This document shows positions 1 to 64,000 of a stretch of 64,000 nt of DNA, piece after piece. The stretch covers positions 253,429 through 317,428 of the forward strand of contig NZ_QVMK01000002.1 in assembly GCF_010500995.1 (NCBI RefSeq), given 5' to 3'. Source of the stretch: Bacteroides sp. 224 (lineage in GTDB: Bacteria > Bacteroidota > Bacteroidia > Bacteroidales > Bacteroidaceae). The notes under the pieces are model-generated. The model was given only the letters and a program-made list of their open reading frames with translations, searched no databases and was not told the origin of the DNA. How positions within the stretch are numbered: the stretch's first letter is position 1; each line of letters opens with the position of its first letter. The translations under genes and the position numbers were made by a program.

Positions 1-73
1 AGAAAGACAGATAGAAGGCACAAACCAAAGTGAGTAATACAGCAAAAACTTTAACAAATCCTTTGTTTTGCAT
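1..73 (-). CDS. secDF: Protein translocase SecDF, N-terminal fragment
   Basis: Only the first 24 codons are in the window; the gene runs leftward off the left edge. The peptide begins MQNKGFVKVFAVLLTLVCAF, a short basic start followed by a hydrophobic segment. I recognise this as the usual first membrane helix of the fused SecDF of Bacteroidales, which uses the proton gradient to help proteins cross the inner membrane after SecA/SecYEG. The start is the ATG at 73-71, about 50 nt downstream of a good -7 box (131-138). The identity rests on a short stretch only; the neighbouring permease gene stops at 185, so secDF probably has its own promoter. Confidence 0.7.
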   Translation of the reverse strand, partial: MQNKGFVKVFAVLLTLVCAFYLSF

Positions 74-130
74 TTTAGTTTGATTTTTATATTATTACCT
101 TTTAATTAATTTCCTTAATCTACAAGGCTG

Positions 131-158
131 CAAATATAGCTTTTTTTTCACACTCAAA
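131..158 (-). promoter_or_regulatory. Promoter for secDF
   Basis: On the minus strand there is TATATTTG (138-131), a full match to the Bacteroides -7 consensus TAnnTTTG, with a TTTG (158-155) 16 nt upstream as a possible -33 box. The spacer is at the short end of the usual range. It lies in the gap between the permease stop and the secDF start. Confidence 0.5.
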
Positions 159-184
159 GGTATTTAGAAGCAAATATTTCGTTT

Positions 185-1411
185 TTACCCCAGCCTTTTA
201 CTCAAATACTTCACCGGCCACCAAACAGATAAAACACCCATTACCAGCACTGTGATAAATATTAGCAACACGTCCGAAGCATGCACACTTACCGGATAAG
301 CATCGATAAGAAAACTCCCCCCTGTGGCATTCAAAGTTATCAAGCCAAACTCCTGCTGGATAAGGCAAAACACCAGCCCTAAAACAATTCCTGCCAAGGC
401 ACCGAAGAAGGAGATCATGCAACCTTCTACAAAAAAGATACGAGATACCAGTTTATCATTGGCGCCCAAACTACGAAGAGTCTGCACATCTTCTCTTTTA
501 TCGATAATTAGCATGGAAAGAGAACCTATTACATTAAAACAGGCAACCATTAAGATAAAGGAAAGGAATATATAAGAGATCAGTTTTTCAATCTCCATCA
601 TACGATAAACGTCTGCTTGCTGTTCATAACGATTGCTTACAACAAACGATTCTCCCAGCATCTTTTCGATCTTTGCCTTTGTTGAAGCAACACCGGCGGT
701 TGGTTGCAACTTCAATTCGATGGCAGATACCTCCGTATCATAATCAAACACCCGGCGGGCAAAAGAAAGAGAAGTTAGAACGTATTGTTTATCATACTTT
801 TGCTGATTCACAACAAACACACACCCGGGCGAAAACAAGTAATCTTCATGAAAGGAAGAAGCCGGATTGGCCATGTTTATCTTTGTATTTCGTTTGGGTG
901 TATATACTTTCAGCGGATCAACAAATTGAACGCCTGTGCCTAACGCCTGAACCAGTTCAACCCCCATCACAGCATAGTCTACCACAGAATCCGTCAGCAA
1001 GAAGTTGCCACGCCCATAGAGAATACTGTCGATCTCCGTTAGTTGATTAAAGTTATCGGATACCCCTTTAATAACTGCCATCGCCTGCCGGTCTTTGTAT
1101 TGCACCATAGCATTCTCTTCCAGCGTTTCGGAGAAAACGGCTATTTCGGGAAGAGAACGCAAGGCTTGAATAGATTCATCCTGCGCATCAAACACCTTTC
1201 CTTGACGGGCTGTTATTTTCAATTCAGGATCGAAAGCCGTAAAGAAGCTTGCCACCATATCCTGAAAACCATTAAATACGGAAAGTGTACACACCAAAGC
1301 CAAAGTAGCAAGTGCTACCCCGCATACGGATACACCCGAAATAATGTTTATTGCATTATGCTTCTTTTTAGAGAAAAGATAGCGGCGGGCAATATAAAAG
1401 GAAAGGTTCAT
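185..1411 (-). CDS. LolC/LolE-type ABC transporter permease (FtsX/MacB fold)
   Basis: A 408-residue inner-membrane protein with the layout of lipoprotein-releasing permeases. One N-terminal membrane helix (about residues 23-50) is followed by a large periplasmic domain (about 50-270), then three C-terminal helices (about 275-305, 325-355, 375-400). The stretch with RSLGANDKLVSRIFFVEG after the second helix is typical of the FtsX-like permease domain. Such proteins move lipoproteins from the inner membrane toward the outer-membrane chaperone, driven by LolD. No ATPase gene is adjacent, as is common in Bacteroidales, where one permease may serve both LolC and LolE roles. It starts 10 nt after rbfA and is probably co-transcribed with it. 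Confidence 0.85.
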   Translation of the reverse strand: MNLSFYIARRYLFSKKKHNAINIISGVSVCGVALATLALVCTLSVFNGFQDMVASFFTAFDPELKITARQGKVFDAQDESIQALRSLPEIAVFSETLEENAMVQYKDRQAMAVIKGVSDNFNQLTEIDSILYGRGNFLLTDSVVDYAVMGVELVQALGTGVQFVDPLKVYTPKRNTKINMANPASSFHEDYLFSPGCVFVVNQQKYDKQYVLTSLSFARRVFDYDTEVSAIELKLQPTAGVASTKAKIEKMLGESFVVSNRYEQQADVYRMMEIEKLISYIFLSFILMVACFNVIGSLSMLIIDKREDVQTLRSLGANDKLVSRIFFVEGCMISFFGALAGIVLGLVFCLIQQEFGLITLNATGGSFLIDAYPVSVHASDVLLIFITVLVMGVLSVWWPVKYLSKRLG

Positions 1412-1421
1412 TACTTAGAAC

Positions 1422-1754
1422 TTACTTAAGAAGCGAATCTATCTTTTCTAAATAATCAAGCGAATCATCCACAAAGAACTTCAGTTCGGGAATAATACGC
1501 AATTGATGCCTTACCCTTGCACCCAGTTCGTAACGAATAGATTTAGTATTATCATTGATGTTCTTTATCAGTTCCTCACTTTTCTCGGAAGGGAATATAC
1601 TAAGATATACTCTGGCGATACTCATATCAGGGCTGATACGCACTACACTTACCGACACCAATGTGCCCGGCATTGCTTTCGTTTGCAATAAAAAGATATC
1701 TCCTAATTCTTTTTGCAGCAAACGGGCAATTCTATTTTGTCTGGTTGTTTCCAT
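1422..1754 (-). CDS. rbfA: Ribosome-binding factor A
   Basis: A 110-residue protein of the usual RbfA length. The N-terminus METTRQNRIARLLQKELGDI and the following VSVSVVRISPDMSIARVYLS match the family, a single KH-like domain that binds the 30S subunit and helps 16S rRNA 5'-end maturation, notably in the cold. The last third (HQLRIIPELKFFVDDSLD) is the conserved R-x-P-x-L-x-F-x-x-D-x-S block. It precedes the LolC/E-type permease with a 10-nt gap. Upstream is a large AT-rich palindrome instead of a clear promoter, so transcription probably enters from the pyk side. Confidence 0.93.
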   Translation of the reverse strand: METTRQNRIARLLQKELGDIFLLQTKAMPGTLVSVSVVRISPDMSIARVYLSIFPSEKSEELIKNINDNTKSIRYELGARVRHQLRIIPELKFFVDDSLDYLEKIDSLLK

Positions 1755-1755
1755 T

Positions 1756-1909
1756 TTAGAGTTTTAAGTTTAAAGTTTGGAGTTTGGAGTTTATAGTTTA
1801 TGAGTTTATATAGATGTTTCAAATTCAGCCGATAAAGATAGTAAATAACTACTAAACCTATAAACTACAAACTCAAAAACTATAAACTTAAAAACTATAA
1901 ACTTAAACC
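1756..1909 (-). repeat. AT-rich imperfect palindrome between O-methyltransferase and rbfA
   Basis: The left arm (about 1756-1810) is a run of degenerate units such as AGTTTGGAGTTTATAGTTT. The right arm (about 1855-1909) is its approximate reverse complement (ACTATAAACTTAAAAACTAT). The arms surround a loop of about 45 nt. The right arm includes the TAA stop codon of the O-methyltransferase gene (1905-1903). Between two co-directional genes it could act as an mRNA hairpin or partial terminator. Confidence 0.7.
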
Positions 1910-2541
1910 TTTCTTATAATTGTCAAGCCATCTCGTAGGGGAAGTATTACTTTCTCCACACGTTTATCGGCTGCTACATAATCATTGAATCTTTTTATCC
2001 CGATTGTTTGCAGGTCTGTGGGGTGAGGTGTTTCAAGCACATGCCCATCCCACAATGTGTTGTCGGCAACGATGTATCCTCCGGGAGATAGATATTCGAG
2101 TACCATTTCGTAGTACTCCACGTATTTACGCTTATCGCCATCTACAAAAGCCAGATCGAAGGTAATGCCCAGTTCCGGAACTACCTTCAATGCATCGCCT
2201 ATATAAAAGGTAATTTTATCGGCAAAAGGAGAATTCTCCAACCAAGGCCGGGTAAAGTCCTCCTGTTCATCATTAATTTCGAAGGTGTGCAACATGGCTC
2301 CTTCTTTCAGCCCTTCGGCCAAACAAAGAGCTGAGTAGCCGCTGTAGGTTCCTATTTCGAGTACTTGCTTCGGACGAATCATTTCGACAAACATTTTAAG
2401 CATTCGCCCTTGCAAGTGCCCCGAAGCCATACGTGGACGCAGTAAGTTAACGTGCGTATCACGATACAGGGCTTTCAGGTATTCACTTTCCGGATCAATA
2501 TGCTGCAAAATATATGAATCCAGCCATTCGTCCTTAGTCAT
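1903..2541 (-). CDS. SAM-dependent O-methyltransferase (family 3, CCoAOMT-like)
   Basis: A 212-residue cytosolic methyltransferase. SAM-binding motif I is VLEIGTYSGYSALCLAEGL near residue 62. The acidic motif LAFVDGDKRKY near 130 and the metal-site region GGYIVADNTLWDG near 155 place it with catechol/caffeoyl-CoA-type O-methyltransferases, which use a divalent metal to bind vicinal hydroxyls. The natural substrate in Bacteroides is not known to me. The ATG follows directly on the pyk stop codon (TAAATG, no gap), so the two genes are very likely one transcript and may be translationally coupled. Confidence 0.88.
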   Translation of the reverse strand: MTKDEWLDSYILQHIDPESEYLKALYRDTHVNLLRPRMASGHLQGRMLKMFVEMIRPKQVLEIGTYSGYSALCLAEGLKEGAMLHTFEINDEQEDFTRPWLENSPFADKITFYIGDALKVVPELGITFDLAFVDGDKRKYVEYYEMVLEYLSPGGYIVADNTLWDGHVLETPHPTDLQTIGIKRFNDYVAADKRVEKVILPLRDGLTIIRKV

Positions 2542-3993
2542 TTATCGGGAAGTAAAAGTGGGTAATGAGTAATTGTTGGCGTTGTTTAACACTGTATCTA
2601 CCTTATTGATTTCGAGGAAAGTAGTTCCACCACCTTCGCCAAAACTACCACTTAAATAGGCAAACATATCTCCTCCGGTTACACGCTTGCTTTCAATCAG
2701 CATTCTTAATGCCGAGAAGAAGTAGCTTCTTGCATTGTCTTTCTCTTCCTGGAAGATAGGAAGTACGCCATAAGATAATGCCAGTAAACGCATTGTTTTT
2801 TCTTTGTAGCAAATGGCCAAAACCGGATTCTTACCACGGAAAGCAGCCACATAGCGAGCCGTACGCCCGGTAAAGCTATCGGTAATAATGGCACGTATCT
2901 TTACTTTGTTAGACGCTTTTACAGCTTGCTTGGCAAGGAAAGCCGTTACATCTGCATCGTCTCCCAGTGGTACACGGATGTCATTTTCTTCTAATTTATC
3001 TTTTTCTGCCTGCTCTGCAATTTGCGCCATGGTACGAAGTGCTTCTACCGGATATTTACCGTAAGCCGTTTCGCCACTTAACATAAGCGCATCTGTACGA
3101 TAATAAATAGCATTGGCAATATCCGTAACCTCCGCACGGGTTGGGCGAGGATTATTAATCATGGTGTGCAGCATTTGTGTGGCTACAATCACCGGGCGTT
3201 TTGCCAGGATACATTTCTTAATAAGTTTACGCTGAATACCGGGTATCTTTTGCTGAGGTATTTCAATACCAAGATCTCCACGGGCAATCATTACTCCATA
3301 AGCAGCTTCCAAAATTTCATCGATATTATCAACTCCTTCTTGGTTTTCTATCTTAGCAATGATTTTTATTTCGCTGTTATGAGCATCCAGTATTTCTTGT
3401 ATATCAAGGATGTCTTGTTTGGTTCTAACAAAAGAGTGGGCAATGAAATCAATGTCTTTTTCAATAGCATACAAGATGTTCTTCTTATCTCTTTCGGTTA
3501 AAGAAGGTAGGTTGATACGCATGCCCGGCACATTCACACTCTTACGGCTGCCCAAAGTAGCCAAGTTTTGCACTTCGCAAATAAGGTGATCGTCCAAACG
3601 ATCTAAGATAAGCAGATCAAGGTCGCCATCGTCAATTAAAACATGACCTCCTACTTCTACATCTTTCACAAAATCGGAATAAGAAACGGCGATGCATTCG
3701 TGTGTAGTTTCCACTGTCGGGTCGCCTACCATTTTCACTTTGTCTCCTATATTAAACAATATAGGTTCCTGACATACGGTGGTTCTTATTTCAGGTCCTT
3801 TGGTATCCATTAAGATGGCCAATTGGTTAGAAACGGTCCGCACATTATTAATAATACGGTCAAACCCTTCTCTCTCTATATGAGCAGAGTTCATACGAAC
3901 CACGTTCATACCTGCCTCATAAAGCTTTGAAATAAAACTAACTTCACAACGTTGATCGGAAATAGTAGCTACTATCTTAGTATGCTTCTTCAT
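2542..3993 (-). CDS. pyk: Pyruvate kinase
   Basis: A 483-residue enzyme that transfers phosphate from phosphoenolpyruvate to ADP in the last step of glycolysis. Visible motifs: the N-terminal substrate segment VVRMNSAH, a variant of the usual R-x-N-x-SHG; DTKGPEIRT; IDFIAHSFVRTKQDI; the signature around IIAKIENQEG followed by MIARGDLGIEIP, which supplies the catalytic lysine and Mg ligands; and VIVATQMLHTM. The C-terminal domain (about 345-475) is the usual regulatory fold. It lies 50 nt downstream of aroQ and abuts the O-methyltransferase gene. A weak -7-like TAGGTTTA (4029-4022) could add an internal promoter. Confidence 0.96.
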   Translation of the reverse strand: MKKHTKIVATISDQRCEVSFISKLYEAGMNVVRMNSAHIEREGFDRIINNVRTVSNQLAILMDTKGPEIRTTVCQEPILFNIGDKVKMVGDPTVETTHECIAVSYSDFVKDVEVGGHVLIDDGDLDLLILDRLDDHLICEVQNLATLGSRKSVNVPGMRINLPSLTERDKKNILYAIEKDIDFIAHSFVRTKQDILDIQEILDAHNSEIKIIAKIENQEGVDNIDEILEAAYGVMIARGDLGIEIPQQKIPGIQRKLIKKCILAKRPVIVATQMLHTMINNPRPTRAEVTDIANAIYYRTDALMLSGETAYGKYPVEALRTMAQIAEQAEKDKLEENDIRVPLGDDADVTAFLAKQAVKASNKVKIRAIITDSFTGRTARYVAAFRGKNPVLAICYKEKTMRLLALSYGVLPIFQEEKDNARSYFFSALRMLIESKRVTGGDMFAYLSGSFGEGGGTTFLEINKVDTVLNNANNYSLPTFTSR

Positions 3994-4043
3994 AAAATTA
4001 ACAAGTTACCTTAATATAATTTAAACCTAAAAAAACTATCTAT

Positions 4044-4472
4044 TCATCTATTTATTAATGCCTCAATGGCTAAGCGATAAGAGTTTAAACCAAATCCGCA
4101 TATCACTCCTTTACAGGCAGCCGAAATCATTGAAACATGCCTGAAAGATTCTCTTGCATGTACATTGGAAATATGCACTTCTACAACCGGAGCAGGCACC
4201 GCCCGTATAGCGTCATGCAATGCTATGGAAGTATGAGTATATGCTCCTGCGTTCAGAATAATGCCATCAACATCAAAACCGCACTCATGTATCTTATCGA
4301 TGAGTGCTCCCTCTGAGTTTGATTGGAAATAGGTAACGTTCACCTCAGGATACTGTTGCAACATGTTTTCCAGATATTCTTCAATACTCTGATCTCCATA
4401 GATAGATGGCTCTCGTTTTCCTAACAAATTCAAATTAGGGCCATTTACAATCAATAGATTCACGTTATCCAT
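4044..4472 (-). CDS. aroQ: 3-dehydroquinate dehydratase, type II
   Basis: A type II dehydroquinase of the shikimate pathway (3-dehydroquinate to 3-dehydroshikimate). Family blocks visible: LLIVNGPNLNLLGKREPSIY with the catalytic Tyr, then FQSNSEGALIDKIHE, GIILNAGAYTHTSIALHDAI, VEVHISNVHARESFR with the catalytic His, and GLNSYRLAIEAL. I chose the ATG at 4472 (142 residues, the family length) over the upstream in-frame ATG at 4508. The best -7 box (4535-4528) would put the transcript start within a few bases of 4508, leaving no ribosome site there, and the extra 12 residues are not family-like. It is divergent from xerD and probably heads a leftward operon through pyk to the LolC/E-type permease. 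Confidence 0.93.
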   Translation of the reverse strand: MDNVNLLIVNGPNLNLLGKREPSIYGDQSIEEYLENMLQQYPEVNVTYFQSNSEGALIDKIHECGFDVDGIILNAGAYTHTSIALHDAIRAVPAPVVEVHISNVHARESFRHVSMISAACKGVICGFGLNSYRLAIEALINR

Positions 4473-4495
4473 ACTCACAACCGAATTGTTTTTAA

Positions 4496-4503
4496 TACCT
4501 TTG
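4496..4503 (+). promoter_or_regulatory. -7 box for xerD
   Basis: TACCTTTG is an exact TAnnTTTG match, 42 bp upstream of the xerD ATG. No clear TTTG -33 box is present. Confidence 0.5.
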
Positions 4504-4527
4504 TTCAAAGAACATTATTTCAAGTTG

Positions 4528-4535
4528 CAAAGGTA
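4528..4535 (-). promoter_or_regulatory. -7 box for aroQ-pyk operon
   Basis: On the minus strand the sequence is again TACCTTTG, an exact consensus match, about 55 bp upstream of the chosen aroQ start. It lies downstream, in the xerD direction, of the xerD -7 box, so the two divergent transcripts would overlap by their first 20 or so bases. Confidence 0.5.
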
Positions 4536-4545
4536 AGAAAAAAGT

Positions 4546-5487
4546 ATGAAAAATAATAAAAAAGAAGCAAATAAGGATATAACCCAGCAAATTGTAAGGA
4601 AGTACCAACAATACCTTAAGCTTGAAAAGTCTCTATCGAAAAACACACTGGATGCTTATGACCATGATTTAGATAAGCTATTAGCCTTTCTTCAGCCGGC
4701 AAACATATCTATTTTAGAAGTAACACTGGAGGATTTACAACAATTTGCTGCCGGCTTACACGATATTGGGATTCATGCCCGCTCCCAAGCCCGTATTATC
4801 TCCGGGGTCAAGTCGTTCTTTAACTTCCTGATTATGGCAGATTACATAGAGGCAGATCCCTCCGAATTGCTCGAAGGACCTAAAATCGGATTCAAACTGC
4901 CGGAGGTATTATCGTTAGAAGAGATAGATGCCATTATAGCCGCCATTGATTTAAGCAAAAAAGAGGGGCAACGCAACCGCGCCATATTAGAAACACTTTA
5001 TAGCTGTGGGCTGCGAGTATCCGAACTTTGCAACCTAAAGATTTCTGATCTGTACTTAGACGAAGGATTCATTAAAGTAGAGGGAAAAGGAAGCAAGCAA
5101 CGGTTAGTTCCTATCTCTCCCAAAGCCATCAGAGAAATAGATTTGTATTTCATGGATCGCAACCAAACGCTTATCAAGAAAGACTATGAGGATTATTTAT
5201 TCATCAGCAAACGGGGGAAAAACATCTCGCGGATTATGGTTTTTCACTTTATAAAGGAGCTTGCCCAACAGGCAAATGTAACCAAGAACATAAGTCCGCA
5301 TACTTTTCGACATTCATTTGCCACACATCTTTTAGAAGGAGGTGCCAATTTAAGGGCAATACAAAGCATGCTGGGACATGAATCGATTGCAACTACCGAG
5401 ATTTATACGCACATTGATCGAAATATGCTTCGCAATGAGATTATAGAGCATCACCCGAGAAATATCAAGTATCGCCTAAGGGAATAG
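4546..5487 (+). CDS. xerD: Tyrosine recombinase XerD
   Basis: A 313-residue site-specific recombinase with all six catalytic residues visible: Arg157 (SCGLRVSEL), Lys181 (EGKGSKQR), His252 and Arg255 (HTFRHSFATHL), His278 (LGHES) and the nucleophile Tyr287 (TEIYTH). The N-terminal SAM-like core-binding domain spans about 12-105. With XerC it resolves chromosome dimers at dif during division. Length and the aroQ-linked position fit the housekeeping enzyme and not a mobile-element integrase; no attachment site or element flanks it. The first 12 residues are lysine-rich and slightly longer than in E. coli XerD. Confidence 0.9.
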   Translation: MKNNKKEANKDITQQIVRKYQQYLKLEKSLSKNTLDAYDHDLDKLLAFLQPANISILEVTLEDLQQFAAGLHDIGIHARSQARIISGVKSFFNFLIMADYIEADPSELLEGPKIGFKLPEVLSLEEIDAIIAAIDLSKKEGQRNRAILETLYSCGLRVSELCNLKISDLYLDEGFIKVEGKGSKQRLVPISPKAIREIDLYFMDRNQTLIKKDYEDYLFISKRGKNISRIMVFHFIKELAQQANVTKNISPHTFRHSFATHLLEGGANLRAIQSMLGHESIATTEIYTHIDRNMLRNEIIEHHPRNIKYRLRE

Positions 5488-5492
5488 TGTTT

Positions 5493-5583
5493 GTTTTGAG
5501 TGAAGAGTGAATAGTAAAAAGTGAATAGTTATGATGCTGCATTTTTCACGATTCACTTTCGATTTTCGGTTTTCATTCAAAAA
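5493..5583 (+). repeat. Imperfect palindrome after xerD (GTGAA family)
   Basis: The left arm (about 5493-5528) holds AGTGAAGAGTGAATAGT units. The right arm (about 5541-5583) holds their reverse complements with mismatches (CACGATTCACTTTCGATTTT). It begins 6 nt after the xerD stop and may serve as its terminator. The units resemble those of the element at 55755-55823. Confidence 0.6.
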
Positions 5584-6024
5584 TGAAAAGAAACGCTCTC
5601 ATGAAAAAGTCCTCTTACCTTGCCTAAAAACAAGATAAAATGCCGATGAAATGGGGAATAATCGAAGGTTTCAATTCAAAAAACAAGCACTGCGAATTTA
5701 TAGCGTTCGTTATAGCGACCTTATAACAATATATAAAGAAGAAGTAATCTACTGATGATGATAGAGAACAACAAAAAAGAAAAAAAAGAAAAATTTAATT
5801 CAGGCACTGCTGCCAAGAGAAAATGCTACTGTCTTCAACCACAAATGCTACTATCATTTCGGGCAAATGCAACCATCATTTTACTACCGGCAATAAGCAC
5901 CAAACAGGCGGCATCAGAAGTGAAAATGTCGCCTCCACACCGAAACTTCTCCTAAAAAACCTTTTTTTGAATGTCTTTATGAAAATTTTAAGTCCTGATT
6001 TAACATTTTCTTTTAAAGAATCAA
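5584..6024. other. Intergenic stretch without a convincing gene
   Basis: About 440 bp between the palindrome after xerD and the promoter of the TPR lipoprotein gene. Short open frames exist (for example 5755-5955), but their products are low-complexity and Lys/Asn-rich at the start, with no domain. The decamer AAATGCTACT occurs twice (5821 and 5844), followed by the similar AAATGCAACC at 5866. I see no RNA gene. Confidence 0.4.
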
Positions 6025-6032
6025 TATATTTG
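6025..6032 (+). promoter_or_regulatory. -7 box for the TPR lipoprotein gene
   Basis: TATATTTG is an exact TAnnTTTG match. A T-rich tract (TTTTC at 6006) sits where a -33 box is expected. Predicted transcript start is about 6040, giving a leader of about 75 nt. Confidence 0.6.
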
Positions 6033-6043
6033 CGTAATTTTGT

Positions 6044-6063
6044 AGCCCTAAGGGAAAAGGGCT
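6044..6063 (+). promoter_or_regulatory. 5'-terminal mRNA stem-loop
   Basis: AGCCCT and AGGGCT form a 6-bp stem around an 8-nt loop, right at the predicted 5' end of the mRNA. Hairpins at this place often protect abundant outer-membrane protein mRNAs from decay. The role here is inferred. Confidence 0.4.
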
Positions 6064-6116
6064 TTTGAGCACGAAGAAATAGTTCAATTATAAACGTTTA
6101 ATTTTAAATTTAAGAG

Positions 6117-7817
6117 ATGATCAAGAAACTGTATTTACCACTTCTTCTTACAGTGGTTGTTGCACTTTCATCATGTAGCAACAAAATGGGTGAATTATCT
6201 TCAGATTATTTCACCACGAATCCGCAAGTTCTGGAAGCTGTAGGCGGAAAGGTTCCTGTAACTATCAACGGAAAGTTCCCGGAAAAATTCTTAAACAAGA
6301 AAGCCATTGTAGAAGTAACTCCTGTATTGAAATGGAAAGGCGGCGAAGCAAAAGGACAAACCGCAGTATTCCAAGGCGAGAAAGTTGAAAACAACTATCA
6401 AACCATCTCTTACAAAATGGGAGGTAACTATACCATGAAAGCTAACTTCGACTATGTGCCCGAAATGGCTAAATCGGAGCTATACCTTGAGTTCAAAGCA
6501 AAAGTAGGAAACAAATCTGTTTCTATCCCTGCCGTTAAAATTGCAGATGGTGTAATTTCTACTTCTGAATTACTTGGCAACACTTTAGGAAGCGCTACTC
6601 CTGCTACCGGACAAGATGCTTTCCAACGTATCATCAAAGAAGCTCATCAAGCTAACATCATGTTCTTGATTCAACAAGCTAACTTGCGTTCAAGCGAATT
6701 GAACTCTGCAAGCATCAAAGAACTGAAAAAAGTTATTGCTGAAGTTAATGAAGCTCCTAACAAAAAAATCGACAACATCGAAGTATCTGCTTATGCTTCT
6801 CCCGATGGTGGTGTAAGTTTGAATAGCAAACTTGCTGAAAGCCGCGAAGGAAACACAGCTAAGTACATGAAAAACGAGTTGAAGAAATCGAAAATTGATG
6901 CTGCTTTAGATGCTAAATACACAGCTCAAGACTGGGAAGGATTCCAAGAATTGGTTTCTAAATCAAATGTTCAAGATAAAGAATTGATCCTTCGCGTTCT
7001 TTCTATGTACAAAGATCCGGAACAAAGAGAAAGAGAAATCAAAAACATCTCTTCTGTTTACAAAACTTTGGCAGACGAAATTCTTCCTCAATTGAGACGT
7101 TCTCGCTTGACTTTGAACTATAACATCATTGGTAAATCTGATGCAGAAATCAGCAACTTAGCTGCTTCTAACCCTAAAGAGTTGAACCTTGAAGAACTTC
7201 TTTATGCTGCAACTTTAACTAAAGATGCTGCTCAACAAAATGCGATCTATACTAAAGCAACTCAACAATTCCCTAACGATCACCGTGCTTACAACAACTT
7301 AGGTAAACTTGCTTACCAAGCCGGCGACTTAGTGAAAGCTGAATCACTCTTCAAAAAAGCTGCAAACATTAACTCTGCTGCTTCTGAAGTTAACATGAAC
7401 TTAGGACTTATCGCCCTTGCTAAAGGTGATAAAGGTACTGCCGAATCATTGTTAGGTAAAGCTTCGGGTGCTGCCGAATTGAACGAATCATTAGGTAACC
7501 TGTACGTTGCACAAGGTCAGTACGACAAAGCTGTAAACGCTTTCAGCAACACCAATACTAACAGTGCTGCTTTAGCTCAAATCCTGTCTAAAGACTACAA
7601 CAAAGCTAAAACTACACTTACAAACGTTGCTACTCCTGACGCTTACACAGATTATTTAATGGCTATTTTAGGTGCAAGAACAAACAACACTTCAATGGTA
7701 ATCAGCAGCCTGAAAAGTGCTATCCTAAAAGACAACTCATTAGCTAAGAAAGCAGCTACAGATCTTGAGTTCATTAAATATATCGCTAACTCAGATTTCT
7801 TAGGTCTTTTAAAATAA
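6117..7817 (+). CDS. TPR-containing OmpA-like lipoprotein
   Basis: A 566-residue lipoprotein with lipobox LSSC (Cys20). After a beta-rich N-terminal region (about 30-150) comes a segment (about 170-340) whose IDNIEVSAYASPDG and following L-A-E-S-R-E pattern resemble the OmpA C-terminal peptidoglycan-binding fold. Then come helical repeats (about 350-560) with TPR features (HRAYNNLGKLAYQAGDLVKA). No acidic cluster follows the lipobox, so it probably faces the periplasm. Codon use is narrow, with repeated GCT, AAA and GAA, as in highly expressed genes; a strong promoter, a leader hairpin and a strong terminator agree. It is probably an abundant envelope structural protein. I know no defined function. 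Confidence 0.75.
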   Translation: MIKKLYLPLLLTVVVALSSCSNKMGELSSDYFTTNPQVLEAVGGKVPVTINGKFPEKFLNKKAIVEVTPVLKWKGGEAKGQTAVFQGEKVENNYQTISYKMGGNYTMKANFDYVPEMAKSELYLEFKAKVGNKSVSIPAVKIADGVISTSELLGNTLGSATPATGQDAFQRIIKEAHQANIMFLIQQANLRSSELNSASIKELKKVIAEVNEAPNKKIDNIEVSAYASPDGGVSLNSKLAESREGNTAKYMKNELKKSKIDAALDAKYTAQDWEGFQELVSKSNVQDKELILRVLSMYKDPEQREREIKNISSVYKTLADEILPQLRRSRLTLNYNIIGKSDAEISNLAASNPKELNLEELLYAATLTKDAAQQNAIYTKATQQFPNDHRAYNNLGKLAYQAGDLVKAESLFKKAANINSAASEVNMNLGLIALAKGDKGTAESLLGKASGAAELNESLGNLYVAQGQYDKAVNAFSNTNTNSAALAQILSKDYNKAKTTLTNVATPDAYTDYLMAILGARTNNTSMVISSLKSAILKDNSLAKKAATDLEFIKYIANSDFLGLLK

Positions 7818-7850
7818 GCTTCTGAAAAAGATATTTGCTTTTTATTTGAA

Positions 7851-7886
7851 AAGAGGGTCGGCAAGATGTTGCCGACTCTTTTTTTG
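7851..7886 (+). terminator. Rho-independent terminator
   Basis: The stem AGTCGGCAA/TTGCCGACT-like (GGGTCGGCAA with TTGCCGACTC, about 10 bp, loop GATG) is followed by TTTTTTT. It lies 35 nt after the TPR lipoprotein stop. This is the clearest intrinsic terminator in the window. Confidence 0.9.
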
Positions 7887-7928
7887 TATATCCTCCCAGC
7901 AATGATTGTGCATAGTGACAGATTAATA

Positions 7929-8046
7929 TAGATACGCGGAACACGCAGAAGGAGCGGATGAACGCGGAAGGTATATTTTCGTCCTTATGCCGCAAGAAAA
8001 AAAGAATTCCGCGTGTTTCCGCTCATTCCGCGTTTTCCGCGTATCC
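7929..8046 (+). repeat. Imperfect palindrome, CGCGGA family
   Basis: The left arm (about 7929-7968) contains ATACGCGGAACACGCAGAAG. The right arm (about 8006-8046) contains ATTCCGCGTTTTCCGCGTAT. The arms are built from degenerate 8-10 bp units around CGCGGA. It is GC-richer than its surroundings and sits between two rightward genes, after the terminator. Confidence 0.75.
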
Positions 8047-8097
8047 ATTCCCCTATAACTCAAAACAAAAACTAATTATGAATATCTATTTAATCAT

Positions 8098-8128
8098 TTT
8101 GTCCTCTAAGAAAATATCCCTACTTTCG
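8098..8128 (+). promoter_or_regulatory. Probable promoter of the thioredoxin-fold lipoprotein gene
   Basis: TTTG (8098-8101), a 19-nt spacer, then TACTTTCG (8121-8128), which matches TAnnTTTG at all but one fixed position. The leader would be very short, about 10-15 nt. Confidence 0.4.
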
Positions 8129-8145
8129 CAAAAAGTTTCAGTAAG

Positions 8146-9243
8146 ATGAAAAGACTTTATACGCTATTAATCACTGCCATATCACTCTTCGGATGTAGTA
8201 AAACACCCGACACCGTATCTATCGAAGGTACCATCAATGGTATTAACAAAGATACATTGTTGCTTTACGCGAACGATGAATTAGGCAACTTCATAGAGAA
8301 AATCCCTGTAAAAGACGGCAAATTCTCATACACCATGCCCATGGATACGCTACTGCAAACCATGTTGGTATTGGATTATCAAAATGAATACCCAATCTAC
8401 CTGAACAAGGGGGGTAAAATAGAGATCAAAGGAGATCTTAACATCTCCCCCATCCCGGAAGTAAAAGGAAACAGCCAGAACGAAGAACTAACCGGATTTT
8501 ATCAATCACTCGCTCCCATAAACGAGCAGCCGGATAGCCTTATTGAAAGGAAAGCGGAAGAATTTATCCGTACGCACAAAGCCTCTCTTCCATCTATTTA
8601 CTTATTAGACAAGTACTTCATTCAAAAGGACTCTTTCGACACAAAAAAGATAAAAGAACTAATCTCTGTTCTCTATGGAGAATTGCAAGACAAGCCCTAT
8701 ATAGGAAAAATCAAAGCGCTGATTGATGAAACAGAAAAGAGTGTTCTGCTTAGCACAGCCCCCAATTTCACTTTAACAGATTCGGAAGGCGAAAAGATAA
8801 ACCGTTATGGCTATCGGGGAAAGGTGTTACTACTTAGCTTCTGGGCTACCTGGTGCGACTCCTGCAAAACATCGAATGCAGAACTGCGCCAGCTATATAA
8901 AAGCTACACTAAAAAAGGGAAGAATAAACAGAAAGAGTTAGATGACAAGCTGGCTATGGTCGGCATATCTCTGGATCTTGACAAAACAGCCTGGAAAGAG
9001 ACCATCAAAGCCGATACATTAGAATGGCAACAAGTATGCGATTTTGAAGGATGGGATAATTCCGCCGTTAAAAGTTACTCTATAACCACTATACCTTATA
9101 ATATACTTATCAGTGTAGAAGGCAACGTTATTGCACGCGGTATTCAGGGAGAAGAGCTAACCCAAAAGATCAAAGAGTTAGTGGAGATAGAAAGGAAGAA
9201 AGAAGAGGAAAGAGAGAAAGCTAAAAAGAAAAGCAAGAAATAA
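8146..9243 (+). CDS. Thioredoxin-fold lipoprotein (DUF4369 + TlpA-like)
   Basis: A 365-residue lipoprotein (lipobox LFGC, Cys17). The N-terminal part (about 25-120) starts VSIEGTINGINKDTLLLYAN, the pattern of DUF4369. The C-terminal part (about 205-345) is an AhpC/TSA-thioredoxin domain with the active site FWATWCDSCK (Cys237, Cys240). Such proteins are membrane-anchored thiol-disulfide reductases or redox sensors in the periplasm, frequent in Bacteroidetes. The last 25 residues are almost all Lys/Glu. No acidic export motif follows the lipobox, so it likely stays periplasmic. The ComM-like gene follows after 48 nt. Confidence 0.88.
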   Translation: MKRLYTLLITAISLFGCSKTPDTVSIEGTINGINKDTLLLYANDELGNFIEKIPVKDGKFSYTMPMDTLLQTMLVLDYQNEYPIYLNKGGKIEIKGDLNISPIPEVKGNSQNEELTGFYQSLAPINEQPDSLIERKAEEFIRTHKASLPSIYLLDKYFIQKDSFDTKKIKELISVLYGELQDKPYIGKIKALIDETEKSVLLSTAPNFTLTDSEGEKINRYGYRGKVLLLSFWATWCDSCKTSNAELRQLYKSYTKKGKNKQKELDDKLAMVGISLDLDKTAWKETIKADTLEWQQVCDFEGWDNSAVKSYSITTIPYNILISVEGNVIARGIQGEELTQKIKELVEIERKKEEEREKAKKKSKK

Positions 9244-9291
9244 GCCTTCTCGCTCCATTCTTGCCTGTGCAAACAAAAGACAAATATTACT

Positions 9292-10830
9292 ATGCTCATT
9301 AAGGTTTTCGGCGCAGCCGTTCAAGGGGTCGACGCCACTATTATAACTATCGAAGTAAATAGTTCCAGAGGTTGTATGTTTTACCTGGTAGGGTTACCGG
9401 ATTCGGCAGTAAAAGAAAGTCACCGAAGAATTATATCAGCCTTACAGGTAAATAACTTCAAAATGCCTACCAGCAATTTAACCATCAACATGGCACCTGC
9501 CGACATCCGCAAGGAAGGGGCTGCATACGACCTGCCATTGGCTATGGGGATGCTTGCTGCGAACGAAACAATTGCTTCCGATAAACTTTCGCGCTACCTT
9601 ATTATGGGAGAGTTAAGCCTCGACGGAAGCATACAACCCATCAAAGGGGCACTTCCCATTGCTATTAAAGCACGCGAAGAAGGTTTCGAAGGCATTATCA
9701 TTCCTCAACAGAATGCCCGCGAAGCGGCCGTAGTCAACAACCTGAAAGTGTATGGTGTATCCAACATCAAGGAGGTGGTTTCTTTCCTAAACAACGAGAT
9801 GGAACTGCAAGAAACCATTGTGAATACACGCGAAGAGTTCTTTGCCCAACAGAACATTTTTGATTTCGACTTTGCAGAAGTAAAAGGACAAGAAAACGTA
9901 AAGCGTGCCTTGGAGGTAGCCGCTGCCGGAGGACATAACCTGATTATGATTGGTGCGCCGGGAAGCGGAAAGTCAATGATGGCCAAACGCTTGCCTTCTA
10001 TATTACCCCCACTTTCTTTGAGCGAGAGCCTCGAAACTACCAAAATACATTCTGTAGCAGGGAAGTTGGGGCGTAACTCATCTTTAATCACCAAACGTCC
10101 TTTCAGAGATCCTCATCACACCATATCGTCAGTGGCATTAGTGGGTGGAGGTAATTATCCTCAGCCCGGAGAAATTAGTCTGGCTCATAATGGAGTACTC
10201 TTTTTGGATGAATTAGCCGAGTTCAACAGAACCGTACTGGAAGTGCTTCGCCAACCTTTGGAAGATCGGAACATTACCATCTCTCGCGTAAAATGGACGG
10301 TGGAGTATCCTGCCAGCTTTATGCTGATAGCTTCTATGAATCCTTGCCCTTGCGGTTACTACAATCATCCTACAAGAGCTTGTGTTTGTTCTACAGGACA
10401 GGTTCAGAAATACCTCAACCGCATCTCCGGTCCCCTACTCGATCGTATCGACATACAGGCAGAGATTGTTCCTGTAGCCTTCGAAGAAATATCGGATAAA
10501 CGCAAGGCAGAGAGCAGTGAAGCCATTCGCCAACGCGTAATAGCTGCCCGACAGATTCAGGAAAAGCGTTTTGCCAATTACCCGGGCATCCATTGCAATG
10601 CACAAATGACCAGTAAGCTACTGGCTGAATTTGCCCAACCCGACAACCAAGGATTGAGCCTCTTAAAAACCGCTATGGAAAGGCTCAATCTCTCAGCACG
10701 GGCTTATGATAGAATATTGAAGGTTTCGCGCACCATTGCCGACCTGGAAGGTAGCGAACACATAAAGAGTCACCACTTGGGAGAAGCAATTAGCTATCGG
10801 AATCTGGATAGGGAGAATTGGGCTGGGTAG
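9292..10830 (+). CDS. YifB/ComM family Mg-chelatase-like AAA+ ATPase
   Basis: A 512-residue protein with an N-terminal Lon-protease-like domain (about 1-170), then a Mg-chelatase AAA+ domain. Walker A is GAPGSGKS (221-228), Walker B GVLFLDE (301-307), and the sensor region IASMNPCPCG is followed by a Cys pair (Cys352/354 and 364/366) that may bind metal. ComM is known as a hexameric helicase that drives branch migration during natural transformation. Whether it does so in Bacteroides is unclear. The stop codon lies only 4 bp from the stop of the convergent PUL oxidoreductase gene. Confidence 0.92.
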   Translation: MLIKVFGAAVQGVDATIITIEVNSSRGCMFYLVGLPDSAVKESHRRIISALQVNNFKMPTSNLTINMAPADIRKEGAAYDLPLAMGMLAANETIASDKLSRYLIMGELSLDGSIQPIKGALPIAIKAREEGFEGIIIPQQNAREAAVVNNLKVYGVSNIKEVVSFLNNEMELQETIVNTREEFFAQQNIFDFDFAEVKGQENVKRALEVAAAGGHNLIMIGAPGSGKSMMAKRLPSILPPLSLSESLETTKIHSVAGKLGRNSSLITKRPFRDPHHTISSVALVGGGNYPQPGEISLAHNGVLFLDELAEFNRTVLEVLRQPLEDRNITISRVKWTVEYPASFMLIASMNPCPCGYYNHPTRACVCSTGQVQKYLNRISGPLLDRIDIQAEIVPVAFEEISDKRKAESSEAIRQRVIAARQIQEKRFANYPGIHCNAQMTSKLLAEFAQPDNQGLSLLKTAMERLNLSARAYDRILKVSRTIADLEGSEHIKSHHLGEAISYRNLDRENWAG

Positions 10831-10834
10831 AAGA

Positions 10835-12223
10835 CTACAAGAAATACTGCCCCTCCTCCTTCAATCTTTTACGCAAATGCTTCACATCAATCTTGTGAAC
10901 ATCATTCTTTGTCTGCTTCATGGCATGTACGGCAGCCATACCAGCCGCTTCACCTGTTACCAAACAAGGAGGCATTACACGCAAACTTCCGAAAGCTTCT
11001 TCGTCGGTTGAGATACAACGTCCGGCAGTCAATACGTTTTTCAGCCCTTTGGGGGTCATGCAGCGGTAAGGGATTCCGTGAGATTCTCCTTTCTTGTAGC
11101 GTGTTTCTTTATGACCGGGTTTATGCACATCAATATAATAACTGTTACGCCCTATTTCATCGTCAAAGGATTTGCGTGCCAACCAGTCTTCTACGGTGAA
11201 GGTATAATCTCCCTCAATGCGGCGACTGTCTCTCACTCCTAATAAAGAGGCTGTTTTTACCAAGAAGGCACTGCCAAATGTTTTGGGTTGAAACTCCTTC
11301 ATGGCTTCCAGGTATTGTTCGGCAATCTCTCTACCCGTAGCCATGGCACGGGTGGTAGCCCAAGGATCGGTAGAATCGACATTATCCAGATGTCCGGCGT
11401 TAAACTGTACTACATCCGGGCCTATCAGGTTGCTGCACAAATGTTTATCCAGTAGCGGGTACTTGCCGGAGGCTAATGCTTTATAGATAGGGCCATTCTT
11501 ATTACTTGTATGCAAAGAAGGGCCATTCAAATAGTTATAAGTATCCACATTAGCAAAAGAGAAACATAAGGTAGAGCTTTGCACTTGTCCTTTGTCGTCT
11601 CCTCTTTTGAATGGAGCACCTGCCCAGGCGGCTAAATCACCATCGCCGGTTGCATCAATAAAGACTTTGGCTTTGAAGGCTACAAGTCCGGATTTATTAG
11701 CTACCACAATGGCGTCTACTTTATCATTAGCAGCCATCTCCACCGCGGCTACTCGCGAAAAGAAAAGCACTTGTGCGCCGGACTCGGCCACCATGCGGTC
11801 ATATACCCTCATTAAATGCTCCGGGTTTATATGCACCCAGCTTAATTTATCTTTTCGTTCATGGGGTACTCCGGCTTTAGAGGCATTGAATATCTTCTCA
11901 GCCAAACCTCTATAGATAATTTTCTCTCCATCGGAAAACGGGCACCATGCCGGAACCATCCCTGCCGTTCCCATGCCACCAAGTTGCCCCATGGCTTCAA
12001 TCAGCAAGGTCTTTGCTCCTTCTCTGGCTGCCGAGATAGCAGCGGCACATCCACCGGGACCACCACCTACTACAATTACATCCCATTGATCATCTACTGC
12101 AATCTTCGAGTTTTTTAAACGAATCGCAGATTGAGCCGTTTCTCCTTGTACACTCAGCGCAGGAACTGCAAAGGCTGCACCAAGCAGACCGGCTTTCTTT
12201 AAAAAATCTCTTCTTGAATTCAT
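10835..12223 (-). CDS. Exported FAD-dependent oxidoreductase
   Basis: A 462-residue protein with a twin-arginine-type leader (SRRDFLKKAG, then a hydrophobic Ala/Leu stretch to about residue 25). The FAD dinucleotide-binding motif is VVGGGPGGCAAA (about 51-62). Later blocks VFIDATGDGDLAAWAGAPF and LTAGRCISTDEEAFG are typical of the FAD_oxidored family (Pfam 12831) found in polysaccharide loci. The reaction is unknown; a role in oxidising sugar or inositol-like groups is only a guess. It is the last gene of the leftward GH2-GH130-GH105 operon, 147 nt after the previous gene with a palindrome in the gap. Confidence 0.82.
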   Translation of the reverse strand: MNSRRDFLKKAGLLGAAFAVPALSVQGETAQSAIRLKNSKIAVDDQWDVIVVGGGPGGCAAAISAAREGAKTLLIEAMGQLGGMGTAGMVPAWCPFSDGEKIIYRGLAEKIFNASKAGVPHERKDKLSWVHINPEHLMRVYDRMVAESGAQVLFFSRVAAVEMAANDKVDAIVVANKSGLVAFKAKVFIDATGDGDLAAWAGAPFKRGDDKGQVQSSTLCFSFANVDTYNYLNGPSLHTSNKNGPIYKALASGKYPLLDKHLCSNLIGPDVVQFNAGHLDNVDSTDPWATTRAMATGREIAEQYLEAMKEFQPKTFGSAFLVKTASLLGVRDSRRIEGDYTFTVEDWLARKSFDDEIGRNSYYIDVHKPGHKETRYKKGESHGIPYRCMTPKGLKNVLTAGRCISTDEEAFGSLRVMPPCLVTGEAAGMAAVHAMKQTKNDVHKIDVKHLRKRLKEEGQYFL

Positions 12224-12249
12224 TCTATTCTTTGAGTAATGATAAGGTT

Positions 12250-12344
12250 TGAACCGCAGAGTTACGCAGATTAACGCAGAGTTTTAACTTTTAATACCCT
12301 AAGAAATTTAAACTTTGCGTAACTCCGCGCAACTCTGCGGTTCA
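12250..12344 (-). repeat. Imperfect palindrome, CGCAGAGTTA family
   Basis: The left arm (12250-12287) is TGAACCGCAGAGTTACGCAG followed by more CGCAGA units. The right arm (12308-12344) ends AACTCTGCGGTTCA. The outer 14 bp pair perfectly. It separates two co-directional PUL genes. Confidence 0.8.
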
Positions 12345-12369
12345 GAAATATAAATTTTAATAGCTACAC

Positions 12370-14403
12370 TTATTTTGCTAAGAAAACTTCCGCACGTCCC
12401 GGTGTGAATAGTTCCCATAAAGAAGCAACCGTCCATCCCGGTGCAAAGATATCGTTATAATATCCTTTACCGTTCTTTCCGTAATCCCAGATGGTATGTT
12501 GCACTACTTCCGGATAGTAACCGGTTTTTGCAATGCCACATAAATGTCCTTCGTGAGGAAGTAACTGACGCATTGAGGTTGATATTACTTCGGCAAATTC
12601 AGAGAAGCGAGGTTCTTTGTATTCTTTCGACAACCAACGGAGTACATCAGCAAACTCAAAAATAAAGACATCGATATGGTTATTCTCTACGGATACATTC
12701 CCCCAACCGCGAGTCTTTAAACCTATATCACCTAACATTTGTCCGGGAGCAAAAGGAACATCCCATACGTAGTACCAAGAAAGAGCGAAATAAGAAGCCT
12801 TCTTGGTTAAGTCGGCATAATGCTTTTGCTCTTCTCCCTTTGTAATTAAAGCAAGGTAGTAAGTGGCTGTTGCTGCATACAGAGAAGCTTCTTTATCTTC
12901 GCAATTCGCATCGAGGGTGGACGAGAAATAGTCTGCTTTGGAAATCAGTTCTTTCTCTAAGTAATCGGCCGTGCGTTTGGCACTTGCCAGGTAGCGCTTA
13001 TCTTTGAAGTATTTATATCCCATCACCAAAGGCAAGGTGGCAGAAGGGGTACTACCGCCGCTTTTATCAACAATGGTAAAGTCGTCGCGGAACTTACGAG
13101 GGAAGCTGCCATCGGCGTTTTGCAATTGCATGAACATATCCAGCATTTTCTTCAGGCGTTGCTCCCATTCGGGGTGGCGACGTCCGTGCTCTTTCTCATA
13201 AGTAAGGAAATGGAACATGGCGTACACTCCTTCGGACTGGCGACGGATGCTAAGCACCGACTCTTCGGAGTTATTATTATCGAAGTTCACCCATTCTTTA
13301 AAGAAGCCGGCATTGGTAAAGCCGTGTTTCAGGTAACTATCAAATACTTTATAGCTGTTTGCTTTCAATTCGTCCCGGTTTGTTTCCATTCCATATTCAA
13401 GCGCATTGAAAGCGTTGAGAAGTACACGACCGATAAAGCCAACTTCGGCGCGGCCATTCTGTGCACACTGATCTATATGAAGATGCGCACCCGAGTTATA
13501 AACCAAAGGATGCTTATCTACCAAGCTGTTCACAAAGTATTGGCTCAGTGTTTCCTTCATATTCGGAATGGAATAAGGAGTATTCACAGGCTTTGGACTG
13601 TATGTATCATAACAATATTCCCAGGTGCGACGCACAAAATCCGAATAATCATCTGCCTTGCCTTCAAAGATTTCCCAAGTCAACAGAATGCTCTCGCCTT
13701 TCTTCAAGTACTGGAAAGCGGTTACTTCTGGAGCCAGTGTTAATTTGCGGATGTAGCTTTTGGGGGCTTCGTGGTAAGGAAATCCAAAAGAAAGTGCGGC
13801 TACTCCATTCTTATTCTCGAATCCGGTAAATCCTAAAGAATTGTCGCCGGAAAGAATAATTTCTCCTTCTCGGTGTGTAGAAAGGGCACAAGTCATAAAG
13901 GGATCTACCCGATTTACTGTGATAAACTGTTTACCATTCTCACTGAAAATTCCGGTAAGGGGTGCGCTTAGCCTATCTTCGCGAACAATCCAGCTATCCG
14001 ATGTATGGAACGATGGAGCAGACTTGGGCGAACGCAGATTACGACGATACCAGAACCCGGGCATATAAAATTGACAATCATCGTGCCGGAAGCCTGTAGC
14101 CAGCAATTGGCTGAAATTGAAGTAGATATCTTCCGTGGCTGTTACAGACACAGTTGTTCGCAACTTCCCATTATCTTTCTCTAAACTCTGAGAGATGGTC
14201 ACCGGAATTTTCTCTGAGGTTTCCAGATAATACGTGTTATCATTCAGAGACTTTTGGAGAGTCAATGGATATTGCTTCGCCTGATTGCCCGGCACCTTCA
14301 AAGAAATAGATGCGGAAATACGCTCCGACACAGGATGAGAAGCCCCGGCAGTGATGGTATGTGTTATAAGAAACACTCCGCAAAGTAAACATTTTATATT
14401 CAT
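12370..14403 (-). CDS. Secreted protein, putative (alpha/alpha)6 glycoside hydrolase, unassigned
   Basis: The product is 677 residues from the ATG at 14403, chosen because it begins a signal peptide (MNIKCLLCGVFLITHTITAG). The frame is open 16 codons further up, but that peptide is not signal-like. The N-terminal third is beta-rich. From about 320 the sequence is helical with aromatic motifs (FFKEWVNFDN, LQNADGSFPRKF, RGWGNVSVENNHIDVFIFEF) that look like a six-hairpin toroid. I do not recognise a defined family. A GH154-type beta-glucuronidase is one possibility given the uronate theme, but this is unverified. It lies 48 nt downstream of a GH105 gene in the same operon. Confidence 0.6.
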   Translation of the reverse strand: MNIKCLLCGVFLITHTITAGASHPVSERISASISLKVPGNQAKQYPLTLQKSLNDNTYYLETSEKIPVTISQSLEKDNGKLRTTVSVTATEDIYFNFSQLLATGFRHDDCQFYMPGFWYRRNLRSPKSAPSFHTSDSWIVREDRLSAPLTGIFSENGKQFITVNRVDPFMTCALSTHREGEIILSGDNSLGFTGFENKNGVAALSFGFPYHEAPKSYIRKLTLAPEVTAFQYLKKGESILLTWEIFEGKADDYSDFVRRTWEYCYDTYSPKPVNTPYSIPNMKETLSQYFVNSLVDKHPLVYNSGAHLHIDQCAQNGRAEVGFIGRVLLNAFNALEYGMETNRDELKANSYKVFDSYLKHGFTNAGFFKEWVNFDNNNSEESVLSIRRQSEGVYAMFHFLTYEKEHGRRHPEWEQRLKKMLDMFMQLQNADGSFPRKFRDDFTIVDKSGGSTPSATLPLVMGYKYFKDKRYLASAKRTADYLEKELISKADYFSSTLDANCEDKEASLYAATATYYLALITKGEEQKHYADLTKKASYFALSWYYVWDVPFAPGQMLGDIGLKTRGWGNVSVENNHIDVFIFEFADVLRWLSKEYKEPRFSEFAEVISTSMRQLLPHEGHLCGIAKTGYYPEVVQHTIWDYGKNGKGYYNDIFAPGWTVASLWELFTPGRAEVFLAK

Positions 14404-14451
14404 ATAGATCTCTTTATACGAATCAACATATCTGATTCTGTTAGTACTCAA

Positions 14452-15555
14452 TTACTTTTCCAAAAGCGCACCCACACACCAAAGGTAAGGACCTTGTCCG
14501 TGATAGTCGCCTGTGCGACGGGGTCTATCATAATAATATTTCTCTTCATTCTTCTTGTTGGTTCCCACACAAACCTCTCTTACCTGTCCTTTCTCATTAA
14601 GATAAGTAGTTAAGGCAATCCATGCTTTGCGAGCGGCAGGTGCATATTCTTTAGCATCTAACCAACCGTTCTTAACCCCTTTAATAAATGCGAAAGTAAA
14701 CATGGCCGAGCCGGATGTTTCCGACCAACAATCGGACTTATCAATCAGCTGATTCCAGATTCCTTCGGGGTTCTGATACTTCTTCAGGCTTTCCATCATC
14801 TTTAGGTAACCTTCCAAAATACGAGGACGGTCTTTATGATTCTTGGGTAGACATTGTAGCAGTTCGGTCATACCGGCGGCCATCCATCCGTTTCCGCGCC
14901 CCCAGTAGTAAGGCACATCCGGCGCATGGTAGAAAAGACCGTTCGGACGTTGCAGTTCATCCAGGTACATCACCATTTCGCGGGCTGCACGGTCAATGTA
15001 TTTCGGATCGTTGGTTACTTTATAGGCTCTGGTCTGCACAATGGTAATCATATACATATCATCAATCCACAAACGGGTTTGCCAGGAGTATCCTTTAGCA
15101 TCCCATTCTTTTTCTTTGGCGTTAGCCTCGGCGGGTACTTGCCATTGGGTATCGGCGTATGGTAATCCCAATGTTTTATAACGCTCATCTTTGGTTACCC
15201 GGTACAGCTCAAGGGGCAAGCTACCGAACATGTTTACATCTACATGGTTCATAATAGGCAAAAAGGCCTTTTCGGTAGTGAACAAATGCTCAAACCGAGC
15301 TTGTAGAAGTTTAACTAATGGTTTATCTTTTGCCAGTTCCGCATACCTGAGAGAACCGTTCCAATAGAATGTTTCCGGATAGCCAATCCATTTCCCAATA
15401 TGAAGGGCGTGGTTCTCGGTTAGGAACCGATATGCCATTCGTTTGCCTATCTCTTCGGGAGTAGAACCCTCGGGGAAGTTTTTAAGTTGACTCTTTTGAG
15501 CAATCAACAGTTGGAAGGGTAAAAGGAATAGTAGGAGAAGAAGTTTCTTATTCAT
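14452..15555 (-). CDS. GH105 unsaturated uronyl hydrolase, periplasmic
   Basis: A 367-residue protein with a signal peptide (cleavage after about residue 20, LIAQ). GH105 blocks: LPYADTQW (131-138), RLWIDDMYMI (161-170) with the catalytic Asp region, FYHAPDVPYYWGRGNGW (208-224) and SDCWSETSGSAMF. Family members add water to the 4,5-double bond of an unsaturated galacturonyl or glucuronyl end, releasing it from the next sugar; these ends are made by lyases. It is one of three paralogues in the PUL (also at 19708 and 36077), and the only one in this operon. It is flanked upstream by the 44-bp-arm palindrome. Confidence 0.88.
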   Translation of the reverse strand: MNKKLLLLLFLLPFQLLIAQKSQLKNFPEGSTPEEIGKRMAYRFLTENHALHIGKWIGYPETFYWNGSLRYAELAKDKPLVKLLQARFEHLFTTEKAFLPIMNHVDVNMFGSLPLELYRVTKDERYKTLGLPYADTQWQVPAEANAKEKEWDAKGYSWQTRLWIDDMYMITIVQTRAYKVTNDPKYIDRAAREMVMYLDELQRPNGLFYHAPDVPYYWGRGNGWMAAGMTELLQCLPKNHKDRPRILEGYLKMMESLKKYQNPEGIWNQLIDKSDCWSETSGSAMFTFAFIKGVKNGWLDAKEYAPAARKAWIALTTYLNEKGQVREVCVGTNKKNEEKYYYDRPRRTGDYHGQGPYLWCVGALLEK

Positions 15556-15574
15556 AATATATTGGTTTATTTGT

Positions 15575-15736
15575 TTAAGTAGGTATTCATAATTAATTTA
15601 TAAAATACCCCCTCCGCCCTTCGGGCACCTCCCCCTTGCAGGGGAGGAATTCCTGCGGCATCGACTCCTCCCCTGCAAGGGGGAGGTGCCCGAAGGGCGG
15701 AGGGGGTATCATACAACTAATTATGAGCATCTACTT
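15575..15736. repeat. Large MITE-like palindrome with perfect 44-bp core arms
   Basis: The core arms 15605-15648 and 15666-15709 are exact reverse complements over 44 bp (ATACCCCCTCCGCCCTTCGG and on), around a 17-nt loop. Outside the core the inversion continues imperfectly for about 30 bp each side, with AT-rich arms that both carry TTAAGTAG at the outer end. The core is far GC-richer than the outer arms. It has no coding capacity. It could be a non-autonomous mobile element or a structural repeat. Confidence 0.85.
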
Positions 15737-15772
15737 AATAATTATTCTTTGATTTGTATGGTGGTATGCGTT

Positions 15773-16882
15773 TTATTTAATCTTCAATTTCTTAACGTCT
15801 TTGCTTACAGCTACACCTAATTGCGAATCGGCACAACCATAATAGAGATATAGTTTCTTTTTGTGATAAGCAAGCCCTTCTATAAATACGGTTCCGTCCT
15901 TATACTGTCCGCTTCTTTCAAAAGGAGCTTCGGGCACAAAGAAAGGTTTTTCCAAACGATCCAGTACTTTATAAGGGTCGTTGTTGTCGAACAATACCTG
16001 TCCTGCACAATATGCTCCGGATGGTAGACTCATGTCTCTGTTTGCCCCTGCGTTCTTTCCGTTATACATCAATATAATGCCATTTTTGGTACGAACAGCA
16101 GGAGGACCACATTCGGTCATTATACAATCGAAATGCCCTTTGCGTGGGGTGACTAATTTCTTTAATTCATTCTTTTCATCCAATACCGGGTACCAGTCTG
16201 TCAGGTTATCGGAGGTAGCTGCATGAACGGCATACTCTCCCCAATACATGAAGTACTTACCATCTACTTTATCAATTACCAACTTATCTTTCTTCATTTT
16301 GGTTAGTAAGGAGGCCGATTTACTGGCTATTTTGGTAAAGCGTCCATTGTATGCCTTTGCAAAAGCAAGTCCATGCTTGGTCCAGTTCTTCAAATCTCTG
16401 GAAGTGGCAACAGCTAAACGCGGTTTCTGGCGATTCCAAGCAGTATAAAGCATCACATACAGTCCGTCTTCGGTCATGGCTACGCGGGGGTCTTCGCAAC
16501 CACCCGGCCATTCAATGTCTACAAATTCATCATCGGCAGGAAAGAGCACAGGGCTTTCCATTCTTGTCATGGTAACTCCATCTTTACTCTCGGCATAACC
16601 AATGCGAGAGGTTCTTTTGCCAATTCCTTGCCCGGAGTTATCTTCGGCCCGGTAAAGCACCACAATCTTTCCATCTTTTACGGTAGCCCCCGGATTGAAG
16701 GTGTCACTCTCTTCCCACTTCATTAATTTCTTTTGCATGGGGCAATAGAATTCGGTAGAGCGAGGTGAAATAACGGGGTTCACTCCCTCCGGACGAATAA
16801 AAGGTCCTATCGCCCAGTCTTGCGCTTGTACTTGGCAAAGAAGAGTTGCTGTCAGTAGTGTTATTATAAACTTTAATTTCAT
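15773..16882 (-). CDS. GH130 family phosphorylase or beta-mannosidase, secreted
   Basis: A 369-residue protein with a signal peptide ending near residue 20 (CQVQAQ). GH130 hallmarks: SDTFNPGATVKDGKIVVLYR (about 59-78) and WPGGCEDPRVAMTEDGLYVM (about 124-143), within a five-bladed propeller; FDCIMTECGPPAV follows. Characterised members are inverting mannoside phosphorylases, or hydrolases of beta-1,2-mannose. The signal peptide makes a periplasmic hydrolase more likely than a cytosolic phosphorylase. The ATG begins 1 nt after the GH2 stop (TAA-A-ATG), so expression is tightly linked to GH2. Confidence 0.82.
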   Translation of the reverse strand: MKLKFIITLLTATLLCQVQAQDWAIGPFIRPEGVNPVISPRSTEFYCPMQKKLMKWEESDTFNPGATVKDGKIVVLYRAEDNSGQGIGKRTSRIGYAESKDGVTMTRMESPVLFPADDEFVDIEWPGGCEDPRVAMTEDGLYVMLYTAWNRQKPRLAVATSRDLKNWTKHGLAFAKAYNGRFTKIASKSASLLTKMKKDKLVIDKVDGKYFMYWGEYAVHAATSDNLTDWYPVLDEKNELKKLVTPRKGHFDCIMTECGPPAVRTKNGIILMYNGKNAGANRDMSLPSGAYCAGQVLFDNNDPYKVLDRLEKPFFVPEAPFERSGQYKDGTVFIEGLAYHKKKLYLYYGCADSQLGVAVSKDVKKLKIK

Positions 16883-16883
16883 T

Positions 16884-19607
16884 TTATTTCTTGAGTTTAT
16901 ATTCCTGACTATCTACATTCCACCCTTTCAGCACCAGCATGGCTCCGTCTTTCAATTTCCCTTTAGCCGTTTCAATGGTTACTGTTTTCTTTTCACCCGG
17001 CATCATCGAGAAGAAGTTATCGGTATAGAACGACGGACGTATCGGACTCTTCTTTCCATTCAGGAACTGCAACTGATTAAAGAAAGCAATCTGATTAGAT
17101 GTATTTCTCAATGCAATATCCACAAAGTAATTATCTGCATCTTCCCTTACTTTATAAGACAGTTTTACGTTGGCTTGTTTCAGCTTACTCAAGTCTTCGA
17201 AACCTGATGCCGCCGGACCGGTCAGGGTATTCTTACCTTCGTACTTATCGTTGGAACGCCAATAGAAGTTAGAAGATACTTCTTTCCCTTTTTCATCTTT
17301 CAACGTCAACTTAATAAAGTGTACTTGAGAGATGTTTTCAGGGAAGCGAATGGTTAATGCATCGTTGGCTACCCCATCTTCCGGCAGGTTAACGGTAGCA
17401 GACTCTTCGAATACCTTCCGGCTATTAATATCGTACACCTGTGCTGTTACTTTATAGTTGTTGAAAGATTGATAATAATCATTCACCACAGATACCGTAT
17501 TCTTCAGATAATCGAACTGAGCATGCAAAGGTTCCAACGAATTGGCTGTGTGATAAAGCGATGCAGTAGGCTCCAAAGACCAATCCCACATGCGGGAAGA
17601 TACCTGTTTTACCGGACAGTTGTGGTACCAGAATAAAAGCCCGGAGCAGAAGCGATCTCCATAATCCAACTTGTTGTAGTTCCATACTTCCCAAATACTT
17701 TTAGAATTGATTGCACCTAACAATTGTCCTTTCTTCGCGAACTCATCAATGGAAGAAGATTTCCCATAGTTGTTCACCAGGTCTGTGTACATGGTACTCA
17801 TCAGGTGGAAGCCATTGCCATCCAAGTAGTCCCACACTTCTTTATTGATAGGCCAAAGGTCTTTCTCATCCATCATCTCCCGAAGGATTTCTACGGTTGG
17901 AAGGGTAGGCGCACCATATTCCGGATTGAAGCCGTCTACACGACTCCCCCTCGGAGAAGCTGTATTCTCGTAGTGCTGCATCGGATTTACCTGTTTATAA
18001 GGACTACCATCGTGTACACCATCACATTCGGACTGCATTTGGTAACCAAGAGTACCATCTAACTTTTTCACTAATTCGGGAGTTCCGGTTGTTTCCGTAC
18101 TCTCATTAGAAGCTACATAATAAGCCAATGAAGGATGATTACGAATACGTTTTATCGTAGACTCTACATTGCTCAAGTACAAACCTTTATCATGAGGGTG
18201 ACGTGTATCTCCGGTCATCCAGAATTCCTGCCATACCAATAATCCAAGTTCATCACACTGTTGGAAGAAGTAATCGGACTCCGCAATACCACCTCCCCAC
18301 ATTCTTACCAAATTGATTCCGGACTGACGGGTGTATCTCAACTCGGCATACGTACGTTCATTGGAGGTTCTGAGCATAGCTTCGGGTATCCAGTTGGTAC
18401 CACGAATAAACAATCGTTTGCCATTTACATAAAAGACACGCGATTTATCGGGAGTTTTTGTATCGGAAGTAATCTCCCGAATACCGAATCGGGTTTGTAC
18501 GGAATCACAGGCTACACCATCCACAGATACTGTCAGTTTCAGGTCGTACAAGTTCTGCGGTCCTTTATAAACGGGCCACCACAGTTTAGGAGCATCTATA
18601 ACGAGCTGTGGAAACTCCTTTGGAGAGAAAACTGCAAGCTTTTCTTCACCACGTTTTACAGGAAAGGTCTTTTCGAATGTGATATTCTCTCCCAGAATCT
18701 CCCCTTTTACCTTGCATTGAACCACGCGATTGTTGGTAGATGGGTTGATAATTTCTACAGATACAGTCTCGCTTGCCTGGTCGTACCCCGGTTTACGCAA
18801 TTCGGATTTTACAAAAGGATGACGCAACGCCACTCTGCCCGTAGCATAGAGAGAGATGTTTTTCCAGATACCTGTATTACGGTCGCGAATACCATCCATA
18901 AAGGTAAAATCCCAACCTACGCTCATCAACATAGTGGTATTTAAGCCGATATTACCGTTTCCACCGTTCTGAAACTCGCCAACAGCTCCCCAGGACTTAG
19001 GTTTAGGACTGCCGGGAACATCTACGGGATACACTTTGATGGCTAATCCATTTTCCTTTCCTACCTTAACAAAAGCCGTTACATCAATATAATCCTGCAA
19101 AAACATTCCGTTAATGGTGCTTAGCAGATTGCCATTCACCCAGACTTCTGCCCGGTAGTTAATACCATCTACCTGCAACCACACAGTTTTTCCCTTAAAG
19201 GATTCAGGTACAGTGAAATCGGTACGGAACCAATAAGTATAAAAGTCACGCCCGGTTTCCGAAATATCGGGTATCAATTTCGATTCTATTTTATTATTTA
19301 TTCCGTAATAAGGCTCCGGATATTTTTGATTGTACACCAATGAGTTTAAAACGGTACCGGGCACAATGGCAGGCAGCCAACTTTCGGTGCCATAACCGGA
19401 AAGAGAAATCTTTTCGCCGGAGGCAGAAACATCGCCTGCTTTTATCATTTTCCACCGGTAGTTGCCCTGGTGGGTGATGTCGGAATCGAGGTAAAGACGT
19501 TCCGGTTTTTGGGTTTCATTCACATTGGTTTGCCCTACTGCTCCTATAGAATATAGGAACAATAGCAGCAAGCAAAAAAGAGGTTTGATTACACTGTACA
19601 TATTCAA
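16884..19607 (-). CDS. GH2 family exo-beta-glycosidase (mannosidase/glucosaminidase-like)
   Basis: A 907-residue protein with a signal peptide (about 1-25). N-terminal sugar-binding jelly roll (YWFRTDFTVPESFKGKTVWL, then VDGINYRAEVWVNG), an Ig-like domain, then a TIM barrel with NLVRMWGGGIAESDYFFQQC and LLVWQEFWM. The likely acid/base Glu is in YYVASNES, where most relatives have GNNE or SNE. The likely nucleophile Glu is in FNPEYGAPTLP. Two further Ig-like domains follow. The pattern is closest to beta-mannosidases and CsxA-type exo-beta-glucosaminidases. It is the first gene of its own operon, downstream of a candidate HTCS operator. Confidence 0.85.
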   Translation of the reverse strand: MNMYSVIKPLFCLLLLFLYSIGAVGQTNVNETQKPERLYLDSDITHQGNYRWKMIKAGDVSASGEKISLSGYGTESWLPAIVPGTVLNSLVYNQKYPEPYYGINNKIESKLIPDISETGRDFYTYWFRTDFTVPESFKGKTVWLQVDGINYRAEVWVNGNLLSTINGMFLQDYIDVTAFVKVGKENGLAIKVYPVDVPGSPKPKSWGAVGEFQNGGNGNIGLNTTMLMSVGWDFTFMDGIRDRNTGIWKNISLYATGRVALRHPFVKSELRKPGYDQASETVSVEIINPSTNNRVVQCKVKGEILGENITFEKTFPVKRGEEKLAVFSPKEFPQLVIDAPKLWWPVYKGPQNLYDLKLTVSVDGVACDSVQTRFGIREITSDTKTPDKSRVFYVNGKRLFIRGTNWIPEAMLRTSNERTYAELRYTRQSGINLVRMWGGGIAESDYFFQQCDELGLLVWQEFWMTGDTRHPHDKGLYLSNVESTIKRIRNHPSLAYYVASNESTETTGTPELVKKLDGTLGYQMQSECDGVHDGSPYKQVNPMQHYENTASPRGSRVDGFNPEYGAPTLPTVEILREMMDEKDLWPINKEVWDYLDGNGFHLMSTMYTDLVNNYGKSSSIDEFAKKGQLLGAINSKSIWEVWNYNKLDYGDRFCSGLLFWYHNCPVKQVSSRMWDWSLEPTASLYHTANSLEPLHAQFDYLKNTVSVVNDYYQSFNNYKVTAQVYDINSRKVFEESATVNLPEDGVANDALTIRFPENISQVHFIKLTLKDEKGKEVSSNFYWRSNDKYEGKNTLTGPAASGFEDLSKLKQANVKLSYKVREDADNYFVDIALRNTSNQIAFFNQLQFLNGKKSPIRPSFYTDNFFSMMPGEKKTVTIETAKGKLKDGAMLVLKGWNVDSQEYKLKK

Positions 19608-19641
19608 GCATTATGATTATAAAATTGTCTTAGTCCAGAAG

Positions 19642-19649
19642 CAAAAATA
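19642..19649 (-). promoter_or_regulatory. -7 box of the GH2-GH130 operon
   Basis: On the minus strand: TATTTTTG, an exact TAnnTTTG match, 35 bp upstream of the GH2 ATG. The near edge of the shared 22-bp motif lies exactly 36 bp upstream. Confidence 0.55.
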
Positions 19650-19684
19650 AAGATTTACTCTTATTCAAAATATAAGAAATTGGT

Positions 19685-19706
19685 CAATAAATGAGAGATT
19701 AGTCTC
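19685..19706 (-). promoter_or_regulatory. Candidate HTCS operator, site A (GH2 operon)
   Basis: Plus-strand sequence begins CAATAAATGAGAGATTAGTC. It matches site B (32623-32644) at 19 of 22 positions and site C (55733-55754) in most. It occupies almost the whole space between the previous gene's stop codon (19708) and this promoter, so it is not part of a coding region. Confidence 0.6.
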
Positions 19707-19707
19707 A

Positions 19708-21333
19708 TTACTTCTCTAAAAGGGCCACCGTACACCAAAGATAAGAAGCCTGCCCATGATAATCGCCTGTATTTCGGGGACGATCATAATAATACTGTAA
19801 ATCATTCTTTTTGTTGGTGCCTACACACACTTCTCTTACTTTATCGTTCGAGTTGATGTAAGTAAGCATTGTCAACCACGCTTTGCGAGCAGCTTCACCA
19901 TATTCTTTCATCGGCAGCCATCCATACTTTACACCTGTGATAAAGGCATACGTAAACATAGCCGTTCCGGAGGTTTCTATCCAACAGTCCGATTTATCTA
20001 TTAACTGTCTCCACATGCCCTCACTGGTTTGGTATTCCTTGAGACTGGCCATCATAGTTTGGAAACCTTGCAAAATACGTTGGTAATAAGGGCTTGACTC
20101 GGGCAAATAACGAAGCACCTCTGCCATACCCGCTGCCATCCATCCGTTTCCGCGTCCCCAGAAATACGGAACATCCGGCGCATGATAGAACAACCCGTTA
20201 GGGCGTTGTAATTCATCCAGATACAACACCATTTCTTTGGCTGCGCGAACCACATACGCCAAGTTGCCTGTAGCTTTATAGGCATGCGTTTGTATGATGG
20301 TAATCATATACATATCATCTATCCACAGGCGTGTCTGCCAACTATATCCTTTTTGTGCCCACGATTTTGCATTGGCACTTGCGTTATCCGGCGCCACCCA
20401 TTGAGAGTCGGCATAAGGCATTCCCATCTCTCGATACCGTTTATCTTCGGTTATCAAATACAAGGTCAGCGGAAGGCTACCGAACATATTACGATCCACA
20501 TGATCCATAGCAGGCAGATAGTTCTTGTCTGTTGTAAAGAAAGACTCAAAACCATCTTTCAAAGGTTTGAGCAATGCATCATCTTTCATTACTTGTGCAT
20601 ACTTCAAAGCACCGCTCCAGGTAAATGTTTCGGCATAACCGAGCGTCTTCCCGTTATGTTTTCCTTTAGCAAAAAGATTTCCCAAACGCTTACCAATCTC
20701 TTTAGGCGTACTTCCTGCCGGAAAGTTAGTTAATAAAGGGGTATCAATGGTTCGTTTGGTTTGCAACATCCATTCTTGCATCTCTATGCCTTCTCCACCC
20801 TTGTTATGGTGAATCGTCAATTTATAGTAGGAATAGGCTTCTTCATTAAGTATGGAAAGTAACTTCTTCTCTGATTTTTCAAATTCCTGCCTGACTCTAT
20901 TATCCAATTCTATCCATTTTATATTATCATTCGATCCATACAGAGACCAGGCAGTCGGTGCATTTCCTTCTTTATTTCCGGTTGCCATTATCGAATAATA
21001 ACGTACCACCACCGGTTCTTTCCCTTTCCATAACATTGAGAAGGTAGGATTAGGAGTATAAAAAGAGGAATTCCAGTCTCCATCTACCAAGTTACTAATT
21101 TCCTGTCCTTCTGGAGAATCGTTATATTCAGGAGAAATAGTACCTGCCGTTGGCATATTATAATTACCTTCCTTCAGAGAATAGGAATAGGTGTATTTTT
21201 CTTTTTCCACATTACCCGGCTCTTGCGGGGCAGGAGGCGCAGGTGCTTCATCTTTATCGGAACAGCTACTCCATGTAGCTCCCAAGATAAATAAAAGAAA
21301 TAAAAGGAAATAGACTCTGCTCACACACTTCAT
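19708..21333 (-). CDS. GH105 hydrolase with F5/8-type C domain, surface lipoprotein
   Basis: A 541-residue lipoprotein (Cys24) followed by SDKDEAP, an acidic run of the sort linked to surface export in Bacteroides. Residues about 60-190 form a discoidin-like carbohydrate-binding domain (ISNLVDGDWNSSFYTP, WSLYGSNDNIKWIEL). GH105 follows from about 200: MPYADSQW, RLWIDDMYMI, FYHAPDVPYFWGRGNGW. It is a paralogue of the 14452 and 36077 genes but the only one with an added binding module and a lipid anchor. It is the last gene of the susCD operon. A uronyl hydrolase on the cell surface is unusual, since these enzymes normally act on oligosaccharides in the periplasm. Confidence 0.87.
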   Translation of the reverse strand: MKCVSRVYFLLFLLFILGATWSSCSDKDEAPAPPAPQEPGNVEKEKYTYSYSLKEGNYNMPTAGTISPEYNDSPEGQEISNLVDGDWNSSFYTPNPTFSMLWKGKEPVVVRYYSIMATGNKEGNAPTAWSLYGSNDNIKWIELDNRVRQEFEKSEKKLLSILNEEAYSYYKLTIHHNKGGEGIEMQEWMLQTKRTIDTPLLTNFPAGSTPKEIGKRLGNLFAKGKHNGKTLGYAETFTWSGALKYAQVMKDDALLKPLKDGFESFFTTDKNYLPAMDHVDRNMFGSLPLTLYLITEDKRYREMGMPYADSQWVAPDNASANAKSWAQKGYSWQTRLWIDDMYMITIIQTHAYKATGNLAYVVRAAKEMVLYLDELQRPNGLFYHAPDVPYFWGRGNGWMAAGMAEVLRYLPESSPYYQRILQGFQTMMASLKEYQTSEGMWRQLIDKSDCWIETSGTAMFTYAFITGVKYGWLPMKEYGEAARKAWLTMLTYINSNDKVREVCVGTNKKNDLQYYYDRPRNTGDYHGQASYLWCTVALLEK

Positions 21334-21357
21334 GGTATTTGTTTTTATAGGGTTTGA

Positions 21358-22683
21358 TTATTCAACTCTGACCGGTGCAATCGTTTCTCCGGTGATACTA
21401 ATCACCCCCTGATTCGAGATATTAAAGTTACTTATATAAGAGGTACGAGGTCCTACACTGGTTTCGCTTCCATGTGCATGAAAGATATATTTATAGTTAC
21501 CATCTGCACAAATAAAAGGTGCTCCATGCCCGGTACCGACCAATCCCAACGATTTAGCGGCATCCTTGTCTCTACGTAAGATCGGATTTCCGGTATATTT
21601 TGTCCAAGGTCCTTTGGGCGAACTTGCCGTTGCATAGCCTACCGCATAATCTTTACTTTCATAGTGATTTGCAGAATAAATCAGGTAGTAAGTTTTCCCT
21701 ATTTTCAGCAAAGAGGGACCTTCGGCAATGGTTCCTTGTTTTTTCTCCCAAGCATCGGAAGCACTGATACATTTAGTCAGCGTTTCGGTTTTTATGCCGG
21801 TCAAATCATCATTCATCTCGGCCACCCAAATCACATTTCCACCTGTGAATCGCACATAGTAGAGATAAGCCTTGCCATCCTCATCAATAAAAAGCGAAGT
21901 ATCAATTCCTTTTTCGTTTGCTACAATAGGTTTCTTTTCGTGCTGTATAAATGGTCCTTCGGGAGAGATGGCCGTTGCCACGCAGATATGTTCTTCCACA
22001 GAATAGAACATATAAAATAAGTTTTTCGATTTCACATAATACACTTCGGGCGCCCAGAACCATTTGGTACCCCAGGAACTTTCCGGTGCTAATGCCTTAT
22101 TTGCATTTCGTTTCCAATGTTTCAGATCTTCGGATATATAGACTTCGAAACCATTTACACGGGTACCATAAGCGTAATATTTTCCTTCCCAATAGAGTAT
22201 ATATGGATCGGCTATTGGCAGTTTACTTTCTACAATAACAACCGGTTCTTTAGCATCTTCTTTAGCCGGAGTAGCAGAGATGACTACTTCTTTTGATCGT
22301 TTTCCGTAATTATCAATGGCTATCGCTCCAATCCGATAGGTTGCATATTCCGGTAACTTAAGCGTATAGGTACTGTTCTTTTCGCCCTGTACTCGTACAT
22401 TGGTTATTATGGGAGTTTTATTTCCTTCTTCCAACATATATGAAATTTCTATCAATACTGCATTGGTTGGGTTCTTCCAATCCAACTGGAGTTCATTGGC
22501 TTTCTTAGTTTCTTTGGCTGTAAGTTCAGAAACAGATTCCATAGGTGTTTCTGTTTTGGGTCCATCTTCACCGCCGGGAGGTGTATTATTCTCCGATGAG
22601 TCGGTGCTACAGGCAAAAAATAAAAGGATGCCTGCCAGAAAGCAGGCACCCCTCAATAATTTGTATCGTGGTATGTCGTTCAT
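21358..22683 (-). CDS. GH43 lipoprotein with N-terminal FnIII-like domain
   Basis: A 441-residue lipoprotein (lipobox FFAC, Cys25). An Ig/fibronectin-like module (about 50-140) precedes a five-bladed propeller of GH43. Catalytic candidates: base Asp in PIADPYIL, pKa-tuning Asp in GIDTSLFIDEDGKAYLYY, acid Glu in IAEGPSLLKIGKTYYLIYS; WFWAPEVYY supports the fold. GH43 enzymes release arabinofuranose, xylose or galactofuranose; the subfamily cannot be fixed by eye. Downstream of a strong intercistronic hairpin and 24 nt before the GH105 lipoprotein gene. Confidence 0.83.
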   Translation of the reverse strand: MNDIPRYKLLRGACFLAGILLFFACSTDSSENNTPPGGEDGPKTETPMESVSELTAKETKKANELQLDWKNPTNAVLIEISYMLEEGNKTPIITNVRVQGEKNSTYTLKLPEYATYRIGAIAIDNYGKRSKEVVISATPAKEDAKEPVVIVESKLPIADPYILYWEGKYYAYGTRVNGFEVYISEDLKHWKRNANKALAPESSWGTKWFWAPEVYYVKSKNLFYMFYSVEEHICVATAISPEGPFIQHEKKPIVANEKGIDTSLFIDEDGKAYLYYVRFTGGNVIWVAEMNDDLTGIKTETLTKCISASDAWEKKQGTIAEGPSLLKIGKTYYLIYSANHYESKDYAVGYATASSPKGPWTKYTGNPILRRDKDAAKSLGLVGTGHGAPFICADGNYKYIFHAHGSETSVGPRTSYISNFNISNQGVISITGETIAPVRVE

Positions 22684-22695
22684 AATTCTTGGTTT

Positions 22696-22728
22696 AAGGA
22701 GGATTTACCGGATTGGCAAATCCTCCTT
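22696..22728 (-). other. Intercistronic hairpin
   Basis: AAGGAGGATTT and AAATCCTCCTT form a perfect 11-bp stem around an 11-nt loop. It lies 13 bp before the GH43 ATG and 34 bp after the upstream stop. On the transcribed strand it is followed by AAACC, not a U-run, so it is more likely an mRNA processing or stability element than a terminator. Confidence 0.65.
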
Positions 22729-22761
22729 TTCGGGTTAGTTTAAATAAAAACAAACTTTATT

Positions 22762-23757
22762 TTACCATTGTATTTGTTGATCTTCATCAGGGATGAGGGT
22801 GTTGAGGTTACGTTGCATTGCCAAAGAACCATCTACTGTATATTTGATCTTCTGACCCGGTATAGTGGTATAGTCCACAAACGAATACTTCAGATTAATC
22901 ATAATATAGACTTTCTTTAAATATGGTTTCAGTTCATCCATTTCGTCTATCATCGTATAATAGGCTGGAGATTGTGCATCTACATTTAACTCAATGTTTG
23001 GATTATCTGTATAAATTTTCAATCTTTTATCTTCCTTATCTTCGGCAAATTCTATAAAAATCTTATATAACTTACGGTCCAAATAGTCGATATCCCTTAC
23101 TCCTGCATAAATAAAGACAGTTCTTTCATCTACAACAAATGCCCGTGTAGATGATATCGTTAAAGGAGTACTTGTATCAGAATCAATATAAATTTTATAT
23201 TGAGCTGCATCATAAGTACCCGAGTAATCATTGAAAGGAGTAAGACGCATCATAGCCCTCCGATAATGCTTACGGGGATTAGCCTGATAACCCAATGACG
23301 GATTATCTACAATTTGTAATGGAAGTACAAATTTATCTGCCTGATCTAACTCCCCTGACAATTTAAAATCAATAGGAAAAGTAGTGGCACATTCTCCCAC
23401 TGGAAATTCGATTGTTTCCGGCATATCGTAATATTTCTTATCCAACTGAACAAAATAAAGTTCTTCACGATGTCCGTATATCTCTTTATTCAATGCAGCC
23501 AAAGTATCCGGATCCAAATCGACTTTCACTGTCAAATTCTGGTTATTCATAGTAGACCCACTGAGAATCATTGGCAGATCATACCTTACCACCCCTCCGG
23601 GTTTATAACGAACATACGCTTCTGTTACTCCCTGGGAATTTGGATTGGCTTTGAAAGAAACCGTGTGTACATATTGTTCATCTTCCCATTCATTATTGCA
23701 TGATGTAAAGGCTATAGCTACCATCACACTTAAAAATAGATAATATATATTTTTCAT
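22762..23757 (-). CDS. DUF1735/DUF4973-type surface glycan-binding lipoprotein
   Basis: A 331-residue lipoprotein (lipobox FTSC, Cys20, then NNEWEDEQ). The N-terminal half has the beta-sandwich pattern of BT_3987-type DUF1735 domains (VKVDLDPDTLAALNKEIYG, PLQIVDNPSLGY). The C-terminal half (about 175-320) fits DUF4973 as often found after SusD. It sits just downstream of susD (20-nt gap), the place of SusE/SusF-like proteins, and so probably helps bind the glycan at the surface. No catalytic motif is visible. Confidence 0.75.
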   Translation of the reverse strand: MKNIYYLFLSVMVAIAFTSCNNEWEDEQYVHTVSFKANPNSQGVTEAYVRYKPGGVVRYDLPMILSGSTMNNQNLTVKVDLDPDTLAALNKEIYGHREELYFVQLDKKYYDMPETIEFPVGECATTFPIDFKLSGELDQADKFVLPLQIVDNPSLGYQANPRKHYRRAMMRLTPFNDYSGTYDAAQYKIYIDSDTSTPLTISSTRAFVVDERTVFIYAGVRDIDYLDRKLYKIFIEFAEDKEDKRLKIYTDNPNIELNVDAQSPAYYTMIDEMDELKPYLKKVYIMINLKYSFVDYTTIPGQKIKYTVDGSLAMQRNLNTLIPDEDQQIQW

Positions 23758-23777
23758 CTTTTCAATCGCTTAATGTT

Positions 23778-25883
23778 TTATTCAGGATTTGTCCAACCTG
23801 GGTTTTGAATCAGATTGATATTATGTTTAAGCTCTGTATGATTAATGGGCCAGAACCACATTTTTTCTGCAAAAATAGTTGGCAAATCTGTACACATAAC
23901 AGGTGTATGGAACTGCACTTTCATTGATTCTGTAGCCAACGCATTACAACCATATACCGGAGTGGCTTCCTCCACTGGAGCATCCATCCAGCGTCTTAAG
24001 TCAAAATAACGATGTCCTTCTGCAAAAAGCTCGATCTGACGTTCACGTTTCAGCTTTATACGGAATTTATCCATATTACCATACTCATCTGCACTATAGT
24101 CAGGTACTCCGGCACGAATACGAATAGGCCGAATACCTTTTTTCATTTCATCCACACTACGACTTATGGAATGCGTTTTACTACCATCCCAAGAGGGAAT
24201 ACTATGGGTACCAGTTAATTCATTCAAAGCTTCCGCATAAATCAATAATATTTCTCCATAACGAATTGCCGGGTCTGCTTTAAATTTAATTCGACTGACA
24301 TCATAAGCCGTTTTATGTGTATAGCTGATATCATCCGGATGCACATACTTTTTTATACCAATACCAGTACGCAGCCAATAAGTGGAAGTTTTATATCCAT
24401 CATGACCTCCACCTCTATAATAGAATATCTGCACATTTGGTTCTTCTTCATGATCAGCATCATTTTTATAATTTCGTAAGTTCCATGTACTTCCATTGTA
24501 AGCTACTGAAGCATAAAAACGTGGTTCACGCTGTACATATTGTTTAGAAACGCCAGTCCCTTGAGGACCCAATTCCGGATAGTTAGCTAAGTCTGCTGCT
24601 GCAACAAAGTCTGCCGGACGTGGAAGTACATTGGTGCGTCCCTCATATCCACTTTGCCCTACATACATATCATTCATCCCCGGGCAATCACTTCCATCAT
24701 TCATATAATAGGCATCACACTGTTTTTGTGTCATACCATGCGAATTATAACCACCGGCAGCTTTACGAGGCAGCTGATGCATAACTAATACTTTCATATT
24801 TTCTCCTCCCTGATTCTGACCACGAGTAAAAATCAATTCCGGATTGTCATTGGCAGCTATTTCCCCATTAAATAAAGAACGATAAGATTCAAATGGATCA
24901 ATGTCTTTCCAACCATTTGGCCAAGCATGCTCCGAGAAATCGCCATCAGCCGGGGGAGTAATTGTTGCAGGATAAGCAAACGGATCAATAGCTATATCTC
25001 TACGAGGAGCTGTGTATAGCTCATAGTAATTCATATCCATCACATCTTTCGCTGCGGCTGCGGCTTTCGCCCATTTCGACTCATCGTATGCTTCCGGTAA
25101 CAAGCGCTTTCCATCTTTATTCACCAAAGCATCAGCTGCCATTTTTGGGGTTTTTCCATTATATAATGGGCTCGCACCAAACAAATATACTTTTGCACGT
25201 AAGCTCAGAGCAGCTCCCCGCGTAGGACGTGCTATATCTTGTATAGATCGAGAAAGAGGTAATAGATTTGCTGCTTTTACCAACTCACCAGTTATGTATT
25301 CCACACATTCATCATACGAGCTTCTGGGATAAGCCAAGTTATCATACGAATCCATATAATCAAGCCCCTCATCTGGGAGAAGAGGTATTGGGCCATATAA
25401 ACGTAGCATAAACCAATAGAAATAGGCTTTCAGAAAATGAGCCTGCCCTTTGAAGTCGTCAATTTCTTCTTTGGTGAACTCTTTATTCAAATCAATATTA
25501 TTCAGAAAGATAGAAACTTGACGAATACCTTGATAAGCGTTTTTCCAAACCATCTCGCTCTGATTGTTAGAGCCAAGTACTCCTGTTTCGGAGTATTGTC
25601 CGCTTTTCCATTTTTTGTATCCATCAGATTCATCACCAAAATACATATCATCGGCAAAATTAAAAGGCATGCTTTTTTTACTACAAACATCTTGAAGATG
25701 ATTACTTGCCAAATAAGAATAAGCACGGGCTATCCACTCATTGGTGTAATCTTTACTAGTAAACACATCCTCTATGGACAAACGTTCATCAAACAGATAA
25801 TCAGAATCTAAGTAATCGGAACACCCGGTTAACGAAAAGCCTAATCCTGCCACAAAGGATAAAATTATTATTATCTTTTTCAT
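23778..25883 (-). CDS. SusD/RagB family glycan-binding lipoprotein
   Basis: A 701-residue lipoprotein (lipobox LTGC, Cys21, then SDYLDSDYL). Typical SusD features: QGIRQVSIFLNNID and AHFLKAYFYWFMLRLYGPIP in the TPR-like region, YPRSSYDECVEYI, RGAALSLRAKVYLFGASPLY, and the C-terminal RIKLKRERQIELFAEGHRYF with DLRRWMD. The protein acts as the lid that hands glycan to its SusC partner, encoded 12 nt upstream. It is longer than the common 500-600 residues, mainly in the middle region. Confidence 0.95.
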   Translation of the reverse strand: MKKIIIILSFVAGLGFSLTGCSDYLDSDYLFDERLSIEDVFTSKDYTNEWIARAYSYLASNHLQDVCSKKSMPFNFADDMYFGDESDGYKKWKSGQYSETGVLGSNNQSEMVWKNAYQGIRQVSIFLNNIDLNKEFTKEEIDDFKGQAHFLKAYFYWFMLRLYGPIPLLPDEGLDYMDSYDNLAYPRSSYDECVEYITGELVKAANLLPLSRSIQDIARPTRGAALSLRAKVYLFGASPLYNGKTPKMAADALVNKDGKRLLPEAYDESKWAKAAAAAKDVMDMNYYELYTAPRRDIAIDPFAYPATITPPADGDFSEHAWPNGWKDIDPFESYRSLFNGEIAANDNPELIFTRGQNQGGENMKVLVMHQLPRKAAGGYNSHGMTQKQCDAYYMNDGSDCPGMNDMYVGQSGYEGRTNVLPRPADFVAAADLANYPELGPQGTGVSKQYVQREPRFYASVAYNGSTWNLRNYKNDADHEEEPNVQIFYYRGGGHDGYKTSTYWLRTGIGIKKYVHPDDISYTHKTAYDVSRIKFKADPAIRYGEILLIYAEALNELTGTHSIPSWDGSKTHSISRSVDEMKKGIRPIRIRAGVPDYSADEYGNMDKFRIKLKRERQIELFAEGHRYFDLRRWMDAPVEEATPVYGCNALATESMKVQFHTPVMCTDLPTIFAEKMWFWPINHTELKHNINLIQNPGWTNPE

Positions 25884-25895
25884 ATATTTATCTTA

Positions 25896-28800
25896 TTATA
25901 GATTAACTGATACACCCACAGAGAAGGTTTTGCTAAGTGGATATTTTTCTCCATTCGAGCTTCCCATTTCCGGATCCCAAAGCTTAAATTTAGAGAATGT
26001 AAGCAAGTTGGTACCAATAAAGAAGAAACGTACTTTATTCAGGTAGAATTTATTCACTAATGCTTTTGGTAAGGAATAACCTACATCTATGGTTTTTAAA
26101 CGAAGATAAGAGCCATCTCTTAACCAAAATGTAGAGTTGCGGTTATTATTTTCATTATTACCATAGGTTAAACGTGGATATTTTGCATTAGGATCTTCGT
26201 TTTCGCCCAAAATCCAACGATTATCAGTCATTTCGTCTAATACATTTCCCCAAGCATTACCACTCGAGAACATATAAACCGATTTGCCATCAATAAAAAA
26301 GCTCGATTTGCCTACTCCCTGAAAATGCACACTTGCATCCAGATCTTTCCAACGGGCAGATAGCCCAAAACCATACGTTAAGTTAGGTTTGGTAGTTGCA
26401 CCAATCGCCACTTTATCATCATCGTTAATTTTACCGTCTCCATTAATATCTTTGTACTTAATATCACCCGGCATTACATCTCCATACTGTGTTGGCCAGT
26501 TGCGGATCTCGTCGTAATCTTTGAACAAGCCCAATGCAATCAAACCCATAGCTTGATTCACGCGATGCCCTGCTTGTTGTTTATACCCATAAACAGAGTT
26601 TTCTTCATCACGATCCAAAATCTTATTCTTACCATAAGTCATATTACCACGGATGGTCAGGTTCACATTGCCCACTTTATGTTTCAAAGCGATATTTCCA
26701 TCAAAACCTTCTGCTTTCACTTTACCCACATTTCCCCAAGGATGCTGTACTGCATTTTTTGTATTTACTGCCGATAAGCCAACAATCCAAGGTAAGAACC
26801 TACGTTCCATATAAATACCTGTACGTTTTTCATGAAAGTAATCCACAGATCCCGAAATCTTATCATCAAATAGGCTAAAGTCAATACCTAAGTCCTGTTT
26901 CGTAGAAATTTCCCATGAAACATCTTGAGAAGCTAATTGTGAATAACGCAATCCTTTATAATATCGACCATATCCATTATCTGCAAATTGATAACCACCA
27001 GTATCTGTATATTTGCCATCTTTTAAATTTCCATTGTCATCTCTTTCATACATTCTTTCCAAAGTATACAAGTAAGGGAAACGAACCGGATCATTATTAT
27101 TATTTCTTAAATCGTCATTCCCTGTTTTGCCCCAAGAGTAACGAATTTTAAACATGTTCATCCAAGGTAGATTGTTTTTAATAAAATCCTCTTCTGCCAG
27201 ATTCCATGCTCCGGAAAGAGCTGGGAAAAAGCCAAAACGGTGATCCTTATGGAAATTTTCAGAACCATTATATCCAAAATTAAAATCAATAAAATATCGA
27301 TATTTCCAATTATAATTAACGCGTCCTGCTACCCCTTGGTTCCGACGAGCAATGCCATTTTTAATTTCCGATCCGATATTCTGTGTCTGAACCTTCGAAG
27401 ACTGGGTATATTTCACAACAGCTCCGAAACGATGGTCTGCAATTCCTCGATCATAATGTAATTCTGCTTCCAAAAATTCCTTGCGCTCTCCAGAGCCCGA
27501 AGCACTTTGAGTCATTTTTCTTTCCTCAAACATTTTTGTATAAAGGATATCACCATTTGACTCCCGAGATTTTTCCGCATTAAACATTTCAGGATACTTA
27601 ATACGTTTAATCCAGTTATCATTATAGGTATCATATCCAAAGCGACCAATAAATTTTAATCCTTTTGTAACAAATTTCAAGTCTTGTTCCAGCACCACAT
27701 TAGTCTGAATACTATTTTTCCAGCTTTCATTATATCCGGTTTGTGTAGCCTGTGTCCAAGGGTTGATACCATAATATGCTTTCGAAGGATCGTTTTTATC
27801 CTCTTTCACCCAAGCAGGTACTTTTCCATCCGAAAATTCGTAAGGTAACATGATCGGACTATATGCCATTAATGCTTTCCAAATATTATCTGTTCCTGTA
27901 CCTGGATCATTTTGTTTCCTCAACGAACCGGAAATACCAACTTTCAATAAGGTAGTACGAGTAATATCAATATCCACATTCATACGATAAGTCCATTTGC
28001 GGAAATTGGTATTGGTATTATAATCCTTCATCGCTTTATCTACTTTATACATACCTTGGTCATCTTGATAACTTCCACCCACATAATAACGGGCTGTTTT
28101 ACCCCCACCTTGCATATTTAAAGTAGCACGAGAGCTCCAAGCTCCATCACGCAACATCATATCCATCCAATCTACGGTCGGATACAAATCTTGGTCAAGC
28201 CCCAATCGGAAAATTTCCAATTCTTCCGGTCGATAAATTGGTTCCTGATTACGAGTGATTCTCGCCTCATTAGCCAGAGAAGCATACTTATAACCATCTG
28301 CAAAATCCGGAAGTTTTGTTAAGGTATTGTAAAATCCTTCTACCTTAACATTGATATTAATTTTCCCCTCTTTTCCCCGATGCGTATTGATCAAAATAAC
28401 TCCATTAGCACCTTTACTACCATAGATAGCAGTAGCTGAGGCATCTTTCAATACAGTAAACGATGCCACATCTTCTACACTCACTTCATTCAAATCCCGC
28501 TCAAAACCATCAACCAGCACTAACGCCGAGCTATTTCCTCCAAAAGTAGCAATACTACGTATCCAAAACTCAGATACTGTACCCGGACGACCATTTGATT
28601 GCATTGCATGAATACCGGGAACCACCCCTGCCAAAGCATTAGCCATTGAGCTACTTGGAGAACTCTTCAGTTCTTCTACATTTACATTAGTAACCGCTCC
28701 GGTTACTGCAATCTTCTTTTGGGCTCCTGTACCAGTAATTACCACTTCATCAATAATATTAGCTTCGGACTCTTTCATCACAACATTCATCACCCGTTGC

Positions 28801-29081
28801 TCTTTTACCAATACCTCCTGCTTATCAAATCCAATATAGGTAAATACCAATGTGCGATATGACGGCATTTTGATAGAATATTTACCATTTATATCTGTAA
28901 TTGCTCCCATCCCTGGCATATCTGCTACAGATACATTCACACCGATCATGGGTTCCTTATTCGTATCGGTCACGATTCCTGTTACTGTAATGTACTCCTG
29001 CGCCAACACATTGACAGCAAGACCCAACAGTAACATACATGTTAATAGAAAATTTCTCATCATATAATGTGTGTTAATCAT
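25896..29081 (-). CDS. SusC/RagA TonB-dependent outer-membrane transporter
   Basis: A 1061-residue protein with a signal peptide (ends near VLAQ). It has a carboxypeptidase-D-like N-terminal extension (about 30-95, VTGIVTDTNKEPMIGVNVSV), a TonB box region, a plug domain (ALAGVVPGIHAMQSNGRPGT, then TVLKDASATAIYGSKGANGV) and a 22-strand barrel ending KTFSVGVSVNL. It imports oligosaccharides powered by TonB-ExbBD. The ATG at 29081 is 3 nt after the upstream stop; the in-frame ATGs at 29063/29060 fit a signal peptide better and may be the real start. Confidence 0.95.
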   Translation of the reverse strand: MINTHYMMRNFLLTCMLLLGLAVNVLAQEYITVTGIVTDTNKEPMIGVNVSVADMPGMGAITDINGKYSIKMPSYRTLVFTYIGFDKQEVLVKEQRVMNVVMKESEANIIDEVVITGTGAQKKIAVTGAVTNVNVEELKSSPSSSMANALAGVVPGIHAMQSNGRPGTVSEFWIRSIATFGGNSSALVLVDGFERDLNEVSVEDVASFTVLKDASATAIYGSKGANGVILINTHRGKEGKININVKVEGFYNTLTKLPDFADGYKYASLANEARITRNQEPIYRPEELEIFRLGLDQDLYPTVDWMDMMLRDGAWSSRATLNMQGGGKTARYYVGGSYQDDQGMYKVDKAMKDYNTNTNFRKWTYRMNVDIDITRTTLLKVGISGSLRKQNDPGTGTDNIWKALMAYSPIMLPYEFSDGKVPAWVKEDKNDPSKAYYGINPWTQATQTGYNESWKNSIQTNVVLEQDLKFVTKGLKFIGRFGYDTYNDNWIKRIKYPEMFNAEKSRESNGDILYTKMFEERKMTQSASGSGERKEFLEAELHYDRGIADHRFGAVVKYTQSSKVQTQNIGSEIKNGIARRNQGVAGRVNYNWKYRYFIDFNFGYNGSENFHKDHRFGFFPALSGAWNLAEEDFIKNNLPWMNMFKIRYSWGKTGNDDLRNNNNDPVRFPYLYTLERMYERDDNGNLKDGKYTDTGGYQFADNGYGRYYKGLRYSQLASQDVSWEISTKQDLGIDFSLFDDKISGSVDYFHEKRTGIYMERRFLPWIVGLSAVNTKNAVQHPWGNVGKVKAEGFDGNIALKHKVGNVNLTIRGNMTYGKNKILDRDEENSVYGYKQQAGHRVNQAMGLIALGLFKDYDEIRNWPTQYGDVMPGDIKYKDINGDGKINDDDKVAIGATTKPNLTYGFGLSARWKDLDASVHFQGVGKSSFFIDGKSVYMFSSGNAWGNVLDEMTDNRWILGENEDPNAKYPRLTYGNNENNNRNSTFWLRDGSYLRLKTIDVGYSLPKALVNKFYLNKVRFFFIGTNLLTFSKFKLWDPEMGSSNGEKYPLSKTFSVGVSVNL

Positions 29082-29084
29082 TTA

Positions 29085-30473
29085 TTATTCTTCTAAGGCA
29101 ATTTTACGAATACGACGATTTAGATTATCTCCTACATAGAAGCATTCCCTTTTTTCATCATAAACAATACATACCGGTTCATTAAAACGGGCTTCCGTAC
29201 GTAATGCCCCATCGTTATATCCTTTGGTACCATCTCCATTCGGTCGTCCGGCAAATGTATTTACCTTACCTTCTGGTGTCAGAATACGAATACAATGATT
29301 ATCTCTGTCACAGAAATAAAAATCATACTCATCTTCCTTACCTGCATACTTTGGATTTTTCACAAAGCAACCTTGTCTTGGGATACGAAGACGTGCATTA
29401 CCACCAACATCATCTTTCCAATCTTTCGTATCTTTGTCATATTTCCCACAAGCCAGATAAGGTGCAGTGAATGTTTTATTTTCCTCGTCATAATTACTTC
29501 GGAATATAGCATTTCTTTCTCCTGTTGTCATATACATATATTTCCCGGTAGGGTGAATCATAAGCCAAGCCTGAATAGAAGAGTAAGGCAAAGGTAGTTT
29601 ACTCGGTTCATACACATCAGTTTCCGGATCATATCGACCAATCCAACCTTTATCATATCGGGTAGTATAAATTTCCCCATTGATAGGATGGGTAGCAGCA
29701 GCTCTGCAACCACGGGCATTAAGAGCCTTTGTTAGATTCTGATAACCTTGTCCGTTATAAAAGAATATGCCCTTTATTCCATCCTTAGTAGCATTTCTAA
29801 CGACAACAAGTTCCCCTTTCTTAGAAAATTCAAAAACATTACAATCGTCAGCTGCATCTCCAGAAAATTTAATGGATTCCACTCTTTCTGTTTTAAAATT
29901 GACTATACGATGTTTTTTTGAGGTATTTCCACATATATATAACATATCAGGATCATTCGGATCAAAAACCATCCATCCCATCTGATCAAACCCACCACAA
30001 TCATCAAAAGGTCCATCCTTTACATCATACTTTGTATTATTCTCATAAGTAGTTCCAAGAAAAGTCGTTACCAACACATTTTTTTGGTACACAAATTTTT
30101 CGGCAGCTTCCGCATAAGCCAATTCTTCTCCTTGATCGTTTAGGATCGTAATTTCAATATCACCATCAAATGCTTTGGCTGGAATAAAACAATGTAAACT
30201 TTGATTTTTTACACCAATTACTACAGATTCCTTTCCACCAATTCTTACCTTCACTTTAGATACATCATTTCCAAAATTATCTCCATAGATAACTAAACGA
30301 CTATTTAAGCCACCTTCTTTAGGCGTAAAGTCAGAGATAACCACCGGTTTCCCCGGATCAAAAGGTGCTTCCCCTTTTTCGTTATCATCACTGCAACCCA
30401 CGAAGCAGAAACTAACCAATGCTAACGTTCCCAACAGGAATCGCCAACCATGATTTCTTGTTTTCATTTTCAT
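29085..30473 (-). CDS. IPT/TIG and NHL-repeat surface lipoprotein
   Basis: A 462-residue lipoprotein (lipobox FVGC, Cys27, followed by SDDNEKG, an acidic surface-export type motif). Residues about 45-125 form an IPT/TIG domain (FTPKEGGLNSRLVIYGDNFG). The rest is a six-bladed propeller with NHL-like repeats (YFCDRDNHCIRILTPEGKV, FYVGDNLNRRIRKI). Proteins of this layout are common next to SusC in pectin and arabinogalactan-type PULs and probably bind glycan at the surface. No catalytic residues can be named. It lies between the GH43 lipoprotein gene and susC, in the same operon. Confidence 0.82.
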   Translation of the reverse strand: MKMKTRNHGWRFLLGTLALVSFCFVGCSDDNEKGEAPFDPGKPVVISDFTPKEGGLNSRLVIYGDNFGNDVSKVKVRIGGKESVVIGVKNQSLHCFIPAKAFDGDIEITILNDQGEELAYAEAAEKFVYQKNVLVTTFLGTTYENNTKYDVKDGPFDDCGGFDQMGWMVFDPNDPDMLYICGNTSKKHRIVNFKTERVESIKFSGDAADDCNVFEFSKKGELVVVRNATKDGIKGIFFYNGQGYQNLTKALNARGCRAAATHPINGEIYTTRYDKGWIGRYDPETDVYEPSKLPLPYSSIQAWLMIHPTGKYMYMTTGERNAIFRSNYDEENKTFTAPYLACGKYDKDTKDWKDDVGGNARLRIPRQGCFVKNPKYAGKEDEYDFYFCDRDNHCIRILTPEGKVNTFAGRPNGDGTKGYNDGALRTEARFNEPVCIVYDEKRECFYVGDNLNRRIRKIALEE

Positions 30474-30542
30474 AATACATTGATTTTAAAATTAATAAAT
30501 GCAATTCTCATTAAATTATTATTTGTTTTCATTAGAATTAGT

Positions 30543-32381
30543 TTAATCATAAAACACAGGAATCAAATCCGAACTGGATGGCACACACTTCTTTATAGTT
30601 GGCCAACCATCAGCACTCCAATGCAAGCGATCCAGCATGCCTAAGCGACCTCCTACTGCATTGTTTTTCTTCACATAACTGTGATAAATCATCCAGTCAG
30701 TGCCTTCGTCGTCCCGGATAATTTCTGCATTGTGACCGGGACCGATCCATTTTTGCCCATCGCCCTCCAATACAAGTTCCCAGGCATTATTGAGCATGTC
30801 TTTTCCGGTTTTGTCTAAATAAGGGCCTAACAAATTTGTGGAACGACCTACCACTACTTTATAACTACTGTTTACACCTGCACAGCAACTGCCTATAGAG
30901 GCAAACAGATAGTAATAGCCATCCTTTTTATATATATTGGTACCCTCGAAAGCGTTTCCGCATACCTGCTTCTTCAAAACGGGTTTTCCATTGATGTCGC
31001 GTTTCACAGAAAGACCGTCGTCGGCCAGTTCTACCACAAAGATGCCTTTGAAGCTTCCGAAGAACATATATTTCTTTCCATCCTCCTCATAGTAGAACTG
31101 ATCGATAGCATTCGAGCCAAATTCGGCATTACCTATCAATTCTATACTGGGCACGAAAGGCCCTAAAGGACTATCCGATGTTGCCACAGCCGTATAACTA
31201 ACATCTGCTCCATTCATTTTAGCCCAAGAAAAATAGAGTACATATTTTCCATTGATATATTTAATTTCCGGAGCCCAAAACGATCCTCCACCTGGTAGAG
31301 TTGGTTTGGTGGCGTTAGTAAATGCTGTTCGTAAATACTCCCAATTCACCAAATCCTTTGAACGGTAAATAGGCATCCAGTATTTATCGGTATGAGTAGC
31401 ATATAAGTAGAAGTAACCGTCATTAGCACGAATCACACAAGGATCGGGCACACTCTTATCAGTTATAATCGGATTGCTATAGGTTTTGCCTACCTGAAGA
31501 TAGCATATTTCGTCGCGACAAACCACTCCTTCATTTGAACATTCGTCTAATTTTAAAGGCAACAGATAACTCACAACGGCTAATCCTTCACGCTTAATGG
31601 TTATTTCTCCGGTGCCTTGATTGTTGCCTGTTTGGAAAGAAGCGCCTTCACCTAAATCGTAATTATTTGCAGGCAAAAGTTGGCAAGAGGTTTTATAACT
31701 TTGATTGTAGGCAGCAACCAGTTCTTCGGCATTAGCCGGAACACTAAACTTGCAGGCAAAATTCCATGGATTTGTTATTGCTTTCCCGTTCTCCTTAAAG
31801 TCAAAAACGGTATTAATAGTAACAGGTACCTGATCTTTAGTCACACTTACCTCTGCAACGGAGGTTGCGAAATGAATGATAGGATAATCAAAAGAAATAG
31901 GCAAAAGAATATCTCCCTGTCTATCTCTGATTTTCAGTTTATCACAAGTAAGTTTCAATGCTATTACATACTCGGATCCATGTTTCTTAAATTCATTAAA
32001 CACATTAGAGGGAGCGAATTTAATCTCCACATCTACCACAGTTTCTCCCTGCTTAAAAGCCAGTTCTTTAGAACTAAGGGAGTATAAAGATGATGGTAGA
32101 AGTGCATAAGATTTCTTCTCCTTATTATTATAAGCTACCAGATCATCCTCCGTCCATGAGTTTATTTGAGCCGTAAAGTCCGAATGAGTGCCATTTCCTA
32201 TCACCTTTACTTGGAGAGGAACTACGTGACTATCTTCTCTGCTGGAGACTTCCACCACATTCAATCCACTGGGTTGAATCTGTAAATACAAGTTGGTTGC
32301 ATTTCCGGTTCCACCGTTCGGATCATCATTGTCTGAACCACAAGACAGGATTAGGATTAGTCCTGCCATCAATAAGCACAT
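30543..32381 (-). CDS. GH43 arabinanase-like lipoprotein with DUF1735-like N-terminus
   Basis: About 612 residues from the ATG at 32381, which has AAAGGAA at the right distance upstream. The frame stays open to a TTG at 32465, and a GTG at 32426 would give a more basic signal peptide; the start is uncertain. Lipobox LSC is followed by GSDNDDP (surface type). Two beta-sandwich DUF1735-like repeats (about 20-290) precede GH43: VPDPCVI, SFWAPEI, SNAIDQFYY, AFEGTNIY, and the SIGSCCAGVNSSYKVVVGRS block shared with endo-arabinanase clades. The catalytic part closely resembles the protein at 50493. It is the first gene of the main susCD operon, so it may be a surface endo-enzyme that starts degradation. 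Confidence 0.83.
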   Translation of the reverse strand: MCLLMAGLILILSCGSDNDDPNGGTGNATNLYLQIQPSGLNVVEVSSREDSHVVPLQVKVIGNGTHSDFTAQINSWTEDDLVAYNNKEKKSYALLPSSLYSLSSKELAFKQGETVVDVEIKFAPSNVFNEFKKHGSEYVIALKLTCDKLKIRDRQGDILLPISFDYPIIHFATSVAEVSVTKDQVPVTINTVFDFKENGKAITNPWNFACKFSVPANAEELVAAYNQSYKTSCQLLPANNYDLGEGASFQTGNNQGTGEITIKREGLAVVSYLLPLKLDECSNEGVVCRDEICYLQVGKTYSNPIITDKSVPDPCVIRANDGYFYLYATHTDKYWMPIYRSKDLVNWEYLRTAFTNATKPTLPGGGSFWAPEIKYINGKYVLYFSWAKMNGADVSYTAVATSDSPLGPFVPSIELIGNAEFGSNAIDQFYYEEDGKKYMFFGSFKGIFVVELADDGLSVKRDINGKPVLKKQVCGNAFEGTNIYKKDGYYYLFASIGSCCAGVNSSYKVVVGRSTNLLGPYLDKTGKDMLNNAWELVLEGDGQKWIGPGHNAEIIRDDEGTDWMIYHSYVKKNNAVGGRLGMLDRLHWSADGWPTIKKCVPSSSDLIPVFYD

Positions 32382-32579
32382 TGTGCTATTCCTTTGAAGG
32401 TTTCTTTTAGTTAATTTGCTATTCACTATACATGATAGATTTAAGTAAGACTTAGTGTGTTTCAATACATAAAAGTGTTATCCTTCAAACCGTCTTTCAC
32501 CGTATACTAATACTCTGTATTCTTTCTACCAAATGATATTTAAACCTGAAAAACTATATACCAGCCCAATTGGGTTAAA

Positions 32580-32587
32580 CAAATGTA
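32580..32587 (-). promoter_or_regulatory. -7 box of the main susCD operon
   Basis: On the minus strand: TACATTTG, an exact consensus match. The leader to the chosen GH43 start would be about 190 nt. The shared motif lies exactly 36 bp upstream. Confidence 0.6.
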
Positions 32588-32622
32588 GGGGTTTTCATAT
32601 ATTAATAATGATAAAAATAGGT

Positions 32623-32644
32623 CAATAAATGGAAGATTAGTCCC
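32623..32644 (-). promoter_or_regulatory. Candidate HTCS operator, site B (susCD operon)
   Basis: Plus-strand sequence begins CAATAAATGGAAGATTAGTC. It differs from site A at three positions and is preceded, like A, by GGT. Its place upstream of the -7 box suits activation by the AraC-type domain of the HTCS. Confidence 0.65.
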
Positions 32645-32870
32645 AAACTCACTTCAACCTATAAAAACGCACAGGAGAGGGGCTGGAAAGCGCTTTTCTA
32701 CACTTGTTTTGAACAATATTTTGCTTTTATTGAACAGTTTGTTTTGTTCTTAACAGAAGTAAAATCAGCATTTACCTGAACAATTCGTTTAATATTAAAT
32801 AGTAGAAACCAAAACTGCATTGTGGAAGTGCTAAATTGCAGTAAAAACAGTTATTTGTGGGGGCATTTTT

Positions 32871-32927
32871 TAGGTCGGACCTAATGCCTCATTAAGTCCG
32901 ACCTTTTGAAGCATTAGGTCTGACCCT
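32871..32927. repeat. Palindrome, GGTCGGACC family
   Basis: AGGTCGGACCTAATGC (32872-32887) is inverted, with one mismatch, as GCATTAGGTCTGACC (32911-32925). A further AAGTCCGACCTT lies in the loop, so two alternative pairings are possible. Unlike most palindromes here, it lies upstream of divergent genes instead of at gene ends. Confidence 0.7.
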
Positions 32928-33129
32928 ATTTTAAACAAGTCACATTTTAGTTTAATTATTATACTCGTCAGTTATAATCTCCAAAATATCTTTGTGTACA
33001 TCAAGACCACAGTATTGATTCATAAGAATTGAGTTGAAACTTTTTTATGAAGATACATATTGTTGGTCTTGTTTGCATAAAATAAGCTATTCTTTTATCA
33101 GACTCGCTTATAAATAGTAAATTTTTATC

Positions 33130-33137
33130 TAAGTTTG
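33130..33137 (+). promoter_or_regulatory. -7 box of the GH63-like gene
   Basis: TAAGTTTG matches TAnnTTTG, 27 bp before the ATG. A partial operator-like match (CTATTCTTTTAT, 33087-33098) lies upstream at a spacing about 10 bp shorter than at sites A-C. Confidence 0.45.
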
Positions 33138-33163
33138 CTACAACCAACTTTTATACACACTAT

Positions 33164-35911
33164 ATGAAAACTAAACAACCTTTATTAATTCTTCTAATCA
33201 TTCTTTTCCAGGCAACATCTGCCTTCGGAAAAGAAACGATTCCCCCTTCCTGTTTTAACAACAGTCATGATATTACCACTTTACAAGTATGGGGACCTTA
33301 TTCCAAACGTTATGCGGGGATTTCTCACATACCGAACATACAAGCGGGTATGCGTTTTGACTTTTCGGTAATGCCGGGCTACTACCGCAATCGCCAACTT
33401 ATACCACATGTGCTGTTTGAGTCTTCTTACTATCCATGGGATATCAATGCAGCCATGAATCGCATTACCTATCGCTATGAAATGGAATGGAAAGATCGTG
33501 TATTTACAGATGTCACCTATTATATATTAGACGAACATCGCACGTTGGTAGGCATGCGTTGCGTGAATAATACAACTGCCAACCAGAATCTGGTGCTTAA
33601 CTTGATGGCTTATTTGGATTATGAATCCGAACAACCTCAATTCAAAATTTCCGAAGATACGGCACTACAATGGTACAAAGCTACTGATTATGTATCTAAT
33701 GAAACTGTACGGAAATCGCCCCAATATAATTTGGTGTACGACGGATGGAAAAGAAACGAGATGAAAACGTCACAATCTCTCGGTGGTTTTGTGTTGGGCA
33801 AAGGATTCGGAAAAGATAAAGGCGACAAAGTGGTTTATGAGGTAAACATCCTTCCGGGAAAAGAAAAAGGAAGGATTGGATTCAGATACCATACCCCTAA
33901 AGGCAAGACAGCTACCTTTCAGGTGAAAGGAATGGTTGAGAGCAATCTGGAACTCAAAGGAACCGGCGAATATACGATAGCCTCTCTTCCTTATTCCTGC
34001 CCAAAGCCCGGGAAGTACACTTTAGAACTTTACTCCGAAGGTACACACAGCACCGATTTGGATGGTTTCTTTGTAGGTACGGAAGAAGAAATGGATCAAC
34101 TCAAAATAGTGCCAAGAGGTTTATCCTTTACTCCTGAAATTAAACGAGGAAAAGCCAAACAGGATTTTATATTGAAATATCCGGGATGTGACAATTACTA
34201 TGGCTTAGCCTGGAATTTTCCGGAATCTGAGATTCGAGAAGTACTGGATGATAATTTAGAATCCTTCTTCCGCAAAAAGACGCATGATCATGTTTCATCA
34301 AGATTAATCGGTAATAGAGCCTGGCATTATTCCAATGCTTTTTTACGTCCTATCGTATTGGCTCCTCATTCCGAACAAACAATCTATGCACTCATCTGCA
34401 CCGGCACTTCCGAGCAGGTTAGTGAAGGAATTCGCGCGTTTCATGCCACACCAGATCATTTCATTTCACAAGCCGAGGGAGATTCTACTCAATCTGAAGA
34501 GAAGACATTAACAGAGGGAAAGAAATATGAATTTGGACATCAATTGCTACAATCGGCTTTGTTATCTAATATTGTTTATCCGGTTCATACACAAGGAGAG
34601 TACATCCGACACTTCACTCCCGGTAAAAACTGGAACAGTCTGTATACATGGGATTCGGGATTTATTGCTTTGGGACTCATAGACATCGACATTACCAAAG
34701 CTTTTGAATGCATCCGTGCCTATACCACTCCGGTAGGAAGCGAATCTGCATTTATTCATCACGGAACGCCACTGCCCATACAAATGTATGCATACTATGA
34801 TTTATGGAATAACACACAATCGCGGGAAGCTTTGCAGTTCTTATACCCACGCCTCAAGCAATTCTTTGATTTTATGGTGGGGAATAGTCCTTATTCTACT
34901 ACCCGCATGAAGGGTTCGGGACTGTTACGCACTTGGGATTACTTCTACAATTCCGGCGGTTGGGACGATTATCCCCCTCAACACGCCTTGCGAGATAAAG
35001 CCTCTACCACCCCGGTAGTTAGTTCGGCCTATTATATCCGGGCAGCGAAGATATTACGTTTAGCAGCTAAAGAGTTGGGGATCAAAAAAGATATAAAAGA
35101 GTATGATGCAATCATCCAACAGCTATCAGATGCTTTACAGGCTCATTCGTGGGATGAAGAAAGTGGCTACTTCGGCTATGTATTGCATGATGCAGACGGA
35201 GAAGCAAAAGGAATCTATCGGCACAAAGATGGTTCTAACTTCAATAAAGGGTTAGACGGAGTAAGCCCACTCATTGCCAACATATCTTCCAAAGAACAGA
35301 CAAACAGAATGATCAATCACATTTTCTCTCCGCAGGAGATGTGGACTCCCGTAGGCATTTCAACTGTTGATCAGTCTGCTTCGTACTTCCGTCCGGATGG
35401 GTATTGGAATGGAGCAGTCTGGTTTCCTCATCAATGGATGGTGTGGAAAGCATTGCTGGATCTTGGAGAAGGGGAAAAAGCATATCATGTAGCTAATACT
35501 GCTTTAAATACATGGGAGAAAGAATGTCGGGAGAGTTATTATACCTTCGAACATTTTATTATCTCTTCTCAACGGGGAGCGGGATGGCATCAATTCTCCG
35601 GATTATCGTCTCCGATACTGAATTGGTTTGCTACTTATTATCGGATAGGGAAGGTATCAACAGGTTTTGAGGTATGGATCTCGGATGATCATTTCAATGA
35701 GGACTACACAGAGTATCAGGCGAAATTGTCTTTTGATGATTCAACAATGCCTCATGAACGTTGTGTGATTGTGTGTATGAACCCGGAGAAAACATACCAA
35801 GTTCTATTTAATGGGAAAGAGGTGAAAAGTAGATCTTATTATCCGGGGCTGTTGGAGATTACATTACCTGAAACGAATAAGGCAGGAAGGCTTCTAATAA
35901 CATCTATTTGA
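33164..35911 (+). CDS. GH63/trehalase-like six-hairpin glycosidase, secreted
   Basis: A 915-residue protein with a signal peptide (ends near SAFG). The N-terminal half (to about 450) is a beta-rich domain. The C-terminal half is an (alpha/alpha)6 barrel of the GH37/GH63/mannosylglycerate-hydrolase type: YTWDSGFIALGLIDID, GWDDYPPQHALRDKAS with the likely general-acid Asp, DQSASYFRPDGYWNGAVWFP, and a later Glu in YYTFEHF. Clan members are inverting alpha-glycosidases. The target here is unknown, possibly an alpha-linked glucose or mannose cap. It is the only rightward gene in the PUL, with its own promoter, and may be regulated with the divergent susCD operon. Confidence 0.78.
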   Translation: MKTKQPLLILLIILFQATSAFGKETIPPSCFNNSHDITTLQVWGPYSKRYAGISHIPNIQAGMRFDFSVMPGYYRNRQLIPHVLFESSYYPWDINAAMNRITYRYEMEWKDRVFTDVTYYILDEHRTLVGMRCVNNTTANQNLVLNLMAYLDYESEQPQFKISEDTALQWYKATDYVSNETVRKSPQYNLVYDGWKRNEMKTSQSLGGFVLGKGFGKDKGDKVVYEVNILPGKEKGRIGFRYHTPKGKTATFQVKGMVESNLELKGTGEYTIASLPYSCPKPGKYTLELYSEGTHSTDLDGFFVGTEEEMDQLKIVPRGLSFTPEIKRGKAKQDFILKYPGCDNYYGLAWNFPESEIREVLDDNLESFFRKKTHDHVSSRLIGNRAWHYSNAFLRPIVLAPHSEQTIYALICTGTSEQVSEGIRAFHATPDHFISQAEGDSTQSEEKTLTEGKKYEFGHQLLQSALLSNIVYPVHTQGEYIRHFTPGKNWNSLYTWDSGFIALGLIDIDITKAFECIRAYTTPVGSESAFIHHGTPLPIQMYAYYDLWNNTQSREALQFLYPRLKQFFDFMVGNSPYSTTRMKGSGLLRTWDYFYNSGGWDDYPPQHALRDKASTTPVVSSAYYIRAAKILRLAAKELGIKKDIKEYDAIIQQLSDALQAHSWDEESGYFGYVLHDADGEAKGIYRHKDGSNFNKGLDGVSPLIANISSKEQTNRMINHIFSPQEMWTPVGISTVDQSASYFRPDGYWNGAVWFPHQWMVWKALLDLGEGEKAYHVANTALNTWEKECRESYYTFEHFIISSQRGAGWHQFSGLSSPILNWFATYYRIGKVSTGFEVWISDDHFNEDYTEYQAKLSFDDSTMPHERCVIVCMNPEKTYQVLFNGKEVKSRSYYPGLLEITLPETNKAGRLLITSI

Positions 35912-35932
35912 CAGTATTTTAAAGATCGTTTC

Positions 35933-36065
35933 CGGTTTGCTGCAAAGTGCGACTTGGGTTTGCCGCAAACTTCAACCTGTCTTTGCTGCAAAGTACTACC
36001 TATACTTTGCAGCAAACCCAAGTCGCACTTTGCAGCAAAAACAAGTTGAAGTTTGCAGCAAAGGG
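35933..36065. repeat. Modular palindrome of TTTGCTGCAAA units
   Basis: Six copies of TTTGCNGCAAA or its inverse are spaced about 23 bp, three on each side of a centre near 35999. The 12-nt segments between them come in two kinds (GTGCGACTTGGG, CTTCAACCTGTC). The right half carries both but in swapped order relative to a simple mirror image. It fills the gap between two convergent genes and could terminate both. Confidence 0.8.
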
Positions 36066-36076
36066 ATAAATGAGCT

Positions 36077-37213
36077 TTATTTTGATTGTTCTTCCATGTC
36101 CAACAACGCATACGCACACCACAATATCGGTGCCTGTCCATGATAATCGCCAGCTATGCGAGGGCGATCCATATAATATTGTTTGCTGTTCTTTTTGCCC
36201 GTTCCGATACAAACTTCGGTAAGATCGTTTTTATCGTTTATATAGTTGCACAAGTTGAGCCAAGCTCTACGAGCAACCGGGGCAAACTCATCTTTATTTA
36301 ACCATCCATGCTTAACACCTACCATCATGGCATACGCAAACATCGCTGATCCGGATGTTTCTGTCCAGAAATCAGGTTCGTCTATTAATTGATTCCAAAG
36401 TCCATCCTGGTTTACATATTTTTTCAGGTTGTTCATCATCAAGAGGTAGCCTTTCATGATGCGTGCACGGTTTTTGTCGGTTGCTGGTAAGCTGGCTAAA
36501 AGGTCTGTCATGCCTACTGCCATCCAGCCGTCTCCGCGTCCCCAGTAATAAGGTACGTCCGGGGCATGATAGAAAAGGCCATTATCGTGTTGTAGTTCGT
36601 CCAGATATAAGACCATTTCTTTGGCGGCTCGGTTGATATATTTAGGATCTCCGGTTACTTTATAAGCTTCTGATTGCACAATGGTAATCATATACATATC
36701 GTCAATCCAAAGACGGGTTTGCCAAGAGTAGCCTTTTTTATGCCATTTCTTTTCTTCATCGTTAGCATTGTCGGGCAATGTCCATTGAGTATCGGCGTAT
36801 GGCAAGCCCAATTCTTTATAGCGTTCGTCTTTGGTGATGCTATAAAATCTCAAGGGCAAGCAGCCAAACATATTTTGATCTACATGAATAGGAGGAGGAA
36901 GAAGGTCTTTCTCTAAATGAAACAGTAGTTCAAAACGGTTTCTCAATTGCTTGATTAGCTCTTTATTGTTTGTCAACTCTGCAAAGCGAAGTGCTCCATA
37001 CCAGGTGCAGACTTCGGCGTAATGTATCCCTTTATCAAAATATAATTGATGTTTGGTTTCCAACAAACGTTTGCTTAACCTATTTCCTACAGTCTTAGGG
37101 TCGGCTTTTACCGGAAAGTCTTTGAAATAGTTTTGGGCGGTGAGCCCACTCGTCGCTAAGCATAAAGCTACGACTAATGAACAAATAGTAAGATTCTTCT
37201 TTTTCATATTCAA
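36077..37213 (-). CDS. GH105 unsaturated uronyl hydrolase, periplasmic
   Basis: A 378-residue protein with a signal peptide (ends near LTAQ). GH105 blocks: LPYADTQW, RLWIDDMYMI, FYHAPDVPYYWGRGDGW (Asp where the two paralogues have Asn), DFWTETSGSAMF. It would open unsaturated uronyl ends of oligosaccharides. It is the last gene of the GH115 operon, 4 nt after the GH89 gene. Next to the GH89 and sulfatase genes, it could act on a glucuronyl instead of a galacturonyl end. Confidence 0.88.
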   Translation of the reverse strand: MNMKKKNLTICSLVVALCLATSGLTAQNYFKDFPVKADPKTVGNRLSKRLLETKHQLYFDKGIHYAEVCTWYGALRFAELTNNKELIKQLRNRFELLFHLEKDLLPPPIHVDQNMFGCLPLRFYSITKDERYKELGLPYADTQWTLPDNANDEEKKWHKKGYSWQTRLWIDDMYMITIVQSEAYKVTGDPKYINRAAKEMVLYLDELQHDNGLFYHAPDVPYYWGRGDGWMAVGMTDLLASLPATDKNRARIMKGYLLMMNNLKKYVNQDGLWNQLIDEPDFWTETSGSAMFAYAMMVGVKHGWLNKDEFAPVARRAWLNLCNYINDKNDLTEVCIGTGKKNSKQYYMDRPRIAGDYHGQAPILWCAYALLDMEEQSK

Positions 37214-37217
37214 ATTA

Positions 37218-39362
37218 TTAAAAATGGATAGATTGGTTTATATATTTACAATACATCTTCTTGGCTACTTCCACAGGGTCTGCGTGCACTTCAAAAGTAT
37301 AGGTATTATACGTATTCACCCAAGTCTTTTCTGCTTGGAATGAATCCGGAGCATCGACTGCTATTCCGTTTAACTGCTCATTTAAGTCGGCAATATAATG
37401 CGACCAGCGAGGCAGATAATAGTCTTTCAACATCCCACCCCATTCTTTATGTGCATAATCGCGTACAGGAGTGCGGCCTTCCGTCCATGTCCCAATTAGC
37501 ATTCGGGCATTGTGTTCGTATAAGTTCTGCAAGTCCGGACGCTTGGATTTTGCACGAGCCATGTCCAGCCAACGCGCCACAAAAAAGCGTTCATGGGTAG
37601 ATAATAGTTCATCCTGATCGCGAATCAGTTGCAAGAACCGTTCGGACCAATATTCAAACTGCTTTTTATCCTTTCCGTTAAAAGCATCTACCAAATGGTA
37701 GTATGCCTCTCTGCCTAAGTCGGTTAAATATTGACGTACAAAATCTACGGCATCATATTGATAAGTCTTTTTGTCCTTTAGTTGATCTGCACTCTTTAAA
37801 AACAGTCCCACTCCCTGAGCATATAGTTTAGGGTCGTAGAATATTCGGCACTGACTCCAGGCAGAAGCAGTTATTTTATCTCTCTTCAAGCTGGGAGGTG
37901 CACAAAACACAGACTCTGAGGGGCGACGGTGACCGGGATATGTTCCATACGCTGTACGATGAAAGATGCTCCAGGCTTCTTGCAGGTTTTCATCTTCTGC
38001 ACCATAACGACGTACTGAGTATTCTCTTAACCACTTATCTACATCAAGATGTTCAGAACGCCAACGCATTTCATTCACCAAGTCGAACACTACCGGATTC
38101 AGTTCAATCCCTTCCGGAGTGGACCCGGTACCTTTCATGCTTAAAGAAGCCTTTGGGTCTTTCTGACCATCTACGGGACCAAGCGCGATTGCGTCTAAGC
38201 GTCCGTGCAGCCCTATATTTCCACCATAATTAGAGATGTGCGACCACAGCCAGGGGAAGCCTTCAAAGCCTTCTCGCTTGCGCCAATTATCCCAGAACTC
38301 GGCTGCCAGATCTACAATCAGGGTATTATCTTTGTCAAGCCCTGCCAACAATTCCTTTTTGGGATTCCCCAACCAAGATTGGATGACCCAAATTGATTGC
38401 GGATTATACTGCTTCATGGCTTTCTGCACCTGTGTGGCGGCTTCCGCAACATTGATTCCTCCGGTCTTTCCACCTTCATGGAAGAGATCGCCTCCAAAGA
38501 AATCGGCTTTACCAAAAAGCTTTTCATATTCGGCATACCACACTTTGGCCATGCGCTCAAACAACGGATCGGAAGGGTCTAATACCGGTGGACGTTGAAG
38601 GGCATTCCATTGTCCTTGTTCCACCAAGCGTGCTTCCGGATATTTCTTATTCAACGAGGAGGGAACCATACCAAAAAAACCTTGAAAGACAGGCTTCATG
38701 CCATACTCGCGCATACGGGTAAGGATTTTCTTTTGCAATGCAGTCTGCTCGGCAAACCATTCATCGGGTAAGGGACCGCCAATGTTCTCCAGATTCCCCA
38801 TCAACAACCAGCCGAAATAGGCTGGTCCGCATAAGAATTCTTTTACTTCGGGTAAGGTATATCCGAACTTCAATAATGTATTTCGCCAAACTACCTCTGC
38901 TCCCACCATAGCCAAAGGCATATTGATGCCGTTCAAAGCCATTAAATCTATTTCACGCTCCCAACGTTTCCAGTCCCAGAAGGCAGTGGTGTAGCTAAAC
39001 GTGCAATAGTTCATATAGAGGTTGTCGGTAAGTGTAGTTGAATGGCGTTCTTTCACAGCCGGTAACTCTGTTGGCAATTCAGGCAATTGGTCTTCGCAAT
39101 AAGAAAGATTGGCATGGCAATAGTATTTCAGATACCAGTTAATTCCGAAAGCCGCACTTACATAATTGTTGGCACGAACGGTTACTTTCTTCCCTCCACC
39201 GGATAATTCAAAATAATCTTCCTGATTGGAAGCAGATTGAATCTCTACATTGAATCGTTTGGAAAGTCCTTTCTGGATGCGTTCCAGGGTGCCTTTGATG
39301 GGGTTCGCCTCTATGGCTGTGTGCAAAAGTAAGAAGAGTAAGAGTAAAAAGTATTTCTTCAT
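37218..39362 (-). CDS. GH89 alpha-N-acetylglucosaminidase
   Basis: A 714-residue protein with a signal peptide (ends near IEAN). It matches human NAGLU and bacterial GH89 over its length: WKRWEREIDLMALNGINMPL, GPAYFGWLLMGNLENIGGPL, FFGGDLFHEGGKTGG, FPWLWSHISNYGGNIGLHGR, ELNPVVFDLVNEMRWR. GH89 removes terminal alpha-GlcNAc, as in heparan-type chains (to uronate) or alpha-1,4-GlcNAc on mucin. Its place directly after a sulfatase suggests ordered removal of a sulfated hexosamine. The 20-nt and 4-nt gaps to its neighbours show one operon. Confidence 0.93.
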   Translation of the reverse strand: MKKYFLLLLFLLLHTAIEANPIKGTLERIQKGLSKRFNVEIQSASNQEDYFELSGGGKKVTVRANNYVSAAFGINWYLKYYCHANLSYCEDQLPELPTELPAVKERHSTTLTDNLYMNYCTFSYTTAFWDWKRWEREIDLMALNGINMPLAMVGAEVVWRNTLLKFGYTLPEVKEFLCGPAYFGWLLMGNLENIGGPLPDEWFAEQTALQKKILTRMREYGMKPVFQGFFGMVPSSLNKKYPEARLVEQGQWNALQRPPVLDPSDPLFERMAKVWYAEYEKLFGKADFFGGDLFHEGGKTGGINVAEAATQVQKAMKQYNPQSIWVIQSWLGNPKKELLAGLDKDNTLIVDLAAEFWDNWRKREGFEGFPWLWSHISNYGGNIGLHGRLDAIALGPVDGQKDPKASLSMKGTGSTPEGIELNPVVFDLVNEMRWRSEHLDVDKWLREYSVRRYGAEDENLQEAWSIFHRTAYGTYPGHRRPSESVFCAPPSLKRDKITASAWSQCRIFYDPKLYAQGVGLFLKSADQLKDKKTYQYDAVDFVRQYLTDLGREAYYHLVDAFNGKDKKQFEYWSERFLQLIRDQDELLSTHERFFVARWLDMARAKSKRPDLQNLYEHNARMLIGTWTEGRTPVRDYAHKEWGGMLKDYYLPRWSHYIADLNEQLNGIAVDAPDSFQAEKTWVNTYNTYTFEVHADPVEVAKKMYCKYINQSIHF

Positions 39363-39382
39363 ATTTTATCTATAAGTATGTT

Positions 39383-41002
39383 TTATTCCATCCAATCCGG
39401 CTTTGGAAATGCTCGCATCATTCCACTATATCTTATATAAGATTCAAACACTTCCTTATCAGGGCCTACCACGCGAGGGTCTTCCGAGCGTTTCAACTCG
39501 TTGAATAAAACTTCCTTCAATTCTTTCTCAATGGAAGCATACGCCGCTTTACCTGCCAGATTTTCCATGCAGAAGGGGTCGTTTTCCAGATGATAGATTT
39601 CAAATTCGGGACGTTTGTCAAATGCCAATTCAAAATAAGGATGGATGGCAGGGTCGTTATAGTGCTCAATTAAGAAAGCCTTAGATGGTCCGTCATCCGA
39701 ATCTGAAAAGGCCCAATCTCTGTGATAGGTTCCGTCTTCCTGTACACCATACATGGGGTATAGTTCGCCAGTTTCCTTGTTCATTGTTTGCGGAGCTCCG
39801 GCAGGCCAACGCTCAGGCTTTGCATTCCAGACTAACAGATAATCCTGACTGCGAACAGCGCGTTGCGGATATCCCAGATTTTGCCATCGGGAAGATGAAT
39901 GTCGTTCACGGCCCATGTATGCATATCTTTTAATATCGTCTACTACTCCTGCCTTTTTCGATTTGAGTATATTCACGAAACTTCGCCCGGTGATAGGGAG
40001 CATTCCGTCGGGTTCAACCCCTGCCATCTCGAGAAGAGTTGGGGCAATGTCTGCGAAACCAATAGGATCACTCACCCGACGTTTGCCGGGAAATCCTTTC
40101 GGGTAGCTGATGGCCATTGGAACGTGTACGCCATATTCAAAGCAATTGGCTTTTGCCCGAGGGAAAGGCATCCCATTATCTGCCGTCACCATAACGATGG
40201 TATTATCAAGTTCGCCTATGGAATCCAAGTAATTCAGCATCTCGCATAAATGCGAATCAGCCCATTCTATCTCTACTGCATAGTCGAGCATATCTCCTTT
40301 CACCTCTTCGGAAGGAGGCAAAAAGTCGGGAACATCTACCAGATCGAGGTTCTTTCCATTACGTTTCCACGAACCTTTTTCGTACGCACGATGGGGTTCG
40401 GTAGATCCGTACCAGAAATAAAAAGGCTGTCCCTCTTCCCGTTGTTGCAAAAAGGAACGGAAGTTCTCATAATAGTTGATTGATTCTATTCCTCCGGCCG
40501 TACGTGGATCGGAAGGATCGTCTTTTTTATAGCGATGTTTGTTGTAGGGTTTTCCGGCTGCATTCCCTTTTCTCCATAAGGAATCATTGTCATTCCGTGC
40601 ATATTGGAAAGGGGCTACTCCCTTGCCTGTAAATCCGATGTGATAGCCATTTGATGCTAAAAGGTCGACAAAGGGAACATATTCTTTCATCCAAGAAGAT
40701 GCATGCTGTCCGGCTTGCTTATTTTGCCAGTGATGTCGACCCGTTACCAACGCACTTCGAGAAGGGGCACTTCCGGGAGAACCGCCATAACAATTCTCAA
40801 AATAGATTCCGTTAGAGGCTACTCTATCGAATCCGGGCGTTTTGACAAACCGACATCCGGCAAAGCTGGTATGGGCATAGCTTTGATCATCGTTTATCAC
40901 AAATAAGATATTCGGGCGTTTGAGTGGTTCTTCCTTTACTCTACATCCGGAGAATGCTCCTGAGCTTAATGATAGAAGAACTGCGCTGGTTACATATTTC
41001 AT
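39383..41002 (-). CDS. S1 family sulfatase, Ser-type
   Basis: A 539-residue probable lipoprotein (FSGC, Cys20). The N-terminus RPNILFVINDDQSY supplies metal ligands. The active-site motif is GSAPSRSALVTGR, where the Ser of S-A-P-S-R takes the place of the usual Cys and must be converted to formylglycine by an anaerobic maturase (anSME, not in the window). VMVTADNGMPFPRAKANC resembles the N-sulfoglucosamine sulfohydrolase group (S1_8-like). The neighbouring GH89 gene fits a glucosamine-linked sulfate, though an O-sulfate cannot be excluded. Confidence 0.9.
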   Translation of the reverse strand: MKYVTSAVLLSLSSGAFSGCRVKEEPLKRPNILFVINDDQSYAHTSFAGCRFVKTPGFDRVASNGIYFENCYGGSPGSAPSRSALVTGRHHWQNKQAGQHASSWMKEYVPFVDLLASNGYHIGFTGKGVAPFQYARNDNDSLWRKGNAAGKPYNKHRYKKDDPSDPRTAGGIESINYYENFRSFLQQREEGQPFYFWYGSTEPHRAYEKGSWKRNGKNLDLVDVPDFLPPSEEVKGDMLDYAVEIEWADSHLCEMLNYLDSIGELDNTIVMVTADNGMPFPRAKANCFEYGVHVPMAISYPKGFPGKRRVSDPIGFADIAPTLLEMAGVEPDGMLPITGRSFVNILKSKKAGVVDDIKRYAYMGRERHSSSRWQNLGYPQRAVRSQDYLLVWNAKPERWPAGAPQTMNKETGELYPMYGVQEDGTYHRDWAFSDSDDGPSKAFLIEHYNDPAIHPYFELAFDKRPEFEIYHLENDPFCMENLAGKAAYASIEKELKEVLFNELKRSEDPRVVGPDKEVFESYIRYSGMMRAFPKPDWME

Positions 41003-41030
41003 AGAATAGTTATTTTAGTTATACAGTGTT

Positions 41031-42857
41031 TTATAGCCCGATTATAGGTATCCACTTTGCCGTACTCGTTGAAGAAGTACTGCTAATAGCCTCTTCCCCA
41101 CCCTGACTATCAGAGATTGAGAAATTAACCATTACTTTTCCCGATTCTATTCGTAGCTTGGAACGTGGGATGGAAATCTCTGTAACATATCCATATTGAT
41201 CACTCTTATTGGAATTTGATGCATCACATAAAACGGTAACTGCAGATACTCCCAAATTGGCTTTACCCCATGTACTTCCGTAAACTTCCGTACTTTTCAA
41301 TCCGGTCCTTGATACATTGATCCGGTAGGCTGCATTTGTTAGTTTATCATTCTCTGTTACAGGACTTATATAAATTGTTGCATAATCATTTTCGTTTGCA
41401 ATTCTATCCAATACTTCGACCAGAAAATAGACGCTATCCTTATCACACGAACAACGGAGAGTACCCTGCGCCTGCGACTTACTACCTACAAAGAGCGCAT
41501 GATCCGTAGTTGCCCATTCCGAATTGTCACCATCTACTTTCACATCTCGCTGTGTAGCATCTATCTGATGATTAAGAATGAATTGCGCCATCATTATACT
41601 TTTGTTGTCTGTATTAGGCATAGTACCTACTATTTGATGAGAACCTATCAGCCCCAATGATCCCCAAAAACCTTTACCGGAAAATGGTGCATAGACTTCT
41701 TTAAAGTTGCGGGCAGTAGCATCACCCATTTTCATATAAAAGGTAGAAGATTTATTGTACGACAGAACAGTCTCGCCCGATGGGAACTGAACTAAATAGG
41801 GCGCACTACCTTCGAAAGAGCGGTTCTTACTGTCTTCCGGACCTTCCTGATCGGCATTCAGATGTTCCCACTCACCATCTTCGCCCGAATAGGCAAGTGA
41901 TATATAATAGGTACCCAGATAGTTAGTCTCTACCGCCGCAGCCAACTCATTATTACCATTTAGTTTGATTACAGATGGCATTTGATGATTGAAGTAGGTT
42001 TTTCCATTCTGTGTCCATTTCATGCGCAACACATAATAGGGAATATTCCCGAAGGAAGGAGTCCATGTCTGCCCACCATCTTTAGATACTACCATGGCGG
42101 TACCTGTATCTTTTCCTTCAATGCCGGTGCGACTGCTATCGGTGAAATAGCAATGTATTTCTCCCGAAGGTAATTGTAGTAAATAGGGCTCCCAGTTCAC
42201 CCCCTGATAGATTTGAATAGGATCGCCCCAAGTGAGGCCATTATCTTTACTTCGCCTTAGTTCGAGGCCGGCATCTTTCGGCAATTCCCGATATCCACTA
42301 TTTGCCCGATAGGATACAACAGCCAGTACATCGCCGTTAGCAAGTACTACCCCGTCGCAGGTGGAATAACGCCGTTCATTCTTATCTCCTTTACTATCAG
42401 TAATACTATAATTGCTAAATAGTTTGCCTTTACTGCTCCACGTCTGCAAATCCCAGCTAATGGCATAGTAACAACTTGCTCCAATCTGGTTATTATGGTA
42501 GAACATGATGTAACTACCATTCAGCATCTTTTTGATTCGCGGATAGTGAGGAGTGCTAACACCCAATGCGCTTTCTCCCGGTTGGACATACGTTCTGTAA
42601 TTCATCATTAATGAAGAACGGGAAACTACATCTACATGCGAATTAACAGTGAAAGTTCCCTGATTCAGATAGCCGATAGGGGTAATATGGGAGATAATGG
42701 GCTTCGGTTTTTCTTCCTTTTCCTCTTCTTCCTCTTTTCCGGGAATTTCATTCTTGTTTCCTCCATCGCCTATGTCATTGTCGTCGCTACCTCCGCAAGC
42801 GATAAACAGGCAGGAGATAAGGGTTAATAAGGTAATGGCTTTGAGTAGTTGTTTCAT
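41031..42857 (-). CDS. Sialidase-fold (BNR) lipoprotein with CBM9-like C-terminus
   Basis: A 608-residue lipoprotein (lipobox FIAC, Cys21) followed by GGSDDNDIGD, a surface-export type acidic run, and a Glu/Lys linker. Residues about 75-440 form a six-bladed propeller with Asp boxes (SKDNGLTWGD, SKDGGQTWTP). NWEPYLLQLPSGEIHCYFTD resembles GH93 exo-arabinanases more than GH33 sialidases, which lack this and carry an FRIP motif not seen here. The last 160 residues (VKVDGDNSEWATTDHALFVG) look like a CBM9-type sugar-binding domain. An exo-acting arabinan enzyme on the surface is my best guess. Confidence 0.7.
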   Translation of the reverse strand: MKQLLKAITLLTLISCLFIACGGSDDNDIGDGGNKNEIPGKEEEEEKEEKPKPIISHITPIGYLNQGTFTVNSHVDVVSRSSLMMNYRTYVQPGESALGVSTPHYPRIKKMLNGSYIMFYHNNQIGASCYYAISWDLQTWSSKGKLFSNYSITDSKGDKNERRYSTCDGVVLANGDVLAVVSYRANSGYRELPKDAGLELRRSKDNGLTWGDPIQIYQGVNWEPYLLQLPSGEIHCYFTDSSRTGIEGKDTGTAMVVSKDGGQTWTPSFGNIPYYVLRMKWTQNGKTYFNHQMPSVIKLNGNNELAAAVETNYLGTYYISLAYSGEDGEWEHLNADQEGPEDSKNRSFEGSAPYLVQFPSGETVLSYNKSSTFYMKMGDATARNFKEVYAPFSGKGFWGSLGLIGSHQIVGTMPNTDNKSIMMAQFILNHQIDATQRDVKVDGDNSEWATTDHALFVGSKSQAQGTLRCSCDKDSVYFLVEVLDRIANENDYATIYISPVTENDKLTNAAYRINVSRTGLKSTEVYGSTWGKANLGVSAVTVLCDASNSNKSDQYGYVTEISIPRSKLRIESGKVMVNFSISDSQGGEEAISSTSSTSTAKWIPIIGL

Positions 42858-42900
42858 GGTATAGTTATTTAAGATATAGTTTATGATACATCTCTTACAA

Positions 42901-45849
42901 TCACAATCTCGTCGTCTGCGGCCCCAAATACGAACGCTTCATTCCTCCGAAGTCCAAAACAATCTTTTGCAACACCGTCCCGGCATCTCCACAGATAATC
43001 TTCACCGTATGTTTGCCCGGCTTATCAATATGCAAAGTTGTTTTATTGATTCTACAATTCTTCAATACGCTTTCGTACCAGATTTGTGCATATTCAAAAG
43101 AAGAAGTAGACGGATTCATAACAGGACCTTCGTCAATGCATACCCCGTATTTTGTTTCTACGTTGGTGGCTTCGTGGCCTGCGTAGCCGCGATCTTTGCT
43201 TAATATAAAGGTGGGAAGCACGTAGGTGTATACATCTACAGAACCCTGTTCGAAAGTATAGAAGTCATACTCCAGGCGTGGGGTGCTACGTCCGGCGGTT
43301 CGTTGGGGTTTGGCGATGGGATTTCCTAACTGAATGGCTGTATTCTCTATGCCCAGGTTAGGAATGGTTATCATTTTTATATCGTCATTCTCTACCTTTC
43401 GGTGGAAACCGGCGGCATTTATCGAAACATATCCGTTATGTTCTACAAACAGGGTATCCATTTCAGCTAAAGAGGGGAAGGAAGGGTTGAACACGGAAAT
43501 ATAAACTTGCTCTTTCTCGCCCCGGTCAGATGTAACTTCGAGGGTACCGAATACCCTTTCACCGATAGGAACTTTTGCCCAGTCGATGGATACTTCTACG
43601 CGTTCTTCGGTAGCAGTTGATCCGGTTTTTTTGCTTAACAGAATCCAAGGATCGGAAACAGTTGTATTCCATTTCAATGGAGCACCGCCTTTATTGAAGA
43701 CATCTACATAGTAAGATTGACGGAAATAGGTATTGAAAGCGGGCAATGCGTGGAAACTCTTTTGTCCTTTTAGTACATCTTCTCCCTCTGCCAATACGCC
43801 TAAAGAGGCAGTAGACTGTAAATCGGCTTTCCTCAATACCGGAAGTTTGAAGTAAGAAGCGGCAAATCCTTGTTTCATGGTCATTATATGATCCCACTTT
43901 CCACCGAGTAGGGAGTTATATCCTTTTGTAATGACATCCAGACTGTCGTAGCAGGCTTTCGTCATTTTCTCTAATTGCTCGGTCGCTGCTCTTTGTTGGA
44001 TAGCATACCAACGGTTTCGCTGCCCGGTCAGGATCATACGGTTTAGCAATTCGCATCCTTTAACCGGATAATACATAGACTGATAATAGCAGGCTTTCTT
44101 TTCTTCGGGCAGCGCATGTAGAATCTTCTCTGCGATACTTCCTATCCGACGGTATTCGTCCAAACGAGTATCAACTTCGCGGTAATTGGTCAGTGAGAAA
44201 TCGGTATCGGTATTTCGTTCGTTTCCATGCTTGTCTGTAGCCCACTGATAGCCCCATCCCATAAATTCGGGCTTACGAGGAAAGGCGAGTTTGTAGAAAG
44301 CATTAGTCATATCCCGAAATTCATTTTGATATTCATCGCCCAACATGCCGCACAACCATTCGGTACGATAGTCGGCGGCTCTTTCATAATTGAAGGAGTC
44401 GATATCAAAGGCCATGGTTAAGAAGAAATCGGCCACAAATTCACAAGATTTAATATCACCGGCATTCAACAACCAAATGCGGTCGGCAGTCATATCGTAT
44501 GCTTTCCGCAGTTCTTCGTACATAAGGGTGGGCGAAGTAGTATTCATCCAAAGGTAATCGTGGGGTTTGCCCAGATAAGAAGAATGGTAATAAACGCCGG
44601 AACGACCGGAACGTTTTTGCTCTTTCGGACTGCTCAGACGTTTCATATATCCGTAATTATCGTCGGGCCAGATGATGGTTACATCATCGGGGAGTTCCAG
44701 TCCTTGATCGTATACGTCCAGTACTTCTTTGTAGGGAGTAAAGGCTTGGGGAATATCTTCGGCACGTTTACCTGTGACATCTACCAGCATTTGCCGTTGT
44801 GCCATCAGTGCATCCTGAAGCATTTGTTTTCTGTCGGCCATGTTATTGCTGGCGTTCATGGCACGGTCGTGCAATCCGCGCAGGGCAAGGGTGTACACAT
44901 TTTCGTAAGGGGCAGCCTCTACAACACGAGATTTCAACACTTTATTTACACCGTCCTTATTGCCAACATAATCCCATTCGCCCATTTTATCGCGTTTCCA
45001 CTCACTGGCGGTATTAAAGAGTAATGGCTCGCAGTGAGAAGAACCCATAACGATGGCAAAGCTGTCTGCCACCAAACGATTTTCGGGAATACGGTGAAAG
45101 GCCATAGAGGCATCGTGCATGGCAGGGCAAAGATAGTTGGCTTGCAAGCGAAGCAGCAATTCGCAAACCTTTCCATAAGTTTTGGGACCGAAGTTGCCGC
45201 GTTCTTTCTCAAAGTTATTTTTAGACCAGCGGTAAAGTCCCCAGTCTTCATCATTAATAAATACTCCTCTGAACTTAACTGTGGGTTCTTTGGAGATAAA
45301 CTTATCTACTTTTACGCTTAGTTGTTTCTGCTGTTTAACCGGAGCATCGGCCCACCAATACCAGGGGGATACGCCGATAGCTTTGGATATGGAAAGAAGT
45401 CCGTAAGCTGTACCGCGCCTGTCGCTTCCGGCAACAACGATCGCTTTCTTAATACCGGGAACAGGGTTGTTGACTATCTCCACCATATACCGTTCCCAAC
45501 TTCCGGAGATAGCTGTGGTATCTATTTTATTCTTTGCAGCCAGGGCATCTATCCATTTGCTTTCTCCAATGGTTCCAACAATTATGGCATGGCGGGCTGA
45601 TACTTTTCCGGGAGTTGTTGCTTCTTTCTTCAACTCTTGTCCGGTTACAAGATGCACATCCTCTACAAACAAAGATGTACTTTTATGGATTACACTGGCA
45701 TCCTTTTCATCATAACAAATGATGGCATTCCCGGATGAAGAGACAATAGGGAAACTATTTTTCCCGGTTCCTTTATGGAGTGATACTTGTGCTTCTACCG
45801 AAAGCAAACTACAACAAAAGAGCCCAGCGAGAATCATTCTATTTTTCAT
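42901..45849 (-). CDS. GH115 alpha-glucuronidase
   Basis: A 982-residue protein with a signal peptide (ends near SVEA). GH115 blocks: GSWERYMVEIV, GSDRRGTAYGLLSISKAIGV, SPWYWWADAPV, KFRGVFINDEDWGLYRWSKN, ANYLCPAMHD, VTIIWPDDNYGYMKRL, GVYYHSSYLG. Family members remove (4-O-methyl-)glucuronic acid from xylan or arabinogalactan. The C-terminal about 350 residues add the usual helical and beta-sandwich domains. First gene of a six-gene leftward operon (GH115, BNR lipoprotein, sulfatase, GH89, GH105) whose promoter region carries a diverged copy of the regulon motif. Confidence 0.92.
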   Translation of the reverse strand: MKNRMILAGLFCCSLLSVEAQVSLHKGTGKNSFPIVSSSGNAIICYDEKDASVIHKSTSLFVEDVHLVTGQELKKEATTPGKVSARHAIIVGTIGESKWIDALAAKNKIDTTAISGSWERYMVEIVNNPVPGIKKAIVVAGSDRRGTAYGLLSISKAIGVSPWYWWADAPVKQQKQLSVKVDKFISKEPTVKFRGVFINDEDWGLYRWSKNNFEKERGNFGPKTYGKVCELLLRLQANYLCPAMHDASMAFHRIPENRLVADSFAIVMGSSHCEPLLFNTASEWKRDKMGEWDYVGNKDGVNKVLKSRVVEAAPYENVYTLALRGLHDRAMNASNNMADRKQMLQDALMAQRQMLVDVTGKRAEDIPQAFTPYKEVLDVYDQGLELPDDVTIIWPDDNYGYMKRLSSPKEQKRSGRSGVYYHSSYLGKPHDYLWMNTTSPTLMYEELRKAYDMTADRIWLLNAGDIKSCEFVADFFLTMAFDIDSFNYERAADYRTEWLCGMLGDEYQNEFRDMTNAFYKLAFPRKPEFMGWGYQWATDKHGNERNTDTDFSLTNYREVDTRLDEYRRIGSIAEKILHALPEEKKACYYQSMYYPVKGCELLNRMILTGQRNRWYAIQQRAATEQLEKMTKACYDSLDVITKGYNSLLGGKWDHIMTMKQGFAASYFKLPVLRKADLQSTASLGVLAEGEDVLKGQKSFHALPAFNTYFRQSYYVDVFNKGGAPLKWNTTVSDPWILLSKKTGSTATEERVEVSIDWAKVPIGERVFGTLEVTSDRGEKEQVYISVFNPSFPSLAEMDTLFVEHNGYVSINAAGFHRKVENDDIKMITIPNLGIENTAIQLGNPIAKPQRTAGRSTPRLEYDFYTFEQGSVDVYTYVLPTFILSKDRGYAGHEATNVETKYGVCIDEGPVMNPSTSSFEYAQIWYESVLKNCRINKTTLHIDKPGKHTVKIICGDAGTVLQKIVLDFGGMKRSYLGPQTTRL

Positions 45850-45879
45850 AATAACCTTTTAGATATACAATTAATGCTG

Positions 45880-45944
45880 CAAATAAAGGTAAAAATGAAA
45901 AGATAGAATAAAAGAAATAGACCTATAAATAGCAAAATATGTTC
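45880..45944 (-). promoter_or_regulatory. Promoter region of the GH115 operon with weak operator, site D
   Basis: A -7-like TTTATTTG (45887-45880; one mismatch to TAnnTTTG) lies 31 bp upstream of the ATG. At exactly 36 bp from it begins CTATAAATAGC (45923), which shares CnATAAAT with sites A and B and the preceding AAATAG with B. The far half of the motif is poorly kept. Confidence 0.4.
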
Positions 45945-45960
45945 AAATGGAGGGTAAAGT

Positions 45961-46050
45961 CTTTATTTGCTACTTTGAGATAGCTTACTTGCCAGTATGA
46001 AACACTTTATTTGCTACTGGCAAACTACTTGTTTCCTACTGGCAAGTTAT
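45961..46050. repeat. Direct and inverted repeats (TTTATTTGCTACT/ACTTGCCAGTA)
   Basis: CTTTATTTGCTACT occurs twice, 44 bp apart (45961 and 46005). ACTTGCCAGTA (45987) is inverted as TACTGGCAAGT (46038). The element lies between the end of the DUF1080 operon and the GH115 promoter, where a terminator would be expected. Confidence 0.65.
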
Positions 46051-46074
46051 GCTGATGCTATAAGCAATATAGTT

Positions 46075-47424
46075 TTATTTAAGCTCTTTAATCTTCACAT
46101 TCTTAAACCATACTTCATCACCGTGGTCTTGAAGAAGAATATTGCCTTCCTCGGTATTACCGAAGTTTGGCCAGTTTTTATACTTGCTGTATGCCACCAA
46201 TGCGTTAAACATATCGGTGTTGCGTGTGTACTCAATCAGCTTCACGCCGTTCAACCAATGTTCTACATGATTGCCTCTTACGATAACTGTAGCTGTATTA
46301 AAGTCTTTCTTGTTGAAAGGTTTATCTTTAGGCGCAGGAATCAGGTCGTACAATGAACCTAACTGTCTGTTTCCTTTTACACCTAACTTTGCATCGGGGT
46401 GCTTATCATCATCCAGAATCTGGAACTCGCAACCAATGGCAGAGCCTTCGCCTTTGTTCAAACCGGGATTAACGAAGTATTTAATACCGCTGTTGGCACC
46501 TTCGGTGATTTTGAAATCTACTTTCAGGATAAAGTTCTTGTATTTACGGGTAGTTACAATGTCGCCTCCGTTAGCCGATTCAGCTCCACCGCTTTTGATA
46601 ACTTTCAGGATACCGTTTTCCATCTTCCAGCCTTTTTCGGGGAAAGTTGAAAGTTTGGCTCCTTTCCAGCCGTTGGTTGTTTTGCCATCCCACAATAAAG
46701 CCCAACCTTCTTTTACTTCATTCGGAGAAAGGGTGTTAGGGATTACATTCACCTCAGGGGCAGCCTGTGCATCCGGTGTGCGGTAATTGCCTACATTTGT
46801 TGTACAAATGCGAATGTCTTTCCAGCTTACAGTTTTTCCTTCGTCGGAAGCATTGCCAATGGCGTGCACCTGCAAAGCAATGAATCCGGAAAGGGTCATA
46901 TCATCCCAGACGTTGGCACAAGGTACACCGTTAATCCAGGTACGAATGGAGCTACCAATAGCTTCGATACGAGCTTTATTCCATGCGTTATTCTTGAAAG
47001 CTGTTTTTGCTGATGGGTTTAGTGTCAAAGGATAAAGCCAGTTTCTGCGCGCCTCATCATAAATACCACCCGACCAAGCACGTTTGGAAGGATCAATCTC
47101 AAACTGATAGCCGTGTACACGACCTTTCTGATAGTCTTTCTTGCTTTCGCTACGGAATTGTACACCAGAGTTTAAGCCGTCGTCTATCTTGAAATCAAAC
47201 TCAAGGATGAAATCTCCATAGTTTTTAGTAGTAGCGAGGAAAGTGTTAGGAGTTCCCATTTTAGATGTACCTACAATGGCACCATCTACCACTTTATACT
47301 CGGCTGTGCCATTCAGTTTCTTCCATCCTTTCAGGTTCTTGCCATTAAAAAGGGGTTCCCAGTTTTGTGCAGACAAGGATGCAACACAGAATAAGAGTAA
47401 AGTTAATACGATATTTTTCTTCAT
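46075..47424 (-). CDS. Double DUF1080 (3-keto-disaccharide hydrolase family) protein
   Basis: A 449-residue protein with a signal peptide (ends near SLSAQ). Two jelly-roll DUF1080 domains repeat in tandem: [20 protein letters not shown] (from about 25) and [20 protein letters not shown] (from about 243), each with a later FDFKI/VDFKI-x-x-G-x-NSG block. DUF1080 proteins split 3-keto-glycosides made by Gfo/Idh-type dehydrogenases; related genes in B. thetaiotaomicron act this way. It is the last gene of an operon with two such dehydrogenases. The paired domains may mean one is catalytic and one binds glycan. Confidence 0.85.
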
Positions 47425-47434
47425 GGTTTATTTA

Positions 47435-48847
47435 TTATAGTTTATAATATTGATCCCATCCCTTACGTGGTGGAAGCCCGGCTAACATCGCATTAGCAAA
47501 TTCGTTGTTCGTAATCTGCTTGGTGCGGCTGTCAAAGAACAACTGCGTATTGAGTCGCTGTGCCATTACTCCCAATGAGAATACTTGACTTAATACGCCA
47601 TTGATTTCGAATGGTGAACGTGTTTTCTCAACACCATTACATGCCAACAGGAAGTTCTCAAAGTGGTTAGATGGGCTCTTCGGCACTTCCGGCAATTTCA
47701 TTGATTTAGCCTTTTCCTCGGGAATGATAGACAAGGTGCTTCCATGACTACCTCCTTTAAAGGTTAAGTCTTTGGAGTAGATTATCTTTCCGGGGTTTAG
47801 TTTGGCAGCAGGTGTATTTCCCTGATTGGTAGTAGGAATGTTTGGATCCAATCCGGAAACGCCATAGCCTTCGGGGATAGGAGGAAGATTATCCAAACCA
47901 TCATACCAGGTGATATCTACCGGCGGCATTCCTTTGCGTTGTGCAAAACGGAAAAGAATGGTAGAAGAGTAAGGGAAGAAATAATCGTTGTGCCCTTTCT
48001 CGTACTGCATATTAATCTCGTAAGGTAAGCCCAGTTCAAGGAATTCGTGAGCTGTATCAAGGATATGTGCTCCCCAGTCTCCTAAGGCACCCATCCCAAA
48101 GTCGTACCAACAGCGCCATTCGCCTTGGTCATATTTCTTATTATAGTCATGAAAGGGAACTACTCCAAGCCAGGTATCCCAATCCATATCTTTCGGGAGT
48201 TGCTGACTTTCAGGGAGTTTGTAGATATTGGTATCCCATTTGTGCCAACGGCGGGGGTTATTCATGTGGGCAGTGATAGCAGTTACATCTTTAATGATTC
48301 CTGCATCCATCCAGGTTTTAAATTGGAAGTAGTTTGCTTCGGAATGTCCTTGGTTTCCTACCTGAGTAGCCAGGTTGGGACGTTTCAGGGCGGCTTGCAT
48401 CAATAGTTCCGCTTCGTAGAAGGTACGCGCAAGTGGTTTTTCTACATAGACGTGTTTGCCGGATGCCAATGCCAACATACTGATGGGAAAGTGTGAATGG
48501 TCGGGGGTAGCAATGGCTACCGCGTCAAATTCATTGCCGGCTTTATCAAACATCTGACGGAAGTCTCTGAATTGCTTCGCTTTCGGATATTTGGATATAA
48601 CCTTTTGAGTATGTTTGGCTCCCATATCCACATCGCATAAAGCTACTACTTCTACCATATTGGTTCTTTCAAAGTCTCCAATGATTTGTTCGCCACGGTT
48701 TCCGATACCGATATAGGCGATCTTGACTTTGTCTCCTTTTCCTTTTTTAGAAGAAAGAGTTTGAGCATTCAGCAAATCGCCGGCTCCTACTGCCAATCCG
48801 GCGGAAGCCAGAGACATGGTTCTTAGAAAATCTCTTCTTGTTACCAT
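47435..48847 (-). CDS. Gfo/Idh/MocA oxidoreductase with Tat-type leader (larger)
   Basis: A 470-residue protein. The leader TRRDFLRTMSLASAGLAVGA has the twin-arginine pattern. The Rossmann motif YIGIGNRGEQ (about 45-54), ALCDVDMGA, AIATPDHSHF and the catalytic VEKPLAR follow. The C-terminal half is the alpha/beta domain of the family, with a large insertion (about 290-400) usual in the exported Bacteroidetes group. It is expected to oxidise or reduce a sugar position with bound NAD. It lies 10 nt before the DUF1080 gene, which fits 3-keto-sugar chemistry. Confidence 0.86.
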   Translation of the reverse strand: MVTRRDFLRTMSLASAGLAVGAGDLLNAQTLSSKKGKGDKVKIAYIGIGNRGEQIIGDFERTNMVEVVALCDVDMGAKHTQKVISKYPKAKQFRDFRQMFDKAGNEFDAVAIATPDHSHFPISMLALASGKHVYVEKPLARTFYEAELLMQAALKRPNLATQVGNQGHSEANYFQFKTWMDAGIIKDVTAITAHMNNPRRWHKWDTNIYKLPESQQLPKDMDWDTWLGVVPFHDYNKKYDQGEWRCWYDFGMGALGDWGAHILDTAHEFLELGLPYEINMQYEKGHNDYFFPYSSTILFRFAQRKGMPPVDITWYDGLDNLPPIPEGYGVSGLDPNIPTTNQGNTPAAKLNPGKIIYSKDLTFKGGSHGSTLSIIPEEKAKSMKLPEVPKSPSNHFENFLLACNGVEKTRSPFEINGVLSQVFSLGVMAQRLNTQLFFDSRTKQITNNEFANAMLAGLPPRKGWDQYYKL

Positions 48848-48930
48848 AAATGTTTCATTGATATTAGTGTATTAGTAAATGTTTCGAGAATTCACCCATC
48901 CCTTTGGGACGAAGAATCTTATAATCTATT

Positions 48931-49179
48931 CTATGCCCTGCTTTTCTTGCTTTTAATCAATCCCTTCACCCCATAAAAGAGGATACGTACAACACTCCAA
49001 AAGCCATAAAGCACAAATGTAAATAGAATTATATAGAAAGCAGAGGTTATCAACTCCGTAAAAGATGCACGATAAGTGACAATGGCATAGAGGTGTACTA
49101 AATTGGCAATAACAAAACAAATCAGTAAAGTAATCAGCTCTATTTTTTTCCGTCGAGCGGTTATAAGGGTGTCTTTCAT
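48931..49179 (-). CDS. Small two-helix membrane protein
   Basis: An 82-residue protein of unknown function. A basic N-terminus (ARRKKIEL) leads into two hydrophobic segments (about 15-34 and 44-66) and a lysine-rich tail (KGLIKSKKSRA), predicting both ends in the cytoplasm. Its ATG overlaps the stop of the upstream Gfo/Idh gene (ATGA), so it is almost surely translated in step with it. An 83-bp gap without visible signals separates it from the next Gfo/Idh gene. It could anchor or serve the redox enzymes, but nothing in the sequence shows how. Confidence 0.75.
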   Translation of the reverse strand: MKDTLITARRKKIELITLLICFVIANLVHLYAIVTYRASFTELITSAFYIILFTFVLYGFWSVVRILFYGVKGLIKSKKSRA

Positions 49180-50471
49180 ACTGCGTCGGGTGTTTTTACG
49201 GATTGATGATTCAGGTAATCTATTTTATATTCATCCGGGAAGTAAAGCGTGCGTTCTTCTTCCAATGCCTGATGTCCTAATAGACAAAGCATACTTGCGT
49301 AGTAACCTTCTTCTGCAATTCTTTCCGGTTGTTTTTGTGTGATAACGGCTTCTACAAACGCGTCTACCAGCAAAGATGATCCATCCGATTTGGGACGTTC
49401 GCCGATGATGAACTCTCCGGTATTCTTATTGGCCGTTTCCGGTGCCCAACTTGTTCCGGCAAAGGGTAGAGAATCGAATACTTTATTCTCCCAGTCATTC
49501 ACCATTTGCAGAAAGGCCGGTGCGGCAGGTACACTCTCGAAGTAATATTTGCCCTTTTCGGGTTCTATGGTGCCGAGGCTACCCATGATTTGTTCTTCCA
49601 ATCCATAGAATTTATTGGAGATAACAGAATCGAATGTCATCTTCACACCGTCGTCGAATACATATATACAACTCACATTGTCGTACACTTCCCGACCATC
49701 TTTCCAGTAGGTGATGGCACCATTCCCCATTACCTTTTCGGGAAGCTTGCGCAATGCCCAGCTGCCAATTTGAAGTTGATGGCAAGCCAGCTCCGTCATT
49801 AGTCCTTTAGAGAATTCTTTATAAAGGCGCCAGTTAATCAAACGTTCCAATCCCGGCGAAGGAACTGAACGCCTCCAATCGCCATTCCTGTACCAGAAGG
49901 TACGAATTGCATTGATATCGCCGAAAGTGCCTGCGTGAACCATCTCCATTGTTTTGATGTAGCGAGGATCGAACAGGCGTTGTTGTCCGGTGAAGAATAT
50001 TTTTCCCGTGCTGCGGTGCTTTTGGTAAATTCGGTAACATTCATCCATAGTGAAGCCGATTGTCTTTTCGCAGAATACATGCTTTCCTGCATCGAAAGCG
50101 TCCAACGCAATCTGGCAATGCGAGCTCAGCGGAGTAGCGATGAGTATAGCATCTATCGCTTTATCTTCCAAAAGCTCCCGATAGTCGCCATATACTTTGG
50201 CATTCGGTGCAAGTTTCAGTGCTTCATCCACAGAGGGTTTATAAATATCGCACAAAGCAACAATCTCTACCTTCGGATTTTTAACCAGAAAACTCATTAA
50301 GAAACGTCCCCTCGAACCGGGACCAATTACTGCCAAACGGCATTTTTCATTAGAGGTATTTACCACCTCCGAGAAAGCAGAAAGCCAAGGACTTGCTGCC
50401 ATTAAAGTGCCGGCGCCGGCCATTCCTAAATTCTTTAGGAAGTCTCGCCTGCTAATAGATGTAGGTTTCAT
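49176..50471 (-). CDS. Gfo/Idh/MocA oxidoreductase with Tat-type leader (smaller)
   Basis: A 431-residue protein. Leader SISRRDFLKNLGMAGAGTLM is twin-arginine-like. The Rossmann motif VIGPGSRGRF (about 47-56), ALCDIYKPS, LIATPLSSHC and FCEKTIGFT, the catalytic Lys region, follow. It is not a close copy of the 47435 protein: the cofactor loop and C-terminal domain differ, so the pair may catalyse different steps (for example 3-oxidation and its reversal). Coupled by ATGA to the small membrane protein gene and 21 nt after the GH43 gene. Confidence 0.86.
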   Translation of the reverse strand: MKPTSISRRDFLKNLGMAGAGTLMAASPWLSAFSEVVNTSNEKCRLAVIGPGSRGRFLMSFLVKNPKVEIVALCDIYKPSVDEALKLAPNAKVYGDYRELLEDKAIDAILIATPLSSHCQIALDAFDAGKHVFCEKTIGFTMDECYRIYQKHRSTGKIFFTGQQRLFDPRYIKTMEMVHAGTFGDINAIRTFWYRNGDWRRSVPSPGLERLINWRLYKEFSKGLMTELACHQLQIGSWALRKLPEKVMGNGAITYWKDGREVYDNVSCIYVFDDGVKMTFDSVISNKFYGLEEQIMGSLGTIEPEKGKYYFESVPAAPAFLQMVNDWENKVFDSLPFAGTSWAPETANKNTGEFIIGERPKSDGSSLLVDAFVEAVITQKQPERIAEEGYYASMLCLLGHQALEEERTLYFPDEYKIDYLNHQSVKTPDAV

Positions 50472-50492
50472 TCTGGGTATTCTTTAACTTTA

Positions 50493-51500
50493 TTATTTTA
50501 TCACAGGAGCCTTTTGAAATTCGTAAGAAGGAGATCCCCCTTCTACATAAGGCCATCCGTCTTTATCCCACTTTATTTGGTCTAACAATAAGATTCGTCC
50601 CTTTTCCGGAGCTGTTTTGGAGATGCCATGATAAAAAAGCCAATCTTGCCCGGCATCATCCCGGATAATCTGAGAGCCATGACCATTACCCACAAAATGA
50701 TCGTTTGAACCTATCACCTGCAAATAACCATTTTCCATCATCGACTTACCATTTTTATCTTTGTAAGGTCCCCATACCTTTTTAGAGCGTCCTACTCCTA
50801 CATGATAGGTACTTTTAAGACCTTCGCAACAGCTTCCTATGGAGGCAAACAGGTAGTAATAATCGCCATGTTTATGCACATAAGCTGCTTCAAAGGCGGT
50901 TCCTGCTATTTGTTTCTTCTTTGCTTTAGGCTTTACAGATAAGCCATCGGCCGTTAGTTCTATCACATAGATGCCCCGGAAGCTTCCCCAAACCAGGTAG
51001 TTCTTACCTTTGTATTGCAGAAAGCTGGGGTCGATAGAGTTCTGTACGCCTATCTCATTGCTACGAAACAACTTTCCATGATCGGTGAAAGGACCCTGAG
51101 GACTATCGGAAGTAGCCACGCCAATTCCACAAGTTTGCTCGCCTCCCCATACCGACATGGCATAGTAGAGCACATATTTATTATTTATGTAATTAATATC
51201 CGGTGCCCAGATTCCTCCGCGAGGTTCAAACTTAGGACGGGTTTTATTGGTGAAAGCTGTATTGCAATATGTCCACTGTACCAAGTCTTTAGACTTCATG
51301 ATAGGAACATTCCGTGTACTCTCGGTAGCATATACATAAAAATAGCCGTCGGCGGCTTTAATCACAGTGGGGTCGGGCATGCCTACCTCTACAACGGGAT
51401 TCTTGTAATTCATAGAAGGTTTAACCTGTGCTTTGGTTACAGAAAAAAAAGCACTTAATACGAACGCTAAAACGAATAAATTTACTTTCCTTTTCATCAA
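50493..51500 (-). CDS. GH43 arabinanase-like enzyme, periplasmic
   Basis: A 335-residue, single-domain GH43 protein with a signal peptide (ends near TKAQ). Catalytic candidates: Asp in GMPDPTVI, Asp in NSIDPSFLQ, Glu in AFEAAYVH; IWAPDINYI and SIGSCCEGLKSTYHVGVGRS are shared with the catalytic half of the surface lipoprotein at 30543. The two look like a surface and periplasmic pair acting on related linkages. It opens the operon that continues with the redox module. I see no TAnnTTTG box in the 140 bp upstream, so read-through from the HTCS gene is possible. Confidence 0.86.
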   Translation of the reverse strand: MMKRKVNLFVLAFVLSAFFSVTKAQVKPSMNYKNPVVEVGMPDPTVIKAADGYFYVYATESTRNVPIMKSKDLVQWTYCNTAFTNKTRPKFEPRGGIWAPDINYINNKYVLYYAMSVWGGEQTCGIGVATSDSPQGPFTDHGKLFRSNEIGVQNSIDPSFLQYKGKNYLVWGSFRGIYVIELTADGLSVKPKAKKKQIAGTAFEAAYVHKHGDYYYLFASIGSCCEGLKSTYHVGVGRSKKVWGPYKDKNGKSMMENGYLQVIGSNDHFVGNGHGSQIIRDDAGQDWLFYHGISKTAPEKGRILLLDQIKWDKDGWPYVEGGSPSYEFQKAPVIK

Positions 51501-51536
51501 ATTATTCTTTATACTCTTTGTTTAGTTTATGTTAAG

Positions 51537-51615
51537 TTGAACACAGAGACACGGAGTCACAGAGTTATTAAAAAGAAAACTCTTCGTCTCTGTGTCTTTG
51601 TGTCTCTGTGTTCAA
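51537..51615 (-). repeat. Imperfect palindrome, ACACAGAGAC family (copy 1)
   Basis: The left arm (51537-51566) is TTGAACACAGAGACACGGAG followed by TCACAGAGTT. The right arm (51578-51615) ends TGTCTCTGTGTTCAA. The first 28 bp are identical to the copy at 62423. It lies between the HTCS stop and the GH43 start. Confidence 0.85.
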
Positions 51616-51640
51616 TTTTCATTTGATCATAATAATATAA

Positions 51641-54600
51641 TTAACTCACAAAATCCTTTGGTAATGCACCAAATTGCTTCTGAAAACATTTAGAAAAATA
51701 AGATGGAGAGTTAAATCCTACCATATAGCAGATTTCATTAACCAGATTCTCTCCTTCATTCAATAACTGAGCTGCTTTCTTGAGACGTTCCAGGCGGAGG
51801 TACTCATTGGGGCTAAGGTCCAGCACTCCTTTCATTTTCCGATAGAAGTTGGAACGACTCATATTTAAAAGAACTGCCATATCATCCATACTGAATTCCG
51901 GATTGGCATAATTCGCCTGAATAACATCATTCAATCTCTTTATAAATTCCTCATCAGCCTTTGTTAAGGCCATAGTATTAGCAGCCACGAAAGGAGACTG
52001 TGCAAAAGCCCGGCGCAACTTCTCTCTGTTTTGAATAAGGTTGGAAGCACAAGCCTGCAAATATTCCACAGAGAAAGGTTTTTCAAGATAGGCATCGGCC
52101 CCCAACTCCATTCCTTCTATTTTAGATTGAATATTTGTTTTCGCCGTCAGCAATATAACAGGGATATGGCTATAATTCAAATCCGATTTAATAGTCTTGC
52201 ACAACTCAAAACCATCCATAACAGGCATTACGATGTCACTAATCACCAGATTTACGTAATTGCCATCCAGTACTTTCAATGCCTCCGCACCATTTGTGGC
52301 AGTTAGCACTGTATATTCTTTAGACAGTTGACGCACGATAAAAGCAAGCATATCCGGGTTATCTTCTGTTACCAACACGGTGGGGTGGTTATCCCGCTTT
52401 TCGGTTTGCTCCACAAAAACTGCATTTGCTATATCTATCTCTACTTCCGGCTCGGGTGTTAGGGTAATGGTGGTATCTTGCACAATGGGTAAGGTTAGGC
52501 AGAAAGTATTATTCTCTTCTCCTTCTGCCATAGTCAGTGTTCCTTGGTGCAGCTCGGCCAATGAGCGAGAGAGGGCTAAACCAATTCCTGTTCCGGTAAT
52601 CACTGTTCCATCCTCTTCGCCATTATAACGAACGAAAGGTTTGAAAATCTCCTCCCTCATTTCATGCGGAACAATCACTCCATCATTCTCTGTCCGGATT
52701 CGGAACGAATTATTATTACCAGCTTCCGGAACCTCCAACGATAGGTGCAGATAAGATTCAGCGTATTTCACTCCATTATTCAGTAAGTTGCTGATAATCT
52801 TTGTAAATGCCTCGCGGTTAACATGGGCATAAAAGTCTTTCTCCGGCACTTGCAGAGTAAAGTTCAGTCCTTTTTGTTTAGCAAGAGAGGTAAAGCGCAG
52901 ATGCGTTTCTTTCAATACTTCTGTTATATTACATTTCGCAAAGTTCAATCGGAATCCCTGACTTTCTGTTTTACGGAAGTCGAGCAATTGGTTTGTCAGA
53001 TTCAGCAACCGCTCTGTGTTTTGCTCCATAACCTTTAAGTCTTCGCGTGTTTCCGCATCAACCTGTTTCTTTAATATGATATTCTCCAACGGACCTTTAA
53101 TCAGTGTTAACGGAGTACGTATCTCATGAGCCACATTCGTAAAGAAATCAATTTTAGCATGATACACTTCGCGTTCCTTTTCTTGCTCAAACTTCTCCAT
53201 TTGCCTGCGATGCTTGTTGTTGCTGCGTCTTTTAAAATAGATCACGGCATACAAAGAACAACCAATAATCAACAAAGCATATATGCAATACGCCCAAACC
53301 GAAAGATAGAAAGGAGGAAGAATATGTACTTTCAACGACACTCCGTTTTCATTCCAAACCCCATCTCCATTAGATACTTTAACCCGAAACGTATAATTAC
53401 CATATCGCAGGTTGGAGTAAGTAATAATGGGACTTTCTCCAATCGTTAGCCAATCTTCGTCAAAGCCAACCAGTTTATACATAATCCGGTTCATATTCGG
53501 CGCCTGAAAATTCAATGCTGCCACCCGGAAAGAGAAAGAGTTCTGATTAGATTGAAGAACCAGTTCGTCGGAAACGGTAATACTCTTTTTTAATGGAGAT
53601 CCCGGATCATCAACATATACTTCTTTTCCAAACAGCAGAAAATCGGTAATGACGATAGAGGGTTGCGACTTGTTCTCCGAAAAGTTCTTGGGGTTAAAAG
53701 CTACAAAGCCGTCGATGCTTCCCAAATAAATGGTACCATCTTCTGCCATAAAGCTTGAACGATAATTAAACTGATCGCCTAACAAGCCATTGGAGGTAGT
53801 ATATACTTTCATGGCTCCGGTGTTAGGCTGAAAACATACCAAGCCATTATTGGTGGTCAGCCAAAAGAGCCCATCCTTATCTTCTACTATCTGATAAACA
53901 ACATCATTGGGTAATCCGGCGGCTAAGCTGTAGCATGTAAAGGTTTCCGTTTCCTGATGAAAGCGGCAAAAGCCTCCTCCTTGTGTAGTCAGCCAGATTT
54001 GCCGGTGAGAATCTTCAAAAACACTTAATATCTTATCATACGGAAGGCTGTTCGGGTCATCGTCTTCATGCAAATAGTTTTTCCATTTCTTCTCACTTAC
54101 ATTATAGCAATAAACACCATTTGCATAAGTAGCCAGCCAGATGTTTCCTCTTGAATCCTCTTTTATATCGTACACAAAACGACCATTCAGTTCCGTTATC
54201 TGGTCAAAATCGTCGGATTGCTTGTTATAACACAACAAACCGAACAAAGTGCCCAAATAGACATCTCCTGTAGTAGTTCGGCAAATGGAGAAAACACTAT
54301 TATCGTTCAGTGAGCGAGGCGAATCTGTTTTCTGGTATGTTTTCACAATAGCTCCGGTGCGTGTATCTACTACCTTCACCCCTTTCGAGAAAGTTCCTAC
54401 CCACAGGTTATCGCCCACCATGCATAAGCCGTGTACATTGGTAAAGGCGCTACTTGGTTCAAAGAAAGAGAAAGTTCTGGTTTTAGGGTTGAAACGATTC
54501 AATCCGCCATCTTCCGTACCAATCCACAGAGTGCCCTGATTATCCATGCAAAACTCACGTACCCGCTTTCCGTGCAAGCCATTTTCTGTTCCCTTCGGGT

Positions 54601-55657
54601 AGTATTTATCGAATTTTGTATAGAAGCGAGGATAATAATTTACGCCACCAAAATAAGAGCCAATCCAAACACCTCCTTCGCGATCTTTACACAATGAATA
54701 GATTGCATTATCCGATAGGGAATAAGGGTCGTTAATTGAGCTACGCAAATGTACATACTTACCTGTACGGAGATTATAGATGTAAAGGCCGGACTCTGTT
54801 CCAATCCACAATTCATGATCGGAAGCAATTAGCAACTCACGGCAAAATACAGATTCCCCGGATTCATCTACCGAAAGTAAATCGCTCAATTTATTGGAAG
54901 TGAGATTTAGCTCTTTTACTCCCCCTTTGGAAGAGCCTACATACAGACAGTTATATGCTCCTTTTACCAAGCATATCACCGCATCATTTGCATAAATTTG
55001 TTTATTATCTACCGGAGAAAGATAGGGATGAAGCGTTTTTAAACGATCTTTCGAATAGAAAAGTCCATCGCCATAGCAGCCTATCCAAAGTGTTCCGCTA
55101 TTGTCGAAAACAAATGTTTGAATATTGGTGGTAAGAAAAGAAAAGTCCTCTAATGTATGGTTATGAAGTTCTCCTGTTTCCAACTCATAGCAGAATAACC
55201 CTTGCGACTCTACTGCAACCCATACACAGCCCTGATTGTCTCCGGAGATGGCAGTTACAGTATGCTCTATCTTGGTATTCTCCATACTCAACTCTGTAAA
55301 ATGCCAGAAGGAATCTTTCTCCGGATCATATACATAAAGCCCTACATCGGTGCCTACCCAGATTTTTCCTTTTGCATCTTCATAGAGTGCTGTAATGAAG
55401 TTATTGCCAATGCTCCGTTGGCTGCGGTCGTCGTGCTTGAACTTACGAAACGACAAGCCATCATATCTATTCAATCCATCTTTGGTGCCAAACCACATAA
55501 AACCCTGCTTATCTTGCAAGATTGTATTTACCGTATTCTGGGATAATCCGTTTTGTACACTTAAGTTTTTGAAATAATAATGCTCATCCCCCACTTGTGC
55601 GTGGCAGATTATCTGGCAACAAATAAAAGACATTAATAGTAGCAGCGTCTTCTTCAT
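51641..55657 (-). CDS. Hybrid two-component system regulator (HTCS)
   Basis: A 1338-residue inner-membrane sensor-regulator in one chain. Start at the ATG 55657 (signal peptide MKKTLLLLMSFICCQIICHA); the frame is open to 55735, but the promoter lies inside that stretch. Order: two seven-bladed Reg_prop propellers (about 30-690), Y_Y_Y domain (about 690-770), one membrane helix (about 785-805), HisKA with His844 (NVAHEIRTPL), HATPase (TGIGLALSRSL), receiver with Asp1141 (VISDIVMPVMDG), and AraC-type DNA-binding domain (about 1235-1338, MDDMAVLLNMSRSNFYRKMK, NEICYMVGFNSPSYFSKCFQ). It senses an oligosaccharide in the periplasm and activates the PUL. A regulon motif precedes its own promoter. Confidence 0.96.
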   Translation of the reverse strand: MKKTLLLLMSFICCQIICHAQVGDEHYYFKNLSVQNGLSQNTVNTILQDKQGFMWFGTKDGLNRYDGLSFRKFKHDDRSQRSIGNNFITALYEDAKGKIWVGTDVGLYVYDPEKDSFWHFTELSMENTKIEHTVTAISGDNQGCVWVAVESQGLFCYELETGELHNHTLEDFSFLTTNIQTFVFDNSGTLWIGCYGDGLFYSKDRLKTLHPYLSPVDNKQIYANDAVICLVKGAYNCLYVGSSKGGVKELNLTSNKLSDLLSVDESGESVFCRELLIASDHELWIGTESGLYIYNLRTGKYVHLRSSINDPYSLSDNAIYSLCKDREGGVWIGSYFGGVNYYPRFYTKFDKYYPKGTENGLHGKRVREFCMDNQGTLWIGTEDGGLNRFNPKTRTFSFFEPSSAFTNVHGLCMVGDNLWVGTFSKGVKVVDTRTGAIVKTYQKTDSPRSLNDNSVFSICRTTTGDVYLGTLFGLLCYNKQSDDFDQITELNGRFVYDIKEDSRGNIWLATYANGVYCYNVSEKKWKNYLHEDDDPNSLPYDKILSVFEDSHRQIWLTTQGGGFCRFHQETETFTCYSLAAGLPNDVVYQIVEDKDGLFWLTTNNGLVCFQPNTGAMKVYTTSNGLLGDQFNYRSSFMAEDGTIYLGSIDGFVAFNPKNFSENKSQPSIVITDFLLFGKEVYVDDPGSPLKKSITVSDELVLQSNQNSFSFRVAALNFQAPNMNRIMYKLVGFDEDWLTIGESPIITYSNLRYGNYTFRVKVSNGDGVWNENGVSLKVHILPPFYLSVWAYCIYALLIIGCSLYAVIYFKRRSNNKHRRQMEKFEQEKEREVYHAKIDFFTNVAHEIRTPLTLIKGPLENIILKKQVDAETREDLKVMEQNTERLLNLTNQLLDFRKTESQGFRLNFAKCNITEVLKETHLRFTSLAKQKGLNFTLQVPEKDFYAHVNREAFTKIISNLLNNGVKYAESYLHLSLEVPEAGNNNSFRIRTENDGVIVPHEMREEIFKPFVRYNGEEDGTVITGTGIGLALSRSLAELHQGTLTMAEGEENNTFCLTLPIVQDTTITLTPEPEVEIDIANAVFVEQTEKRDNHPTVLVTEDNPDMLAFIVRQLSKEYTVLTATNGAEALKVLDGNYVNLVISDIVMPVMDGFELCKTIKSDLNYSHIPVILLTAKTNIQSKIEGMELGADAYLEKPFSVEYLQACASNLIQNREKLRRAFAQSPFVAANTMALTKADEEFIKRLNDVIQANYANPEFSMDDMAVLLNMSRSNFYRKMKGVLDLSPNEYLRLERLKKAAQLLNEGENLVNEICYMVGFNSPSYFSKCFQKQFGALPKDFVS

Positions 55658-55689
55658 ACTACGTGTATTCCGGTTTCGATTTGAGTTAC

Positions 55690-55697
55690 CAAATGTA
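55690..55697 (-). promoter_or_regulatory. -7 box of the HTCS gene
   Basis: On the minus strand: TACATTTG, an exact match and identical to the susCD operon box. It is 33 bp upstream of the chosen ATG, which supports that start over the one at 55735. Confidence 0.6.
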
Positions 55698-55732
55698 GGC
55701 AAAAGAAGGGCATAAAAATAGAAAATGCGTCC

Positions 55733-55754
55733 CAATGAATGAAAGAATAGTCTC
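55733..55754 (-). promoter_or_regulatory. Candidate HTCS operator, site C (autoregulation)
   Basis: Plus-strand sequence begins CAATGAATGAAAGAATAGTC. It differs from site A at four positions in the 22 bp and lies at the same 36-bp distance from the -7 box as sites A and B. Confidence 0.6.
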
Positions 55755-55823
55755 TTTTAGTGAAGAGTGAAGAGTGAAAAGATTTTGCTATTCACTTTTC
55801 ACTATTCACTCTTCACTTTTATC
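55755..55823. repeat. Imperfect palindrome, GTGAA family
   Basis: The left arm (55755-55781) is TTTTAGTGAAGAGTGAAGAG and on. The right arm (55788-55823) is CTATTCACTTTTCACTATTC and on. It directly abuts operator site C and ends just before the pepP-like stop. It probably terminates the leftward aminopeptidase transcript before the HTCS promoter. Confidence 0.8.
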
Positions 55824-55832
55824 TATTAACTA

Positions 55833-57209
55833 TTATTTCCTCACTGCTTCCACCTCATCCGGTGTAATTGGCACATAGCTTCCTAAACGGCGAGAGCCAT
55901 CTGCTGTAATCAGATAGTCTTCTTCGTTTCTGATGCCGCCAAAGTCTTTGTAGGTTTCCATCAAATCATAGTTGAGGAAGTCCATGAATTTCTTTTCGGC
56001 TTTCCATTTATCCATCAATTCGGGAATAAAATAGATACCGGGTTCTACGGTCAATACAAAACCGGCCTCCAATGTACGTCCCAAACGAAGAGACTTGCGC
56101 CCGAATTGGGTACTTCTTGGCTGCCCGTCATAGCCAACCCAGGTTTCGCCAAGGTTCTCCATGTCATGCACATCAAGTCCCATCATGTGGCCTAACCCAT
56201 GCGGATAGAACATCGCATAAGCGCCTTCTCTTAGGGCATCCTCTACATTTCCTTTCATTAAGCCCAAGCCTTTTAAGCCTTCTATCATCACGCGGGCAGA
56301 TTGCTCATATACTTCCATATAAGTAATTCCGGGGCGCAATGCTTTTACTGATGCGTGATGCATGGCGTTTTGTATTTCAATTACTTCGCGTTGGCGAGTC
56401 GTAAAAGTTTTATCTGCCGGGAAAGTAGACGACATGTCTCCTGCATACCCCATTTCTGTTTCGGCTCCTGCATCTATAAGGAACAAATCGCCCGATTTCA
56501 CCGTATTTCCATGATAGTGATTATGCAATGTTTGTCCATTGACAGTAGCAATAGTAGGGAAAGAAAGAGCGCCACCTTTAGATAAAGCAATGGCTTCCAT
56601 AGCACCGGCTATTTCATATTCCTTCATGCCGGGGCGAAGCATCTTTATAGCAGCAATATGCATTTCGGCAGTAATATCACAAGCTTTCTCTATTTCTACA
56701 ATTTCCTCGGCGGTTTTGTAGTTTCTTTGGTTTACAACTGCCCGGATAAAAGGCACGGAAGCTTCTTGCTTGGCAAAAGGTATATTCAGCCATTCGAGTA
56801 GTTTAATTTGATGTTCCGGACGATAAGGAGGCAAATAATGAATAGCCTGTCCTTTTGCTGCTGCCTTTTGCAAATAATCTGTCAGAGTAGCAGCAGGAAG
56901 CGTATGCATCACCCCTACCCGTTCGCTTTTCTCTTTTAAGGTAGGTTGAACCCCCATCCATACGATGGAATCGATGGTAAGTTCATCTCCAAAGATGATT
57001 TCTTTATCTTCATCAATATCAATTACAGCCGAAAGCCCGGCAAATGATAGCCCGAAGTAATATAAAAAAGTAGAATCCTGACGATAACGGTAAGTGTTAT
57101 CAGCATAGTTCATCCCCGTTTCATCATTGCCTAAAAACAATAGAAGACCGGAGCCTAACGTTTTTTTCAATTGCGCTCTGCGCTGAATATATGTTTCTTT
57201 GTTAAACAT
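55833..57209 (-). CDS. pepP: Xaa-Pro aminopeptidase (M24B, aminopeptidase P family)
   Basis: About 458 residues from the ATG at 57209 (MFNKETYIQRRAQL, the family start); an in-frame ATG 12 codons upstream (57245) is less likely. The N-terminal creatinase-like domain (LLLFLGNDETGMNYADNTYR) is followed by the pita-bread fold with dinuclear metal ligands: Asp in FLIDAGAETEMGYAGDMSST, His in YPHGLGHMMGLDVHD, Glu in LTVEPGIYFIP and Glu in GGIRNEEDYLIT. It cleaves N-terminal residues before proline, in the cytosol. Divergent from rpoN. Confidence 0.93.
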   Translation of the reverse strand: MFNKETYIQRRAQLKKTLGSGLLLFLGNDETGMNYADNTYRYRQDSTFLYYFGLSFAGLSAVIDIDEDKEIIFGDELTIDSIVWMGVQPTLKEKSERVGVMHTLPAATLTDYLQKAAAKGQAIHYLPPYRPEHQIKLLEWLNIPFAKQEASVPFIRAVVNQRNYKTAEEIVEIEKACDITAEMHIAAIKMLRPGMKEYEIAGAMEAIALSKGGALSFPTIATVNGQTLHNHYHGNTVKSGDLFLIDAGAETEMGYAGDMSSTFPADKTFTTRQREVIEIQNAMHHASVKALRPGITYMEVYEQSARVMIEGLKGLGLMKGNVEDALREGAYAMFYPHGLGHMMGLDVHDMENLGETWVGYDGQPRSTQFGRKSLRLGRTLEAGFVLTVEPGIYFIPELMDKWKAEKKFMDFLNYDLMETYKDFGGIRNEEDYLITADGSRRLGSYVPITPDEVEAVRK

Positions 57210-57316
57210 AAGGGTTAGTTTATAAGGTTTATAGAATAGTGACAAACTTACATAAAAATCTCCTATTTATAAAGGAGTTGGGTAAAAATAAGCATCTTTT
57301 AGTAAGTGGCATCCAA

Positions 57317-57330
57317 AGGTATATATACCT
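57317..57330. promoter_or_regulatory. 14-bp perfect palindrome, possible operator
   Basis: AGGTATATATACCT is a perfect palindrome midway between the divergent pepP and rpoN starts. A second inverted repeat, ATACTT-6-AAGTAT, lies at 57370-57387. Either could bind a dimeric regulator; no family is suggested by the sequence. Confidence 0.35.
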
Positions 57331-57415
57331 AAGCATCCTAAAAGTACAAGCCTAAGATTAACATATCATATACTTATTTCCAAGTATGCTAATTAGGAAT
57401 CTCAATTTAAATAAT

Positions 57416-57423
57416 TACATTTG
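57416..57423 (+). promoter_or_regulatory. -7 box of the rpoN operon
   Basis: TACATTTG, an exact TAnnTTTG match, 27 bp upstream of the rpoN ATG. No clear -33 TTTG is seen. Confidence 0.5.
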
Positions 57424-57449
57424 TACCACCAAACCGAACAATTTATAAT

Positions 57450-58916
57450 ATGGTACAAGGTTCTCGTCAGATACAGTCGCAAAGCCAGCAACAGGTACAG
57501 ACGCTTTCACCGCAACAAATTCTGGTAGTAAAACTACTTGAACTGCCTGCTGTTGAACTGGAAGACCGTATACATGCCGAATTATTAGAAAACCCTGCCC
57601 TTGAGGAAGGAAAAGATGATACTTCCGACAACATATCCGACAGCGAAGATATACCCGGCGAAGGAACGGAAGACAATGTTGAATATGATTCGCTCAATGA
57701 TTATTTAACAGAAGATGATATACCCGATTATAAACTACAAGAGCGAAACCACTCTAAAGATGAGAAAGCAGAAGACATTCCTTTCTCGGACACGACTTCT
57801 TTTTATGAGCTTTTAAAGCAACAACTTAATGAGCTCAACCTCGATGAACACCAACGTGAACTAACCGAATATCTAATCGGTTCTTTAGATGACGACGGCC
57901 TGCTCCGTAAATCTCTTGAGAGCATAAGCGATGAGTTAGCCATCTATGTAGGTATTAATGCCACGGAACAGGAATTAGAAGACTGTTTGAAAATTATACA
58001 GGATTTTGATCCTCCCGGCTTGGGGGCACGCGACTTGCAAGAGTGTTTATTAATACAAATTAAGCACAAAGAGAACACTCCACTCCGGCAAATACAGCAA
58101 GATATTATCAAAAAATGTTATGAGGAATTTACTCGTAAGCATTGGGATAAGATTAAGCAAAAGCTCAACCTTAGCGACGAAGATTTTGAAAAGGCCATTA
58201 ACGAGATAACTAAGCTAAATCCGCGTCCGGGAAGTTCCATGGGCGAAGTTGTCGGTCGAAGCATGCATCAAATCATTCCGGACTTTATCGTGGAAACAAT
58301 GGATGATAATTCCATCACGATTAACCTGAACAACCGGAACATACCGGAACTACGCATGAACCGCGATTTCAGGGATATGCTTGAGGAACATACCAAAAAC
58401 AGAAGCAATCAATCGAAGGAATCGAAAGATGCCATGATGTTTCTGAAACAGAAAATTGATGCCGCACAAGGTTTCATTGATGCCGTAAAGCAACGGCAAA
58501 ATACGCTGATGACCACCATGCAGGCTATCGTTGATTTGCAACGCCCCTTCTTTCTGGAAGGAGATGAATCATTGCTTCGCCCCATGATACTGAAAGATGT
58601 AGCAGAGCGCACCGGACTGGATATATCTACCATATCTCGTGTAAGCAACAGCAAATATGCGCAAACCAATTATGGTATTTATTCTCTTAAATTCTTCTTT
58701 AGCGATGGTTATGTAACGGAAGACGGAGAAGAGCTCTCCGTACGGGAAATTAAAAAGATACTCAAAGAGTGTATTGATAAAGAGAACAAGAAAAAGCCCC
58801 TCACCGACGAGGAACTGACTGATATACTAAAAGAAAAAGGCTACCCGATAGCGCGCCGTACTGTGGCTAAATATCGTCAGCAACTAAATATTCCGGTGGC
58901 ACGATTAAGGAAGTAA
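57450..58916 (+). CDS. rpoN: RNA polymerase sigma-54 factor
   Basis: A 488-residue sigma-54. The glutamine-rich region I (QIQSQSQQQVQTLSPQQILV) binds activator and polymerase. An acidic region II follows (about 50-105). The core-binding region and helix-turn-helix (ERTGLDISTISRVSNSKYAQ) come next. The C-terminal RpoN box is ARRTVAKYRQ near residue 475, which recognises the -24 promoter element. It is expected to act with AAA+ activators. First gene of a rightward group with small gaps (PAP2-like, gcvH, purE, ispG). Confidence 0.96.
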   Translation: MVQGSRQIQSQSQQQVQTLSPQQILVVKLLELPAVELEDRIHAELLENPALEEGKDDTSDNISDSEDIPGEGTEDNVEYDSLNDYLTEDDIPDYKLQERNHSKDEKAEDIPFSDTTSFYELLKQQLNELNLDEHQRELTEYLIGSLDDDGLLRKSLESISDELAIYVGINATEQELEDCLKIIQDFDPPGLGARDLQECLLIQIKHKENTPLRQIQQDIIKKCYEEFTRKHWDKIKQKLNLSDEDFEKAINEITKLNPRPGSSMGEVVGRSMHQIIPDFIVETMDDNSITINLNNRNIPELRMNRDFRDMLEEHTKNRSNQSKESKDAMMFLKQKIDAAQGFIDAVKQRQNTLMTTMQAIVDLQRPFFLEGDESLLRPMILKDVAERTGLDISTISRVSNSKYAQTNYGIYSLKFFFSDGYVTEDGEELSVREIKKILKECIDKENKKKPLTDEELTDILKEKGYPIARRTVAKYRQQLNIPVARLRK

Positions 58917-58950
58917 CTAATTATATAAATATTCAAATTCAGACATCATA

Positions 58951-59613
58951 ATGGAAAAAGAATCCAAGGTTGAAAAAATACTTATCAAAACATCTAAGGT
59001 CATTTCGGGGGTATTTACTCCTTTTATCATTCCTTCTGCGGCATTTCTTTTTCTGTTTCTTTTTTCTTATCTACGTATAATGCCACTTCAATACAAGTTG
59101 GTTGTACTGGGCATTGTATATTGTTTCACCGTTCTGCTTCCCGTAGTTGTTATTTTTGTATACGGAAGAATCAATGGGCTCTCTCTGCAAGAACTTAGCG
59201 ACCGCAAAAAGAGGCTTATACCTTATCTGTTAGCCATCATCTCTTATGTGTTTTGTACAGTAATGATGTACCGGCTGAATATACCTTCTTATATGACCGG
59301 TATTATATTGACTTCTCTTATTGTTATGGTTGTGTTTACCATTATAAATTTTAAATGGAAGTTAAGTGCACACTTAGGTGGCATGGGGATAGCGGTTGGC
59401 TGCATTGTTTCTTTCAGCGCGCTATTCGGATACAATCCGGTATGGTGGCTCTCGCTCATTATTCTGATAACCGGCTTAGTAGGCTCTGCACGGATCATTT
59501 TAAATCAACATAGTTTAAGCGAGACTCTGAGCGGCTTTACCGTTGGGCTTATCTGCTCTTTATTAGTATTGCATCCGGCATGCAATTTCTACTTTAGATA
59601 TCTTCTTTTTTAA
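58951..59613 (+). CDS. PAP2-like integral membrane protein
   Basis: A 220-residue protein with about six hydrophobic helices. [15 protein letters not shown] (about 132-146) and [19 protein letters not shown] (about 180-198) resemble the SGH and SR-x5-H-x3-D motifs of PAP2-type lipid phosphatases. The match is degenerate: Ser-Ala-His replaces Ser-Gly-His, and a Glu stands where an Asp is common. It may be a phosphatase of a lipid carrier such as undecaprenyl diphosphate, or an inactive relative. It follows rpoN by 34 nt. Confidence 0.65.
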
Positions 59614-59641
59614 TTATATTAACCCCCTAAATTTATTTATT

Positions 59642-60022
59642 ATGAACATTCCAAATGAATTGAAGTACACCAAAGAACATGAATGGGTACGCGTAGAAGG
59701 AGAGATAGCTTATATCGGCATCACAGATTATGCCCAAAATCAATTAGGCGACATCGTGTTTGTTGATATAAACACAGTAGGCGAAACATTAGATGCAGGA
59801 GAGGTATTCGGTACTATCGAGGTAGTGAAAACCATTTCTGATCTCTTCCTTCCTATAAGTGGTGAGGTTCTGGAGGTGAACGATACACTGGAAGCAGCCC
59901 CCGAACTGGTAAATAAAGATCCTTATGGAGAAGGATGGATTATTAAACTGAAACCTGCTGACTTGTCGCAATTAGACACTCTACTGGACGCTGAAGGCTA
60001 TAAAGAAATTGTAAACGAATAA
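59642..60022 (+). CDS. gcvH: Glycine cleavage system H protein
   Basis: A 126-residue lipoyl carrier. The lipoyl lysine is Lys63 in [16 protein letters not shown]. The flanking [20 protein letters not shown] and [16 protein letters not shown] are standard. It carries the aminomethyl group between the P, T and L proteins in glycine breakdown; those genes are not in the window. It ends 1 nt before purE. Confidence 0.96.
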
Positions 60023-60023
60023 T

Positions 60024-60530
60024 ATGAACCCAATTGTAAGTATCATCATGGGAAGCACTTCCGATCTTCCCGTGATGGAAAAAGCAGCACAACTGCTGAA
60101 TGAATTAGAAGTTCCGTTCGAAATGAACGCATTATCTGCTCACCGTACACCGGAAGCAGTGGAAGAGTTTGCCAAGAATGCTCACAAACGTGGCATTAAG
60201 GTTATCATTGCCGCAGCAGGAATGGCCGCTCACCTCCCCGGGGTGATTGCCGCCTCTACCCCACTGCCCGTAATAGGTGTGCCCATCAAATCATCTCTTG
60301 ATGGCATGGATGCCCTTTTAGCTATCGTACAAATGCCTCCGGGTATCCCTGTAGCTACCGTAGGCATTAATGGCGCGCTGAATGCTGCTATTCTGGCGGT
60401 ACAAATGCTTTCGCTGGGAAATAAGGAACTGGAAGGAAAGTTCATTGCTTACAAGGAAAGTTTAAAAAAGAAAATCGTTCAGGCAAACGAAGAACTTAAA
60501 GAGGTGAAGTATCCGTTTAAAACAAATTAA
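60024..60530 (+). CDS. purE: N5-carboxyaminoimidazole ribonucleotide mutase
   Basis: A 168-residue class I PurE. IIMGSTSDLPVMEKAAQLL supplies the phosphate site. His40 in ALSAHRTPE is the catalytic base. AAAGMAAHLPGVIAA and GVPIKSSLDGMDALLAIVQM complete the site. It moves the carboxyl group of N5-CAIR to give CAIR in purine synthesis. It starts 1 nt after the gcvH stop, so the two are probably translated together. Confidence 0.96.
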   Translation: MNPIVSIIMGSTSDLPVMEKAAQLLNELEVPFEMNALSAHRTPEAVEEFAKNAHKRGIKVIIAAAGMAAHLPGVIAASTPLPVIGVPIKSSLDGMDALLAIVQMPPGIPVATVGINGALNAAILAVQMLSLGNKELEGKFIAYKESLKKKIVQANEELKEVKYPFKTN

Positions 60531-60545
60531 GAAGCCTCTTCCATC

Positions 60546-62378
60546 ATGAAACATTCAGATATCAGTTCCCTCTCTTTCGGAGAGGGACGGGGAGAGCCTT
60601 TCAACTATTCCCGTCGCAAAACCTCCGTCGTACACATTGGCGGCACTCCTTTAGGTGGCGAATTTCCTATTCGCCTGCAATCTATGACCAATACCTCCAC
60701 ACAAGACACGGAGGCATGTGTAATACAAGCCAAACGCATTGTTGATGCAGGAGGCGAATATGTACGCCTAACCACCCAAGGCATAAAAGAAGCCGAGAAT
60801 ATGATGAATATTAATATCGGTTTAAGGCAAGATGGCTACATGGTTCCTTTGGTAGCAGATGTGCATTTCAACCCTAAAGTAGCAGATGTGGCAGCACTCT
60901 ACGCCGAGAAAGTACGTGTTAACCCGGGCAATTATGCGCAGGATATAGAGAAGATTCGCGCTCACTTTATCCCTTTTCTGAATATCTGTAAAGAGAACCA
61001 CACTGCTATCCGCATTGGGGTAAATCATGGTTCACTCTCCGAGCGCATCATGGATAAATACGGCGATACTCCCGAAGGCATGGTAGAATCGTGCATGGAG
61101 TTTCTACGCATCTGTGTAGAGCAGAACTTTATGAATGTAGTTATTTCCATCAAAGCTTCCAACACCGTGGTAATGGTGAGAACTGTTCGACTGCTTGCCG
61201 AAGTGATGGAGAAAGAGGGTATGCAGTTTCCGCTCCACTTAGGAGTAACCGAAGCCGGAGACGGAGAAGACGGACGTATCAAATCGGCTTTAGGCATCGG
61301 TGCTTTGCTGACCGATGGCTTGGGAGACACTGTTCGCGTATCACTCAGCGAAGAGCCGGAAATGGAGATTCCCGTAGCCCGCAAATTAGTTGACTACATT
61401 ACACAGCGGAAAGATCATCCCTTTATTCCGGGAATAACTGCGCCGGATTTTAACTACCTCGCTCCTACCCGCAGAAAGACTCACGCAGTTCTTAATATCG
61501 GAGGAGATCATCTACCGGTGGTAGTAGCCCAACAGATAGAAGGAGATAGAGAAACCAATAAGCAATTCACTCCCGACTACATTTACAGCGGTCGTTCCCT
61601 CCCCTCTGTTTTAGAAGAAAAGAGTGAGTACATCCTCGATGCCGACATCTGGCAAGGCGAAGCACACTCCTGGCCTGCCTTTAGCTACACACACTTAGAT
61701 GCTCTCGAAACCTGTGATGCTAAACTTAAATTCCTGTTCATGCCCTATATGGCATTAACCGACGAGGTAATAGAGTGCCTGAAAAAGCATCCGGAAATCG
61801 TATTGTTTTCTCAAAGCAATCATCCTAACCGTACGGGCGAACACCGCGCCTTAGTACACCAGCTAATGGCAGAAGGCATTACCAACCCTGTAATCTTCTT
61901 CCAGCACTATGCCGAAGATGAAGCGGAAGACTTTCAGATAAAAGCAGCCGCCGACATGGGAGCATTGATTTTCGATGGATTCTGCGATGGCATCTTCCTC
62001 TTTAACCAAGGCAGCTTACACCACACGGTAATTGAAGCTACTGCTTTTGGCATTTTACAGGCCGGGCGTATTCGCACAAGTAAAACGGAGTATATATCCT
62101 GTCCGGGATGCGGAAGAACGCTATTTAACTTACAGGAAACCATTGCCCGCGTTAAAGCCGCCACCTCTCATTTAACGGGACTCAAAATTGGCATTATGGG
62201 CTGCATAGTGAATGGCCCCGGCGAAATGGCCGATGCCGATTATGGATATGTAGGAGCCGGAAGAGGGAAAATCAGTTTGTATAAGCGTAAGGAATGTATT
62301 GAGAAGAATATACCGGAGAAAGAAGCGGTAGACAGATTGATTGAGCTGATCAGGAAAAATGGAGATTATACAGAATAA
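60546..62378 (+). CDS. ispG: 4-hydroxy-3-methylbut-2-enyl diphosphate synthase (long form)
   Basis: A 610-residue IspG of the long type, with an insert domain (about 330-490) between the TIM barrel and the iron-sulfur domain, as in Bacteroidetes, Chlamydiae and plants. The barrel starts RRKTSVVHIGGTPLGGEFPI. Cluster ligands are in SCPGCGRTLFNLQ and GIMGCIVNGPGEMADADYG. It makes HMBPP in the MEP isoprenoid pathway. Residues about 8-17 (SLSFGEGRGE) are encoded by a hairpin-forming repeat (60568-60586) and are not family-like; the next in-frame family sequence begins at FNYSRRKTS, with no ATG between. Confidence 0.93.
   Translation: MKHSDISSLSFGEGRGEPFNYSRRKTSVVHIGGTPLGGEFPIRLQSMTNTSTQDTEACVIQAKRIVDAGGEYVRLTTQGIKEAENMMNINIGLRQDGYMVPLVADVHFNPKVADVAALYAEKVRVNPGNYAQDIEKIRAHFIPFLNICKENHTAIRIGVNHGSLSERIMDKYGDTPEGMVESCMEFLRICVEQNFMNVVISIKASNTVVMVRTVRLLAEVMEKEGMQFPLHLGVTEAGDGEDGRIKSALGIGALLTDGLGDTVRVSLSEEPEMEIPVARKLVDYITQRKDHPFIPGITAPDFNYLAPTRRKTHAVLNIGGDHLPVVVAQQIEGDRETNKQFTPDYIYSGRSLPSVLEEKSEYILDADIWQGEAHSWPAFSYTHLDALETCDAKLKFLFMPYMALTDEVIECLKKHPEIVLFSQSNHPNRTGEHRALVHQLMAEGITNPVIFFQHYAEDEAEDFQIKAAADMGALIFDGFCDGIFLFNQGSLHHTVIEATAFGILQAGRIRTSKTEYISCPGCGRTLFNLQETIARVKAATSHLTGLKIGIMGCIVNGPGEMADADYGYVGAGRGKISLYKRKECIEKNIPEKEAVDRLIELIRKNGDYTE
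60568..60586 (+). repeat. Short palindromic repeat inside the ispG N-terminus
   Basis: CCCTCTC, a 5-nt loop and GAGAGGG form a perfect 7-bp stem, followed by ACGGGGAGAG. It lies within the first 14 codons and adds residues that seem absent from relatives. Confidence 0.6.
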
Positions 62379-62386
62379 AAAGTAAA

Positions 62387-62528
62387 TGTGTCAAAAGTCC
62401 CAATTAATGATAAAATACGATTTGAACACAGAGACACGGAGTCACAGAGTCTCTCATTTTTAGCGAGTTAAATTCTCTGCGCCTTTGTGTCTCTGTGTTC
62501 AAATCATAAATAATATCATTTTGACACA
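62387..62528. repeat. Palindrome, ACACAGAGAC family (copy 2), between convergent ispG and ctp
   Basis: The inner arms 62421-62449 and 62473-62504 are of the same family as 51537-51615 (28 bp identical in the left arm). The inversion continues with AT-rich arms to outer ends TGTGTCAAAA (62387) and TTTTGACACA (62519-62528). The right end covers the last codons (Val-Ser-Lys-stop) of the protease gene. It probably terminates both genes. Confidence 0.85.
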
Positions 62529-64000
62529 CCTTCTTCTTTCCCTGCCACAGACAGGATGTCTTTATATTTTTCCGGATTGGTTAGCACCTTCACAGCCTCT
62601 TTTAACTCATTATCATTTTTAAGCTGTTGAATAATGCTTCCGCGTTGGTAATAATAACGTTTCACGATCTCTACGGAAAGTATCATCTTTATATCATCTG
62701 CAAAGTAAGTCAGGTCGTGATCCAGGTTATGCGTAAGTTTCTTTTCGAGAGCTTCAAATTCGGCAGAGGCTCCTTCCAGATAACCTTCAAATTCGGCAGC
62801 ATCTTTTAAGGTCTTTAATAGTTTCCCGCTTTGCTGATCGTATTTAAAATCGGCAGCTTTTACCATCTCCTTAAACTCATTATAATCTGCATCGGTCAGC
62901 GCAAACTCTTTTGCCGGGGCGATGGTTGGATGTTTCAGGCAATACTGGGTTGCATAGTCGAAGAACAGGTTATCGTTCAACAAATAAAACAGTATATTGG
63001 GAGCTTTTTCCGGCTCAACAGCAATATCGGGAGAGATGCCTCCTCCATCACGCACTTCACGCCCGATGGCTGTATGATAAACGGTGGTCAGGCTATCGGG
63101 GATACGTCCTACACTTCCGTCTTCATTTCTGTGTTTATAGTCAATGGCTTGCACACAGCGTCCGCTGGGGATGTAATATTTAGAGGTAGTTACTTTCAAA
63201 GTTCCTCCGTAAGGTAACGGGCGAGGTACCTGCACCAGTCCTTTTCCAAAGGTACGGGTTCCTACAATGACAGCACGGTCTAAATCTTGCAAGGCACCGG
63301 CAAGTATCTCCGACGAAGAAGCCGTACCGCTATTTACCAATACGGCAATAGGTATCTCAACGTCCAATGGTTCGCGACGCGTTTTATATGTACTGCTTGC
63401 TTGTTTTATTTTTCCTTTGGTAGTAACTATCACTTTATCGCGGGGAACGAAGAAGTTCACTATCTCTATGGCTTCATCCAATAAGCCTCCACCATTATTA
63501 CGGAGGTCTATAACCAGAGAAGATATATTGTGTTCTTTCTTAAGCTCTGTAAATACCTTCTTAAACTCTTTGGATGGATTTCCTGAAAAACTACTCAAAT
63601 TGATATAGCCAATACCATCTTCTAATGCTCCATAATAGGGCACTGTAGGCAACTGAATAGATTTACGTACAATATCAAACTCCAATGGTTTCTTTACACC
63701 GGGACGCTCTACTTTTAGCTTGAAGCTGGTGTTTACTTGTCCGCGCAGCAAATCGCTAACCTGTGCATTATTTTTCCCATACAAGTCTTCTCCGTCTATC
63801 TCCATCAATATATCGCCCACTTTAAGACCTGTAGTAGCAGCCGGCATTCCTTCATAAGGTTCTGCTATTACAGAGCGCTTTCTTTTGGAATCATAAGAAA
63901 TAATAGAGCCAATGCCTCCATAAGTTCCTTTAATCATTTGTTCCAACTCACTCTGGTCTTCTTCGGGGTAATAGTCGGTATAGGGGTCCAAAGACATCAA
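62516..64000 (-). CDS. C-terminal processing peptidase (S41), 5' end missing
   Basis: 494 residues of an S41A protease are present; the N-terminus, including the signal or membrane segment, lies beyond 64000, so the first Met seen is not the start. The PDZ domain spans about 25-110 (GYEG-like EPYEGMPAATTGLKVGDILM). The protease core has LVIDLRNNGGGLLDEAIEI, the nucleophile Ser in VNSGTASSSEI and the Lys base in VGTRTFGKGLVQ, a Ser-Lys dyad. A helical C-terminal region follows. Such periplasmic enzymes trim C-termini of envelope proteins. Confidence 0.92.
   Translation of the reverse strand: MMSLDPYTDYYPEEDQSELEQMIKGTYGGIGSIISYDSKRKRSVIAEPYEGMPAATTGLKVGDILMEIDGEDLYGKNNAQVSDLLRGQVNTSFKLKVERPGVKKPLEFDIVRKSIQLPTVPYYGALEDGIGYINLSSFSGNPSKEFKKVFTELKKEHNISSLVIDLRNNGGGLLDEAIEIVNFFVPRDKVIVTTKGKIKQASSTYKTRREPLDVEIPIAVLVNSGTASSSEILAGALQDLDRAVIVGTRTFGKGLVQVPRPLPYGGTLKVTTSKYYIPSGRCVQAIDYKHRNEDGSVGRIPDSLTTVYHTAIGREVRDGGGISPDIAVEPEKAPNILFYLLNDNLFFDYATQYCLKHPTIAPAKEFALTDADYNEFKEMVKAADFKYDQQSGKLLKTLKDAAEFEGYLEGASAEFEALEKKLTHNLDHDLTYFADDIKMILSVEIVKRYYYQRGSIIQQLKNDNELKEAVKVLTNPEKYKDILSVAGKEEGVSK

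Follow-up and report, generated by a model that had tools for sequence, protein, structure and literature searches.

A 21-bp direct repeat in fixed register with the -7 box is the most likely operator of an HTCS in a Bacteroides PUL

Several promoters of a PUL in Bacteroides sp. 224 share a conserved element of about 40 bp, located between -60 and -21 from the -7 box and built as a direct repeat with a 21-bp period. This element is most likely the docking site of the PUL's own sensor-regulator, the HTCS encoded at 51641-55657. We consider it very probable that the phosphorylated HTCS dimer binds the repeat, replaces the -33 element and activates both the PUL operons and its own gene. The anatomy of the sites, their fixed register, their conservation and their co-occurrence with the HTCS are visible in the genomes themselves.

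Motif copies and their spacing

The window analysed here is a stretch of 64,000 nucleotides. An earlier note on this DNA had claimed copies of a 22-bp motif on the plus strand at 19685, 32623 and 55733, each at the same distance from a TAnnTTTG box (19649, 32587 and 55697). All three copies, of 20-22 bp, were found there, all three boxes are exact when read on the minus strand, and the coordinate difference is 36 in each case, which corresponds to 35 intervening bases. The downstream units it had named, the GH2 operon, the susCD operon and the HTCS gene, agree with the annotation of the window (Table 1). The proposed 22-bp motif belongs to the same element, but the conserved element measures about 40 bp and extends some 15 bp further towards the promoter; the motif most likely represents the distal two thirds of the HTCS operator. 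Likewise, the three sites are real, but a fourth, weaker one in the same register, at the GH115 promoter (45908-45947), had been overlooked.

Table 1 Features of the PUL in the window
Feature	Position	Strand	Remarks
Predicted HTCS operator 1	19670..19709	-	GH2 operon promoter; 39.9 bits, in profile training set
-7 box TATTTTTG	19642..19649	-	GH2 operon promoter
Predicted HTCS operator 2	32608..32647	-	GH43 / TIG / SusC / SusD operon promoter; 51.2 bits, in training set
-7 box TACATTTG	32580..32587	-	susCD operon promoter
Predicted HTCS operator 3	55718..55757	-	HTCS gene's own promoter; 44.6 bits, in training set
-7 box TACATTTG	55690..55697	-	HTCS gene promoter
Predicted HTCS operator 4, variant half-sites TTTGAACATATTTTGCT...	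45908..45947	-	GH115 operon promoter; 6.7 bits
-7-like box TTTATTTG	45880..45887	-	One mismatch to TAnnTTTG; exact register with operator 4
Operator-like 21-bp repeat, TTGAACA twice	32708..32747	+	Faces divergent 915-aa gene; -2.2 bits
GH2-family enzyme	16884..19607	-	First gene of leftward operon, then GH130, GH88, others
SusD	23778-25883	-	In GH43-led susCD operon
SusC	25896-29081	-	In GH43-led susCD operon
GH43 enzyme	30543..32465	-	First gene of susCD operon
GH115 enzyme	42901..45849	-	Heads GH115 / BNR / sulfatase / NAGLU / GH88 gene run
HTCS, 1338 aa	51641..55657	-	Reg_prop propeller + Y_Y_Y, HisKA/HATPase, receiver, AraC-type HTH; probable binder

The argument that this shared spacing exceeds chance held. 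In the 4.42-Mb genome, the motif followed by 35 arbitrary bases and TAnnTTTG occurs at these three sites alone, with no match for the reversed control. The 22-mer alone, with up to three mismatches, matched five times (the three sites and two copies with two mismatches); the reversed-pattern control matched twice. Across 158 genomes of the same genus, motif plus box gave 48 matches in 25 genomes, and the control gave 3. Together, these genome-wide and genus-wide searches with their controls rule out a chance origin of the shared motif and spacing. With the gap left free between 33 and 45, loci L036-L129 and the window yielded 37 motif-like hits followed by a box, many of them orthologues, and in 30 the gap was 35. 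The remaining hits had gaps of 34 (2), 36 (2), 37 (1) and 38 (2, one of them, at window position 36930, being intragenic). A variable-gap pattern run over 13 genomes was noisy, and its own-genome repeat alone was used.

Additional candidate sites were scored with a profile whose score reaches 8 bits at 5 positions out of 2.52 million in the background. The register of operator 4 is the same in both close orthologues inspected. A copy on another contig, C59, has a gap of 36 instead of 35 and scores 27.2 bits on the full profile trained without C59; since its first half is the search pattern itself, only the second half is independent in this score. This copy is probably a distant site of the HTCS regulon. 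The gene behind it encodes a 655-aa protein with a single weak Pfam match, F5/8 C, at 28.4 bits against a cut-off of 28.2; NCBIfam gave none. The two-mismatch copy at C74:37488 was rejected: no TAnnTTTG follows within 70 bases, and all full-profile scores in that stretch are negative. It is uncertain whether the repeat facing the 915-aa gene is an operator; no -7 box stands in register with it, and its counterpart in B. faecis is in register with a box.

Operator anatomy and a proposed mechanism of activation

The profile was built from 34 sites in 13 promoter clusters, the promoters being otherwise less than 75% alike. Its self-similarity peaks at a lag of 21 (0.183, the next best being 0.066), and columns -34 to -21 had no role in the choice of sites. 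On sequence grounds, this repeat matches the structure of predicted HTCS operators, described in the main text of Ravcheev et al. 2013 (PMC3878776) as direct repeats with an average of 21 bp.

The -7 box is that of Bacteroides housekeeping promoters, exact at three sites and with one mismatch at the GH115 promoter. The TTG or TTTG at about -33 that marks housekeeping promoters is absent from the operator promoters. Where TTG stood at -38 or -59 (32 promoters), a TTG between -22 and -24, counted from the box, never occurred; it did occur in 38 of the 192 promoters that had TTG at neither position (p = 0.002). The proximal half-site reaches to 21 bp before the box, close to the expected place of a -33 element. 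The operator thus most likely takes the place of this element, and the bound HTCS would most likely supply the sigma contact. At the GH2 promoter, a TTG is present at -19 and might serve as a shifted -33 element.

We propose that the propeller responds in the periplasm to a breakdown product of the glycan that the PUL targets, upon which the HTCS would phosphorylate its own receiver domain and free the AraC-type domain. An HTCS dimer would then occupy the two half-sites, two helical turns apart on one face of the DNA, and contact sigma in a class II-like manner. The predicted targets are the susCD operon, the GH2 operon, the GH115 operon (more weakly) and the HTCS gene. In this scheme we infer binding, phosphorylation dependence, activation, sigma contact and self-activation.

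The HTCS, its conservation with the element and other explanations

The Pfam matches of the regulator (Reg_prop, Y_Y_Y, HisKA, HATPase_c, Response_reg and HTH_18) place a predicted sensor, kinase, receiver and AraC-type HTH within a single polypeptide, as expected of an HTCS. Among solved structures, a hybrid two-component protein (12aw_A) matches its receiver-HTH region, at about residues 1093-1338, with E = 2.5e-58, and the receiver contains a SHIP motif, an instance of S/CHIP, in the segment YSHIPVILLTAKT of the translation. This motif has been linked to DNA binding released by phosphorylation (PMC11253607). The HTCS gene stands first, ahead of a run of GH43/GFO-IDH-MocA genes. Among the proteins compared with solved structures (GH115, GH43, BNR and the 915-aa protein), the GH115 enzyme matched BtGH115A and others. 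As a guess from the GH115, GH43 and GH88 content, the inducing glycan may be of the arabinogalactan type.

The element travels with this regulator. For 45 of the 48 matches of motif plus box in the 158 genomes, a relative of the window's HTCS is found no more than 50 kb away, and 19 of the 48 stand directly before an HTCS gene, with 27-44 bp from the box end to the matched start. The genomes with matches fall mostly (22 of 25) among the 28 that have an HTCS relative of at least 67% identity (Fisher p = 1.7e-18, uncorrected for kinship), and all 13 genomes with a full-length relative of at least 83%, our own counted, have motif plus box. Conversely, 127 of the 130 genomes without a relative of at least 67% have no motif plus box. 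The strict pattern is missing in 6 of the 28 genomes; a diverged in-register site precedes the HTCS gene in all five of these that were inspected (G064 was left out). The comparison of orthologous upstream regions that the earlier note had proposed showed the site before the HTCS gene to be retained in 26 of the 28 orthologues inspected, all of at least 64% identity, and relatives of 61-63% (L011, L174, L012) had no such site before the HTCS gene. Position before PUL operons and conservation with the HTCS across species are what a regulatory operator would be expected to display, and the note's reading of the motif as an HTCS regulon operator gains support from this co-occurrence and from the direct repeat.

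That the element is bound not by the neighbouring HTCS but by another AraC-type or HTCS regulator, encoded at a different place, is improbable. The genome does hold at least 10 further matches to this HTCS, and 21-bp repeats with other half-sites occur at some promoters elsewhere in it, but such a regulator would not account for the proximity of the sites to HTCS relatives or for their absence from nearly all genomes lacking one of at least 67% identity, and RpoN is the sole other transcription protein among 28 window proteins scanned. The rigid distance also recalls the interior of a sigma-factor promoter, so that motif and box might form a single long, activator-free promoter of an alternative (ECF-type) sigma factor. 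We regard this as very improbable: the -7 part is the housekeeping one, a 21-bp direct repeat does not seem to be a sigma layout, conservation from 59 bp upstream of the box appears far for sigma alone, and the same 28 proteins gave no ECF sigma match. Hardly credible is the idea that one promoter was copied to the others and that the motif has no present function. All three promoters do lie within one PUL, and B. xylanisolvens XB1A has a duplicated operator piece (L054 3460), but columns -20 to -6, between operator and box, hold at most 0.45 bit where operator columns reach 2, and the element is kept in 13 clusters of promoters otherwise less than 75% alike.

Within the HTCS operator reading, the site before the HTCS gene may mainly drive the GH43/GFO-IDH-MocA genes downstream and not so much increase the amount of the HTCS for its own sake, a variant compatible with that reading and one that we consider unlikely, though far from negligible. 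Operator and TAnnTTTG were not seen in the 141-bp gap before 51500, and a GH43 homologue adjoins the HTCS gene in G021, G063 and G080 as well; against it, the gap contains a hairpin of very high stability (-40.5 kcal/mol, z -7.3), which may end transcription. In PMC6874557, HTCS genes are described as usually constitutive, not induced, so self-activation would be unusual. The conserved site before the HTCS gene suggests natural positive feedback.

Known systems and HTCS promoters at large

Among the regulators of glycan utilisation in gut Bacteroides, HTCSs form a major class, and few are known to have mapped operators. In proteobacterial class II activation by AraC-family proteins, tandem half-sites lie about two turns apart, the proximal one beside or over the -35 region. 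The arrangement here is alike in its tandem half-sites and in the proximal one at a promoter element, and differs in the Bacteroides sigma with its -7/-33 promoter and in control through a receiver domain whose kinase is in the same polypeptide. The 16 HTCS regulons predicted for B. thetaiotaomicron in the main text of Ravcheev et al. 2013 (PMC3878776) also combine an AraC-type HTCS in the PUL, a direct-repeat operator averaging 21 bp apart and sites ahead of that PUL's susCD and enzyme operons; some members lie at a distance. Unlike these, the present system has its own operator sequence, a site before the HTCS gene and a fixed register to the -7 box; the terms "transcription start" and "promoter element" do not occur in that main text. 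As described in PMC6874557, BT0267, the HTCS of arabinogalactan PUL5, likewise controls a susC promoter, and a feedback loop raises output, as proposed here; that loop was engineered, whereas the HTCS-gene site here is natural and conserved. Switches of this type are already known; this one combines a rigid layout with a probable self-activation loop.

We tentatively suggest, giving it a little under an even chance, that HTCS promoters in general carry, in one rigid layout, a 21-bp direct repeat whose proximal half, from -38, replaces the -33 element, with conserved self-activation in this branch. A scan of lag and position without sequence assumptions (512 cells; 251 promoter clusters, most of them in loci selected for their HTCS gene) gave its top count, 22, at lag 21 and -38, tied with -37; the cell mean was 2.3 (sd 2.6) and the mono-shuffle expectation 1.45. 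Two of these 22 clusters (L179, L180) had been chosen through a previous pattern match, and the 30 kb covered there contain no HTCS relative. Applied to 57 promoter boxes in 15 further stretches of this genome, the test passed 3 (5%), versus 22 of 251 (9%), and for this we set the odds of the class-wide layout slightly below even. None of the 3 lies in the stretches with an HTCS relative (L184) or a hybrid kinase (L185), and the C34 stretches among the 15 have no HTCS or hybrid kinase.

A fixed register would make these promoters readable from sequence, explain activation by HTCSs and provide a spacing rule for glycan-inducible promoters. If the layout were class-wide, target prediction for HTCSs would no longer require the half-site sequence, and a self-activating branch would run contrary to the usual view of constitutive HTCS genes. 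A fixed distance from HTCS operator to promoter was not found described in the openly readable literature, which included the main text of Ravcheev et al. In a genome-wide test of TTG pairs, gap 35 was only mildly enriched (8 versus 3.1 per gap, p = 0.014).

Anatomy of the element

The earlier note had described one 22-bp motif upstream of the GH2 operon, the GH43/SusC/SusD (susCD) operon and the HTCS gene, each copy at the same distance from a -7 box (TAnnTTTG), and its places for the three copies and the three boxes are exact. The genome-wide search for the motif, 35 free bases and the box, with up to 3 mismatches, returned 3 matches (control 0). The 22-mer alone, a consensus derived from the three window copies themselves, gave 5 matches with up to 3 mismatches in the 4,421,676 bases of this genome (reversed control 2), three of them exact and two with 2 mismatches. 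When the gap was left free, it was 35 in 30 of 37 box-bearing matches (our count, orthologues included).

In a profile drawn from 34 sites, which fell into 13 clusters at 75% identity, conservation ran from about -59 to -21, counted from the T of the -7 box, and columns -20 to -6 held at most 0.45 bit. The profile's self-similarity displayed a clear peak at lag 21 (0.183; next 0.066). The element thus consists of two half-sites 21 bp apart. The 22-mer covers the first half-site and the start of the second. In the window, the three sites, all in the training set, scored 40-51 bits, and the next-best score (7.0) was an overlap of the HTCS site shifted by 21 bp. The GH2 promoter displayed a TTG at -19.

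Coordinates of the element and of neighbouring features (window positions unless a locus is named)
Feature	Position	Strand	Details
GH2 promoter	motif at 19685	-	GACTAATCTCTCATTTATTG-35-TATTTTTG
susCD promoter	motif at 32623	-	GACTAATCTTCCATTTATTG-35-TACATTTG
HTCS gene promoter	motif at 55733	-	GACTATTCTTTCATTCATTG-35-TACATTTG
GH115 promoter site	45947-45908		box variant TTTATTTG, first base 38 bp before gene start
HTCS gene	51641-55657	-	1338 aa
Inverted repeat, HTCS/GH43	51530-51625		-40.5 kcal/mol, z -7.3
Second inverted repeat	55755-55830		-30.9 kcal/mol, z -8.3
Sigma-54 gene (RpoN)	57450-58916		two genes from HTCS
TTGAACA repeat	32708-32747 (+) and 32770-33130		
Site on contig C59	locus L049, 6268-6229		27.2 bits, gap 36
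Promoters on contig C34	L179, about 8712; L180, about 9531	-	21-bp direct repeats, same register
Partial copy, B. xylanisolvens XB1A	locus L054, 3460		

Conservation with the HTCS

A search of 158 same-genus genomes with the composite pattern gave 48 matches, spread over 25 genomes (reversed control 3). Most of these sites (45/48) lay on the same contig as, and at most 50 kb from, one of 33 hand-picked HTCS matches (identity at least 61%, or partial), and 19 immediately preceded the HTCS gene, their boxes ending 27-44 bp from the matched start. The remaining three were in G009, a genome that has the HTCS and carries the site on another contig, and in G119 and G122, genomes outside the hand-picked list, the latter with a 50% relative beside the site. 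An HTCS relative of at least 67% was present in 28 genomes, and these included 22 of the 25 with a pattern match (Fisher p = 1.7e-18, without correction for ancestry). Where the relative was full-length and at least 83% identical, all 13 genomes, our own included, have the site. Close relatives of the HTCS occur in named records of Bacteroides faecis, B. finegoldii, B. acidifaciens and B. xylanisolvens, among others.

An in-register site preceded the HTCS gene in 26 of 28 loci of at least 64% identity (L006-L010 and L151-L173, excluding a second copy in G080 and partial copies in G096 and G064). This count includes L162, whose site appeared once a too-early ORF start was corrected. The L166 site, also counted, reads GAT in place of GAC. 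Outside the count are L173, whose site is weak, and L171, which has no in-register site; nor do the more distant L011 and L174 (63%) and L012 (61%) have a site before the gene. HTCS genes are described, in an excerpt of PMC6874557, as typically at low constitutive expression, yet here a site precedes the HTCS gene, so this branch may differ.

The HTCS gene is followed by GH43 and GFO-IDH-MocA genes, which its promoter could also serve if transcription passes the hairpin between the HTCS and GH43 genes. This long, near-perfect inverted repeat would be a terminator or a repetitive element. The second long inverted repeat sits immediately upstream of that operator which precedes the HTCS gene, and ahead of the adjacent aminopeptidase P gene. 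No link between the nearby sigma-54 gene and the element was seen.

Further operator-like sites

The profile scan of the window revealed a further site before the GH115 gene, exactly in register with a variant box. It scored 6.7 bits; a score of 8 bits is reached by 5 of 2.52 million background positions. Two close GH115 orthologues (L037, 87%; L056 of B. faecis, 84%) displayed this variant at an unchanged register, and their boxes are just as weak. Three relatives were more distant: two had no box listed and one (L055) had another in-register site.

The C59 site of our own genome is outside the training set, and no background position reaches 16 bits. It was found with the 22-mer, so independent support comes from its second half only; it is probably a distant operator. 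The gene behind it encodes a protein of 655 aa that matches F5/8 C weakly, and a second 655-aa protein nearby does so more weakly still.

Also operator-like is a stretch with TTGAACA twice, exactly 21 bp apart, facing a divergent 915-aa gene whose start is more than 400 bp away; no box stands in register with it. In the B. faecis locus L042 a version 35 bp from the box is still in register, and insertion or decay in the window is possible. The distal part of the operator and the flank upstream of it occur a second time in B. xylanisolvens XB1A, about 6.4 kb upstream of the HTCS site, with no -7 box behind.

Possible class-wide register and proposed mechanism

HTCS promoters in general might carry a 21-bp direct repeat at a fixed distance from the -7 box. 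Of 224 promoter clusters, most of them taken from loci chosen for an HTCS gene, 8 had TTG at both -38 and -59, against a mean of 0.16 over all lag/position cells. With no sequence assumed, 22 of 251 clusters had at least 11/18 identical bases at lag 21 and position -38, the top count among 512 cells, shared with -37 (mean 2.3, sd 2.6; mono-shuffle 1.45). Two of the 22, with quite different half-sites, are the C34 promoters of our own genome, stretches chosen through an earlier TTG-pair match, with no HTCS relative within the 30 kb read. Where a promoter had TTG at -38 or at -59, none was present at -22 to -24, the place of the -33 element (0/32), as against 38/192 promoters with neither (p = 0.002). 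Counting against a class-wide register, genome-wide TTG pairs were only mildly enriched at gap 35 (8 vs 3.1 per other gap, p = 0.014; reversed pattern 1), and 3/57 boxes in 15 other own-genome stretches also passed the lag test, none of them in L184 or L185, the stretches with an HTCS relative or hybrid kinase.

The element fits the kind of HTCS operator predicted in an excerpt of PMC3878776, namely direct repeats, 21 bp on average, for which dimers on one face were suggested. Bacteroides promoters have TAnnTTTG at -7 and TTTG near -33 (excerpt of PMC7366714). The half-site nearer the box reaches -21, about where the -33 would lie, so the HTCS likely acts there by class II-like activation. The HTCS displayed the full domain set and a SHIP motif in its receiver; that motif is tied to DNA binding released by phosphorylation (excerpt of PMC11253607). 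Its receiver-HTH region (residues 1093-1336) matches 12aw_A, a solved hybrid two-component protein structure, which could serve to model the receiver-HTH/DNA complex. The PUL encodes GH115, GH43, GH88, NAGLU and sulfatase, and from this content we would guess at decorated arabinogalactan-like material as its glycan.
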